DNA of 64,000 nucleotides from Diadema setosum. Lineage: Eukaryota; Echinodermata; Echinoidea; Diadematoida; Diadematidae. The notes under the pieces were generated by a model. It was given only the letters and a program-made list of their open reading frames with translations, searched no databases and was not told the origin of the DNA. The DNA lies in NCBI RefSeq assembly GCF_964275005.1, contig NC_092693.1, positions 22,090,835 through 22,154,834 on the forward strand, given 5' to 3'. The translations under genes were made by a program, and so were the position numbers. Below are positions 1-64,000 of this stretch, piece after piece. Every line of letters begins with the position of its first letter. Positions within the stretch are counted from its first letter, which is position 1.

Positions 1-351
1 CACTCGAAGGAGACCGCGGAGTTTCGAGCCAGCAAAACTAATGGGCCGAGAACTGACAGGAATAATGGTCGAGGGGGTAGACGAGCAGTAACCCAGGCTA
101 ATAGTCAATTTTGCGTGGAGACCAAACTGACGCCCGAAACGAAACAGTTCAAAATATCGAAACTGATCGGTAAAACACGCTTTGTGCGCAGGGGTCGTCG
201 AAGCTATAATACGCCACGACACAGACGGGTAAAAAAACAAAACAAAAGAAAACAAAACAAAACAAAAAGATGGAAAAACGTGGGACAGTATAATAAAAAT
301 CAAGATGGAAGCGTTCTGGCCTGTCAACACTTCATGTCATTAACTCCGTAA
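1..351 (+). CDS. Open basic frame, possible C-terminal part of LINE ORF1
   Basis: The frame is open from base 1 to a stop at 349-351 (116 codons) with no start at the left edge, so it may enter from outside. The product is hydrophilic and strongly basic: an Arg/Gly/Asn-rich stretch, then a Lys/Arg/Asn/Gln-rich run (codons 77-97). ORF1 proteins of LINEs bind RNA and often have basic regions, and this frame lies about 290 bases before the second frame on the same strand. No RRM, zinc knuckle or esterase motif is visible, so the assignment is by position and composition only. A chance open frame is the alternative. Confidence 0.3.
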   Translation, partial: HSKETAEFRASKTNGPRTDRNNGRGGRRAVTQANSQFCVETKLTPETKQFKISKLIGKTRFVRRGRRSYNTPRHRRVKKQNKRKQNKTKRWKNVGQYNKNQDGSVLACQHFMSLTP

Positions 352-630
352 GTGTGTTTGTGCGATCAGCACAATTAGGTGACATGTCTTCACCAAAAAT
401 GTTTCTGACTTCCGTTGGAAGGCGAAAGGCGTCGCTTATTTGAAATGATGACAACGCGTAAACGTACTTTTCAGGCACATAATTATAATAGATTGTATTT
501 TTCTTTTGCTGTCATATCGGCTATCAATCAACCGTAAAAAAAGACATGGTATTTAGGACCTAATAAGTCGTATGTGCCGTAGAGATGTTCAAGTGTAACT
601 GTATACGTGGAGAATAATGCAAATCCATTT

Positions 631-657
631 TTAACCCCTTTTAACAAAAGGGGTTAA
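631..657. other. Perfect 12-bp hairpin at the start of LINE ORF2
   Basis: The arms TTAACCCCTTTT (631-642) and AAAAGGGGTTAA (646-657) are exact reverse complements around a 3-base loop. The open second frame begins in the loop (first sense codon 645-647, in-frame stop just before it at 642-644). Such a structure could influence translation of the second frame. Confidence 0.75.
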
Positions 658-3470
658 AAATAGCCCATCTTAATGTACGTAGTATTCGTAACAAGTTTGA
701 CGAATTACGCATTTTCCTGAAAAACAATCCATATGATATATTCACGATGTCGGAGACATGGTTGAATGCAGATTATCCCTCTGCTTCCCTTGTTGTCGAC
801 GGATACCATCTGGAAAGATATGACCGTGTAGAAAGAACAGGAGGCGGAGTTGGTGTTTTCATAAGTACCGCCATCACATATAAAAGAAGGACAGATTTGG
901 AAAAAGATTCATTAGAACTAATGTGGTTGGAAATCAAAATACCAAACAGTAAGTCATATTTTGTGGGAATAGTATATCGCCCACCGAGCACGGATGTAAC
1001 ATTTTTTGAAAATCTTGAGGAAAATCTTGAAAATGTATGTAATTTCAGTGATAAGATCGTAGTGATTGGAGATATGAATTGTAATATGTTAACTGAAAAT
1101 AATTTTTCACGTAAAATTGTGCAAATATGCAATACTCTCCATATGTCACAGATTGTATCCAAGCCAACGAGGATAACTCGATATAGTGAAACATTGATAG
1201 ATTTGATTTTGGTATCTGAAACATTAGGTGATCTTTTTTCAGATGTATACTCCATGGCCATATCTGACCATTCTTTGATTTATGTGATATTGAAAGAGTG
1301 TACGCCTAAGTCAGTTCCGAAAATTTCATATATGAGGTCATTCCGTCTATACAAAGAGGAAGATTTCTTTACTGATATAGAAAATGAACAATGGCACCTT
1401 TTGGAGTTTGAAACGGATATTGAAAGTTTATGGGGAAAGTTTAAAGAAATGTTTTTGTCTATTTGTGACAAACATGCACCTTATATAAGTGTGAGACAAA
1501 AATTAAACCCGGCTCCTTGGATAAATGATGAGTATTTATTGATTGCGCGTCAACGTGATTATGTTAAATCAAAATTTAATAAGATTAGATCAGAAACATT
1601 ATGGAATGAATATAAAAAGTTACGTAATAAAGTTAATAATTTGAATAAGAAATTAAAGAGAGAATATTATAGTAATGTTTTTCAAAAATTTGGAAGGAAT
1701 GATTTTAAAGCCAAATGGAAAAAGGTGAAAGAGTTATTACCCCGTAAGAAAGAAAGTAACATACTGAAATTAGAAATTGATGGTGAAATGATAGAAGATA
1801 GATATGAAGTAAGCAATGTTTTTAACTCATATTTTAATTGTATTTGTGATAAACTGCGGGAAAAAGATAAGGTTGTGATGAATGATAGAATTGTGGTTCC
1901 GCTGGACGTAACGAAACAGGTGTTTGAATTTAAAGAAATTGCTGAACATTTTGTACAAAGGGAACTTGAATCACTTGAGCAAAATAAAAGCTATGGTATT
2001 GATGGAATGCACCCCAGACTGCTCAAAGCAGCCGCTAAAGTGATTGCTAAACCTTTAGCTTTTATGTTTAACTACTCTTTGCAAATCGGAAAATTACCAG
2101 CTGATTTTAAAATAGCTAAGATTATCCCTGTACATAAAAACGGTACAAAAACAGATCCTGTCAATTATCGGCCCATTTCGGTCTTGTCTACTGTAAGCAA
2201 GGTATTTGAAAAAGGAATCCACAGCCAGCTTTATAATCATTTGAAAGAACACAATTTACTAGCACAAAGTCAGTCAGGTTTTCGACCACTGCACTCTACG
2301 CACACAAGTCTTCTTGATGTTACCGAGTATTTACTGGCGAATATGAGTTCAGGTTACATGACAGGTGCCATATTTCTAGACCTTCGCAAGGCATTCGATG
2401 TTATTCCACATGATAAACTTTTGGAGAAACTTAAACGATTTGGCATAACCGGAAAAGAGTATTTGTGGTTTCACTCATATATAACAGAAAGAAAACAGTG
2501 TGTTTCAATAGACGGCAAAATTAGTGATCTCCTGACAATGAAGTCAGGTGTACCACAGGGATCTACCTTAGGACCTTTGTTGTTCACAATGTTCATCAAT
2601 GATCTTTGTCATGTCCAATTTTCTTCATCCACCAAACTATCACTGTATGCTGATGACACGGTTATGTTCAACAGGGGAAAGTCATTACAAGAAATAGAAT
2701 CTTCGTTACAAAGCCAATTTAATCACATTGTTAACTGGCTGTATGCTAATGATATGTTTATTAATGTTGGTAAAACAAAGGTTATGCTGTTTGGGGCGAG
2801 AAATAAAGTAAGAAATAAACAACTTAATATCATTTGTGAAAATGAGAGTTTGGAAAGAGTGGTAACGATGAAGTATTTAGGTGTAATTTTAGACCCTTAT
2901 TTAAGTTGGTCTAGTCACGTGGATAACATTGTAAAAAAAGTATCTAAAACATATGCATGTCTTCTGAAAATCAAGCCCTATGTTAACCAGAAAATATTAA
3001 TTGATTTGTATTTTTCTTTAGTTGTTCCTTATCTGGATTATTGCTGTACGGTCTGGGGCAACAAGACTAAAACATGTACGCAACGATTGCAGAGATGCCA
3101 GAATAAGTTTGCTCGGCTGGCCTTAAATGCCGACAAATTTTCCTCTTCTTCTCCTCTGTTGAAAACGCTTCGGTGGCAATCAATCGAACAAAGACTTAAA
3201 TACCAACAATGTATAATGGTTTACAAGATCTTAAATGACAGAGTGCCGGCTTATCTAAAACCACTCATTGCCATTAGACCAGTGTACTACCTCACAAGAT
3301 ACGCAGTCAACAGCCCCCTCTTTGTGCCTACACCACGGACAGAATACATGCGAACATCTTTTTCTTACCAGGGAAGTGCAATATTCAACACCTTACCAGT
3401 ATTCTTACAAACTTGCCCCTCTTTTGAAAGATTTAGAAAATTATGCCGTCAATTGAGTTACACGTTTTAA
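645..3470 (+). CDS. LINE ORF2: endonuclease plus reverse transcriptase
   Basis: This frame encodes the enzyme that nicks target DNA and copies the element RNA (target-primed reverse transcription). The frame is open from 645; the first ATG is at 747, giving 907 aa. The endonuclease fold starts before that ATG: a LKIAHLNVRSIRNK block lies upstream, so either initiation is non-AUG or the N-terminus is reached another way. Endonuclease motifs seen: SETWL, GGGVGVFI, YRPPS, GDMNCN and SDHSLIY. Reverse-transcriptase motifs in order: PVNYRPISVLS, QSGFRP, FLDLRKAFD, GVPQGSTLGPLLF, the catalytic LYADD box and MKYLGVILD. The C-terminal region ends with a FNTLP block typical of L2/CR1-like elements. No stop or frameshift interrupts it. 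No RNase H domain is apparent. Confidence 0.95.
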   Translation, partial: QKGLKIAHLNVRSIRNKFDELRIFLKNNPYDIFTMSETWLNADYPSASLVVDGYHLERYDRVERTGGGVGVFISTAITYKRRTDLEKDSLELMWLEIKIPNSKSYFVGIVYRPPSTDVTFFENLEENLENVCNFSDKIVVIGDMNCNMLTENNFSRKIVQICNTLHMSQIVSKPTRITRYSETLIDLILVSETLGDLFSDVYSMAISDHSLIYVILKECTPKSVPKISYMRSFRLYKEEDFFTDIENEQWHLLEFETDIESLWGKFKEMFLSICDKHAPYISVRQKLNPAPWINDEYLLIARQRDYVKSKFNKIRSETLWNEYKKLRNKVNNLNKKLKREYYSNVFQKFGRNDFKAKWKKVKELLPRKKESNILKLEIDGEMIEDRYEVSNVFNSYFNCICDKLREKDKVVMNDRIVVPLDVTKQVFEFKEIAEHFVQRELESLEQNKSYGIDGMHPRLLKAAAKVIAKPLAFMFNYSLQIGKLPADFKIAKIIPVHKNGTKTDPVNYRPISVLSTVSKVFEKGIHSQLYNHLKEHNLLAQSQSGFRPLHSTHTSLLDVTEYLLANMSSGYMTGAIFLDLRKAFDVIPHDKLLEKLKRFGITGKEYLWFHSYITERKQCVSIDGKISDLLTMKSGVPQGSTLGPLLFTMFINDLCHVQFSSSTKLSLYADDTVMFNRGKSLQEIESSLQSQFNHIVNWLYANDMFINVGKTKVMLFGARNKVRNKQLNIICENESLERVVTMKYLGVILDPYLSWSSHVDNIVKKVSKTYACLLKIKPYVNQKILIDLYFSLVVPYLDYCCTVWGNKTKTCTQRLQRCQNKFARLALNADKFSSSSPLLKTLRWQSIEQRLKYQQCIMVYKILNDRVPAYLKPLIAIRPVYYLTRYAVNSPLFVPTPRTEYMRTSFSYQGSAIFNTLPVFLQTCPSFERFRKLCRQLSYTF

Positions 3471-4026
3471 ATAAATATTGATTATGGTATAATGATTATT
3501 TATTGAATGTTTTAACAATTTTGCATTTTTTTTTACTGTTTGTATTGGGTTTTTTTTATGATTTCTTCTTTGGTTCCATTAACCCCTATTATGGTATTTT
3601 AAACTCAGTTGTATATTTTTGGTGTGTCATTACAGTAATTTCTATTACACAGGTTTTTTTTTTTTTTTTTTATAATACATTTTGTTTATGCCGAATTCAG
3701 AATATATTTTAAGTCAGTCTCCATGGTCTAAAGTATCTTTTAAAGTTTGTATTGTTTTGTGTATATGTGTTATACTTGTATATGTTTTTTTTTTTTTTTA
3801 TGAAGTCTATTGTAATCCAATGTTTTTATCATGTATATGTACACAGGGCTCCCCTGGAAAGCAGTTGTGAAACTGAGGGGACTACCCTGTTTAAATATGA
3901 CGGAATAAATAAATAAATAAATAAATCCTAAACACTCGGGGCAACAGTGGTGGACAGATACAGCAGTAAAGTGGACTTTTCAGGGTGCGAGCATTCTCTG
4001 TATAGTTGTCTTGTTGTTGTTGCTGT

Positions 4027-4375
4027 CAGGGGCGGATCTAGCTTTTTATAAAGGAGGGGGTTGGGGCGGTATGCGAGAGAGCGTAGCGACCGAGCCCGAG
4101 CGAGCGGAGCGAGCGAGGGGGGGGGGGGAGGGTGGTGTCCCCCCTCCCTTTTTTTTTTGAAAATCTGTGTGTGAAAATGGCGTTTTCTTGCATCAAAAAC
4201 ACCACTATTTTTGGTATAGAGGTCATTGCCATAAATAGAAAAAAAAAATACAATTACAAGTTAAAAAAAAAAATAAGATTAAAGAAAAAATGGTCCCCGG
4301 ATTTTTTTTTTTTTTTTTTTTTGGGGGGGGGGTTGCAACCCCCCCCCCCCCACCCCCCCTCTAGATCCGCTTCTG
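4027..4375. mobile_element. hAT-type MITE, about 350 bp
   Basis: The ends are inverted: CAGGGGCGGATCTAG at the left and CTAGATCCGCTTCTG at the right. The flanking 8-mers match at 6 of 8 positions and sit in a TTG-rich repeat, so the duplication is probably eroded. Inside are GAGCGGAGCGAGCG-type repeats, a G/C-run pair and a T21/G10 junction. No coding capacity for a transposase; frames across it are low-complexity artefacts. Confidence 0.75.
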
Positions 4376-4525
4376 GCTGTTGTTGTTGTTCTTCTTCTTC
4401 TTACGGTTCTTGTTCTTGCTCTTTTTCTTATTCTTGTTGTTGTTCTTCTTCTTCTTCTTACGGTTCTTGTTCTAGTTCTTATATTCTTTTTCTTATTGTT
4501 GTTGCTGTTCCTCTTCTACTTCCCG
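4376..4525. repeat. TTG/TTC-rich imperfect tandem repeat
   Basis: About two and a half imperfect copies of a TTG-TTC-rich unit of roughly 60 bp, each with a TTACGGTTCTTG segment. It abuts the MITE on its right. Reading frames through it are poly-Ser/Cys and not credible. Confidence 0.7.
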
Positions 4526-5558
4526 AGTCCTTTATCTATACTTACCCGTGTATATGGGTGTGTCATTCATCTGCCCAGCTTCGCGGAAATTGCGAGGGTT
4601 TGCCGGGGAAACGGCCCCTTGCTTACTCGTTGATAATAATAAAAAACAATGATGTGTGATTAAAAAGACAACATTTTGCAACATTTTTCTTCAATGACAT
4701 GCACCCGATAGATTTGACTATAGGGTAAATGGAAGACGCTTTACCAAAGAATCTACTAAAAACTGAGGGGAGTATTTGGGGGGGGGGGAGTACAACATTC
4801 AGTCTTCAAAAGTTGTACACGGTCTTCTGACGTCAGACGTTATCTTCTGATGTATCGTGAAAAACTGAACTCCTTGAAAAAGGAAAATAAGGGAGCAAAA
4901 ATGCTCTGTGATGAAGATTGTACCACCGACTGAGGGAGGAGAAAGGGTTTGTGTGTTTGAGAAGAGAGAGGGTTATAGGCCTGGACTCTTGACAGTTCTT
5001 TAAGCGTTTTCCCCTGGTTGTGACCTCAAAATATTAGTGATTACAACTGTCACAGTGCTAGTGACTGGAGTCCTCGCTTTGACGAAAGAAAATGATGGCC
5101 TTGGCTTGTCCTTGTTATTACAGTATTCACCGCAAAGGTGCATGTTAGCGGTCATGGAAAGTCCATCGGAACCGTCTGCTATTTCGCTTCCACCACACAC
5201 TTGTCCGAGCTCGGAGATGGTAATGCGATATGAACTGCGTTCAACGGCTGGAACGATGAATAGGGCCTACTACTGACTTGGTTTGCGGTCAGTGGTCTTC
5301 ATCCCACCCTGGTATTCCAACAATCACAACCAGTTTTCCTATTTTGTTGTGCCACCAAAATTTCAGTCGTGTACATGGGCCATTGGTATTAAAAGAGCGA
5401 GTGGCAGAGTTTCAGATCAAAATCACATTTTAAATGTGAAATATAAAGCATGTAGCCTATGCATTATTTTCATGCAGTAGTGATCTGGGGAAAATAAAGT
5501 GGAGAAGACCGGATGTGGTGTCGTTGTGCACTGAAATTATCGACACGAAAGAATTTTC
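4526..5558. other. Non-coding stretch with one doubtful coding-like patch
   Basis: No gene can be supported. Between about 5000 and 5276 both strands stay open for 66-79 codons with mixed composition, which could be the relic of a coding fragment, but no domain is recognisable. The rest looks like ordinary intergenic DNA. Confidence 0.4.
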
Positions 5559-5624
5559 GTACTTCTGATTGGGTCGTTCTACCGCAAAGCGGTACTTCTG
5601 ATTGGGTCGTTCTACCGCAAAGTG
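5559..5624. repeat. 33-bp tandem duplication
   Basis: Two adjacent 33-bp units beginning GTACTTCTGATTGGG differ by one base (GCG versus GTG at the end). This is a recent local duplication. Confidence 0.9.
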
Positions 5625-6360
5625 GTGACCTTTTCAAGGGGGATTCGAAAAAAGAAGTGGCTTAATATGGCTCACAGTTCAACTTTGCAACATGTTCAAG
5701 TAAGTTTTATTGTGAGTGAAGAATCCATTCAGACTCACAGAACAAAAGAAGCTTCATTAAAAAAAGCTTTAAAAAAAGAACAAAAAAAGTTATGGGACAT
5801 TCACATTCCACATCTTTTATGAAACAGCAAAAGAAGTTTATGTTTATTGGATCAAACCAATACCGCACGTACTGGAGAAGGTGAAGATCTCACCCTCATC
5901 CCATCCTTCCGTATTGCCAGCTGATTGCAGCTTTTCATTCTTCTTCGACATTCTAATCGGGCAGTATTTATATCCTTCGCATTACTGACTGCAGTCTTGC
6001 AACCCGGACTTGCAACAACCAAGGAGGTGACCTGCAACATCCATCAGGTGCCTCTAGGTGCACAAGGGGTTGCAAGGGGTTTATAGATTATGAACTATAA
6101 CTATGATTTGTATGATATTGTCGTGTATAGGATGATTATATGATATTCAAAAATAATGATATCGCCTTTTCTAATTATTGCGTGTGATCGAAACCAATAC
6201 CTGCACTGTCCACACGCGTGTGAAACTTTCAAGTTTCATAACCTCTTGAAATCATGTCCGGGTTTTGATGAAACTGCTATTATTCTGCTCATTTGACTTG
6301 GCCCAGTTATTGAGGTCAACGTGAAACATTTCAAGCATTTGAAAATAAACCAAAAGTGAC
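5625..6360. other. No gene seen
   Basis: AT-rich sequence with A-runs near 5760-5790. No motif or frame worth annotating. Confidence 0.5.
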
Positions 6361-6513
6361 TGTTCATTCAAGTAATGACCTGACGAGCAACTGGTGATCA
6401 ATTCTTATGCTGAATTATGAAAATTATGATAAGTATAGCACATCAGAACTGATCACCAGTCGCACGTAAGTTGTTCATAACTTTACGAACAGCTTTATGA
6501 AACGGGGCCCAGG
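6361..6513. repeat. Inverted-repeat fragment, probable MITE remnant
   Basis: AACTGGTGATCAATTCT (about 6391) is the imperfect inverse of AGAACTGATCACCAGTCGC (about 6445). The right end reads TTTATGAAACGGGGCCC. The left terminus is not clear, so this is recorded as a partial element. Confidence 0.45.
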
Positions 6514-6862
6514 TCTCTTATTTCTCTGAATATGCCGATACTCTGAGCTGAAATTGACACAACACGAGTATAATTATGCTTGTCCTTCGGAGAATAATTT
6601 TGGAAAGAGGGCTAGCAAAAGACGGCTGGCATCTGGGGCTTGACCTTCTTACCTCGTAGTTCGTATGTTTGCACATGAGAAAGTAATGAACGCGTGAAAT
6701 CTCCAACTATAATGTGTACGGAGGAGGCTGTCAGTGCTGTAAGGTTCACATTCATGCAACTCTCAATTGCAATTAACCCACCGTCGTCACCCATAAATAA
6801 TTATGCATGGTATACAATACATACAAACAGGCATATACATATATTTCCATGTTTGTTTGTAA

Positions 6863-6904
<42 letters not shown>

Positions 6905-8806
6905 CCATGACAACCATTGACTCTTGAACATGACCATCGTTCGATTTTGATTCGATTTTAAAGAAGAATAAGTCCCTACAATGTTATCATTTATATAGAT
7001 GCAACATAAATGATTCTACATGCTTACTTTGTTTAATAACAGGCAAAAGCGACTGCCAGTATTGTAAAATTACTCTTTCATATCCATGTTTTGTTTTCAT
7101 GACTTCATCTAATTGCAAGAAAATTGCGTCAGAGCAAGATGCTTTGATCTCTGATAGTGTCTACGTTATACCTATAAGCGCTTATTCGCAATGTTGGATT
7201 GTAGATTGTGAATGTTTAATCACACATTTCATTTGTTTTGAGTCAGATATTGCCTAGAAAACAACACAGCACAATCTGAAAGGACCCATCAGCACAAAAA
7301 TAAGATTCAACGCAATACAATATAATATTAACACACGGGATAAGACATTTAAAAAAATCTATTATCTAGAAAACACTTCCTTATGTGCATAGTGAGACTT
7401 TGGTTTATTATTTCATTGAAGATGCATATGTAAGTCTCACGCGCCCCACCTATATTCGGCATTGACCGCTCGCGTTTTCTAAAGGATACTATCTATTTTC
7501 GTTGGTGGAAGTAATTTCTTACGACTGTTTAAGCCGACACTAATATTTACATAGCTATGCTTTCATAACTGGTCCCGCTAAAAACATTCCCTCAGGGGTA
7601 ATAAGGAAAGACGGCCAAAACATAACGAAGGCAAGATAGAACAAAAAAAAAAGAGGAGATTCCCGGGAAATTGAATTTAACAGCGACATATCCCTGATAG
7701 TGCCAATCATCCGGTGAGTCTTCCAAGCAATATATGATTATTAGCTCTGTGTTTGTCTTGCTGCTATATGTGTTGATTGTTTTTCTTTTATTCCTTTCTC
7801 TTTCTTAGTAACCATTAGAATATGACCATCGGTAGTGGATGAAATTGCAAGGCAGTCTTTTTCCATGAGCGTTCTTCTTTACTGATTATTCTATTGTTTG
7901 GTACTTTTCTCTGACAACATTTAAAGTGATTTGTACGAGTATGTTCTATTTTCCTCTTAATTGTCACTCTGGATATGCATTGCTTTCCTGCCTGATGGCT
8001 ATATTTCATGTTCTATTTTCCATTTTCCTCCCCTTTTCCTTATGTCCCATGTCTTTCTTGGTATTCTTATAATCATGTATTAGTCCATGTTCACCTCCTC
8101 CTCAATATCAATTTGCATCAAATTCTGTATTAGTCTCAGTCTTTGTCCTTGATGGTCCTGTCCCTACTTTTGTTGCTGTGTCTGCAGCTCTCATAATTCC
8201 GTATGCATCGTGTTACTGCATTTTACAATCATTTATTTATGAGGGCGCAAAAAGTTTCTTACCTCTAGAGCTATGCCCCAACACGATTTGTAAAGTCATC
8301 GTAGTGTTATTTGTACTTATGTAGACTTGTTTGCTGAAACCTTAAATTCGTTAATCCCTCTTGCAAACAGAACAATGATTGTTGTAATAGGCTGGTATCT
8401 TGCAGAAGTAAGTAATTCAGACCTTTCCTTAGAATGATAAAAACTGAAATTTCTTTGTTACGGCTCAAGGTGGAATTAATATTATCACTTTGCAATTAAT
8501 AAAACGGACTCCGAAAAAATCCAGTCATTATTTTCGGTACAAAAAGGAAGCGTATTCTCGAGTAACATGGGGTTAGCTTTCATTTCTTAAGAAAAAAAAA
8601 GAAAAAGAAAAACCCTGAGGTGTTTTACTATAAAATTCCATTCACGGTGTTGAGAGGCATTTTTCTTCAGAGTGCAAAATTTCATGAAGTTTACAAAAGG
8701 AATAAACAACCTTTGAAATAACAAATATACGAAACCGGTATGTTGAAGAACGGTTGTGATATTTTGGAGATCATTCTACCAATCAAAGCAAAATGCCTTT
8801 ATACGT
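6514..8806. repeat. Non-coding, with (TG)n at 6862-6901
   Basis: No gene seen. A (TG)n microsatellite of about 20 units lies at 6862-6901, directly followed by unique sequence. The remainder is AT-rich, with short frames only. Confidence 0.6.
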
Positions 8807-8862
8807 CTGTCTGTCTGTTTGTTTGTTTGTTTGTTTGTTTGTTTGTTTGTTTGTTTGTTTGT
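8807..8862. repeat. (GTTT)n microsatellite
   Basis: About a dozen consecutive GTTT units follow a short GTCT run. Confidence 0.95.
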
Positions 8863-10136
8863 TTTCAGAATTTAAACCATATCCATAACTTTCATTTGCC
8901 TTGCTGCAAATAAAATGCATGACAGATCCCATAACAAAATGTGAATAGGAAAAAAAAATGTTTGCAGATGGTGAGAAGATATGACATTCACTGATTCTGT
9001 TTGTCTTTTCTTAAGGCTACAAACATCAACTTCAAATTTCTTGACTCTCATACAACTCTGATTTTAACTCAGAATTCTCTGAAAAGGATGTTTGTGTGGT
9101 ATCGTCAAAATACTGTACCACTTCCGCTTTGTGATATCCCATCAGAGTTACTCATCCCAAAACAAGAGCATGTAAACTTGCAAAGACAGCACGGGATTAC
9201 TGCGAGGATCATGTTTTACCTATTCAAAAACAAACATAAAAAATAATATTCTATATAGCCTGTCTTAGTCTCTGCAGGCAGTTTTAGTCTATTATTCTTT
9301 AAAGAAAGTTCTCTTGACTATTTGTCCCAAAGAAGTTACATTCGAACAATGAAACAACAAACATTCCATGAGATGCATACATGTCTGATTGATAACATGA
9401 AACTGTAATCATCAAATTTTACAAGTAAACTGTTTTTGATAAAGTGCGTACCTAAATTTCGTTTAAATTGTCCTCCCCCCCCCCACACACACACACACAC
9501 CATGGAGGGTTGTCAAGCAAACTAATTGACAGTTATATTGATAATCACTCTGCACAATTTACTAAATAGATATGTCATCAGCATCATCACAATCATCCAT
9601 TTAACATTATAGCCATTATCAATCTCTCAATCAGTACACTTATCATTAGCCTTTGTTTATTCATCTTTTCGTTTATCATTCGAGAATAAATTCACTATCC
9701 TTTAAGTCATATATACAGCAGTCTTTGCATTCATTCAGTCTAAAAAGTTAACATGCCGGACCAACAGGAAGAGTGTATGCTCCTTATTTAGGTTACACCA
9801 TTACACCTTGAAAGCGCGGCAAGAAACACCGATTGGTGGCACACTTGAGATTGTCAATAATTTTGGGTCATTTGTGATACGTGATGTGGGTGGGTTCGGC
9901 AAACACTAAGTCTTTACGGATTTGCAATTTCATTCCCTATCGGAGGTGCTATACACATAACTCCATGGCTACACCAAGGAGCTACTATAGCCATAATGGA
10001 GCTACAATCAGCTGACAGTGGTTATAACAGTTTGAAATCTGCAACACGAAAGGAGCATATACACACCAGATGCTGCAAACAATGTTCCTGCACAGAACAA
10101 CAAAAATAAATCAAAACAAACAAACACAAAAGCTGT
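8863..10136. other. No gene seen
   Basis: AT-rich sequence. A short C-run and (CA)n lie at 9474-9500. No supported coding or RNA feature. Confidence 0.5.
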
Positions 10137-10357
10137 TAGTACACCAGATAGGACCCTCTAGGACCCCGTAGACAATTATCATACCCCTTACCCCGACCCT
10201 AATCCTTATCATGAGCCTAATCCTAATCCTAACCCATATTCTAACCCCTAACCTAACCCTAAATTTTACTCTAACACTATCACTTACTCTAACTCATACT
10301 TATACTTGAGGTAAAATTGTCGGGGGGGGGGGGTAATTGTCCTGATAGGGTTGAAAC
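10137..10357. repeat. CCTAA-rich repeat with inverted ends
   Basis: Degenerate CCTAA/CCCTAA units fill about 10195-10300. The block is bounded by AGACAATTA on the left and TAATTGTCC (after a G13 run) on the right, which are imperfect inverses. It looks like a small mobile element with an internal telomere-like array rather than a true interstitial telomere. Confidence 0.45.
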
Positions 10358-10595
10358 CACCGATCTTGGTTAAACCAGCTGTATATCTGACGTTGGTGGC
10401 GCGAGACAATCTTGCTTGCTGCATGTCTGGTATTCATGTCACTCCGTCAGGACGCGCGTATGTCGAAAAGGCAGTGGTGTCAGACGACCGTGAGACGCGG
10501 TGGGAGAAGAGTCACTTTGATCGAGCTGGTGGTTGGAAGCATGGAGATAGCGGTGTGAACAATTAGTGTTAAGCGCTGATCTCATTTTCTTTCTC

Positions 10596-10607
10596 TATAT
10601 ATAAATA
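10596..10607 (+). promoter_or_regulatory. Candidate TATA box for the GPCR gene
   Basis: TATATATAAATA lies about 380 bp before the receptor ATG, just after a patch of higher GC (10350-10560). If used, transcription would begin near 10630. Several upstream ATGs lie between, so an unseen 5' UTR intron or another start is possible. Confidence 0.3.
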
Positions 10608-10977
10608 CATCGGAACAGTGGTCTCATGGAATGATTTAGTGTGAAGACATGGTCAGCTACATGTCATTCGCAGTTTTTCTCTGGCGCTTTTGGTTTGCTA
10701 CGCCTAGAAAAGTCTGAGTTGAAAATGCTCTGATGAAGCGTGATTTTCTATATTTTTCTCATTCCATCATCGTCTTCATGTGTTGCAAAGTTAAGATTTC
10801 AAAGAAAAAAATTCAATCAATAATAACGATTTCTTAATCAATGGCGTGCAGCTATGTGACATCGACGACGGCAGACGACAATTTGATTGATGTTGAACAC
10901 AGCGTAATAGGGAAACCTCAATATCTATTTTTGTAACTTATTTTGATACATTCTGAAGTCATCGCGACTCGTCCGCA

Positions 10978-11998
10978 ATGAATGCTTCACTCGTCACTGT
11001 TGCTCAGGACGAATGGCAAGCCTACGAGAGTCCTCTGCACTACTCCGAGCGGATATTCCTCGCGACCGTCTCGGCGCTGGTCTCCGTGGTCGGACTATTC
11101 GGCAACGGCATGGTTATCCTCGCCGTCGCGCTCTCACGGAAACTCCGCACAGCCACCAACGTGTACGTGGTCAACCTCAGTGTCGCCGACATGTTGACGT
11201 GTCTGCTGATGCCTTTCCATGTCATGGCCGTCCTCAGCACGCATACGTATCCGATCACGGAGTGGACGTGCTCGGTCGCGGCTGCCTCGAGTATCATCTC
11301 GTCCGGATGTAGCATATACTCGCTGGCCGCCATCGCTCTCAACCGGCTATTCCTCGTCACGCAGCCCACCCACCGCTACCGCAGTTTTTACCGGACTCGG
11401 AATCTGGTACTAACCACACTCCTCACATGGACCGTCCCAACCGTCTTTACCATCGGACCGCCATTGGCCTCCATTGGCGACGTCGGTTTCGACGAGAAAT
11501 ACACTCGCTGTGGTCCGAAACACACGGAGAACGCCAGTATCTATGACATGACTCTGGCAACCATCTTCTACCCAGGCCCGCTCGTTATCATCGTCGTCTG
11601 CTACGCTAAGCTGTTTGCTTACGTCCGTCGTCACACGAAGACTATGGCGGCCATGGAGGCATCATCCTCTTCGTACACGCCAAAGTCCCCCACCAAGTCG
11701 GCTCCCGTCACGATATCGCCGCCCGTCTCCCCGACACCGGAGTCGGCCCTCAAGGCGAAGAGCTACTTCCAGGATCTGAACAGGCGACACACGAGGCAGC
11801 ACTTCAGTCGGCGCCAGATGGAGATCACGAGAAATCTCTTCTACGTGGTCATCGCCTTTTTCCTGTGCCTTACACCCTACAGCGTGTCGCTCATGATCCC
11901 GGGGTCCGACCACATTGTGCCTTACGCTGGAGCCATCTACCTCTTGGGAAGCTGTGTCAACCCTTTCATCTACGCGTCCAAACATCCTCACTTCAAAG
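10978..11998 (+). CDS. Class A GPCR, exon 1 (N-terminus through TM7)
   Basis: Seven-helix rhodopsin-class receptor in the plasma membrane, expected to signal through G proteins. Exon 1 encodes residues 1-340 plus one base. Landmarks: N43 in GNGMVIL (TM1), D71 in LSVADM (TM2), C98 and C178 for the extracellular disulphide, N122-R123-L124 in place of DRY, P201 in TM5, CLTP at 297-300 in place of CWxP (TM6), and NPFIY at 328-332 (TM7). N2 and N185 are N-glycosylation sites. The third inner loop (about 217-284) is long and rich in S/T-P and basic residues. The exon ends AAAG/GTAAGT, phase 1, just after TM7. The pattern resembles melatonin/Tre1/moody-like receptors, but the ligand cannot be read. 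The exon is much richer in GC than its surroundings. If the intron is retained, the frame runs to 12108. Confidence 0.93.
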
Positions 11999-12129
11999 GT
12001 AAGTCCAAGATAGATTTCTTCGTAAAATTCTTAAGCGCTATTAGATACCATACACATGCAAATCATCATTCACTGTTTATTACAGGATACGTACAAACAT
12101 GCGCGTAATTATTCATATAATTAAGATTA

Positions 12130-12701
12130 TTAAAGGACAAGTTCACCTTCATAAACATAAGGATTGAGAGAATGCAGCAATATTAGTAGAACACATCAGT
12201 GAAAGTTTGAGGAAAATTGGACAATTGATGCAAAAGTTATGAATTTTTTAAATTTTTGTGTTGGAACCGCTGGATGAGGAGACTACTAAGGCTCGTGGTG
12301 TCATAATTATGAGTACAACAGTATAAAGAAAATATGAAGAAAATTCAACACATTTTCACTTTTTTTCGCATAATAAAAGAGCACTTGACTTTCCTCTTTC
12401 TAAAGGCAGGGGGAATAATATTACCCATAACATATGTCAGTAACAAGTCGAGGGAATGTGTACTTTTTTCAAAAGATGAAATTTTGTGAAATTCTCTTTA
12501 TATTTTCCTTATATTGTTGTACGCATGTGACATCATACACTGCAGTAGTCTTCTCATCCAGCAGTGACTGCACAAAAACTTCAAAAATTCATAACTTTTG
12601 AACGGATTGTCCGATTTTCCTCAAACTTTCAAAGATTTGTTCTACTAATATTGCTACATTCTCTCAATACTTATGTTAATGAAGGTGAACTTGTCGTTTA
12701 A
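12130..12701. mobile_element. Long-TIR MITE flanked by TTAA (family K2)
   Basis: Arms of about 110 bp at the two ends are inverse copies. The left begins TTAAAGGACAAGTTCACC; the right ends GGTGAACTTGTCGTTTAA. TTAA at both edges fits a Kolobok- or piggyBac-type target. There is no transposase frame. Partial relatives occur at 23719 and 37428. Confidence 0.8.
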
Positions 12702-12938
12702 GATTTGTACACATAATTACATAGGTATACATGGCAGTAGCCTATAGACATGATAGATATACGAGTACACTCCGGCATTTCGAATTGTCTGGTGTGGGTA
12801 GTTGGCGGATAAGAAGCAGTCGTATAGAAAAGAAAATAGGATAATATCCAGTCATACATCCCCATACGTTTAGCACCTGATGTTCAGCAGGTGCAATGTA
12901 GATACAATTGCCAATCGGAATGTCCTTCCATGTCAACG

Positions 12939-13558
12939 TTGATCTTCAGGAAAATTCCAGTGCAGTTGATAGTGGAATAGTCTGAAAAGAAGGACTCAAA
13001 TTTTCTTACAACAAATAAAAAAATGATCAAATCGGATGAAAAATAAGGAAGTTATAACATTTTGAAGTTTTGCTAATCTTTCAGGAAACTGCTTGAACAG
13101 TCACTATGAATATGCAAATCTTGAAGTGATGATGTCATCCCCACGTAGCTTGCCATATAGTTTATCAATAAATTTCCAGTTTTTCATTCAAACGCAATTG
13201 CTCCCCAGTCTCATAAAATTATCTAGCTAATCATTATTCTGCAGTTATTGAATCAGGAATGATGTTTTACACTCTAATCCTGTCTTACACTTTTATAACA
13301 GAAACATTGAATTTCGTCATTTTTTTTTGTACACGATTAATGGAAAATTGTGAGGTGATGACATCATCAGCTCACTCATTTGCATATCCGTATAAACTGT
13401 AAGAGAACTGTTCTACAGAAATAAGTGAAACACGATTTCATGATTTTCTTTATTTTCATCATACCCGCAGATTTAATCTAATTTTCCCTGTTTACACTCG
13501 CAAGATTTTGCCCTTTCTTATCAGATTATTTTATAACTGACCTGGAATTCCTCTTTAA
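12939..13558. mobile_element. Diverged long-TIR MITE
   Basis: Left and right flanks are imperfect inverses over about 200 bp. Landmarks are AGGAAAATTCCAG on the left against CTGGAATTCCTC on the right, and TATGCAAAT followed by TGATGATGTCATC in inverse order. TTAA is present at the right edge only, so the left edge is approximate. Confidence 0.55.
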
Positions 13559-13909
13559 CATTGCAAAAAGCGTCAACAACTCACTTGATATGTCCCTTAT
13601 ACGTTGCTGATTAGTGGATTTTCAGTACCATGAGCAGGAGCGTGTTTGTTTCACCTTCATCTTCGCTCGATGTTGTCGTTATTTTGTATCATTGTTATTA
13701 GTATCATATTCATATAAACATTGTTACTATCATCATCATCATCAATTCACTAGATCAATATTGTTTCTGATGATATAATCCAAACCATCATCAACATTTA
13801 TATTGTTATCAGAAAAGTACCTAATGGATCTTTAATCGAAGGTCAAATTACACTAAGTCTTTCAAACCTATTCCGAAGTTTTGCTTTGAAACATTATATA
13901 GGTAGAGAG

Positions 13910-15583
13910 CAGTGGCGTATCTAGGGAAAACGGCGCCCGGGGCAAGCACGAAAATTGCGCCCCGAATTTCTGAAAAAGTGTTCAACCCCAACCCCATCCC
14001 GGTAGGGACTTTAAACAAAGTCCACATGATGCTTTTTCAAGCACTTAAAAGGGATCTTTTGAGGGTGATTTAAATGTAATGAATTGGGTTAGATTTTGGC
14101 GAGCGAGCGCAGCGAGCGAGCCGAAATTTTTGTATTTCAGCTTACAAAACATGGAATTCTTGTCATTTTTTGCTTACCAAATCTTACAATTTTAATCAAG
14201 ATATAGTGACAGCCTTATAGATATCGATTTATACCAAAAAAACTGAGGACTTTAAAAAATACTCTAAATTAGTGCGCGCGAGTGAGCTGAAATTTGTAAA
14301 TGTCCTCGTCATCATCACGTATTGTTCTTTTTTTTTATACAAATTTTGGCGAGCGAGCGCAGCGAGCGAGCCGAAAATTTTCGTATTTCAGCTTACAAAA
14401 CATGGAATTCTTGTCATTTTTTGATTATTAAATCTCACAATATTATAGTGACGACCTTATAGATAACGATTTATACCAACAAACTGAGGACTTGAAAAAA
14501 TACTCTAAATTAGTACGAGCGAGTGAGCCGAAATTTGTATATTTCTGCGTCATCATTACGTTTTTTTCTTATCTTTTTTGATTTTTTTGCGCCCCCCTCC
14601 CCCGTATGTTCGAAACCGCTTTTGATCCAATTGGCGATCGCTTCAGAACGAATGAAATTGCAGTCGCTGCTCCGTGTAACATTTTGCCTGCTAAATATAA
14701 AATGACATGAGTGAACACAATAGACATTATCATTTTGTCCGCGTCATCGTCACGTTTTGTTCTTATCTTCTTCTCTTTTTTACAAATTTTGGCGAGCGAG
14801 CGCAGCGAGCGAGCCGAAAATTTTTGTATTTCAGCTTACAAATCATGAAACTCTTTTCATTTTTTGCTTATTAAATCTTACAATTCTAATCAAGATATAG
14901 TGACGGCCTTATAGATAATGATTTATACCAACAAACTGAGGACTTGAAAAAAAATACTCTAAATTAGTACGAGCGAGTGAGCCGAAATTTGTATATTTCC
15001 GCGTCATCCTTGCATTTTGTTCTTATCTTGTTTGATTTGTTGTTGTTTTTTTGCGCCCCCCCCCCGTATGTTCGAAACCGTTGACGCCCTCTTTTGATTC
15101 AATTGGCGATCGCTTCAGAACGAATGAAATTGCAGCCGCTGCTCCGTGAAACATTTTGCCTGCTAAATATAAAATGACAATGTGTGAACACAATAGACAC
15201 TGTCATTTTGTCATCATCACGTTTTGTTCTTATACCTTCTTTTTTATATAAATTTTGGCGAGCGAGCGCAGCGAGCGAGCCGAAAATTGTTATATTTCAG
15301 CTCACAGAACATGGAATTTTTGTGTGAACACAATAAACATTGTCATTTTGTCCGCGTCATCATCATGTTTTGTTTTTATCTTGTTTGATTTGGTTTTCTG
15401 CCCCCCCCCCCACCATTCTCCCTCCCCCTTTTTCTTCTTTTTTTTTTCTTCTTCTTCTTCTTCTTCGGTTTTTTTTCTTTTTTTTTTCTTCTTCTTCTCT
15501 TTTTTTTTTCGTTTTTTTTGCGCCCCCAAGGAGTGGCGCCCGGGGCACGTGCCCCCCTTGCCCCCCCCCTAGATACGCCACTG
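13910..15583 (+). mobile_element. Non-autonomous hAT-like element, copy 1
   Basis: TIRs CAGTGGCGTATCTAGGG and its inverse at the right. An exact 8-bp target duplication GTAGAGAG lies at 13902-13909 and 15584-15591, as expected for hAT. The body is a tandem array of units of about 445-465 bp (the first is shorter) carrying GAGCGCAGCGAGC blocks at 14099, 14349, 14792 and 15258. G/C and T-rich runs lie near the right end. There is no transposase frame. An inverted relative lies at 54329-56039. Confidence 0.92.
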
Positions 15584-15609
15584 GTAGAGAGAACAATAGT
15601 AAGATATAT

Positions 15610-16260
15610 TCGTGACCTCAAGGAGGGGAGAAATTTACTGTTGTCCCATGCAACGTCAATACGTATCTAGAAGAAAAAGCGGTAAATGTCTACCTTTGTG
15701 AACAATCTGTGTTTTCCTAGTAAAGTGAAATGAAGGGCCTGTCACTAGAAGTAGCCAGTTGCTGGTGTCTCAAGAAGGGGAGAGACTTGCTATCCATTCT
15801 GTCCCATCATGTGCCCACGCAATGTTAACCATTTATTTTAAAAGAAAACGCAGGAAATGTCTACCCTTGTAAAGAAAATCCTTAGTTGTTTTCCTGGTAA
15901 ATTGACATTTCTTTTGTTTTGTTTTGCTTGTGTGTTGGTTTGTTTGTTTTGCTAAAGAGAGAAATCTTGTCTAGTGAGGATGTCGTTCATGGTTCTGCTA
16001 AGGCACAAAAATTAGATTTCTCCCCTTCTTGAGACACCAACCGCTGGCTACTTCTGTGACAGGTTCTTCTGTGTCACTTTACCAGGAAAACACGGATTGT
16101 TCACAAAGGTAGACATTTCCTTCTTTTTTGTTTTAAATAAAGGATTAACAATGTATGGGACAAACAATAATGGATAGCAAATTTCTTCTCTTCTTATTAT
16201 GTATAGGGTTTGCCTAAACCTTAATTTTGAGGGTTTCCGTCGACAAGGAAGATTTGAACA
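15610..16260. repeat. Three copies of a ~150-bp unit, two direct and one inverted
   Basis: Blocks containing GGTAAATGTCTACCTTTGTG (about 15679) and GGAAATGTCTACCCTTGT (about 15853) run in the same direction. A third, with CACAAAGGTAGACATTTCC (about 16101), is inverted. Each is flanked by AAGAAGGGGAGA and TGGTGTCTCAAG motifs. Likely a foldback or satellite-like relic. Confidence 0.75.
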
Positions 16261-16269
16261 AGGATCCAT

Positions 16270-17036
16270 TGCAATTTGTGCATAGTATACATTACCTTGT
16301 TTTGTCGTGTTTGTTACACATAATGCAAAACTCAGAGAGTAAATGAGATTGTTTTAAGTCAAGGCAATTGGAAGAGGCCTTCGGAGTTCTGCAGATTGAA
16401 GCCAGACGAACACAGGACTTTTATTATGCCTCCCTCAAGCAATGAGCCATTTTTGTAGCTTTTGTAGCTTTTCTGCTCATCAATCATATTTTTCAACTTC
16501 TCCATCATCACTTCCTTGATGATATTGCCGAAAACTGACGAGCTCACAAAAATAAAGGCCTTCACTATACAGAGCTGTTGTATTACAGTACACCGACCCC
16601 TCGGTCAACGAACTTTATAATGTGCGTGGTAACACTATAGGCATGATAGGGAAATAATTATGGCCACAGTCAACGCGGGCAATTAAGGTGAGGTATCAAA
16701 TTTCCAATAGAACTAACCAGAGCCGTCTTATATTTTATGAGCTGAGCTCCATACACGACACATGTTCACTCCAAGTGTGTGGAACGAAATGACTCAAACT
16801 GCGAGAACGGTAGAAAGTCTCACGAAAGCTGCGTATTTGATTTCGATTTCAATTTCAGTTTCATAATCTCAATGAAAAATACATCAAAACATAGAAAAAT
16901 GATACACGATATCCAGCCAGGATGCGCAATAGTATATTGCACATCTGAACGTGGTTGTCAATCTATGAAAGTTTGTAATGACAAAAGAGAAGTATAAGTT
17001 GAGGTGAAACGATGTTTGTAATGTACATCATAAAGT
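16270..17036. other. No gene seen (within GPCR intron)
   Basis: AT-rich intronic DNA with only short frames and no clear repeat structure. Confidence 0.5.
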
Positions 17037-17275
17037 ACCTCGGGGTTTAGTGGGACTTTTCGAGACAATCGGGGTAGAATGGAAGAATGTTAACGCTTCA
17101 CATTCCCGCTTCGGAATTGCAACAGCCTCAATACCTTCAAGTCTGAACTGAAAACTTATCTTTTCCAGCAGCTTTGTAAATGATGTGTGACACAATGGCG
17201 CCTCTGACTGTTTTTACAGATAAATGTAGCTACATAAATGCCGTTTCATCATCATCATCATCATCGTCACCACCA
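17037..17275 (+). mobile_element. 5'-truncated LINE 3' end
   Basis: A short frame contains FKSELKTYLF, the usual end of L2/CR1-type ORF2 proteins. It is followed by a CATAAATGCCGTTT motif and a (CAT)n tail, the typical 3' end of these elements. The family differs from the LINE at the window start, which has an (AAAT)n tail. Confidence 0.6.
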
Positions 17276-17399
17276 TCCTGCTTTGTAATATGACCAGATG
17301 ACGCAACCTCTTACGCTATAGCATTTAAAACCTTTCCACCTCCCTGACCGTACGACACATGGCATTCCGTGATATGCAGTTTGTCGCTTTCTCTTTAAC

Positions 17400-17485
17400 T
17401 ATTATGATTACCCCCCCCCCCTTTTTTTCGGTATGTGTGCGTGTCTCTCCTTCTCTCTCTCCCCCTCTCTCTCTCTTTCTCTCTT
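17400..17485. repeat. C-run and (CT)n low-complexity block
   Basis: A C11/T7 junction at about 17411 is followed by a pyrimidine-rich CTCTCT tract. Frames across it are artefacts. Confidence 0.8.
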
Positions 17486-17628
17486 TCTTTTCCATACACA
17501 TACACCTTTTTAACACGTGTGTCAACCTGTGCTTTCTATAGCTTATTTCTTCTTGCCACATCCTAATTTGAACGCCAACATTAACCAATGACTGAAAGTG
17601 AAAAAATAACCTCCACAAATCCTCCAAT

Positions 17629-17750
17629 TTTCGGATTAACGAGCCATCGGATTTACAGACCTTTATATTTCATTTTCAGATCAACAAATTTCGGAATAAC
17701 GAACCCTATTTAACTTTCGGATTGAAGAACCTTCAGAAAAACGAACATCA
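17629..17750. repeat. TTCGGATTAACGA-type short-unit repeat
   Basis: Variants of TTCGGATTAACGAACC recur every 15-30 bp. The same motif class makes up 41824-42120. Confidence 0.65.
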
Positions 17751-18440
17751 CCATGCTGCCATATAAGATTGAAAAATCTCGAAATCGAGAACTCGTTCGC
17801 CGCAGTAACCACAAACTGGGCTGTGTAGAAGGGCCCTGGACTCTACACGACAGTAATTCGATCTACAGCCAGACTTGGGAGTTTCGAATCCCGTCCTGCG
17901 ATTTCAAGACATTCATTGACGCCACATAAGACACCTTCACACACACAACACACACACGCACAGTTTTGAGAATAAAAATGGTATCATAATGGAATGTGCA
18001 CGAAACTAAATCGGAAACAGGATTCGCGACCCGAAAGTTGGCACTATGTGGTTTATTCGTTCCTATGTGAGAATGCAGAGCGATCTGTGCAGCGTGTGGA
18101 AATACTAGAGGTAAAAAATGCCTGAAGTGAAAATGACAGGGCACAAAATGGTATAGAGGCATAATGACAGAGGTCAGTTCAATTATCGTTTTTACCACTT
18201 ACAGGACTTTTTTTAAAAACCCATTTGGTAAAGGGAGGATTTTCAACGGATCCAACCTATAGGTCCCACTCGACCACATCAAGCTTTTTAACAAGCTGAT
18301 GTGGTTGTTGTCACCAGATGATGTCTTGATCAGCAATACGAGCTTAAAACGAACCTAATCGATTGCTTTCACCATGGCTGGTATACAACGTTGGTATACG
18401 GCAAAAGGAGTTCAAGGTTGATATTTACAATTTATGATTC
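17751..18440. other. No gene seen (within GPCR intron)
   Basis: Contains a short (CA)n near 17938-17960 and nothing else that I can support. Confidence 0.5.
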
Positions 18441-18442
18441 TG

Positions 18443-18471
18443 TGTGTGTGTGTGGGGGGGGGGGGGGGGGG
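18443..18471. repeat. (TG)n followed by a long G-run
   Basis: A TG run passes into about 18 consecutive G bases. A second G-run lies at 18660-18672. Confidence 0.9.
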
Positions 18472-18749
18472 TTTCTGCATATATTCTCTATTTATCCTAG
18501 TATCTTTGGCAAGACAAAGTGATCTGAGCAAGGGGTCTTTTCTGTTGCAAGGTGTGACCGCTGTATCTATATGGGCCATTGCACCAAGTAGGCACAAAAG
18601 ACGCCGTTGGTTTCCTTTCACAATATTTCCAGAACAGGAAATGGGATGTAGATGGGAGGAGGGGGGGGGGGGTATCTCGATAGAAATTCAATTAATTTAG
18701 AATACGCGAACAAAAAGGATAAGGTTCTATAAAGGTTCTTTAACATGAG

Positions 18750-18896
18750 GTCCTCGGGACATTTCATCAGATTTTGTCACATATTTTATCCGACAAATTG
18801 TTAGAGGCTACTGAAATCCTTGCATCTTATTGGCTGACAGCAAATATGTCAGAAAAAGAAATCTGACAAAACGCTTGATGAAATCCCCCCTGGGAC
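18750..18896. mobile_element. Small MITE, about 150 bp
   Basis: The left edge GTCCTCGGGACATTTCATCA and the right edge TGATGAAATCCCCCCTGGGAC are imperfect inverses over about 35 bp, with ATTTTGTCA and TGACAAAA nested inside. No clear target duplication. Confidence 0.55.
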
Positions 18897-20697
18897 AATA
18901 TTTTAATCCATTGTCTCTTTGACCCAGATGTAATGAGTATGATACCTGGAAAATGATAATGGCATGATACTCTGGAGTAGCAATGATACCACTGAAAATA
19001 TCAGTTCATGTCATTTATGTATACCAACATGGATGGATGCCAGTGGGTAACACTGGTTGCGTGTCAGTGACGTCACTTGTGTAGTGTAATGTTTTACTCA
19101 TAGGCTCATCTGTTACAGGCGTAAGTGCAATGCGTGAATCATATTAATATTTGTTTGGTGGAATAGTTTTTCGTGACTCTCCTCAAAATGATGGCCTTTA
19201 TATAGGCCTACATCAATGCTATATTGCCTTAGCACATCTCCCAAGACACAGAATGTGTATGGCATGGAATTCGTTGCTTGTCAAAAATGTTGGTACTACT
19301 TACTGTAGTATTCGGTAATGTTATTGTTGTCAACTTTGTCATATTAATGTTTTTCATACTTGTATGACTGGTTCAAACATTTTGGAGAAAAATGTGCGCG
19401 CGCACACATGCGCACGCACACGGACCCGCCATGCGGGATATCAATCAAAAATGCCTTGTCGCCCGTGGGAAGTTAAATCGGGTTACTCAAAGTCAAGTTT
19501 AGGAAGCGTGGTACCCCTGGAGACCCCCCTCTTCATTTGCAACCATCATCTGTTTAAATAATAGAATGTTCCGTGATGCCCAACTCTGCTCTTATAATCT
19601 TCAACTGCTCACCTCTGATAGGACAAGAAATGAAGAAATGATTAAGAACACGACAAATAGTCGAGTAGTTTGAGTAATCCCCAATCGGCATAGTCACCTG
19701 CTCGTATTCGAATTTTTGTAAACATCTTGGAAGCATCGAATATCAAGGAAAATATGGGTTGGATGGGGTTGGGGAGGGCTCGAGAGTGAAAACAACCCCG
19801 GGTTACCTTTGACAATGATCCAGCCTCTTCGAACAAAGCAACCCCTTCTATAGTTGCTGCATTCCAAATCTGGAAATACTCGCGTGCAGTATTTGGGCAG
19901 AGATCTCACAAAAGCACTATTTACTGCTATCACTTGATTGATGGGAGGGGAAAAAAATAACAACAGAACCAAAATGATGTCACGAAATCGTTTCCATATT
20001 TCATCATCGAATTGGGTGCCCTTGTTTCGTCTACTGACAGTAATCATCTTCGTCTAAAAAAAAGGAAAGTTTTGCGGTATTGCACGTAAAATATGCAATC
20101 TTTATGGCTCACATCGGATGTCGAGAAATTTCCGACCGACCTCTCAGAACGGATTCCTATAAACAAAATTATTTTCCTATTATCAAAAACCAATCTATTT
20201 TTATCTACTTTTTTTTTTTTGGAGGGGATGGATGGATGGATGGAAGGGGAATGGGTGGAAAAGTTATATCTGCAGTGTATAAAATGTATAGGGAAATACT
20301 TTGCCTGTTAGGGCTCGTAAAGTTGACTGCACTTTAAGCAGTGGAGAGCAAGTGCAGTAAAAGAAGGTAATTATATGAATATATATACGTATTATATAGG
20401 CCTATGCATTCCTGGCATTCCAATTGACTCTAAGCAATACTCGTGGGGTTCCTAAAGGCAATAGACAATTAAGAAGCGTGCGATTGATTACGATTGAAAC
20501 TATCAAAACTTTTATGACTGCATGAAAAGTGCATTTGTAGGGTGGGGGAATGCAGTGCTTGAAGTGTGTGGCAAGTCTTCGATATGTGCCAAGCTTAAAT
20601 CAAAATACTGTAGTGCAAAATCAGTAGGAATGACGAGGAGATGATCGATGCTGATGATGATGATGATTATAATTATTGCTGTGTCTTGTTATTGTTA

Positions 20698-20729
<32 letters not shown>

Positions 20730-21953
20730 GTTATTATTATTATTATTATCATCATCATCATCATCATTATTATTATCATTATCATCTATTTGGCATTTAT
20801 CATAAAATACAAATAGCAAGTCATGTTACATGATATAAATCATGGTGTTATCTTGTTAGTGGTAAATGAAGACAGATCAGCACAATATTATTAAGGCTGA
20901 AATATTAGGCTAGGGTGGGGCTGACATTCTGTACACCGCAACACCTCCCTCGTCACCGATCACCCCCTTCCCCTTTGGACCAGTATGAAGGCAATATCAT
21001 TGTATGGCAAAAAGGGGAAAAAATGAAACAGAAGCAGAAAGAAAGAGAGAAATAGAGCAAAAATAACTAGATCAAGGATGATGGAAGCGTGAAATGACCA
21101 CCTCGATGCCAAGCCGATGCCGTCAGGTCCAAAAATTGAATCGAAATTTTCTTGGCGGACACAAAATTTGCCTTTAGCTATTTCCTCGAAAAGAGAGCGT
21201 TATTTCTCTTTCTTTTATTGGAATGACCCACTGCCATGCATCATTATATTCAGAATAAATGGGAGAAGGGGGAGCTCAGCTACGTTTCATTTGCTGTCAA
21301 CTCGGCGGTCACGGTGTGGTTGTCGACAGTTATAGCTTGCATGGCATGAACTTTTTCGATAGATGTGGAGTCTTGATTACTGTGGGTCATTGTCTTACCA
21401 AGCTGCGGAGAACGCTAGTCTTGTATCAGACGGAGAGCGTATTTTTGTCTCGTCAAAAACACGTCCATTCGTAATAAAACAAGACACAGCTCACCATATG
21501 CCATGTCTTGTACTTCAAATCCGTCCTCACAAATTGCCGTCCTCCATTTCAAAGTGCTTTGAGTGCGCAGGGGACACAGCTTGCTGTATCTGCCGAAATC
21601 CTTGTATTGTGTATCGATGTTTGTGGGCCTAATGAGAGAAGCAACAATGGTCTTCCATTTCACAATGTTTGTTTTGATTTTATTTTGCAATATACCTTAA
21701 TGTATGAGTTGTTGTGTCATCAAGTAATTTTCAAGAGTTGGTTGATACGACGTAAAACAAAATGAACTGACTGCTGATGTCGCCCAATTGTCTTTTTCTA
21801 AGAGATATAAAGTATGAATATCGGTTTTCCATTGCTTATGTCGATCTGCTCCTAAATATTCCTCACAAATGCTACACTTTCCCCACGGTTCAACCAAGTA
21901 CATCTTTGGTTCAAGTTATAAATTGCGCTCTCCAATGCATGGATGAATGCAAC
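18897..21953. repeat. Intronic DNA with (ATT)n/(ATC)n at 20697-20790
   Basis: No coding exon found. A trinucleotide block switches from ATT to ATC between 20697 and 20790, and a short GGAT run lies at 20226-20242. The rest is plain AT-rich sequence. Confidence 0.55.
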
Positions 21954-23589
21954 CAAGGGCGCCGGAAGCGGGGGGGGGGGGGGGGGGGGGGGGCAGGGGT
22001 GGCACTTGCCCCCCCCCCCCCCCGAAACAAAATGTTGGGGGGGAGGGGGCAAAACGAGTTTTTGCCCCCCCCCCCCCCACAAAGTGCCCCCTGTAACAAA
22101 TAATTAATCACTGATTTAAAGACCAAAATGAACAATAAAGGCATATTTCTTGTCTAAATGTTGTAATTTCATAACTGAATATCCAAAAATTTTCGCCCCT
22201 CACGGGGCGAAGATTATAATACACTAACAACATACATTATTGTATCTATACACTAATACATGTAGTAACTTATGAGTAAATTTAGTGTATAAATGGTAGC
22301 CTCGTGTCCTCGAGTGTGCCCGCTGAAACATACCTTTAGTAAACCTTACACATTTCATTTTCTTCTTTGCTTTCTAGCAGTATAAGAATATTTTTTATTG
22401 TTCGAACGATGCGATCACGTTTAAGCTTTTAATGAGTACATTTCAGATATATTGCAAAGTAAAAGTGGCTCGCTCGTTCTGCCCGTACTTATAGTAAAAT
22501 GAAAAGTTTTCATAAGTTATTATCATAGTCCTTTGCAGTGATTTCTTTTACTATGTTTAATTCCTCAGAAATTTAATTTGAAATGCTCTATAAAAGCGAT
22601 TTTTATACTCTGTTTTACAAAAAATCCCTACCGTGGGAGGGGGTATCCCCCTCCCACACCCTCCCCGCTCGGTCGCTTCGCTCCTTGACGAGGATCTCAC
22701 ACCATCACATAATATACCCCCGTATGTTAAGATCATAGTCCTTCCAACTGATTTTTTCAATATGTTAATTCCCTAGAAATTTGCTTTTAAATGTTCTATA
22801 AACGCGACTTATATACTCTGTGTTTACAAAAAGACCCTAACGTGGGAGGGGGTATCCCCCTCCCACACCCTCCCCCATTCGGTCGCTTCGCTCCCTCGAC
22901 GAGGATCTCACACCATCACATAATATACCCCCGTAAGATCATAGTCCTTCCAACTGATTTTTTCAATATGTTAATTCCCTAGAAATTTGCTTTTAAATGT
23001 TCTATAAACGCGACTTTTATATTCTGTTTTTACAAAAAGTCCCTACCGTGGGACCTCGCCGAGGACCTCGCACCATCACAATTTTAATGTACTCCCGTAT
23101 GTTATGATCATGGTTCCTTCCAACTGATTTTTTCAATATGTTAATTCCCTAGAATTTGTTTTAAATTCTCTATAAACGCGACTTTTATACTCTGTTTTTA
23201 CAAAAAGTCCCTACCGTGGGAGGGGGTATCCCCCTCCCACACCCTCCCCCCGCTCGGTCGCTTCGCTCCCTCGCCGAGGATCTCACACAATCACTTTTAT
23301 GTACTCGACCGTATGTAATAATCATAGTCCTTCGCTCTGATTATTTTTCACTATGTTTAATTCCTTAGAAATTTGCTTTTAAATGGTATATAAACGCGAC
23401 TTTTGTACCCTGTTTTACAAAAGCTCCCTACAGTGGAGGGGGGGGGGGGGATCCCCCTTTCCACCCCCACCCCCCCCCCCCCCCCCCGCTCACTCGCTTC
23501 GCTACCGCGTCGAGGATCTCACATCGTCACATAATGTGCCCCCGTTGAGATTTTGCCCCCTCAAAACCAGAAGTGTTCCGGCGCGCTTG
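21954..23589. mobile_element. Non-autonomous hAT-like element, second family
   Basis: Inverted ends CAAGGGCGCCGGAA and TTCCGGCGCGCTTG. An exact 8-bp duplication AATGCAAC lies at 21946-21953 and 23590-23597. The left part has very long G- and C-runs (about 21970-22080). The body is about five tandem units of roughly 200-215 bp, each with GTGGGAGGGGG-TAT-CCCCCTCCCAC palindromes and a GGTCGCTTCGCTCC block. No transposase. Confidence 0.88.
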
Positions 23590-23718
23590 AATGCAACGGT
23601 GCTCCAGATACCAAGTGTACAAAGAAAGGCCAGTGAACCTACTGTCTCATTTTGTGGTCAATCAATATTCCAAAGGAACACCGCTTATCACCCTCAGTGT
23701 CAATTTTCAGAAAGAATT

Positions 23719-24020
23719 TTAAAGGATAGTTCACCTAAATGTATGTGGATTGAGTGAATGCAGCAATATTGGAAGAACTTTCGTTAAGTTTAAGGAAAGA
23801 TCGGAAAATCTGTTGATACATTATGAAATCAAAAAGTTTCAGTGCCTCCATTGCTGGATGAGAAGACAGTAACTAATTTGTGACATCACTGCAGGACAAT
23901 AATATAAAGAAAATATAAAGATAATTCCACGAAATATACTTTACGGTTAAAGGTAATATTGTTTTTCCTGCTTTCCGGAAGAGGTAAGTCAAGTGTCTTT
24001 CATTTTGCTGGAAATATGGT
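23719..24020. mobile_element. Truncated K2 MITE
   Basis: It begins TTAAAGGATAGTTCACC and matches the left half of the element at 12130, including the TGAATGCAGCAATATT and GCTGGATGAG landmarks. The right arm is missing, so the end is approximate. Confidence 0.7.
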
Positions 24021-24324
24021 TGAACTCTGTTTGACGATAACTTTTCATTATAATGACTACTAGCCATGACTATGAATTTGACTATAAGCTCCCTGCAGCG
24101 CATTGATCAGTATCATAAAGGAAATCCGCTGTATTAAGAAAATATTATTATCATGTATTATGGCGTGTCAATTGCTTTCGTGCCAATGCGTGACGTCATT
24201 TTGAATGATTGAGAAGTTACATTAAAGTGCTAATCCAACTTTTTGTCTCCTTCACTTCCTTCTCCCCCATCTCTTTATCTCTCTTCTTCCTCCTCCTCCA
24301 CCTCTTCCGCCCTTCTCAATCCAG

Positions 24325-24485
24325 GAGTCCTCAAGTGCATCATGGGTTGTCGTTTCGCCGACATCGACCAACCGGCCAAATTCATGCGCAGGATCATATC
24401 CAATCAGCGCATGGCGCACAATGCAAGCACCAATAACACCAGCAAGAGAGAAACCCCGAAAATGGCGCCACAGTCCAGCGGCTGA
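24325..24485 (+). CDS. Class A GPCR, exon 2 (helix 8 and C-terminal tail)
   Basis: This exon completes the receptor that starts at 10978. Its first two bases join the last base of exon 1 to give G341, so TM7 and NPFIY are followed by HPHFK-G-VLKCIMGC. That is the amphipathic helix 8, with C345 and C349 as possible palmitoylation sites. The tail continues with basic and Ser/Thr-rich residues to a TGA at 24483-24485, for a total of 393 aa. The acceptor has a long pyrimidine tract (24243-24322). Exact phase agreement and the sensible protein join across 12 kb are the reasons for linking the exons; no transcript is available to confirm it. Confidence 0.88.
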
Positions 24486-24509
24486 CATCAAAAGTAGACG
24501 ACAAAAGCA

Positions 24510-24532
24510 GGGAGGTGTGTCTCCCACCTCCC
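24510..24532 (+). other. 8-bp hairpin in the GPCR 3' UTR
   Basis: GGGAGGTG and CACCTCCC are exact inverses around a 7-base loop, 25 bases after the stop codon. No function can be assigned. Confidence 0.4.
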
Positions 24533-26708
24533 TGATAAAAGCAGCGGCAACAACATCAGTGACAACAGCAACTGTAATGAATGGCAGCAACAGCAGCAAC
24601 AAAACAGGTGCTGTCAAAGGGGAATGCGACTTCCCAATATTTCGCAGGAAGTTCTGCAGCCAGCACGCGCGATTGGCAGACAAGACGGTACGTAACGTCC
24701 TACGTTGAATCTCGAGTTACAATGAGGTACGTACTGATGATCATCAGAGTAAAGGAGACGTGCTTTGCCGAGATGGGTGACATCTCGTGACACCATTTCC
24801 CACTGCTGGGGACGTATAATGTGGGCTGACCCGGAAGAGGAAGTGCAACCTAGACCGTGACACAGCTACGTAAGTTGTAGCATCAAACTGTTTGCAACCA
24901 AACGCACATACTTTTTCCAACGACGACAGTAAATCAAATCGATGCAAATCAAGTAGGCTGAATGGAACTAACATCATTGCTCAAACGCTTGAAAAAGAAG
25001 TTGCCGTGATAAAACTTCAGAACTTTTCTCCTTTTTTTTACATTGTCCCCTTGTTTGCCTTTTACGAATGTGTAAGAGTGAAAAACAGTTCTGAAACAAA
25101 CATTGTACTGTATATATAAAGTTGAATCACAATAATATGCAGTATTAGTAAAGTAATGTGTCTACAAGCCTTATTGAGATTTTAAAAACTCTCCCTTATG
25201 ATTCTCTACAACTAAAGAGATAGCTTTCATTATCTTTCTTGTCACAAAAGCGTTAAAAAAATGCTAAGACGGCAAGTTCCTTCTACCACGGTTGTTGAAT
25301 ATCAGTAAGAAAACCTAGGAAGTACGTGTAAGAAGTAATATAGATTTTAATGGGTTTTGTCGGATCTTTTCGCGCGATTGAAGATATTGATGAGTGTTGC
25401 AGGCTGAAATGAAGGAAGACTGAAATCGAAGTTTTATTCCGATGATTACTTTGCTCATTAGACCTTCAAGAATCGGAAGGATCTGCTTACTGGCTTGTTC
25501 AATGTTGTAACTCTGTGAGAAATTGTGGATGCCAAAGATTACACAGTGTATAGTAGCAATAATATTGATCACCTGTTGTAAATTCAATTTTCTCAGACAG
25601 TATTAAAGACAAAGTTTTCAAATGTAATGTGATCATCGTATTTCGTTGCCAGATATGACAAGGCTGAATCTTAATAACGGGATTAAATTTTCCGTCAGGT
25701 GCAAGGCCCTTTTTGCAATGCATTGTACAGATCATCATCAGCTAAATTCATTAATCATGGCATTTCATTTTACAGGTTACTATACTCGTTTAACAGGAAA
25801 ATTGTAATTCATGCATTTCTTAAGCCTTCCATCAGTATTTATTGAATGTAACGTTATCTGTCTACTATGTTGTTAAAATAAGAGGAACTTCGTGTAAATG
25901 ATTTTCCATTCTCAATAAAACTGTTTCAACGTATACCAAACTCGAACAGGCGGGGATGTCTTTGTCGTATTTAGTGGCATTAAAACATTGATATTGCGGT
26001 ATACCCTTTATACATCTAGGAAAGTTCAGCGACATTGCCGAACTCACAACAGGACAACGAACCACAACAAAGGAAAAGTCAACACAATCAGAACTAAAGT
26101 GTAGTTCCCTTAAAGATGTATCACTTGGATGAAACAGGAAGTGAATTGTCAATAAGAGGAAGTGATCAAACAATCACTAGATAAAAAAAAAGTGTATTCT
26201 ATTGGCTAGTATCGTCCAACAAAGAAAAAAATGACTCAGTTGGATAAGTGTGGGAATTGCTACGAGTAGCTTTTCCCGCCAGTAGACAAGCAGACAATCC
26301 TACTGACAACACGTACAGCAACTCTATGATACACGAACATCGACCTTCGCTCCTTTTGAATCTATTTCCTAATGCTGCAATCTGCTTCTCTATCCGGCTC
26401 CCACACCCCAATGGCATGCTCGCATTTGTGCGTGTGTGTGCGCGTGTGTGTATGTGTGTTTCCGACTTATTGATGGTTCTTATGTGTCTATCCGGTGTAT
26501 AACACAATATTGCTGATACTCTTTCTTTCTTTCTTTCTCACTTTCTTCTGTATGTATTTACAAATCTTCCAAATCCAGCGAGTATTTTATTTAGTGATGT
26601 ATACATGTATGTAGGTAACGGTAACGCCAATTACGATAATGATAATTCTTGTGTATAATTCAAATGTATGTCTAATATTACTCACTACTTTTTGTATGAT
26701 TCTGTTGC

Positions 26709-26710
<2 letters not shown>
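24533..26710. other. Probable GPCR 3' UTR and intergenic DNA
   Basis: The first AATAAA on the plus strand after the receptor stop is at 25914-25919, giving a long 3' UTR if used. CAG/CAA-rich codons after the stop (24540-24605) are low complexity. No further exon is supported. A (CTTT)n-like run lies near 26521-26538. Confidence 0.35.

Positions 26711-26739
<29 letters not shown>
26711..26739 (+). repeat. A-run, possible retroelement tail
   Basis: About 28 A bases after TTGTATGATTCTGTTGCCT and before GTTTGAATTTGAATG. The TTTGAA motif is a common 3'-end feature of LINE-type elements in invertebrates, so this may be the tail of a short insertion. Its 5' limit is unclear. Confidence 0.35.
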
Positions 26740-26743
<4 letters not shown>

Positions 26744-27007
26744 GAATTTGAATGACAACTTCCACAGTGTGGAAGCTCTGAATTCTGTTAGTAACAGTCT
26801 CGATTATCTATCAGTGAAAAGCGACGATATCTTTAATCCGTGTACTAAGACTGGATGTAATAACAACATTACCAAGATCATTATTGGCACTTGCTGGCAG
26901 CTAGTCAATGACACTGTGACAGGACACGCTGCGTAATGCTGGTATGACGATGACCGCTGCAATATCATCAGTTGGTATGAGACAGGTCAACGCCCTTTCA
27001 GTTACTT

Positions 27008-27403
27008 TTAAAGGGTGTGTACAGTTCTGGTCGAGGTGAGGATTTAGCTTTTAGCGTTTTGCGAGATATTCACAAACCATATGAGATGTCAAAGAGGATG
27101 CAGTTCTAAGTGGTATCAAAAGTTTATTCGATGAAAATCGGTTTTGAAATGGCTGAGATATCCAAAAACAAGGTGAAACAAAGTGATCCTAATAAAGTTG
27201 GGGCATGTCGCCTTTTATTATTAGCGCTTTTTTGGATATCTCAGCCATTTGAAAACCAATTTTCATCAAATAAACGTTGAATCCTTCTTAAAATTACATG
27301 CTCTTTCATATTTCATAAGAGGCTTTTCATTATCTCACTTAGGAATGTTCAAAACATGAATCCCCACCTCAACCAGTACTGTATGTGAACTGAATATGAT
27401 TAA
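27008..27403. mobile_element. Long-TIR TTAA MITE, family K1, copy A
   Basis: It starts TTAAAGGGTGTGTACAG and has long imperfect inverted arms that include GATGAAAATCGGTTTTGAAA on the left and its inverse on the right. This is a diverged copy and its right edge is approximate. Confidence 0.65.
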
Positions 27404-27793
27404 AGTAACGTTCATGAAAAATATAAAACACACACACACACACACAGTGTAAATCAAACAAACGTGGTAGTGTGCGAATAAGGTTTATTTAATATGCACG
27501 TTTATATGCACGTTATTGTTTGTAAGTCGTTTAACACTATTTTGTGAGAATATAAAGCTTCAAACTTCATCTAAATTTCTCTTTTTCTCTTTAATATGAA
27601 ACTTCTACTGTTCTGTTTATTTGTATTGTGAATTGAAGTCAACCTGCAAGCAGGGAAACTTCCCTGTAAACTTTAGATATCGACACAATGTATATATCCT
27701 TTTCTGTTTTCTGCAGCAGCAATTTTTGTCCGTCAGCCTATGTAGCCAGTATATTTATCACCTGGCGTTCTTAATAATCTGAAAACATATGCC
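27404..27793. repeat. Non-coding spacer with short (CA)n
   Basis: (CA)n lies at 27428-27446. Nothing else is supported between the two K1 copies. Confidence 0.5.
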
Positions 27794-28195
27794 TTAAAGC
27801 GATGGTATAGTTTTGGTTGAGATGGGGGACTCATAAAACTTTTATTTAACTTTTTGCGAGATAATTACAAACCACTTGTGAAATATGAGAGATCATACAA
27901 TTCTAAGAGGAATTCAAAGTTTATTCGATGAAAATCGGTTTTGAAATGGTTGAGCTATTAAAAAAAAAGTAAAACAAAGTGTAGCCATAATAAAAGGTGG
28001 GTTCCACTATTTGCAGGACCTCTTTCTTTTTTGATGTCCCAGTCATTTTTAATCCAATTTTCATGGTATGAATTTTGAATTCTTCTTACAATTGAATATA
28101 CTCTTTCGTATTTCATAAAAGGTTTCTCATTTTCTCACAAAAAAAAGTTGGAACCCTTAAGCCCCATCTCAACCAAAACTATATCCTCCCTTTAA
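27794..28195. mobile_element. Long-TIR TTAA MITE, family K1, copy B
   Basis: TTAA at both edges. The left arm reads GGTATAGTTTTGGTTGAGAT and the right arm is its inverse ending in CCCTTTAA. The arms of about 170 bp carry GATGAAAATCGG motifs. No transposase. Confidence 0.85.
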
Positions 28196-29324
28196 AGTGG
28201 TGAATGGAGAAACGAAAAAAAAAAAAAACCAACAAAAATACGATAAACAGTGTAGTGATCTCAAACTTAGAGTCCTATGCTCCAACTAATGCATGTATGG
28301 ATCACAATGTGTTGAAATCATTCTCAGAGCCCCCCTCCCCATGGGCTTTCCTGTCAGTCATTCAAGTTACGCCAAATTACGTCACAAAATGGCATATCGT
28401 ATCAAATTTCATCTCAAGCTACCCTTGCATTATTATTATTGCATTTCACTGAAGATTGCACAAGGCCAAAAGCGATGAGGGTCTTGTCCGCATGATAAGT
28501 GTTGAATGAATAACCAAAAGACTTAAATGTAATGGTGAGCCTATCGTGTAATATCTCATTGGCATTTTATGTCTCTATTACTCTCTGGCGCTGCATGATG
28601 TCTGCGAAATACGGCTACCACCTTTGAGCAGTATAAGTCTATTTCGCTGCCAATTGAGTGACACCAGGGGTGACACTTGTAAACTTGTGCCAGATGACGT
28701 GCTAAACTGACTGGGAGTAGGAGTCTATACTTCTGTATTGTCTCTTTCTTGGGGGTGGGGCAGGTTTCATTTTTTTATCAATGTACACTAAGTGACACAT
28801 TTGTTTTCGTATGTAATGTTCATCAAAACCCTCTCTTGAATCGCCTTCAGATTTTTGTTTTCAGGGGATGGCAATGAACACTGAAATATGTCGTCCTGTT
28901 TTTCGACGAACAACTACCTTGTTTATACGAGAGATACGATAATGATGGGCCTTGAAGTCTTCCTTCAAATCATTTTGATGCATAAGGTCAGACTTCTGAC
29001 CCTCAGGCGAATTCAAAATGAATGATATCTTGTACAGTTCATATTAGCGGCGAGGCCAACAAACATGTATTGGCGTTTTAAATGTGAACGTGCCATCCCA
29101 TATAGCGTTATATAAGATGACCCTTTACTGATCCATTACTTTTTCCCCAGTACCCCTCTATCATAAAAAAAGAATACGAATGACCAGTGTCCGTTAGGTA
29201 AGGTAATTTGTTTGGACAGTAAGACAAACCGCTTCAGATTGAACACTTGAGATGCTTGCCAAGCATTACGCGAATTCCCCTTTTAATCTTTTTCCCAATC
29301 TTCTCTTATCCTCATCAGACGAGT
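28196..29324. other. No gene seen
   Basis: AT-rich with an A-run near 28217. Frames of up to about 80 codons have no recognisable content. Confidence 0.5.
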
Positions 29325-30091
29325 TTAAAGGGATAGTATAGTTTTGGTGGAGATGGGAATTCAGATTTTTTTTACTTTTTTCAAGGTAATTGGAAACTTT
29401 TTATATGAAATATTAAAGAGCATACAATTCTATGAGGAAATCAATGTTTATTTGATTGAAATCGCTTTTGAAATGGCTGAGATATCCAGAAACAAACATG
29501 TCCTAATATTTTTTTTTTCTGGGGGCGCACACAGTCAGTTATTAATGATTGTATCACTGTATATCACATGTACTGTTTTTCTTCTTTTCCTTACTGTCAT
29601 TTTGGTTTAGCATTGTCCTCATGTTATTGTATTATTCCTAGTTTTCTTGTATAAATAGCACCAGTGATCTTAGAAACACCCGTAAAGCGCCATATAAATG
29701 CAGTTATTATCATTATTAGTAGAAGTAGTCGTAGTAGTAGTAGTAATATCATCATTATCACTATAATTATTATTATTATCATTATTATTATTATCATTAT
29801 TATTACTATTCATTATTATTACCATTATTATTATTATTATTATTATTATTCATTATTATTATTATCATCATCATCATCATAATCATCATCAACATCATCA
29901 TCATCATCACTTTGTTTGACCTTGTTATTAGATATCTCAGCCATTTTTTAAAACGAATTTTCATCAAATGAACTTGGAATTCCATTTGGAATTGTATGCT
30001 CTTTCATATTTTATATAAGTGGTTTCTAATTATCTCATCAAAAGTTAAAACCTGAATCCCCATCTCAACCAAAACTATATAGTCCCTTTAA
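29325..30091. mobile_element. K1 MITE copy C, split by a LINE tail and (ATT)n
   Basis: TTAA-flanked ends AGGGATAGTATAG and CTATATAGTCCCT match K1. The two arms are separated by foreign sequence (about 29515-29910) ending in a TAAAGCGCCATATAAATGC motif and a long (ATT)n/(ATC)n tract. That is the form of an L2-type LINE 3' end, so a retroelement fragment probably inserted into the MITE. Confidence 0.75.
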
Positions 30092-31160
30092 AGTGCGATT
30101 CCACGCTACGGTTAGGCTGGCTTTAGTACAGAATAGTACTAATCACCAATATAACAAACTGGATGGTTTCATCAGAAGCAAACCTAACAAATAATAATAA
30201 TAATAATAACAATAATAATGGTAATAATAATAATGAGAAAGTTGTAAAATTTCAAACCTTCCCATGTAGGCCCACTCACATTAATCTTTAATGATATTCT
30301 AGTGGCATTGTGCTATTGTCAATAACTGTGTCATCAGTTCACAAGTCAATTGACTTGGACAAAAATCTTTAAAGCAATTTTCGTCGTTTGACTTGAAATC
30401 AATATGATTAGGGTGTATTCTTCTCATCAAATTATTATATTCTTTTATAATGTCCTGGCAAAGACGACTTCTAGAGAAAAAGAGATCACAGTTGCTAAAT
30501 CAGCGGCCAAAAGATGATTTTTGATAATCGTCATAGATCTTTTTCTTTTTGTATACAAACCGATGGTAGTTGTGCGGTATGGAGAGAGGCCTATACCACC
30601 GCCTCTTTGGCTCCCATGTAGTTGTGCTCGTATTTGCTACCAATTTGCTTGATATTTGATAAAAACATTTAAAACTTCAAGATTCCATAGTGTCTTCCAA
30701 ATTCACTATGTTAGGATGCGAGATTACATTGCATTCACTATACATTCAAAAGGTTGTTACGACCATGCACTTTATCTCAGTGAAGTAGACCTACTTACTT
30801 TTGTTTTCATAGTTTCGAATTCAAAACATATTCGTTTTTTAACATGAAAGTGGAAGCGGTTTTTTTTTTTTCATGCTGTCAGACTACACATCTTGAGGTC
30901 TGCTCGTTGTTATAAACAATCCTAACAAATCTGACTTGAAATCAAAGTTTGCGTACTTAGAGACGATGAAGTGCAGTGTTAAGACCAGATGATATCATTG
31001 TGATTTCTTATTGGTCCTTCAAGAATGGAAACAGAAAGAAAACTTCTGAAACATCATTTTGTCTTCCCTGGTCACGAGAAATCGTCTGTTCTTGTATGCA
31101 AAAGGATATATGTATGACCGAATGACCCAATAGTATAAGATTTTCCTCCCTCCCATCCCC

Positions 31161-31193
<33 letters not shown>

Positions 31194-32123
31194 CGCCACT
31201 GATTAGGGCAGCATGGTATTTGTAAACAGCTTTGAAACGCAAGTGTAATGTGCGACATAAGATTAATTTGTTTTACTCAGTATTATTCTACACAACCCAA
31301 AACCCTGTTGAACTTGTTGTAAGTAATGAAAATTTGACAACGTGAACTTGAATGAACGTCGTCTTTTGGCGTTTCTTGGATCCCTATTCAAAACAATCCG
31401 GAAGATCGTACCGTTTGTTCAAACATGACAAAACACACGAACCTATAGTCGCCTCGCAGATTTCAACACGATTTAGAGTTCAGCTCTCCTAATTGAATTT
31501 GGCGCTTCATCCCCTGAACGCCCGCTGGTGACGTGTCCATTAGAGCAGGCGCCTTCGAAATGACGATGAGACGCAGGGTAAGTCAGCGACCTGTGACGTC
31601 ACTCATTTAAAAAACAAAAACAAAACAAAACAACAACAAAAAACCAGTGGGCTCCACAATCTGGTACTAGAGCCTCCGCTTCCCTCTAAACTCTGATGAC
31701 AGTTTTCCGCTTTTAGCCATGAACTCAATTCGTAAGTGAACGTTTATCTTGATGGGCTGACTGCATGGTTCCCTTTCGCTTGTCGCTCCCTCGCACCAGT
31801 CAAAAAGGCCACAGTAATTATTGGTTACGTTGCTCGTTGTCCTATATATGAAAGTTATTCAGAGAGGTTGTGAAGGTAGACTTTAATACAGGAAACATAT
31901 TTTGAACAAAAAAAAAAGTTCGATGAGAACGTTGAGGTAAATGAACGTTTTGATCTCATGATTAATGAATTTAAATTTAAATTAAAGACACGACGTATGA
32001 GAGAAAGACATGTTGAGGTAAATGAAAGTTGCTGCCAATGTTTACACTTTGTACTCTAGTCAATTATTTCGTGCCTTTACGTATTAAAGGGAAATTACTG
32101 TACAAGGCCTTTCTGGCTTTATT
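30092..32123. repeat. Non-coding, with (CA)n at 31162-31191
   Basis: No gene seen. An AAT-rich run lies at 30190-30235 and a (CA)n microsatellite at 31162-31191. Confidence 0.55.
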
Positions 32124-32666
32124 CACTGCAAAAAGTCCGGTGTTCTAACAAATGAAACACCGAGCCGGTGTTAAATTTCCGGTGCTCATTTATGGTGTTA
32201 GATTAACACCTCAGGGTGTCATTTCAAAATATAAAATTGAATTTTGAATAGTTTGTTAGTTACTTTTCTTCTTGTTGATTTTGAACTTCAACAAGACGAT
32301 CAAGAATTTTTCGATAACGTACTTGGTTTTTTAAAAATAAAAGTGTAAACACATTTACACCACGGTAACACCAGTTGGTGTGGTCTCCTATTGAAGCTGG
32401 GCGGGTGTTATAAAATTGAAATGAACAACAGCTATATCAAATCCACACCATGCGGTGTCATTTTTTTTTTTTTATTAACACCAGCGCAGTGTCAAAAATA
32501 TCCCTAGGTATAGTGTCAAATTAACACCACGACGTGACAGGTGAACACTTTTCAACACCATCACAATATACTTTCTACACCTGTGGGTGTGGTCCTCTAT
32601 TGAAACTTTATCGGTGTTAGATTTAACACTCAAGGTGTTAAATCTAACACCGATGTTTTTGCAGTG
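32124..32666 (-). mobile_element. CMC/EnSpm-like non-autonomous element, copy 1
   Basis: Ends CACTGCAAAAA and TTTTTGCAGTG. The flanking dinucleotide is TT on both sides. The body is built from many GGTGTTA/TAACACC blocks in both orientations. This copy is inverted relative to those at 57264 and 59061. No transposase. Confidence 0.8.
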
Positions 32667-33401
32667 TTCAAGTTGTCTTTTTTTTTCGTTTTCACAATTA
32701 TATGTAATTGATTATGTTTTTATTGTATTATAAAATTCAATACTGTTGTATTGTTTTATCAGAAAATGAGATGAATAAACGATTCGACTTGAATTGAGTG
32801 TTGGTCAGAGATCGGGAGTAGGAGATGATAATGGTGAATAAGGGGGAAGGGAGTGGTCGGAGGTGAAGGTGGTGAGGATGGGGCAGAGATGAATGGGTCG
32901 AATGGTGAGCAGCAGCAGCAGCAGCAGCAGTAGGATATTGCCACCAGTCAACAACAGGACCATGTCGGAAGCTTGCTCATCAGAGAGGCGACATCATACT
33001 CTCAGCATGACCGATGTCTTGTTTGCAGGGATTAACTAAATTATAGGCGAGGTGTCGACATCCATATCTTTATTCATTTTTTCATCAGCTTACATAAACG
33101 ATCCTTTTGTCTTCTCTTTCCCCCCTCACTGTGAGTGTATACCTGTCACGAGAATGAGTAATTATGTAGAGTAAACATGTTGTGAGACCTTACGATATCT
33201 CAGGAACCACTGTCGTCGTGTTCCACTTCACCTGCCGTCCCACCCCTCCTTGCACGGTCAAACTTTTTAATTGGCCCGTTTTATTAGAAGAATCACAAAA
33301 TATTCACTTGTAACCCTGACTCATGTAACTGATTATTTTCCTGAATTTTTGTTCTTTATTTCTACACATCATTTTGTATACTGAAAAGAAAATAATCGTC
33401 T
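32667..33401. repeat. Non-coding, with (CAG)n at 32909-32930
   Basis: About seven AGC/CAG units near 32909. Just left of it, AATAAACGATTCGACTTGAATTG (32773-32795) resembles a retroelement 3' end. No gene is supported. Confidence 0.5.
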
Positions 33402-33853
33402 TTAAACGGGATGGTTAGTAACTGATCATTGGGAATCAGTGGGAATGCTGGGAGATGATTTTCCAATTCTTGTGGGATTCATTGAAGAGTACATTATAAA
33501 TCTATTGTTGTGTGAAAATTATTTGCTTCAGAATGGTCTCATATTCAAGTAATGTGCAGTTTAATGGTTCCAGGCTAGCATGCCTGTACAGTTCCTTGTG
33601 TGAAAATTATTTGCTTCAGAACAGTCTCATATTCAAGTAATGTGCAGTTTAATGCCCCGTCACTGTACAGGCATGCTAGCCTGGAACCATTAAACTGCAC
33701 ATTACTCGAGTATGAGACCATTCTGAAGCATATAATTTTCACACAACAATAGATTTATAATGTACTCTTAAATGAATCCCACAAGAATTGGAACAATCAT
33801 CCTTCAGCATTCCCACTGATTCCCACTGATCAGTTACTAGCCATCCCCTTTAA
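33402..33853. mobile_element. Foldback MITE with ~190-bp arms, TTAA edges
   Basis: The left edge TTAAACGGGATGGTTAGTAA and the right edge TTACTAGCCATCCCCTTTAA are inverses. The arms stay highly similar through CAGTGGGAATGCTG and GTGCAGTTTAATG. A segment of the left arm (GTGTGAAAATTATTTGCTTC onward, 33511 and 33599) is duplicated in tandem. This is a young-looking near-perfect hairpin. Confidence 0.9.
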
Positions 33854-36357
33854 TGAATTCAATCAGTTTATGGTATCACGATAATCTTGATACTGTCGAG
33901 AGACCAGCCATTGTTTTGTTTGATTACAGCCTGCTTCGCTCCTTGCAATTCAAAAGATATGTGAATGATATCTCCCTTTAAAAAAAGAAAGAAAAAAAAC
34001 ATTGACGGATTGATGGTTAGAAAGAGTCAACTGCTATGACGTCACACCAAGACAGGTTTGTTTGTTGTTGGGGTTTTTTTTTTTTTTGTCAATTCAAGTC
34101 GAATTTTATTTCAAAAGTCACATTTGCCGATACTGTATCAATGTTAAAGATAAATATATAGATAAGAACAGAATGATCTATCTTTAAAAGCTTTTGAATA
34201 CATGCATTGTTTTCGAGGAAAACAATTAGTATGGATATAATTGTTATATTGCTTTTTAGCACTTGACCCTTTGTCCTCAATGAATGAACATGTTTAAAAC
34301 ACTTTCAAGTTTCAACATGCTACAGGATAGAAAATTGTGGAAAACTGTAACAATTCATGTATTTCTCAGCCAATAGTCCTATAAGGAGGAAAAAATATAT
34401 CTGTGATATGTTGATCATTGTGATTTTCAAACTTACGTGTCAATTCAATGCCCGCGATAACTGTTCCAAAGAATCTTGATTGTGCGACACAGATAAAGAG
34501 TGAATAAGTTAGATGATGTTGTATCCCGTTCACCTATTATAAACTAATATTCATTAGATTTCCAGTTTTGACACAAACAGACAAAGTTACGAAGCAACAA
34601 CTTGTAGCCCTCATAAAGAGTTGATTCGGAGTTTTAATGATCTAGAGCATTGTTGCCGTTTTCTCAAGAAGGAGATTGTGGTTACCAAATTATGAATTGA
34701 TAAAATGGAAAAAAAAAAATAAATGGTGCAAAATCAATCAATTATCGAAGCAAGGACATCACCATCGTTTTGGATAATTTTCATACAATAATTGTGGGAG
34801 TGCCCCGATGTCACTTTTATATCAATGAAATATGTTAAAATTCAAATGCCACTATCGGCACTATCTACTCACTCCTTTGTCTTGTCGTTTCATTTGACTT
34901 TTATCATTTTGTCTATTTAGTTTTACTCTTTTTTCATTCAATCGAACTGCAACGTGGAATGGATTCCGCTTTGACAAGTACAGGGAAGCGTCATGAAGAG
35001 GTGTTTTTTTTTTTTCATTAAACGTAGGAGCAGTAGAACCATGAAAGAAACGAGTTTTATTTGAATATGATCAGTTCTCACATTTGTCCTAAGAATTTAG
35101 TTCAGAACACAGAAAATTAATACAAAAGTAAAGGCAATGATATATGAGCAGGTAACTATCATACACAAGGTTATACTATCAAACGAATGACGCAAGCAAA
35201 ATCTTTAATCCCATAGCGAATAGGAGTTTGAAGTGATAACTCTTATAAGTAAGATCGGTTCCTTTGGTTGAATGAGTCCCTATAGATTATATCGTAGAAA
35301 TAGAGATCTTTTTTTATAAATAAAATAAAGAATAGCCATAAGGATAACAATATCCCATATTGTGTTATTGTTATCATTATCGTTGTTATTATTATTGTTA
35401 TTTCAACAATAATCATAATTATCATTATAAAATAAATCCAAGAGCCCTACGTGTTCACTTAGACAAAACCAATATTGTTTGACATGCCATGAGGAGCAAT
35501 GTTCTATGAAGTGCTAATCTAGTCTTCCAAATAGTTTTAAACTAATTCTAGCACTTTAATTCTATTGTGTCCAATCTTGTCTAATCTTTCATTAATTTGT
35601 TGTCTGTGTTCACGTCAAGCACTTAAGTTGCAAACCCTTTATTCTCAGTTTTAATTGATCTTGGATATCATCTCATTTATTGGATTTATCTCTCTATCTA
35701 TTCAAATAATTTCTGAGGGCGAGTAGACGGATGAATTAAATTGTACTTAACTTAAAAAAAAAAAAAAACTTTCTGAAGTTGTTGCTTGTGAAAGGAAAAT
35801 GAACTCCTAACCTTGCGCTCTTAACCTAAGATTGAATACTGAATAGCGACCTTCCGTTGCATACCTTGTGAGATCCATTTTTCATCTGAGTTCTGAAATC
35901 GCTTCATCTCTTCAAAAACCTTGATGTCCCTATATATGGTTCGCATGCGTCCATAAAGATTCTCAGTTCCGTGGTCACAGACAAAACATTTACAGCATTA
36001 TGTCGGCCATCGTTACCTTTAATTAGGAGTGACATTTCGTCGAGAGACGGCGGAAGTTTAATGGCGGAAGTTCGTATTTGATTTACAGGAGTTTAAAAGA
36101 GATAAAAAAGCACCGGTATACGAGAGAGATTTGCAGACTGTTTAGCGTCATTCCAAAGATGATAGCTACAAAATCGTAAATCGAAGATCATACCTGAGGC
36201 TGGTGTCTTATAGAAATGTTGAATTATCATAACAAAAAGTAGAAAACTAAGAAAATGTCTGTGTATATGCTAGTCTGTGACTTAAGAGCATTTTTAGAAC
36301 AGTCATGACAGCTAAGCTCAAGTTGATTCTTGACTGATGACTGTGCCCTGAAAAGAT
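33854..36357. other. No gene seen
   Basis: AT-rich sequence with scattered homopolymer runs and no coding or structural feature that I can support. Confidence 0.5.
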
Positions 36358-36452
36358 TATATATATATATATATATATACATGTATATACATATGTATAT
36401 GCATATACATGTATATGTATATGCATATACATGTATACGTATATACATATAT
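36358..36452. repeat. 95-bp alternating purine-pyrimidine tract
   Basis: (TA)n passes into ACATGTATATGC variants with near-unbroken purine/pyrimidine alternation and many self-complementary segments. Confidence 0.9.
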
Positions 36453-36454
36453 CA

Positions 36455-37165
36455 TACAAGGCTCGACATAAGCGGTGGCAGCAAGGGGCCACTAGAAATA
36501 GGTATTGGACCACCATTAGTCAAGAAACAACATGTTTTTGGTGACCCAATATAGGGCCCAAACAATTTGTAGTAATTATATGGCTCAGTAGCTGAATGTA
36601 TTTAATTTACGGCACTATTACAAGCGTTGCCCCAGATCGCCCCTTGTCTTCATAGCCAAGCTCAAGCTTTTTTCTTTTCGGCCAAAACTTTTTTCTTTTC
36701 TCACGGCCAAATTTCACTCCCAAATTTTGTCTATCCAAAAATAGAAGTAGGTGTACCACGATGTTGAATATAATCACTTTATTAATATGTTAAAATGTTT
36801 ATTCCTAAGTTCATATTTTGATATGTTAGACTTAGTATACAAGTCAAAGTAGGTAGTATTTGAAGCCCTTCGTCATACCTGCTAATTCTAACACAATAAT
36901 CTTGGTTTTAATTTTTTTAAACATTATCAAATCATAATTACTATTCGATGTTTTCTTCTTACTTCCTAGTCAGAGTACGTTGTATTTGAAGCTATTTATG
37001 ATATCAGTCAATTTTCACACATTTATTAAGATTTATAATTGTTTGAATGTTCAATCAAATGATTTGATATTTAGTGATTTTTATTTATTTTTTCGGGCCA
37101 CAAAAAAAAAAAATGGTCTTTGTGGCCCGTTCGGGCCACCAGGATTTAAGCTAAATTGAATTGAA
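36455..37165. repeat. Probable dispersed repeat with weakly inverse ends
   Basis: The left edge GGCTCGACATAAGCGGTGGC and the right edge GCCACCAGGATTTAAGC are imperfect inverses. GCCC/GGCC motifs recur near the right end. Boundaries and family are uncertain. Confidence 0.35.
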
Positions 37166-37427
37166 ATGACTCAAAGTCAGTAGAACAAAACTTCATTGAT
37201 ATCTATAGACCAAATTTAGATTCCATCCCACCCACCCCCCACCCATCCTTCCTGTCGTCCGTCAAACTCAAGCTATAATGTGTCTTCAATAAAGCAACGT
37301 ATTTGTGAAAGAGTCATTACTTGCCCATGAAGATTTTCATGTGGCAAAAAATATTTTATAATCCATCAGAATTGAAACCAAAATCAACATTCTAAACTGT
37401 TTACAAAGTAAAGAAGATTTCATGAAC

Positions 37428-37663
37428 TTAAAGGGGAATGAACATGTGGAATTTCAGTGAAACTGAAATTTTGTGAAATTCTATTTCTATTTTCTTCATA
37501 TCGTTCTCCATAAATATGACACATCTCGATCTGTACTATAATCTTTTCATCCATCGATAGCAGCACCAAAACCATGAAAACTTTGAAAACTTCTGAACGG
37601 ATTGTCCGATTTTCCTCAAACTTTCAATGTGTCCTGATAATATTGCTGCCTTCACACAAGCCA

Positions 37664-37667
<4 letters not shown>
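37428..37667. mobile_element. K2 MITE, internally shortened copy
   Basis: The left edge is TTAAAGGGGAATGAAC. The right arm has GAACGGATTGTCCGATTTTC and TCAAACTTTCAA as in the copy at 12130. The right terminus runs into an (AT)n tract. Confidence 0.7.
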
Positions 37668-37740
<73 letters not shown>

Positions 37741-37754
37741 TTATATATATATAT
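37663..37754. repeat. (AT)n microsatellite, about 90 bp
   Basis: Nearly uninterrupted AT dinucleotides with a few TTTATAT interruptions at the right. It has expanded within the right edge of the K2 MITE. Confidence 0.97.
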
Positions 37755-39330
37755 TAATTTCATTCCCTTTGTTTAAGAGGTAATGTATGTATAGGGATTT
37801 GCATGTATAGAAGGGTTACACATTCTAATGTGAATGGCAATTAACATAATGATTTTACTCTGACGTGACGCTAGCCGGAATTGCACACATGTAGACCTAC
37901 TCTAGGATAAATTTAATGTTGCTTCGGACCGATAAGCAAAAATATTAACAAACAGGCTGAAAAAAGTATACATTTCTACGATTTCTAGATATATCTGATA
38001 CTTAATCACCAAAATAACGCAGGAGATGCTAAAGACAATGAATTTGAAAAGTGGAGTGATTCAAAAAATTCAAAATCAGATCATACATGCCTATATTGGC
38101 TGTTACTTCTGCTGAATGGATAAAGTTTATTTATTCACATTTATCTTTCTCTCTTTTTACCACATAACAGGCCTACTGACGAATGAAGAGCAACATATAA
38201 GTGGGTGAATGCATAATGACAACTAAAAGGAATCTATAAGAATCATACAATAAAGCTAAACCATTTTCAAATATGTACTAGCGAAGAAACTAAGACGCCT
38301 ATAACTGATTACACACAAAATTTCCATAAACATGAATTTTACATTGGGAACAAAATTTCACAAACGCCTTTTTTTTTTCAATTGTCAAAACATACACTTA
38401 CTGCAGTCCTTTCAATGGCCCCCATTTGGTTACGGCAAATTGTGTTGAAAGTGATTGACAACAATACCATCAATACCAAGACAAAGGAGATAATGGTTTG
38501 TTTTTTTCTGACGCTGAAAGTAACATTTGGGGCCAAATTGAGAGCAAACAGAATGTGTTTTATACATACTTCAAAATTTGATTCCTGCAATTATGTGTTG
38601 CGTATAGACCCGTAGATCTCATCATTTTGAGTGTAGGAGGGACAGTAATAACTATCTCCTTGGTGTAGCAGCCAGCACAAATTTCTGCTTCGAAAATGGG
38701 TGCTACAATATGTATGTGGGTTAATTTGAGACGACCGAAATTCAGAGAAACTGAAACTCTATGCCATATTATGTTTCATTCTTCCTTCAAGATCACTGCT
38801 TAAGACGCCTTGATATCCTTTTGTCCGATGCGGTATTGAAACCTCTATTTTAGGCCAACTAAAGTCCTCTGGATATCCAGTTGTTGTTGAATCGAAGTAA
38901 AGGAAACATATCTAACACCATGTCTAAACCACAGAGCAAAGTGATTAGTTTCAAGTACTTTCATCTGTTTATATCTCTATTAAGAATGTTAGCATTGTGA
39001 ATATAGCACAGCAACTCATGCTTAAAAACAAACAAAAAACTCTCGCAAACCCTTGAAAATCACTCTTGAAAATTCATCGAACATTCAGAATGCTACAAAG
39101 GTTTTGCGCCTTTTTCAATGCCGCGTCGCGTTAAGATCGTCAAGGAATAGTTTCATTATCATTTTATATGTGTATTTTACACTCAATCATGGACAGATTG
39201 TCATAAGTCATTATGAAACCCTTCACTCATGAAAAAAAAAATGGAAGAACTTTCTGTCCATGTTTACGTATAGCATGAATACAAACAAAGTTATCAGTAA
39301 AATCAGGGATACTTCAAGCCGTATAATCGA

Positions 39331-39366
<36 letters not shown>

Positions 39367-39551
39367 AAGACATCACAAGTCTTATAGAAATCTGACAGAG
39401 TCATTCTGATGTGTTAAGTAGGTAGTTCCGCAAAAACAGTGGGCCAGACTAATGAGGTTGTCTTATCTATATTTCCTTCTTTCTAGAATTTTATATTATT
39501 TAATTTTTCCCTGTGTAGTATGCTTTATGCCCATGTCAATATATGTATCAT
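37755..39551. repeat. Non-coding, with (GA)n at 39335-39362
   Basis: No gene seen. A (GA)n microsatellite lies at 39335-39362. Confidence 0.55.
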
Positions 39552-39946
39552 TTAAAGGCCCTGTTTACCTTTGGGAGCAGTGGTTTAAAAAAATGTTCAA
39601 GATATATGAAGGTCTGTGTAGGTCTGTTGTACCACAAAACATCCTACCTTATATATATATATATATATATTCTTTTTTTTTTTAAACAAAGCATAAAATA
39701 TAAGGAGATATCAGTATCTTTCTCAATAAACCGTAACTGTAGACGGTTTAGTCTGGAAACATTTCCATTATAACTATAGTACTTGTTCACATTTTGTATA
39801 TCTAACAATACTTAACATTGATTTTACTGATTCAGTTTTTTACAGTGGTTGTTTCTATTCCTATAATAACTCACATTTTTAGAACTATTCTAAAGCACTA
39901 ATGCTGGGTTCTTATTTCATATGCAAATTGTAAATTATGCCTTTAA
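39552..39946 (+). mobile_element. TTAA-flanked repeat, family K3, copy 1
   Basis: Edges TTAAAGGC and GCCTTTAA. Landmarks inside are TTTACCTTTGGGAGCAGTG, CAAAACATCCTACC and GGTTTAGTCTGGAA, all shared in the same order with 57861-58231. A short (AT)n has expanded at 39651-39669. Confidence 0.8.
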
Positions 39947-41501
39947 GCGATTATTATCTCCTTAATAGCGTTAATGGCATCAAGAGCATCAATTCTGTTG
40001 GGTTTTTTTAAGTTTATCACTTTCATTTGTCTTCTCAAAAGCTACCATGCTGCTCGTGTTTCTGCTGATCGCTTCAATAGCGCCGCTCCGTGTGATTAAT
40101 CATGTTGTAAAATTGATGGGTCAGCGTCAGTAACTGTTATCGTGTGCAGCGACTTATGAAGTCGTCGAACGCTTATAAGGAAATATGATTGCTTTTTAAT
40201 CTTTCTTTCCCCCAAAGCGATTTGTTAGGATAATCATATCAAGGCGTCCATTAAAGGCTTCCTTCCCGGAGGAGAGGATGTTGACAGCTGTGCTTCTGGG
40301 TGTTGGGAAGTGAACAGTCCGCTCAGCCGATGACCGTTGCGAGCGGGAAAAAGAAAAATATAAGAGAAGAACGTCATCAATGGTAATTTTCCCCTTCAAA
40401 GTTGACCCGATACAATTCCTGACAAGCACCCCAGTGGTGAAATACAAGCCATACACCTGTTTGGTGGAATGGTGTTATGATGGATCACCCGCTGTAATTA
40501 TACATCTGTACGTTTATAAGTCAATTTCGAGCAGGATTGAAGGGGACCTGCACTCTGCGCTCAGATATTACTTTTGTGAGAGGGATAACAATAAACCGAC
40601 AGAACAAGTTCCAGAACCGGATAGAAAAATTCGATTTCTTGAATTTTGAAGTTTGAAATGTTTTCGCGATACAGAAGTATATTAGTCACAATAACCTTGT
40701 AAATTAAAGAAGGCCGTAATGACATGTAGCAATGCTTTATTTGATTTGTACACTCAAATCCCGTAGAATAATATATATTTGTGATAAATCGAAACCTTTT
40801 TACACCCCCTGTTTACAACTCTATATTTGCTGAATTATTATCACATCTGAGAAAAAAAAAAGTTTATCTAAGCGATATTCTTTCTTAATGTTGAATACAC
40901 GTTAAAGAGTTAAAGAATTATAATCGAATTGGGGACAAAAGTGGCCATTTAACTCTTCGCCTAATCATGATTGTGGTTGATATCTCTGCCCTGGCCAAAA
41001 ATATGCCACACTTTAAATATAATTCCTTAACTCTCATAATACATCTAAGTCTAATTTTCGCTGTCCTGTGTGTTCGATTTTGCTATTGTTTATTCATGCA
41101 AGTCAACCTGAACGTGAAATACATTTTTACCCGAAATGTTTGTAGTGATTTCGAAAGTAAGCAATGTAAGTCCTTTCTACCTCTTAATATACTACATCGG
41201 GATGATAGTCTTATTAAATTCGGAATACATGTCTTGAAAGGAAACCAGACTACCTTATATGCTTTTTAATGGATTTTGATAAGCAACAAGTCGTAATGTT
41301 CCTGAGACTAATTAAGTTACTCTCAAAGATTCACTGAGGAAGTCAGGTAGATTGCTGATGTGATTCTCAATCTATATAGTGGAAGCAAGAAGTTCATGCT
41401 GTCACAATCGATCAAGGGGTATGCAAAGCTCATTCTTGTAGCATGCCAATACATGTCGATTTAAATTAAGTCATGTCCGTGTGTGTGTATATATGCGTGA
41501 G

Positions 41502-41504
<3 letters not shown>
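39947..41504. other. No gene seen
   Basis: Frames of up to 100 codons (for example 40967-41269) have no domain, no splice context and ordinary AT-rich composition. Confidence 0.5.

Positions 41505-41539
<35 letters not shown>
41505..41539. repeat. (TG)n microsatellite
   Basis: About 17 TG units, followed by degenerate TG-rich sequence. Confidence 0.95.
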
Positions 41540-41543
<4 letters not shown>

Positions 41544-41823
41544 TCGTGTGTGCGTGAGCGTGTAGGTGTGTGCATCTGTCTGACTGTCCCTCCGCGGCTG
41601 TGTCTGTATATCATACAGGTGTCCCACCTTGAAGGTGACCACTGATTACGCAGCATCGATGCATGGATTCGCCTCAGGATAAGAGATTGAACGGGTCACT
41701 GAACTCTTGCGTGCATGACGGGAGATACATCTCGTCGTTTCTAAAAACGTAGAGAAAAACAAGGAAAAAAAGATCAAAGAAGCGAGAAGGCGAAAGTGCG
41801 GATGGATGACAACTAGGGGCGAT

Positions 41824-42120
41824 GTTCGTTATTCCAAAGGTTCGTTATTCTGAAGATTCGTTATTCTGGAGGTTCATAATTCCTAAGGTTTGTTATTCTG
41901 AAACATTCGCATTCCCCATACCTCGTTAATCAGAACTTTTATGACGTTATTACGAAGATTCGTTACTAGTCATTCTGAAGGTTCGTTCATGCGAAAATCA
42001 AATATGTTTGTTAATCCGAAAATGAAAGCAGGTGCGTACTAACGAACCTTTGGTATAACGAACTTTATTTCATTTTTGGATTAACAAACCCTCGAAATAA
42101 CGAGCCTTCGGGGAATAAAG
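41824..42120. repeat. TTCGTTATTC short-unit repeat, both orientations
   Basis: Variants of GGTTCGTTATTCTGAA recur at spacings of about 15-20 bp in the left half. Their inverse (GGATTAACAAACC, AATAACGAGCC) fills the right half. Related to 17629-17750. Confidence 0.75.
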
Positions 42121-45100
42121 AAGTGTGGTCTAACCCACAACTAGTGGGGCACTATCCTCGGCGTGTGTAATTTCACATCATGATCGAATGTGATCATTCG
42201 AACGTTTTCTAAATCGCTGCTCTCAATGAGAGCTACTTCCTTTGAAAAACAGAAGAAAAATCAGATGAACAGGGCAGTAGGAATTTCATCAAAATCAAAT
42301 CTAAATATTAAGAGAGTTATATATCACAACATTTTCACGTAACAATGACATTAGTTGCAACCCCATGTGTATATTGTAGGACGTGACGATGTCTTCACCT
42401 CGTCATTCTCTTATAATAACCAGGGTAAATCTTCACTCGATTACTTTTAGCTTTGTCTGAATTGAATAAAAGAACACCCACTGTTTGAAAATGGCATTAG
42501 TTTATTGCTATTTTTTAAAACAAATTATCAGCCATAAACATGATCGGTATAATACTGTTGCGTATCATCGCTTTTCTAGTTTGAGTTTGTTGTTACAGCC
42601 GATGTCACTTTTAGGTGAATTCACGAAGAGGTTTGGAGTTTCACAATTTTCTCATTTAAGATATAATTGAAATACTGCTTTATGACACGAGGCAGCCGTA
42701 AAGACGGTCTCTGATGCGCCGTTCATCTTCCATGGTACCCTTCACCTCGTTTACAATTACAGATTTTGTCTTTTTCATTATTTTTTTTTCACTGTCGTCT
42801 GTAAGCAAAACCCGATATGGCGGATACAGAGGCAACATGCGGTTTGCAGAGAGGCCAGCCTGAAGCTGATGGTAGCCTTGCAATACCTAAGAATCTAGAT
42901 ATCTTTATTCGTCTTTTAGAATCTACTGCAACTTCATTGGGGCCAAACAGAATTTCACCAAGACGTATCAATATCGCCACCATGATCAATAACTCCATCC
43001 CTTACTGTCCATACGTTGGTCTATGATCATGACATTTAAAGGAAGAGTCCCGCGGTATCTTATTGTTCGCCTAGTCTTGAAAATGAGAAATATCTCTTTG
43101 AAAATTCAAATAACGTAATTATACTTAGTAGTCGAAAGTGTACAATTACAGAGTCTATTATTACACAAGTGTTGTGGGAGATTTGTGTTTTTCTGTTTTC
43201 TTAGGAATTCACGCTTTTAATCTAAGTTGTGGTAACTGACTAATCATTACAAATAATGTTTATTCATATTAGGTTGGTTAATGACCCCTTATTGGTGCTT
43301 TAGTCTTACGTATTTAGCACATCTGTCTAGGTGACAAGATCGTTTTCTCTGTTCAGCTGTTCCAAACTCTTACAGAAAAATAATCCTAAAGCTAGTCTTA
43401 TAGACAGATTTTGTTATCTGCTTTCATCGTCTTTTACTCAACGCGATCGAGGTGTGTATCAAAGACAAGGCCTTACGAAAAGAGGGAAGGGGATATTAGG
43501 AGGGGCTTGAGCATTATAGGGTCAGTTTGAGTGTATGCCTTTTCTCTGGCAGAAATACTGGCAACTTGTTGAAATAAGGTGAATTACTATAGGGTCCTAT
43601 AAGAGGTTTTCTAGCATAATAACAAATTGAAACCTTAAGATAAATGAGACGTGAAATTCAGGGCTTACGGGCATAGAGAGTAGCTCTGCCTCCTCCCCAC
43701 CTAATAATAATAATAATTATAATCATCTGCGCATGGTGGTTGTGTCTTACTGGATCGCTATCAACAGGAGATGATCGGAGGAGGGTGGGATGTGAGTAAG
43801 TAACCTACACCCCTTTTGACCGTCACGCCCTGTTTGAGGGGCACCCCCTTGGCCTAATCCCCGTAGTCTGCCACTTCAAAGCTCTTGTCAAGATTGAAAC
43901 AAATGTTATTAAAAAAATATATATCATCATTATTTTTCTTCATACGTATGCCTTTCATAATTTCAAGGAGCAGTCTGCATTTACACCCAATGACAACAAG
44001 CTATGATCCTTCATTATAGACATCTGTGGAATTGTTGACTCGAATTTGGATGATGTGGATTGATATTATAGTTTGTAAATGCATCTTCAACGAAGTCACA
44101 AACACCACTGACAGAGAACTACAGAAGATTAACACGGACAAATTAGTGACATATAGTGAGTCCAAATATCATAGTTGTATAAACATTTCACTTATGCGGC
44201 ATTCAAGTGGTCATTACATTTATCCCATCTATTTCACTGAGCTCCTGTTTTGTTTTACTTCATAGAAGTTTACTCTTGTCTTTAATTATTTATTCCTGCA
44301 ACCAAATGTTATGTTTTCATGAGTATAATATTTTTTTCTTTGCCTTTTCTGAGGATTGATTCAGGAATCTGTTCAAAATGCGCAGTCAAAATAATATAAT
44401 CAATATTTAACAAACCATTTGGTAATATTTGTTCATTCTTTCCTAACGTTCTTCTACGTTTTTTTTTTTATAACATTGTATTTCGATTCTATTCTAATTA
44501 CTCTCATAAACACGTGTTTTCAAGAGCAGCTTCCTTTACCATTACTGGTTTCATTTTGTTTCAAAATAAGCTCATAAATACTCCAAAATGCTATCGTCAA
44601 ACACAAACTATAGGGGCTTCTGCGTCTCATTTATAAGATTTCTAGCGAATTAGTGTTTCCAAGAGAAATATTTCTTTAAACTCGAGACGACATACTTTGA
44701 AAGAATATCATGCTGTACAGAAGATCACAAACTGATCATGTCAAAGGAGATGACGTTCTTTGAATATCCGTAACAACTTTACTGTTCTCATTGCCTGTCG
44801 ACACAGTGAGCAACACGAGATATTCGTTGCTGGCTGGTTATTTGTGCTTACATTCGTGAGACACTAATATCATTATTGTAATGATTAAACCCAGTCGACG
44901 ATTCCAATTAACCCGGCCGCAAATTCTAGTCTAGGGATTTGACAGTCAGACTAGCTGCGAACGGGGCTGTTGCCGTGAATCGATGAATTCGTGGCAAAAG
45001 TACTACTACTGACAAGTTTTTCAGCAATTCGTTCTTTTAATGAATAATTTCCCTTGTAAATTGATTAGCACCTTGTCGCGCTGATGGACGTTGTGAGCCC

Positions 45101-45270
45101 GCTAATGGAACTTCTCTGATTTATGGATTTTTCACACGCTCAAGTATAAGGGGCTTGCTTTGTTTCACAGCATGCTTTCGACCTTTCATTCATCTCTGAC
45201 ATATTATGCCTGAGTTAATTCGTTGAGACGAAGTATATACAGGGGTATACATTTTGGTAATTCCCTTAGC
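42121..45270. other. Non-coding, with one doubtful 69-codon frame
   Basis: At 42817-43026 a plus-strand frame opens with ATGGCGGATACAGAG. It is less AT-rich than its surroundings and the opposite strand is also open. It has no recognisable domain and no splice partner, so I do not call it a gene. The remaining DNA shows nothing supportable. Confidence 0.35.
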
Positions 45271-45353
45271 TATATAAGCAACGAGATTGTGTACACAGTT
45301 TAGAGATCATAAGACCAAAGGAAGGTAAAATGGACGAATCAGAAGTTCAAGAA
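45271..45353 (+). promoter_or_regulatory. Candidate TATA promoter and tiny first exon
   Basis: TATATAAG (45271-45278) is followed about 59 bp downstream by ATG at 45330. The frame MDESEVQE then meets GTAAGG at 45354, a good donor in phase 0. Spacing suits a transcription start near 45301. No downstream phase-0 partner exon was identified, and AT-rich DNA makes chance TATA motifs common. Confidence 0.2.
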
Positions 45354-45417
45354 GTAAGGCTGCCGCTGCCTTCATGTCCAGGCTGTTAGGAAAGTGCCCA
45401 TCTGAAACTTTCATTCT

Positions 45418-45610
45418 TTCTCTTCTTCCCTTTCTTCCCCCGCTTTTCGTTTTTCTGATTCCTTTTCTTCTTCTATCTTCTTCTAATTCTTCTTCTTCTT
45501 CTTCCTCCTCCTCCTCTTCTTCTCCTTCTTATTCTTCTCCGTCTTCTTCTTCTACATGTACTTTATGTTCTTCTACTTTCTGTTTTTCTTCTTCCTCTGT
45601 CTTGTTCTTT
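45418..45610. repeat. TTC/TCC-rich low-complexity tract
   Basis: A long pyrimidine tract of TTC and TCC units. Poly-Ser frames through it are artefacts. Confidence 0.85.
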
Positions 45611-46216
45611 TGCTGTTTTCTTCATCTCAACGTGTTTTTGCTCCTTTGATATCTGTCCGTCTTTCATGACACTGGGATTTCGGCAATGAAAGGTGAAATT
45701 GTACATTATGCAATCTTTTGTTTGTAAATGCGAACCTTTTGGACTCTTTAGAGAAAAATCATGAACCAAGACAATGGATTTTTCTATACAGAAACACTTT
45801 TTTTCTCCAAATAAAATGGCAGGATACTCATTATTATATGACGAACTTAGTCCCTCAGAAAGAGCACTTACTAACAATGAAGAGACTTTTCTTTGTAAAT
45901 CAAGGGGAACCACTATCATCGTCATCAAAATATATGAAATAAACTCTCTGCCTTAATCCAAATCCAAAAAAATGAATGTAACATATTAGTTATTTGCACT
46001 TACTTTTCATGCTATTATATCAGGTTTGCCCCTTCAAATATATGGATTAGAGAGAGAGAGGGGGGGGGGGAAGGGAGGACTGAATTATGCCTATATGCAT
46101 ATGATGCAATACTCTATCATAATCAACATGGATATCCAGGTATCTTAATCAAAATAATGTTCATGTGCGTGAGTGCATGTGTGTCGTGTGCAGCGTCTGC
46201 AGTGATTGTCTTCAGT

Positions 46217-46234
46217 CACGTGTTCAGTCACGTG
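46217..46234. promoter_or_regulatory. Twin CACGTG E-boxes, 12 bp apart
   Basis: CACGTG at 46217-46222 and 46229-46234 lies in a tandem TTCAGTCACGTG unit, about 370 bp before the ATG of the CUB/LDLa gene. CACGTG is bound by bHLH and bHLH-ZIP factors. Use here is an inference. Confidence 0.35.
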
Positions 46235-46285
46235 TTTCGAATGTAAACATAGAGACAAAGTTCGTTGTTTATAGGAGGCAGAGAG

Positions 46286-46289
<4 letters not shown>

Positions 46290-46336
<47 letters not shown>
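46290..46336. repeat. (AG)n microsatellite
   Basis: About 23 AG units followed by purine-rich sequence up to 46378. Confidence 0.97.
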
Positions 46337-46340
<4 letters not shown>

Positions 46341-46605
46341 AGAAAGAAAGAGGGAGAGGGAGGGAGGGGGAGAGGGAGTCAAAGTCTACACATTCCGAAT
46401 CGTTCAGTTGGAGTTGCCTAGCACCTAGTTTTTGTTCAGGGCTCTGCCCGAAACACACACCACAAAAGAGACACGAAAAGAGAAAAAAGAAGATAATCTC
46501 ATGCAATCAAACACCTATGATTTCAAAACGAAGTACTGAGTGAGAAATATTGTACTGTAGAAAATATTGCTCCTGGACGTTAAAGACAGAAGATACCCGG
46601 TTACG

Positions 46606-46729
46606 ATGATAAAAACTAGTTTGATTATTCCTTGTGTCTTCGTAATTTTCGTTCAGCCCAGAGGAGGTGACCTATGTTTGACGAGGGGAACTGTCCCGGA
46701 CACTGACAACCAACCAGATATTTTGACAG
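46606..46729 (+). CDS. CUB/LDLa membrane protein, exon 1 (signal peptide)
   Basis: The first exon of a five-exon gene (957 coding bases, 318 aa). The ATG at 46606 opens a hydrophobic signal peptide (residues 1 to about 21: two basic/polar residues, then IIPCVFVIFV), followed by a short acidic mature stretch to residue 41. Another in-frame ATG lies upstream at 46567, but the one at 46606 gives a normal signal peptide. The exon ends CAG/GTAATC in phase 1, matching the phase of the next exon. This is the least certain exon of the gene because nothing after the signal peptide is domain-specific. Confidence 0.6.
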
Positions 46730-48359
46730 GTAATCAGTTGGTAATGCTTTCAGGATTTGTTCTTATCGATATCTTTTGTTACATTTATACACTATTCACT
46801 TCCCACCAGCAGTTTCAGACTGCATTATGCATATTGTATAAGGATGCCTACTGAGATTGAAAAGGGAATTAAATATTCATCTTCCCTTTGAGAATAAGGT
46901 CATTAACTGTAATAGACACGACAGACATTAGATCATTTTCACAAGTAATACTCTAATACAATGTAGTTTTATTCTCTTGTAAGAGGTAACTTCAGCTCCA
47001 CAACACTGATAGAAAAAGGAGTCCGTCGTGAGAAATGAAAGTATTCCTTTTCCTTCATTAGCACTGCAAGGAAAAGTGTCCAAAAGCAAAGATAATCCAA
47101 TTCTGAAATCTTGAACACGCAGCTAAAACATGATTTGTAAGGTTTGTTAACAAGATGAAACATCTCGAGGAGACTTTCCTTATCTGCAGCCTTACCGAGA
47201 ATGTCTAATAATGAATGCACTCAATTTCATATTCTTACTTACATTCTGCACATAGCTCTAAAAGTTTCATGACCCCCCCCCCCTCCAAAAAAAAAAAAAA
47301 AAAAAAAGGTTTCCTGACAAGTTGTACCATCAGTACAAGGCAAACAGGCTTTTTTGGGGGTGGCTTTCTGGGTTTCTTTTAATTTTTCTCTCTTTTTTTT
47401 TTTTGGGGGGGGGGACACATGGTGTCAAGAAGGGCGTTGGTTCAATCCTTGTATACAAGGCTATGGTTTGACACGGTGTTTGAAGCAGTGAAAGACCACT
47501 AACTCGTATGCGGGATGACTATCAACTCGTTTGATTTTGATCCGAAATTATTTGTTTAACCTGACTGGTATATAGGGAAGGAATGAAATCTTATAAGTAA
47601 GCCGTCTAGCAAGGGATTGACGGCATTCAGTCCCCTCCGAAAGACTTTGTAGGCTATGAGTATAACATGCCATACCATCTCCCTGGTCTATAGTCCTATC
47701 ATGGGCAACCGTTACAGCCACGGGACTCGAACCATGAGACGTCGTGATCGATAGTCCGTGGTCATATCCACTGAGCCACAGCAGCTCTCTTTATCTAAAA
47801 TTCTCCAGAGATGAAAACTTGGGCAGGGTGAAGTTTTCGTCGGCTGCGGAGTTTTTGGTCAGTAGTTAAGACAATGAGATATAGTCCATATTATCATTGT
47901 CACCAAAATGGCCTGCCTACCCTAAACTACAAGCATTGTGCCTATTGCCATTTATTGCCACTGGACTACATACAGATTTCACTTCTTCCTTCTTCTTTTT
48001 TTTTTTTTTTTGGGGGGGGGGTGGCGTTTTTTATTAAATGAATTCATATAAATTGGGTTTTTGTGTTGCACAGGGGGAGGGCTTGACTACATTATATATC
48101 ATTATCGAGTAAGGACATGGACCTATCATCATAATTGTGAATATTTGTATACACATTCCGCGTGGATGTGTTTGCCCCTATAGTCCTGACTGCCATTGAG
48201 GAAACATGTGATGAAGATACCTGTACTTTCAGGTATCTTCTGTTCGATTATGTTTGTCTAATTTCATCCTACTTATAATGGCCAATTTGAACATGGTTGA
48301 GAGCGGCACTTTAATGATCGCTTCATTTTTTTTTTTCATTTTTTTTACCTTGTCTGCAG
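46730..48359 (+). other. CUB/LDLa gene intron 1
   Basis: It holds a tRNA-derived SINE (minus strand), two T-run/G-run junctions and a C-run/A-run junction (47273-47306). No coding exon is seen inside. Confidence 0.6.
47391..47795 (-). mobile_element. tRNA-derived SINE
   Basis: On the minus strand, TGGCTCAGTGG (47768-47778) is a perfect A box and GGTTCGAGTCC (47723-47733) a perfect B box, 34 bp apart, both needed for RNA polymerase III transcription. T- and acceptor-stem pairing is poor, so this is not a working tRNA. The body runs leftward to a T-run on the plus strand (47393-47404), which would be the SINE A-tail. The left edge is inferred. Confidence 0.65.
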
Positions 48360-48558
48360 ATTACCTCTTATCTGACGATGGCACCTGCCTAGTGACGGAG
48401 GCAGGGACGGATCAGTACAGTAAGGTCCTGGAATCTCACAGCGACCAGCTAGCCCTGGATCTCTATAATGTCACAATCGATTGCACCTACCTTATGCAGG
48501 CTGTTGACCCCTACACTCGGGTCATGGTGGACTTCCGGTGGTTCGATGTCAGTCGAAG
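48360..48558 (+). CDS. CUB/LDLa membrane protein, exon 2 (first half of CUB)
   Basis: Encodes residues 42-108 in part. The acceptor is a T-rich tract ending CTGCAG. The exon joins exon 1 in phase 1 (D42). It holds the first cysteine pair of a CUB domain (C51, C83), an N-glycosylation site (N78), and the hydrophobic core strand MVDFRWFDV that precedes the second cysteine pair. CUB domains are extracellular beta-sandwich binding modules. The donor chosen is AAG/GTTAGG at 48559; CAG/GTCCTT 12 bases later keeps the frame and would add four residues, but is a weaker site. It ends in phase 2. Confidence 0.82.
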
Positions 48559-50612
48559 GTTAGGCAACAGGTCCTTACATAACTTAGCAGGTTATAGATT
48601 TTCATTCTACTGGGAGCAAGTATGCTATTTCCGTGTATCTTTTACGCTAACATGCACTGATATTATCAAAATTGACTTTATATCTGTGTGGAAAGATTAC
48701 TCACCATCAATTAATTTGTACAGTGAGAATGAGAAACAGGTACATGATGATACACCAGTGTCACTCTGACAGAATGAAAACAATAAAACAGAAAACCTAC
48801 CGTTTAATCACCTCTTCACAGCTCTGTAAAGTGACAAAGTTTTCATCTTAATGTCTTATACACGTCATGTATATGATATGTTGACTATATATTTTGATGA
48901 TGCATTTATATATGCATTTTTTTTTCTCATTTGTTTGATAGATTGAACATTGTCATCTTAATAATTTCATCTCGACATTGAGGCCTATGATTTTGGTTGG
49001 AAAAGCAGACAGCAGATAATTTCCTCCAGTTCTTTTCATGAAAACGAGCTGAACAAAAAACAAACATGGTTACTGATATCAAATAAAGAAAACGAGCCGT
49101 GCTGCTGAGTATTTTACTGCATCGGCGCTAGAAAGAGTATACGTCACGTAGAACAAGGTTTGATGCTGCGGTTCTGGTCTGATTCATCCCTTCATTTGCT
49201 TATTCATTAACCCCTCGCCATTGTGCCAAATTGATTGAAATGTGACTGATTTTATTTTTGCCTTTAATAAATAAAGTCAAAGGAGAAAAAACGCGCTTAT
49301 CACTATCTGGCAGCACTGGAAATGAAATAAAAAGCAGTCTGAATTCAATATCCATTGTGATAATCATCACGTCCACATCACAGGCACACATGCCAAGACA
49401 CGTCATCGACATCGTATTCATCCACTCAGGCGTAAAAGAATGAAAAAAAAAAACAGAAGTGACAGAATGCTAAACTTTGTATACCCCTCCTGGCTAAGTT
49501 TTCTTTCGTTGCTTCCTAACTGATAAAGTTACTCTTTTTAAATCAAGTTACATCAAATTTATCCAGCGATGGAGTCAAATCAAATTATTTAGTTATCTTT
49601 CAGGGCAACCATGTTAGATTTTATGATCGTCAAGTAGACACGAAGAATACATTTATATATTCAGTAATTTCAATGGTGACACACATTATCTCTGGTTTAT
49701 GGCAAGACAATATCTCTGGTTTATGGCAAGGGCAAGATGATTCTTTTGGCGGTAAATCACGAGTGGATTCCCGGAGTTGATCACAAGATTCCGACCCTGG
49801 ATCCCGACGGACCACGATGTGTGTCTGGTAAAAAACAAAACAAAAACAAAAAGAAAACCTCCAAAGCAAAAACATGTGAAAGTTTGTCTCGATGCCATGG
49901 CAGCGCGTGATTGGTCAGGATTGTCCTGTCTTCTTCACTTTGGCGGGACGCAGCTTCACTCATGTGACTCACCAATGTCATATAACAGATTATGTAGTTA
50001 CATAAATTCGATTCAGCGGTGCGACCAAGTTCATTCCGGGAGTTGTGCAGAAAACGTTAAAGGTCATTTTAATCTCTTCGGGGAATGATAGGTTTGACGT
50101 AAAGAGAAACGCGATTAAATGAAAGCAATACATCAGCCGAAGTTTTAGCTAATCGGACAACGGTTACTATATATCTCATGACTGATACGTTGCGACATTC
50201 AGATGTAAATTAATCATCTAATAATTATAATGTCCCGTGGACATTTTTCCCCTTTCGGTCTCTTTGCACACATTACTGTCCCTGAGTAAACGTCTTAATT
50301 ATTACGTTTGTGCTTTTTTCTAAGCGTACATCTTCTGGAAAGGCAAATGTTTTTCTTCGGGCTGATAGCAATGTCAGGCGTGTGAGCGATGTTGGGAACA
50401 AACAAACAACAAAAAAGAAGGTTCTCAGTTGTTCTCAATTGCCATCGGCTGAAACGCCATCCGTACACATGTCGTGAAATATACTTATACATACATAATG
50501 CATACATATTTACGACTACATTATACATACATACACATACACGCACACAAACCTACATATAGGCCTACATACATGCATACAAACAAGTTAAATCTACAAC
50601 TTCACTTTCTAG
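48559..50612 (+). other. CUB/LDLa gene intron 2
   Basis: 2.05 kb, AT-rich. It holds a frame at 49777-50088 without any domain and ACAT-type simple sequence near 50475-50580. No exon is supported. Confidence 0.55.
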
Positions 50613-50824
50613 GTACAGTATGGACAACACTGCCTGTACACACGCCAGCGTCACTTTTTTCGATGGGGACAGCACATCGTCTAGCCAGCTTGGTAGCACG
50701 CTATGCGGCACGGACAGACCAGCGCTGACTCTGTCTTCGGGGAGCAGCCTAACGATGCAAACCAAAGCGTCGGGATCCCAGAGCGTTGTCGACTTCCAAG
50801 CTGTCTTTACGGCATTTTCCGATG
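50613..50824 (+). CDS. CUB/LDLa membrane protein, exon 3 (second half of CUB)
   Basis: Completes the CUB domain (to about residue 178). The acceptor TTCACTTTCTAG and phase 2 entry give R108. The order follows the CUB plan: C116, then VTFFDGDSTSS (the usual xVYDG strand), LGSTLCG with C139, an SSGSSLTMQT strand and the closing VDFQAVFTAF strand. The exon ends GATG/GTAGTC in phase 1. The calcium-site aspartate of calcium-binding CUB domains is represented by D125. The binding partner is unknown. Confidence 0.9.
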
Positions 50825-51299
50825 GTAGTCACGTGATCATTTTCCATCCAATAATTGTTTTGATGATGATGCATGTGATGATATAAAGTACTGTTAATTG
50901 TGAAACCAAACCACTGACGCGTTGGGTATGAATGAACTGCGGAGTTATAGTGAAAATAAAATCGAAAGTTTTAGGAAAACGATGGAATATGTATCTTTGC
51001 CATGTTTGCATGAAAGCAGCAGTCTGAAAAGTATTGATAGCAATGATTTTCAGCGTTCATTGTTATTGAAAAATAGGGGATTCAAATGGGGTATCATCAC
51101 ACGATACTTCTAAAGAATAAGAATCTTATTTGTTTTAGTTGAGCCACAATTCACAAAAACAATATTGCAGTATACAGTATACCGTATTATGCTGCGTATC
51201 ATTCTAACGCTGTTCTGCGTCTCAGCTACCATCTTCTGACACACATTCCCTAGACTCACTACCCTTGTTGTTGTTGTGTGTTTTTTCTTTCTCATCTAG
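50825..51299 (+). other. CUB/LDLa gene intron 3
   Basis: 475 bp with GT-AG ends. Nothing notable inside. Confidence 0.75.
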
Positions 51300-51431
51300 A
51301 CACATCTTGCTCCTCGTTTACATGTACTACAACACGTCGATGCATCAACAGCGCAGTGACGTGCGACAACCAGGGAATCAGCAACTGCGGCAACGAAGAC
51401 TACAGCGACCAAACCGACGTCGACTGTCCAG
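51300..51431 (+). CDS. CUB/LDLa membrane protein, exon 4 (LDLa module)
   Basis: One LDL-receptor class A module fills this 132-base exon (residues 179-222). Six cysteines (182, 187, 193, 200, 208, 221) are spaced as in LDLa, with FTC, RRCI and CGNEDYSDQTDVDC motifs. The acidic cluster near C208-C221 is where these modules bind calcium. The exon is phase 1 on both sides, the classic form of a shuffled extracellular module. The acceptor is TTCTCATCTAG and the donor CCAG/GTATAG. Confidence 0.94.
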
Positions 51432-52615
51432 GTATAGCAGCGCCTCCGCCCATCATTTTGCAAGACAGACAGACAGACAGACAAAGAATGCAAGGCTGAA
51501 AATAAAACAAGTGTTGAAAATCTCCCTTAAATGAGTTTGAATAATATGATAAGACCAGACCACAAAATGTTGTTTAATCTGTAAATTAAGCCACGCATGC
51601 ATTTTGCCATTATCATAGCTATGAAAAGGTGTTCAAGCATTAATGCGTACATAGATACAGAAACTTTGACCCTGTGATAAACTGGAAACATGAAGAGGGT
51701 GGCGGCATGGACTTATATAGATGTGAAGTCTCAAATAAAAAGCTAGTTTAGAGACTAGAAAGAGATCGGTGAAGGAGATGAACACGCGAGTGAATAAAAT
51801 TGTCATTTTAGGTCAACGGATAAAGGGAGCAACAAGGAGAAGAGTGAAAGACTAGAGCGTCATGAAAGACGTCTTTTGACTTTTCGCAGAACAAAGATTT
51901 TTCTGTTTTACTTCTAGGGTGGTCCTTGAAGGGTTTGGTTGAGCATGTCGCTGCAAAATGTTCGAATACTAACTTGTCCAACATCCTCTGAAAGCCAGTA
52001 ACATATGCTATGAAACATCCCCGAGAGTTGGCAACATGCTTAAAATGGAATGTTATCGAACATGTCAAAAACTTGTGCAAAACTTGAGAAATATCAAAGG
52101 ACTTTTAAAATTTGTGCGCAAAACACGAGACTGAACATCGCAGGTAAGCAGCACAACGGGAATAATCTCTTTGGAATTGATTATGTCGCAAAATATTGCG
52201 CTCCCTCTCATGATATGCGCTCCATACACGCACATCCAACAATCTCCGCAATACACTGTCTTGTATACTCTCACATTCAGAGTTTGCAACATGCTCAAAA
52301 TGTCAAGTTCTCTACCACGCTGCTATGCTTCTCACATGGAGTGCATCTTATCATTGAAATATAAGATGGGATGAAGAGGATAAAGGAGGAGGCAAGGGAC
52401 TATGTGGGGATCATTTTGAGGTATACATTATTGTCATAATGACAATAAGAAGAAAACAGAGATGAGAAGAAATAAATTGTCATTTGGGACTGTTTTATAT
52501 GATTGATATTATCATAAAGATAATAGAAGAACGAAAAGCAGCTTCAAAGGCAAGGATCATGCATGAAGAAACACCAACTTTATGAATAACTATTTCTTTA
52601 TTTTTTACTCGGCAG
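51432..52615 (+). other. CUB/LDLa gene intron 4
   Basis: 1.18 kb with a short (CAGA)n at 51463-51481. No exon is supported. Confidence 0.65.
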
Positions 52616-52905
52616 TGATATACACGACCCCTGACCTTCGACCTTTGGTCTACGTGGCCGCTGTACTCGCCCTGCCCCTCCTCTTTCTCACCTACTGGTG
52701 CTGCTGGCGGCCGGGCTACCTGGTGTGGCTCTGTGGTTGTCTCCGACACCGGAGTTGCGGGGACTGCGGCTGGTTATGCCCGCTGCGATCCCGTGGGCTG
52801 TGTCGGCGGATTTGGACTTGCGACCGCGCCTCGAAGTCGAATTCAGTGTCAGATCTCAGACGTAGTCATGGTGGTGGTAGTCAGCGAGAAATCAAATTGG
52901 AATAA
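52616..52905 (+). CDS. CUB/LDLa membrane protein, exon 5 (TM helix and tail)
   Basis: The last coding exon, joined in phase 1 (V223). A short linker leads to one transmembrane helix (about 232-250: LVYVAAVLALPLLFLTYW), which predicts a type I membrane protein. The cytoplasmic tail (about 68 residues) begins with nine cysteines in 41 residues (251-291) among Arg and Trp, then a Ser/Arg-rich end and a TAA at 52903-52905. The tail has no recognised signalling domain; cysteines near the membrane are often lipid-modified. The CUB-LDLa-TM order recalls NETO and LRP12-type proteins, but with a single CUB and a single LDLa. GC content is far above the flanking DNA. Confidence 0.88.
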
Positions 52906-53175
52906 GTGGACAAATTTCATGGATAACTGGAGAGTTTATATCTCTTTCAGAATCACTTTCTTCAGCTTGTGGACATTGTTGTCGTCCTGTTTCACTTTTA
53001 TGTCTGTTGTATTAACAGTTTAAGCACTATTGTATTTGTATTGTCGATGCCCTACTTATGCGTTCCAGGCCCGTAGCCAGGGGGGGTGCGTCGGGTGCGT
53101 ACGCACCCCCCCAAATTCTGAAAGGTCCACTTTTTCATAATAACGGTTTTTAGCAATTCTCAAGATAACAATCCA

Positions 53176-53181
53176 AATAAA
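53176..53181 (+). terminator. Nearest polyadenylation signal after the CUB/LDLa stop
   Basis: AATAAA lies 271 bases after the stop codon. There is none between the stop and the transposon edge at 53067, so the gene may end its transcripts inside the element. Confidence 0.3.
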
Positions 53182-54328
53182 TATAAAGACACATTATTAT
53201 GCTACGTAAATGTGGAAGAGTACGTTTAACAATGTTAAAAATAATTGTACGAAACCCTTTTGTTGTATGAACCATCGGATCGTCCCCATGCACACAAACA
53301 CAAATGTTATGTATCAATTTGTGCGAGCTATTATTATATTGGCACTGCATGCCATGGCCCTTGGCGCGTGTGACCGGTGTTTTTTTTTTTTTCCACTGGC
53401 CGCCCGAGTACGTGCGATTCGTGGATGACATTGAGGTTGACACTTGCATTTTTTCACAGGAACAGAGGTAAGTGGATGAAAATCTAATAGCCTCAAGTTT
53501 ACGTATAATGTTTTTATTATGATAAGAATTAAAGAAATTTCCTCGAAATTATAACTATAATCGGAAACCTGAGACATTTTATATCTACGTCTCACAAAGA
53601 TATAGTACATGTATATAAGTACATGTTGGCATGATAATGCCTGGGGATAGATTATTATGTCAACTGTTTTCCATTATGAATGCATGCTCCAATCAAATTG
53701 TGAAATGGTGGTCATGAATTAGCATTTCTTACGAACGATCAGGAGAGACAAAATGAGTCGGATTGGATTACAATTCTCACTTACAGCTTTGTAGAAGTCT
53801 GAGTCAACAGTATCACACAGTACTTCAAGACGTATTACAGTACAAACGATTTCTTGAGCCTGCACCGTTTCAGGCTCTGTTCTGGATACAGCGGTAGAAA
53901 CTCATTCTTTTCTTTCTTTTTTATTTTATCATTATTTACCAATCTCTTTTCTAACTTACAGGTAGCGGATTTCTTTGCAGGCCAAATTCGGAAATGTAGT
54001 GTTGATTATTACTTATACATTTTCTCATGTTGTGACAGTTCTATTGGTTCTCATTTTTAAAGTGAGCCAAAACCTAAAAAAAATTTCACTTATAATTTCC
54101 AAAGAGTATTATGCAGGCACGCAAACTCATTTTAGTTGTATTTCATTTAAATGTAATGGGTAAGAGGGTATGAGAGAGAATGGAAAGTGCTGAGCTATGA
54201 AGTAAAATGGTAAAGTAAAAAGTTTGTCAGATAGTATTACAAAAGAAACTCATTCTTTTTTGTTTGTTTATTTTATCATTATTTACTTATCTCTCTTCTA
54301 ACTTAAAGGTAGTGGATCTCTTTGCAGC

Positions 54329-56039
54329 CAGTGGCGTATCTAGGGGGGGGGGGGCAAGGGGGGCACGTGCCCCGGGCGCCACTCCTTGGGGGCGCAAAAA
54401 AAACGAAAAAAAAAAAAAACGAAGAAGAAGAAGAAAAAAAGAAAAGAAAAAGAAGAAGAAGAAGAAGAAAAAAAAAAAAACTCGCCCGGAAGGGGGAGGG
54501 AGAATGGTAAGGGGGGGGGGGGGGGAGAAAACCAAATCAAACAAGATAAAAACAAAACATGATGATGACGCGGACAAAACGACAATGTTTATTGTGTTCA
54601 CACAAACATTCTATGTTCTGTGAGCTGAAATACAAAAATTTTCGGCTCGCTCGCTGCGCTCGCTCGCCAAAATTTGTATAAAAAAGAAGGTAAGAACAAA
54701 ACGTGATGATGACAAAATGGCAGTCTCTATTGTGTTCACACATGTCATTTTATATTTAGCAGGCAAAATGTTTCACGGAGCAGCGGCTGCAATTTCATTC
54801 CTTCTGAAGCGATCGCCCATTGGATCAAAAGAGGGCGTCAACGGTTTCGAACATACGGGGGGGGGGGCGCAAAAAAACAATAACAAATCAAACAAGATAA
54901 GAACAAAACGTAATGATGACGCGGAAATATACAAATTTTGGCTCACTCGCTCGTACTAATTTAGAGTATTTTTTCAAGTCCTCAGTTTGTTGGTATAAAT
55001 CGTTATCTATAAGGCCGTCACTATATTTTGATTAGAATTGTGAGATTTAATAAGCAAAAAATGACAAGAGTTTCATGATTTGTAAGCTGAAATACAAAAA
55101 TTTTCTGCTCGCTCGCTGCGCTCGCTCGCCAAAATTTGTTTAAAAAAAGAGAAGAAGATCAGAACAAAACGTGACGATGACGCGGACAAAATGATAATGT
55201 CTATTGTGTTCACTCATGTCATTTTATATTTAGCAGGAAAAATGTTACACGGAGCAGCGACTGCAATTTCATTCGTTCTGAAGCGATCGCCGATTGGATC
55301 AAAAGAGGACGCCAACGGTTTCGAACATACGGGGAAGGGGGGCGCAAGAAAAAAATAAAAAAAGATAAGAAAAAACAAAAACGTAATGATGACGCAGAAA
55401 TATACAAATTTCGGCTCACTCGCTCGTACTAATTTAGAGTATTTTTTCAAGTCCTCAGTTTGTTGGTAATAAATCGTTATCTATAAGGTCGTCACTATAA
55501 TTGTGAGATTTAATAAGCTAAAAATGACAAGAATTCCATGTTTTGTAAGCTGAAATACAAAAATTTTCGGCTCGCTCGCTGCGCTCGCTCGCCAAAATTT
55601 ATATAAAAAAAATATAAGAACAATACGTGATGATGACGAGGACATTTACAAATTTCAGCACACTCGCGCGCACTAATTTAGAGTACTTTTTTAAGTCCTC
55701 AGTTCTTTTGGTATAAATCGATATCTATAAGGCTGTCACTATATCTTGATTAGAATTGTAAGATTTGGTAAGCAAAAAATGACAAAAATTCCATGTTTTG
55801 TAAGCTGAAATACAAAAATTTTCGGCTCGCTCGCTGCGCTCGCTCGCCAAAATCTATCAAAATTCATTACATTTAAATCACCCTCAAAAAGATCCCTTTT
55901 AAGTGCTTGAAAAAGCATCATGCGGACTTTGTTTAAAGTCCCTACCGGGATGGGGTAGGGGTTGAACACTTTTTTTCAGAAATTAGGGGCGCAATTTTCG
56001 TGCTTGCCCCGGGCGCCGTTTTCCCTAGATACGCCACTG
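54329..56039 (-). mobile_element. Non-autonomous hAT-like element, copy 2 (inverted)
   Basis: Same family as 13910-15583 in the opposite direction: CAGTGGCGTATCTAGGG and its inverse at the ends. The exact 8-bp duplication TTTGCAGC lies at 54321-54328 and 56040-56047. Four GCTCGCTCGCTGCGC blocks (about 54642, 55109, 55570, 55825) mark tandem internal units. No transposase. Confidence 0.93.
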
Positions 56040-56969
56040 TTTGCAGCCCAATTCGAAAATGCCCAGAGACAGCTAGTAACCAAATAACCTACTATAATTT
56101 AATAGATAAGAAATAATCATTCCAGTATGTATCTTAGTGTGCACAGTAAGACAGATCAAATCAAATAGGAAAACATCTGAGCACTAAGCCTGAGGTCTGA
56201 ATTTGCACTCAACTTCTTCCAATGGCTAACGGATGTTTAATTTTTGAATTTCACTGACCTCCAAATTTCACAAAGAAAACCTTCTTAGCATGATGGTTAA
56301 TATGACATTTGACTGATATTGGAGATGTTTGCGAATCGGATCTACTACCTTTAATATTATTAATCTAAAATGATTATTTGAAAGTTCGGAAATGCTGGAA
56401 ATATCCTACCACAAGGAGGCAAAATATAAATGGTTCACATTTACAATTCATTTTGTTTTAAAAATTTTCTTATTTATTTTCGTTTTTGACAAACTCGCAT
56501 ACCAGGCTTCAGGCCTGCTAACGCGGGTAATACAATAGAAAAAATAAAAGTTAAAACAACACCAGGAAAATCACTATTCTCAATTTTGCGGCGCGCTACG
56601 CGCGCAGAGTCTCGAACACAATTATTAAACTTTGCAACTTCCTGGCAAAATGAGTTTTTACTATTTCCTAGATGAAATACCGTAACGCGATTGCATGCAA
56701 CAGACAAAAATACAAATTTCCTCGAGACTTTAAAACGTCATTAAAACAGTCAAAATTCACAATTTGCGGCGCGCTTCGCGCGCAAATTCTTATACAACTT
56801 TTGTAGTTCGGTCGTCCAAAGAAAAAAAAAAAAAATATATATATATATACATATAATAGCGTGTGTGTGTGTGTGTGTGTGTGTGTCATCATTGGTATTG
56901 GTACCGAAGGTCCGTTTTTTTAGTGACCGCACCCCCCCTTGAAAAATCCTGGCTACGGGCCTGCGTTCC

Positions 56970-57263
56970 ATTTTACGCTTAAAATTTTCTTCCATAGATT
57001 TTCTGAGATGGGTCCGCAATTTACAAAACTCTGCTTTTCAGTGGGTCTGTCTCCATTTTTCACGTGCAACAAGATTGACCTGCAATCCTATATGGATATA
57101 AGCAATTGTCAATTGTCATTTGTGTTGACAATGTGTACCGTATCATCAATGTAATTTCTTTGTTTTGAGTTCTGTTGAATATTGAAATGAATGGAATCGG
57201 GAATAATTGATATTGTCTCCATGAACGTATACCAACGATATCACTGCGGGAAAGGAGAGAGAA
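56970..57263. other. No gene seen
   Basis: Short unique stretch between two elements. No coding or regulatory feature is supported. Confidence 0.5.
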
Positions 57264-57774
57264 CACTGTAAAAACATCGGTGTTAGATTTAACACCACGG
57301 ATGTTAAAATCTAACACCGATCAAGTGTCAATATAGATGACCACACCCACAGGTGTAGAAAGTATGTTGTGATGGTGTTGAAAAGTGTTCACCTGGCACT
57401 TGATGGTGTTAATTTGACACTGCAGCTGGTGATATTTTTGACACTGTGGTGGTGTTAATTCAACAATGACACCGCATGGTGCTAATTTGATATTGCTGGT
57501 GTTAATGTCAATGGTATAACACCCGCCCAGCTTCAATAGGAGACCACACCAACTGGTGATATTTTGGTGAAAAAAAAAGTAGTTTATCGGAAAATTCTTG
57601 ATCGTCTTGTTGAAGTTCAAAATCAACAAGAAAAACAGTAACTAAGAAACTATTCAAAAAACAATTTCATATTTTGAAGTGACACCCGGAGGTGTTGATC
57701 TAACACCACAAATGAGCCCCGAAAATTTAACACCAGCTCGGTGTTTCATATCTAACACCGGACTTTTTGCAGTG
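57264..57774 (+). mobile_element. CMC/EnSpm-like non-autonomous element, copy 2
   Basis: Ends CACTGTAAAAAC and TTTTTGCAGTG, flanked by AA on both sides. Many GGTGTTA/TAACACC blocks in the same order as the copy at 59061. Next to the left end, GGTGTTAGATTTAACACC is itself palindromic. Confidence 0.85.
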
Positions 57775-57860
57775 AAGTAAGGCGGTCAGACAGACAGGGT
57801 ATAGAGAGGGAGAGAGAAATCAAGGGAGAGAGATAGAGGAAGGGGAGGTTCTTCATCTTA

Positions 57861-58231
57861 TTAAAAGTCTTATTTACCTTTGGGAGCAGTGATTGGAAAA
57901 AACGTTCAGGATATCACTTTTGATGCATATGTGTCAGTCACTTGTATCACAAAACATCCTACCGTATAAAATTTTTGCAATAAAGCCTAAAATATAAGGA
58001 GATTGATTATCACTAGTTTTCTCATCAAACCATAACTGTAGACAGTTTAGTCTGGAATCATTTGCATTATAACTATTGTTCACATTTTGTATATTTAACA
58101 ATACTTACATCGATTATACTGGTTCAAACTTTTACATTAGTTGTTTCTATCCCTAACTCACATATAGAGCTATTTTGAAGCATTGATGCTGGGTTTTTGT
58201 TTCATCTGAAAATGGTAAATCATGCCTTTAA
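57861..58231 (+). mobile_element. TTAA-flanked repeat, family K3, copy 2
   Basis: Begins TTAAAAGTCTTATTTACC and ends ATGCCTTTAA. Shares all internal landmarks with 39552-39946 in the same direction. A 122-codon frame starting at 58197 overlaps its end and is not credible as a gene. Confidence 0.8.
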
Positions 58232-59060
58232 GACCGATATACTATTTATAGCTATACCTTCCGATTTAGAAGTGTTTATGAGTGAACAGAAAATAGCAAC
58301 TAAGTGTAAGACAGACAATGAAGTTGGAAAGTCTGATGCAAGTTCATCACCATTCGAGTGGTTTGTATCACTTATATACTTGTTTTGTTTCCTGGTTTCA
58401 ATAAGCAAGGCTTTTGTATCCGACATTGCATTTCCATTGTCAGGAAGAATGACCCAGTTAATGTTCGGCTTTCTGGTTTGGTTCGATTGGTTTTTGAGCA
58501 ATGAAAATTACGATAGATGTACGGGTAAGAGTTTAGCGCTCATCCAGCATGAGACAAGCCTATAAGCCAGTTCGCGGAGTTCCACTTTGCGCATGATCAG
58601 AAAAGAGGTCAGCCGTACCAACAGGCATGTTGGTTTTTAAATTCACTGGAGTAGGCATCTGTGATGTAATGATTATTCATGCATAATCCTTGTAAATGCT
58701 GCTTGCCAGCACATCCACGTGGTACCTTACAGCAAAAGTGGTATTTGGCAATATCAATAGAAAGAGATTGTTTATACATTCAATGCAAAATAATGAAATG
58801 GATGCTTTCCTAAGTGTTGATTGACGGATCATTTTGGTCATCTGGTCTCCACAAGTTCATTCTTTGTTTGAACAGGATTGATGAATCCCATACTTATTGT
58901 TACGTAAAGCTTATGCATTATGTCACTCTGAAAACGAGTGAAGTGCCACTAACCGACTGAGAAAAAAAAAAATCATTCGTTCCAATGTGCCCATGAGCTA
59001 ACTCCGAACTGGCTTATATAGCAGAGATGACCCTAGGACTTTATAGCAAATGTCTTTATA
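58232..59060. other. No gene seen
   Basis: A frame remains open to 58565 but has no domain and starts inside a repeat. The rest is plain AT-rich DNA. Confidence 0.5.
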
Positions 59061-59593
59061 CGCTGTAAAAACATCGGTGTTAGATTTAACACCATGGGTG
59101 TTAAATCTAACACCGATCAATCTTCAATAGAGGACCACACCCACAGGTGTAGAAAATGTATTGTGACGGTGTTAAAAAGTGTTCACCTGGCACTTCGTGG
59201 TGTTAATTTGACACTGTAGTTGGTGATATTTTTGACACTGCGCTAGAGTTAATTCATTAATGACACCGCATGGTGTTGATTTGATATTGGTGGTGTTAAT
59301 TTCAATGGTGCAACACCCGTCCAGCTTCAGTAGGAGACCACACCAACTGGTGTTACTGTGGTGTAAATGTGTTTACACATTTTTTTTCAAAAATCAAGTA
59401 CTTTATCGGAAAATTCTTCATCGTCTTGTTGAAGTTCAGAATTAACAAGAAATTCAGTAACTAAGAAACTATCAAAAAAACAATTTTATATTTTGAAATG
59501 ACACGCGGAGGTGTTACTCTAACACCATGAATGAGCACCGGAAATTTAAAATCAGCTCGGTGTTTCATATTCAACACCGGACTTTTTGCAGTG
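59061..59593 (+). mobile_element. CMC/EnSpm-like non-autonomous element, copy 3
   Basis: Ends CGCTGTAAAAAC (one change from CACTG) and TTTTTGCAGTG, flanked by TA on both sides. Close match to the copy at 57264 over the full length. Confidence 0.85.
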
Positions 59594-61249
59594 TAGGGTA
59601 GTTTATAAAGACAACAAGCTGTTGTAGAAATGTCGACACACTCAATACTACATAGTTCTTAACATTATTATTGTCGTTAGGCGCATAGAATGTTATCACC
59701 ATATTCGGGATTTCAGCAGGAAGTAGGCCTATACAATACATTATTACTGCCAGAAACATTAGAGAGTAAGTAAAGGTGCAATTGCATCACTTTCAAGTTG
59801 AGCTGGACAATGCTGGATGAGTGAGGTAGAGTGCTGTAATAGGGCGAGGATCATCCAATCTTTAAGACATTAATGTTAATTGATGCATTCAAACGACAGA
59901 TGCTCTCTTCAAATCGGCGATAAATGACTGCTTACCTACTATACTTCTGGTGAGTGAACCAAAAAAAAAAAGCGAAAACTGTTAGAAAAACCTGCATTAA
60001 TGAAAACTAGTATTGATACAATCATCTATGTAGTATAACGAATAAAGTATCGATATCATAATTATTGTGTTTAAGACTAAATACAAAATACAGAGGGGTT
60101 GGTTGTTGTTGCTGTCTCTTTGGTTGTCAAAGTTACAGTCGAGAAGGATAAAGATGTACCACTGTATTCAAGGTATTTTCATGTTAATTAACAGTGATAT
60201 CAAAACTCAATAAGTCCCCTGTTTCGTCCTCTCTCGCTCACACACTGTCTTCTCCCACCTTTTTTTTTTTCTTAATGAGGTTTTACAATGTGGCTGAAAC
60301 TCGCATTATGTAGAGTTTGCTGGGCAAATACCCACAACTAGTTGTTGTTTCCTGACTACTGCCCGAAATAGGCCTACTGTAATTGCAGCGTACGTTAATA
60401 ATGGCAAACCTTGTGTATATTAGCGCCCCCTGTCTATTGCGAGTTCCTTATTAATTCGAGGCCTTGAACATCATTATTATCAATAATCTGTCCATCTGAC
60501 CATATACCATGTACATCATGACTGATGTACAGGCAAACATGCCAATTGAAGAATGGTGTAAAAACAGATCTGGTATATGATTTGTGTCATATTATTATGG
60601 TATATGACTGACATGGGGTAAATGTGTCAGTGCTTTAGTTCAAACACTGGCACATAATACCACTTCTCCATTGCGCTTTCGTCCACTTATAATTTAATCG
60701 CACATTAATAAAATCTGATCGCGTAGTTATCTACCTTATGTCCTTTATGTATTGCAACAATGTCATGAGCATGGATTAACATTTGAATTGTCTTTTGCCA
60801 GGTAAATGAATTCAAATCATTATTCATGTGGTAAATAAAAGCTAAAGATATTCGACATACTGATGAGCGTATACGTTTCGTTTCATTCTTTTCAACAATT
60901 TTAGCAACATGAAATCTTACGGTTCTTTTTTCCTAACTATATCTTTTTTCCTAACTGTATCATACCAGTTATCAACGACAAAATGAATAAGATATCTATT
61001 TCAATTGTACAAAGCAACAAACAGTCATTACAATAATAATTATGATTTTACTGTGCTTTCACTGCATTTTAAGTGGCTAGTGAAGATAAAGGCAGTTCAG
61101 GGATATATGGGAGATTATGAAGTTTAGTCAGTTTACAGAAACCATTATCGACTTTAATTTACGAAAAAAAAAAGCAAATATAAATTTTTATGGTTACAGA
61201 GTACATCGCAATAGCAATGTCTGTCAGGTTGAATTCGTTGCAGCGGTCG
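59594..61249. other. No gene seen
   Basis: AT-rich DNA. A segment near 60498-60528 carries the self-complementary CATGTACATCATGACTGATG. No exon is supported. Confidence 0.5.
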
Positions 61250-61605
61250 TTAAAGGGATTATAGTTTTGATTGGGACCTAACTTCAGGTTTCTAACATTT
61301 TTTTTTTTTTTTTGGTAAGATAATGAGAAACCTTTGTGAAAGAACATAAATCCAAGAGAAATTCAACGTTTATTTGATAAAAGATTGGTTTTGAAATTGC
61401 CGAGATATCCAACATAGAGCGATCCTAATAAAAGATGGGACTCACCTTTTATTACAATCACTTTGTTTTTCTTTGTTTTTGGATGTCTCAGCCATTCCGA
61501 AACCGATTTTCAAATTCCTTCTAGAATTATATGGTTTCATAAGTGGTTTCTTGATATCTCGCAAGAAGTTAAAAGCCCATTTCTCATCTCCAACAATACT
61601 ATGAA
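61250..61605. mobile_element. Long-TIR TTAA MITE, family K1, copy D
   Basis: Begins TTAAAGGGATTATAGTTTTG. The arms carry TTTGATAAAAGATTGGTTTTG and an inverse with AAACCGATTTTC. The right TTAA is lost, so the edge is approximate. Confidence 0.7.
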
Positions 61606-62108
61606 GTATGCAGGCATCGGTGTGACACACAGAAATACAAGTAAAGAGTTTATGGAAACCAAAGAGTGGTTGAACACTACACTGTTGTTGTTGTTTTTTT
61701 TTTTTTTTCATAGACGTCGTCAGGCAGAGGCTTACAAAAAGGTGACGCTTTCATATCGCGATGAATTTAGTTCAACCTCCCACTCACTGTGTGCAATTTG
61801 CATGATACAAACATTATTTCACTGTATGAAACAGAAAAGGGCCATTCACGCGATCAGAAACAACACATACTAATTCTCAAAAAGGTTTTCAACATAACAC
61901 TAGAAAACAACAAAAACAAATCTGTCTATAAATATGTGTGTGTGTAATAGAGAGAGAGAGAGGGAGGGAGAGAGAGTATTGTGTACGTATATTAATATGT
62001 ATTTATACATATGCAATATACAATACTCTTGGTGCACGCAAGTTGTTTGCGATCATGACGGTGATGCTTCGCTCTTGCCTCTGTGAATCTGATATCTGAG
62101 CGTTCCGG
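61606..62108. repeat. Non-coding, with (AG)n near 61949-61976
   Basis: A short AG microsatellite and a T-run at 61696-61710. Frames here are short and featureless. Confidence 0.5.
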
Positions 62109-62122
62109 GTTTCCATGGCAAC
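62109..62122. promoter_or_regulatory. RFX X-box, exact consensus
   Basis: GTTTCCATGGCAAC fits the X-box consensus GTHNYYATRRNAAC at every position. It sits in a GC-richer patch 617 bp before the signal-peptide exon at 62739. RFX factors use this site to drive ciliary genes. Use here is not proven. Confidence 0.5.
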
Positions 62123-62738
62123 CGACCATGGTCCACCGTGGAATGAGCCGTCAAGGCGAGCGGGGAGCGTGTTTGGCTTTTAATTGCGATCAAATATGCG
62201 TCCGTGATCGTATGAAAGCATATGTCTTTTTTTTCTCCCTTTTTTTTTCAGCTGCTTTAGCTATAGTCGAGCAAAATGGACGCTCGGTACTGTGGTTACA
62301 GCTGCTTCAATACACTGACACACCACACACGCGTATTTATGAGTCTCATCTTTGCAAAGGTGTCTGAGAGTTAACTTAGAGACGCATGCAGGCTGCCCGA
62401 ATTAAGGTTCAAGTAAAGCTCAACGCAGCCATTTTGACGTGATGTTCTGATTCAAGCATTTACTGCACGTCCCCAAGGGTTTCGAACAAGGACCAATATT
62501 GAGCACAGTGGTGGATTCTGGACTCCAATCCAGCTGATGGAAGACTGGTGTGGTATTGGGGGAAACAGGTGCTAATCATGATATCTCTGGGATGATGCAG
62601 AACATAGGGGCGCATGATAAGAAACGACCGACAAAAATTAATTCTTCATCATTCAAGTAGGAGATCATAATATTAATGTTCTAATTTTTCTCTTGATGAA
62701 TGCTTGCATGCTAGATAAGACTGCGTAAGAGCCTGAGA

Positions 62739-62814
62739 ATGAATGGGTTGGTCTACATAGCAGTTCTGCTGTTGGGTTTTGTCGACAAACCAGCAAGCGG
62801 CAGCACAGGAACGA
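62739..62814 (+). CDS. First coding exon of a secreted or membrane protein (partial)
   Basis: The ATG at 62739 opens a typical signal peptide (MNGLVYIAVLLLGFV, then a small-residue cleavage region ASGSTG). After 25 codons and one base it meets the donor A/GTAAGT at 62815, phase 1. Phase 1 is the usual entry for extracellular modules, as in the CUB/LDLa gene 10 kb upstream, whose first exon has the same design. No further exon is seen before the window ends, so the protein's identity is unknown. A chance open stretch is possible, but the signal peptide and strong donor together argue for a real exon. Confidence 0.55.
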
Positions 62815-64000
62815 GTAAGTATAGACAAATACAGGTAACATTATTTATGTCGATGTTTTAACGTCGTCACACTCTTAACCTACTTCATACAGAAATATGG
62901 TGCATCACGTGCAAAATCTACAGAGGTTTCAGAATATCGTAGGAGACATGATAAAAGATAATCGCAAAAATGAGCAATATTTTCATGATCCTTCTTTCGT
63001 CAATCTTAAGAATTTATTGTATCTTTTATAACGTTATCTCATGGTTTATGTCGCAATCGCATGGATTATTTCCCATTTCTCTATCTTACCTTCGAGTTCA
63101 TGAGCACCTGTTTATTTTACTTTTTTTCTATTTTAATGTAGTATTATTGTTATCATCATTATCTTTACTATCATTATTGAAGATATATATATATACTATA
63201 TATATGTATATATATATATATATATAATTCATTTATCTATTTTTTTTTTAAAAGGCGCTATCTTCAGTTACAAGCACAAACGCGAGGTAAAACTTGCTTT
63301 AATCTGATATTTTCCCTGCGTGCCAATACATGCAGTACTGACGTTTGCTCAGTCATAAATTAATGGGACATTATTATCTTGACTTCAGCTATAAAGTACC
63401 CTCCTTCCGGTCTGTCTACACTGAGCGACGAAGGAATGCTATTTCGTCCTAGTTGCTTGTAGTAACGCTGATATATTGCTTCGAACATAGAATAAACAAA
63501 GTAACAAGATATAGATAGGGGGAAATCGGATTTAAACGTTGATGTTAATCTACGCGGAGTGCGCAATATCATTTTTTTTTTGAGTGATTAACATGAGTAA
63601 TGGGATTTCGTCCAAAGATACAAACAATATCGCCATATTACCAAACACTTACTGCACTAACAAAATAAACAACCCCCTAAAAAAATATCTTTTCCACAAA
63701 CGTGCTATGAAGGAAACGCAATATTATTAGAAGATTGATCTGTTGTTGTTGTTTTCTTTTGTAAGAGAACGTTGACAGATGGATAATCCGATCATTAAGT
63801 TGTTGTTTTAGAAAGTACAACAAAAACGAATGAATACAAGAAAATGAATACATGAATATCTTTGTCATTCTTCAATCAAATTTCAACACAATCCCCAATT
63901 TAAGCATTTCACGGTCTCTGTTAAAGTATCCATTACCAGTTTCATAAAATCTATATGAAATATACCATATAGGAATATATTAATGTTACATTTTCTGGAG
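62815..64000 (+). repeat. Presumed intron, with (AT)n at 63183-63227
   Basis: AT-rich sequence with an (AT)n microsatellite. No acceptor joined to a phase-1 coding stretch was found up to the right edge. Confidence 0.4.

Follow-up and report, generated by a model that had tools for sequence, protein, structure and literature searches.

A motif shared by inverted-end elements of Diadema setosum coincides with the top of a predicted G-N-A-loop DNA mini-hairpin whose design recurs in phage genomes

Why do transposon-like elements with different ends carry the same short internal motif? In the 64,000-nucleotide stretch of Diadema setosum DNA analysed here (contig NC_092693.1; hereafter the window), GAGCGNAGCGA has 13 exact matches on the two strands, compared with an expected mean of 0.03 and a largest count of 1 in 100 dinucleotide shuffles. 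This bears out the proposal of a preliminary description that an internal motif is common to families whose ends differ. Every exact match falls within an element bearing inverted ends: two in the element at 4027, four in that at 13910, three in that at 21954 (minus strand) and four in that at 54329 (minus strand). Because the 13910 and 54329 elements represent one family, the motif is present in three families, with a related form in the element at 53066. A possible likeness to the GAGC repeats of adeno-associated virus, considered early on, was dropped.

The best copies of the motif can be drawn as a hairpin, with a G-N-A triloop closed by GC above a stem built alternately of Watson-Crick dinucleotides and tandem G.A steps. 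The window contains 13 GC-closed GNA hairpins of at least six pairs, against a mean of 0.07 and a maximum of 1 in 60 shuffles; the shuffle counts thus rule out a chance origin for motif and hairpins alike. All 13 lie inside inverted-end elements, which span about 12% of the window. Among hairpins of at least eight pairs, 11 loops are GNA and none is of another type. Two G-C pairs beneath the loop were a condition of the 13-hairpin search, and the hairpins were also found by a search lacking that condition. DNA mini-hairpins of the d(GCGAAGC) class were reportedly described by Hirao, Yoshizawa and co-workers, and the rule for them derives from test-tube work with short oligonucleotides. As given in parts of PMC4686876, the recipe for a very stable DNA mini-hairpin is a GNA or GNNA loop on at least two G-C pairs, and GCGAAGC itself has a Tm of 78 °C. 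On its folding strand, each of the 13 window hairpins has such a G-N-A or G-N-N-A loop, and all four bases occur at loop position N across families.

The short element at 4027–4375 (whole elements are given without strand) is hAT-like by its ends, the imperfect inverted repeats CAGGGGCGGATCTAG and CTAGATCCGCTTCTG; no clean target duplication was seen at its borders on inspection of the ends. It carries two plus-strand hairpins, GCGAGAGAGC-GTA-GCGACCGAGC at 4073–4095, with a single A.C mismatch that the other lacks, and CCCGAGCGAGC-GGA-GCGAGCGAGGG at 4095–4119, with 11 pairs and two tandem GA steps. The non-autonomous hAT-like element at 13910–15583 has identical inverted ends, CAGTGGCGTATCTA, and an 8-bp duplication, GTAGAGAG. 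Its four units contain the identical plus-strand hairpin GGCGAGCGAGC-GCA-GCGAGCGAGCC at 14098–14122, 14348–14372, 14791–14815 and 15257–15281. A second copy of this family lies in reverse orientation at 54329–56039, with the 8-bp duplication TTTGCAGC and 96.5% identity over 1667 aligned bases. The same hairpin is found on its minus strand at 54644–54668, 55569–55593 and 55824–55848, and, without the outermost pair, at 55107–55129. By reading, a GTCCCTACCG block is common to the 13910/54329 and 21954 elements.

The hAT-like element at 21954–23589 has imperfect ends, CAAGGGCGCCGGAA and TTCCGGCGCGCTTG, and the 8-bp duplication AATGCAAC. Two of its minus-strand hairpins have GG/CC replacing GC/GC in the stem, namely GAGGGAGC-GAA-GCGACCGA at 22879–22897 (8 pairs) and GCGAGGGAGC-GAA-GCGACCGAGC at 23252–23274 (10 pairs). 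The other two of the four motif-bearing units have stem mismatches, also on the minus strand: an A.C mismatch breaks the stem at 22662–22692 (core GAGCGAAGCGA at 22673–22683), and the stem of a degenerate unit at 23484–23510 (core TAGCGAAGCGA) is imperfect. The element at 53066–56963, within which the 54329–56039 element is nested, has perfect inverted ends, CAGGCCCGTAGCCAGG, and a 9-bp repeat, TGCGTTCCA, at its borders. It lacks the linear GAGCGNAGCGA string, and its GCGCGC blocks likewise carry GNA loops on stems of Watson-Crick pairs only. On the minus strand these read GCGCGC-GTA-GCGCGC at 56591–56605 and GCGCGC-GAA-GCGCGC at 56769–56783; the plus-strand readings are GCGCGC-TAC-GCGCGC and GCGCGC-TTC-GCGCGC. 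As a description covering the four elements, a GNA-loop hairpin serves better than a linear string for binding. As for assignment to hAT, short terminal inverted repeats are present, imperfect in the 4027 and 21954 elements, and an 8-bp target site duplication flanks the 13910, 54329 and 21954 elements, as opposed to 9 bp at 53066. No long open frame of the hAT transposase type stood out in the elements by eye, and a Pfam scan covered 645–3467 and 10957–12105.

The motif had also been described as repeated in each tandem unit, and proposed to be a subterminal or internal binding site kept by selection or spread by recombination. Its copies extend along the element bodies and are not confined to the end regions: the first hairpin of the 13910 element starts 188 bases from one end, the last stops 302 bases from the other, and two lie between. 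The 21954 element departs from the unit-by-unit pattern, since four units have the motif and a unit near 23040–23070 has, by reading, lost it. The expectation that the motif is more conserved than its neighbours holds in the 13910 element, where 25/25 motif columns are invariant among the four units compared with 45/90 in the surroundings (P = 5e-7), although the bases directly flanking the hairpin equal it in conservation. It does not hold in the 21954 element (13/18 versus 56/85, P = 0.41), an outcome that the preliminary description had itself named as refuting and that applies to this family. The similarity of the 4027 and 21954 elements exceeds the motif, with 58/87 aligned bases identical across a module, in keeping with an internal stretch that was exchanged between them or descends from a common source.

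The same design is found in phage genomes. We scanned IMG/VR contigs with the arms held fixed and the loop left open, and the phage counts of this paragraph are among the matches listed. With GCGAGCGAGC-NNN-GCGAGCGAGC, 92 GNA sites were obtained in 88 stretches, and a single further stretch had another loop (AAA); after repeated flanks were collapsed, 58/59 sites were GNA. With GCGAGCGAGC-NNNN-GCGAGCGAGC, GNNA occupied 28/29 sites (19/20 distinct). The non-repetitive AC/GT stem CGAACGAGC-NNN-GCGAGTGAG gave GNA at 32/35 distinct sites. Covariation was assessed on 149 sites, drawn from loci fetched by a GCGA pattern and from a listing of at least 120 stretches; because the set mixes pattern-fetched loci with others, GC cases were excluded. 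Of the 57 sites with GC on neither side, 42 are fully complementary, compared with 8.3 after shuffling. A pyrimidine-GA-purine context, which favours sheared pairs in DNA, occurs on the 5' arm in 32 of these 42 covarying sites. The GNA strand is antisense to a nearby terminase gene in 47/53 cases, and, as a point against the hairpin reading, 44/93 sites lie within open frames 80 or more codons long, gene calls on these contigs being naive open frames.

When phage loci were retrieved through the terminase gene instead of the motif, 19 hairpins were found among 80 of 599 relatives, all with GNA or GNNA loops and with pairs exchanged at inner, middle and outer positions of the stem; two other matches to the grammar among the same 80 had different loops. 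Inspection covered 70 of the 80, the other 10 being dropped because the match fell short of the gene start. In prokaryote genomes GNA occupied 36/81 distinct sites, indicating that the loop rule, although strong, does not hold everywhere. The hairpin grammar of the window, and the loop rule and stem covariation of phage DNA, are demonstrated at the level of sequence, and the comparison suggests that the shape of the fold, and not its exact letters, is what the families keep. The 13910 transposon end CAGTGGCGTATCTAGGG matches two stretches in viral contigs, both reading as phage-like DNA, and neither stretch has a GNA hairpin of at least six pairs.

On balance, we consider it somewhat more likely than not that the motif common to these families forms the top of a DNA mini-hairpin serving as a structural landmark in single-stranded DNA, with folding in the cell and function being what we infer. 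The opposite strand would present T-N-C loops and T.C mismatches and is therefore expected to fold much more weakly. When the duplex is unwound, by negative supercoiling, replication or transcription, the folding strand would snap into a compact hairpin that could mark the single strand in the manner of the phage N4 promoter hairpins. It would most likely act at replication or repair, where forks may stall or switch at it; such events could duplicate internal units in tandem and pass them between families. It is possible that a transposase or host protein binds the hairpin. A DNA nearest-neighbour model, which gives the window hairpins little credit and has no special bonus for the mini-hairpin type, recovers complete folding in three cases only, 4027 hairpin 2 (-2.0) and the two 53066 hairpins, whose two strands score alike (-8.3, -8.5).

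Could the fold be read in RNA instead, with element transcripts forming the hairpin and a protein or nuclease recognizing it? RNA parameters do return full folds for the 13910 hairpin (-9.5), 4027 hairpin 2 (-9.4) and 21954 u3 (-7.1), with far weaker values for the complements (-5.3, -5.2 and -2.1), and phage stem wobbles lean to G.T over A.C (9 versus 2, among the matches listed), indicating that one strand folds, although this does not tell RNA from DNA. However, RNA would favour GNRA or UNCG loops, whereas the phage matches listed comprise 58 distinct GNA triloops against 19 distinct GNNA tetraloops, of which 6 are GNRA, so there is no RNA-type bias in the phage tetraloops. The antisense orientation to terminase and the 0 matches of an Rfam search of the window also speak against an RNA hairpin, which we regard as unlikely. 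Still less probable, at the bottom of our range, is that a (GCGA)n microsatellite degenerated and gained a single extra base, its symmetry being a by-product. The 13910 hairpin is indeed two GCGA units, one inserted base and two further units; a GCGA repeat is self-complementary if G.A steps are allowed, and control steps in the window score similarly (AG/AG 9, TC/TC 12 and CT/CT 9, versus GA/GA 11). Because such a repeat matches itself, pairing in the pure GCGA versions is not independent evidence. But a single random insertion predicts NGA and GAN loops too, against the 92 GNA and one other among the phage matches listed; the non-repetitive AC/GT phage stem obeys the same rule; and the GG/CC stems of the 21954 element and the GCGCGC blocks at 53066 are not GCGA repeats. 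For the phage set this explanation is strongly disfavoured, although the window data taken by themselves leave it some probability.

The module shared by the 4027 and 21954 elements, the GTCCCTACCG block and the lack of excess motif conservation in the 21954 element are what would be expected if one internal module had been inherited or exchanged among families with the hairpin as a passive passenger. Against this, the fold is kept while loops and stem letters vary between families, the 53066 stem is different, and the design is found in phages without these transposon ends; we regard mere passage as fairly unlikely. A linear, CpG-rich double-strand site for a transposase or a host zinc-finger protein would agree with the fully conserved motif columns of the 13910 element, and hAT enzymes work with subterminal repeats, according to sections of PMC4763223. 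Free variation at the N of the loop and compensated exchanges in the stem match the prediction of a fold instead, copies lie throughout the element body, and the 53066 element is without the linear string; we find such a site decidedly unlikely.

The mini-hairpin reading has partial precedents. The window hairpins share the loop, the closing GC and the G-C pairs of the d(GCGAAGC) class (PMC4686876, in part), but their stems are lengthened by regular tandem G.A steps, they are arrayed in transposons, and their unusual stability is putative. For the N4 early promoter hairpins, used by the virion RNA polymerase, parts of PMC4496689 report that extrusion needs a loop-closing C:G pair plus the G and A of the loop, and that the template-strand hairpin alone resists single-strand probes. 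The three-base loop with G and A, the C:G closure and the predicted strand asymmetry are alike, as is the placement of the phage hairpins mostly on the strand antisense to terminase; the animal elements differ in having no known counterpart. Like hAT subterminal repeats, the motif is short and repeated in elements with 8-bp duplications; unlike them, it is body-wide, structured and common to families whose ends differ. The REP-type palindromes of bacteria are also small repeated hairpins in a mobile-DNA setting, but the window stem relies on G.A steps. Judged by titles, searches of an open-access library yielded no report of a GNA hairpin with a G.A-step stem, and no relevant title on the end sequences of the four elements or their motif.

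More broadly, mobile DNA in general might use as a cis signal a GNA- or GNNA-capped hairpin whose stem alternates Watson-Crick and tandem G.A dinucleotides. Animal hAT-like arrays and the phage regions ahead of terminase would each have acquired or kept it, and proteins able to distinguish the stable strand from the unstable one, as N4 polymerase and SSB can, would read it as folded single-stranded DNA; we offer this as a speculation that is rather unlikely to hold. Searches restricted to Watson-Crick arms overlook these stems; in one survey, which took in 118,019 genomes, mismatch-free arms alone were counted (PMC13155455). If true, the close fit of natural sequences to the mini-hairpin rule, together with compensatory changes in their stems, would demonstrate its use by genomes, and transposons and phages could prove to hold a class of DNA signals that a pattern admitting G.A steps would bring to light.

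The sequence GAGCG-N-AGCGA, reported in the preliminary description as common to different hAT-like families, has 13 matches in the window; the expectation from 100 shuffles is 0.03. The inverted-end elements of interest, named by their start positions, are the 4027 element (4027-4375), which is without a clean target duplication, the 13910 element (13910-15583) and the 21954 element (21954-23589), each flanked by an 8-bp target duplication, and the 53066 element (53066-56963), which has a 9-bp repeat and hosts the nested 54329 element (54329-56039; 8-bp target duplication). The 54329 element belongs to the 13910 family too and is 96.5% identical to the 13910 copy. Elsewhere in the window, an intact-looking LINE with a 941-codon open frame encoding endonuclease and reverse transcriptase domains was found at 645-3470, and a rhodopsin-type receptor frame of 383 codons lies in GC-richer DNA at 10957-12108. 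The reverse transcriptase and receptor frames suggest animal-like DNA.

Outward from the G-N-A, the window copies pair as GC, a tandem GA step, a Watson-Crick dinucleotide, a second GA step and a second Watson-Crick dinucleotide. The hairpin is GGCGAGCGAGC-GCA-GCGAGCGAGCC in the 13910 family (eight copies including those of 54329, the outermost pair being absent in one), CCCGAGCGAGC-GGA-GCGAGCGAGGG in 4027 and GCGAGGGAGC-GAA-GCGACCGAGC in 21954. The 53066 element, proposed as a fourth carrier, lacks the motif string but has the hairpins GCGCGC-GTA-GCGCGC and GCGCGC-GAA-GCGCGC on the minus strand. A search for GC-closed stems of at least six pairs around three-base loops, with 60 shuffles as the control, revealed 13 GNA hairpins (shuffled mean 0.07), all within inverted-end elements. 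Of the other matches, two are the 53066 hairpins seen from the complementary strand, and the rest come from a single site at 5580 that matched on both strands. With the minimum raised to eight pairs, the window had 11 GNA hairpins and no other loops (shuffled mean 0.02 GNA). The 21954 units also contain a second perfect palindrome, GTGGGAGGGGG-TAT-CCCCCTCCCAC, at 22633-22657, 22842-22866 and 23216-23240, which departs from the GNA rule. A short inverted-end element at 33430-33825, with perfect ends TGGGAATCAGTGGG and a 7-of-8 duplication, has no GNA hairpin.

Because the GCGA repeat pairs with itself under the G.A scheme, symmetry in the GCGA copies does not count as independent evidence of a hairpin, and the control steps AG/AG, TC/TC and CT/CT scored 9, 12 and 9 in the window against 11 for GA/GA. 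The informative features are the loop, in which all four bases occur at N while G and A are constant, the use of GG/CC in the 21954 stem, and the form seen in 53066. We therefore searched for the same design outside the window with the loop left free. In IMG/VR contigs, GCGAGCGAGC-GNA-GCGAGCGAGC was found at 92 sites in 88 stretches (N being A in 59, T in 15, C in 10 and G in 8), whereas the other 60 three-base loops gave one stretch, with AAA; with identical flanks collapsed, the counts were 58 and 1. Four-base loops occurred at 29 sites in 27 stretches, 28 of them GNNA, and only 6 of the 19 distinct GNNA loops were GNRA. GNA also filled the free loop at 32 of the 35 distinct sites whose arms were the non-repetitive CGAACGAGC and GCGAGTGAG, and at 27 of the 35 the next outer pair was complementary. 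These phage counts agree with the recipe for stable DNA mini-hairpins as summarized in PMC4686876, a GNA or GNNA loop over at least two G-C pairs. The rule is weaker in prokaryote genomes, where GNA accounted for 36 of the 81 distinct sites (chance expectation about 5); non-GNA loops are frequent there in Acidobacteria and Rhizobiales-type repeats. Same-arm repeats with other loops (L195, L208, L211, L181 and L203) include AAA loops within a longer palindrome in Rhizobiales-type genomes and GCC loops in an Acidobacteria genome.

When the GA steps and the GNA loop were kept constant and the middle dinucleotides allowed to vary, the latter were fully complementary in 124 of 149 distinct sites among the matches listed (shuffled 54.7). 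Since this set is enriched for loci selected by their GCGA pattern, sites with GC on either side were left out; the fair figure, among the matches listed, is 42 of 57 against 8.3 shuffled. Single-pair departures were G.T in 9 and A.C in 2. Two-step hairpins following the grammar were also found in 20 of the 80 phage loci fetched via the terminase gene (the best 80 of 599 relatives). Of these hairpins, 19 had a GNA or GNNA loop and 2 further matches a different one; the 19 showed the swaps CC/GG (inner), AC/GT (middle) and CC/GG (outer).

Hairpins of this type in IMG/VR loci L001-L089 and L258-L284 are concentrated upstream of the gene for the terminase large subunit. Among 53 hairpins (of 122 sites) in terminase-matched loci, 47 are antisense to terminase and 6 sense, and 41 of the 47 lie 97-517 bases before its start. 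Loci L285-L364 carry a further hairpin, in most cases 50-95 bases before terminase (70 of the 80 loci examined); it has a single tandem GA step, compensatory changes in the stem and loops that vary. In 43 of these 80, the terminase start is less than 1.2 kb from the upstream end of the contig, either because the assembly broke at hairpins or because the genome really ends there.

With RNA parameters, the GNA strand folded fully, and better than its complement, in three of four tested hairpins, the 53066 strands being equal; with DNA parameters the same result was obtained only for 4027 hairpin 2, and 53066 also folded, both strands alike. The loop statistics suggest DNA, as triloops dominate and four-base loops have no GNRA bias.

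The proposal that the motif is kept by selection is supported for the 13910 family and unsupported for 21954. In the four units of the 13910 element, 25 of 25 hairpin columns were invariant, compared with 45 of 90 elsewhere (P 5e-7); across the eight units of both copies, 24 of 25 were invariant, with the adjacent left flank equally conserved. The aligned 21954 units showed no excess conservation (13 of 18 motif against 56 of 85 other columns, P 0.41).

The hairpin would fold as DNA once the duplex is unwound. In the account of phage N4 in PMC4496689, supercoiling extrudes hairpins that have loops of this kind; the loop G, the loop A and the closing pair are required, and the template-strand hairpin withstands SSB while that of the other strand is melted. 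For the transposons, we tentatively suggest that the hairpin most probably acts at the replication fork or during repair. Fork stalling or switching would duplicate internal units, with one hairpin per unit, and the same events would let modules move between families; around the hairpin, 4027 and 21954 have 58 of 87 bases in common. Any function of the hairpin in transposons is put forward with little confidence. The structural claim is moderately strong: an ordinary-looking, real motif follows a structural rule from oligonucleotide chemistry, and one hairpin grammar is kept across families despite differing letters.
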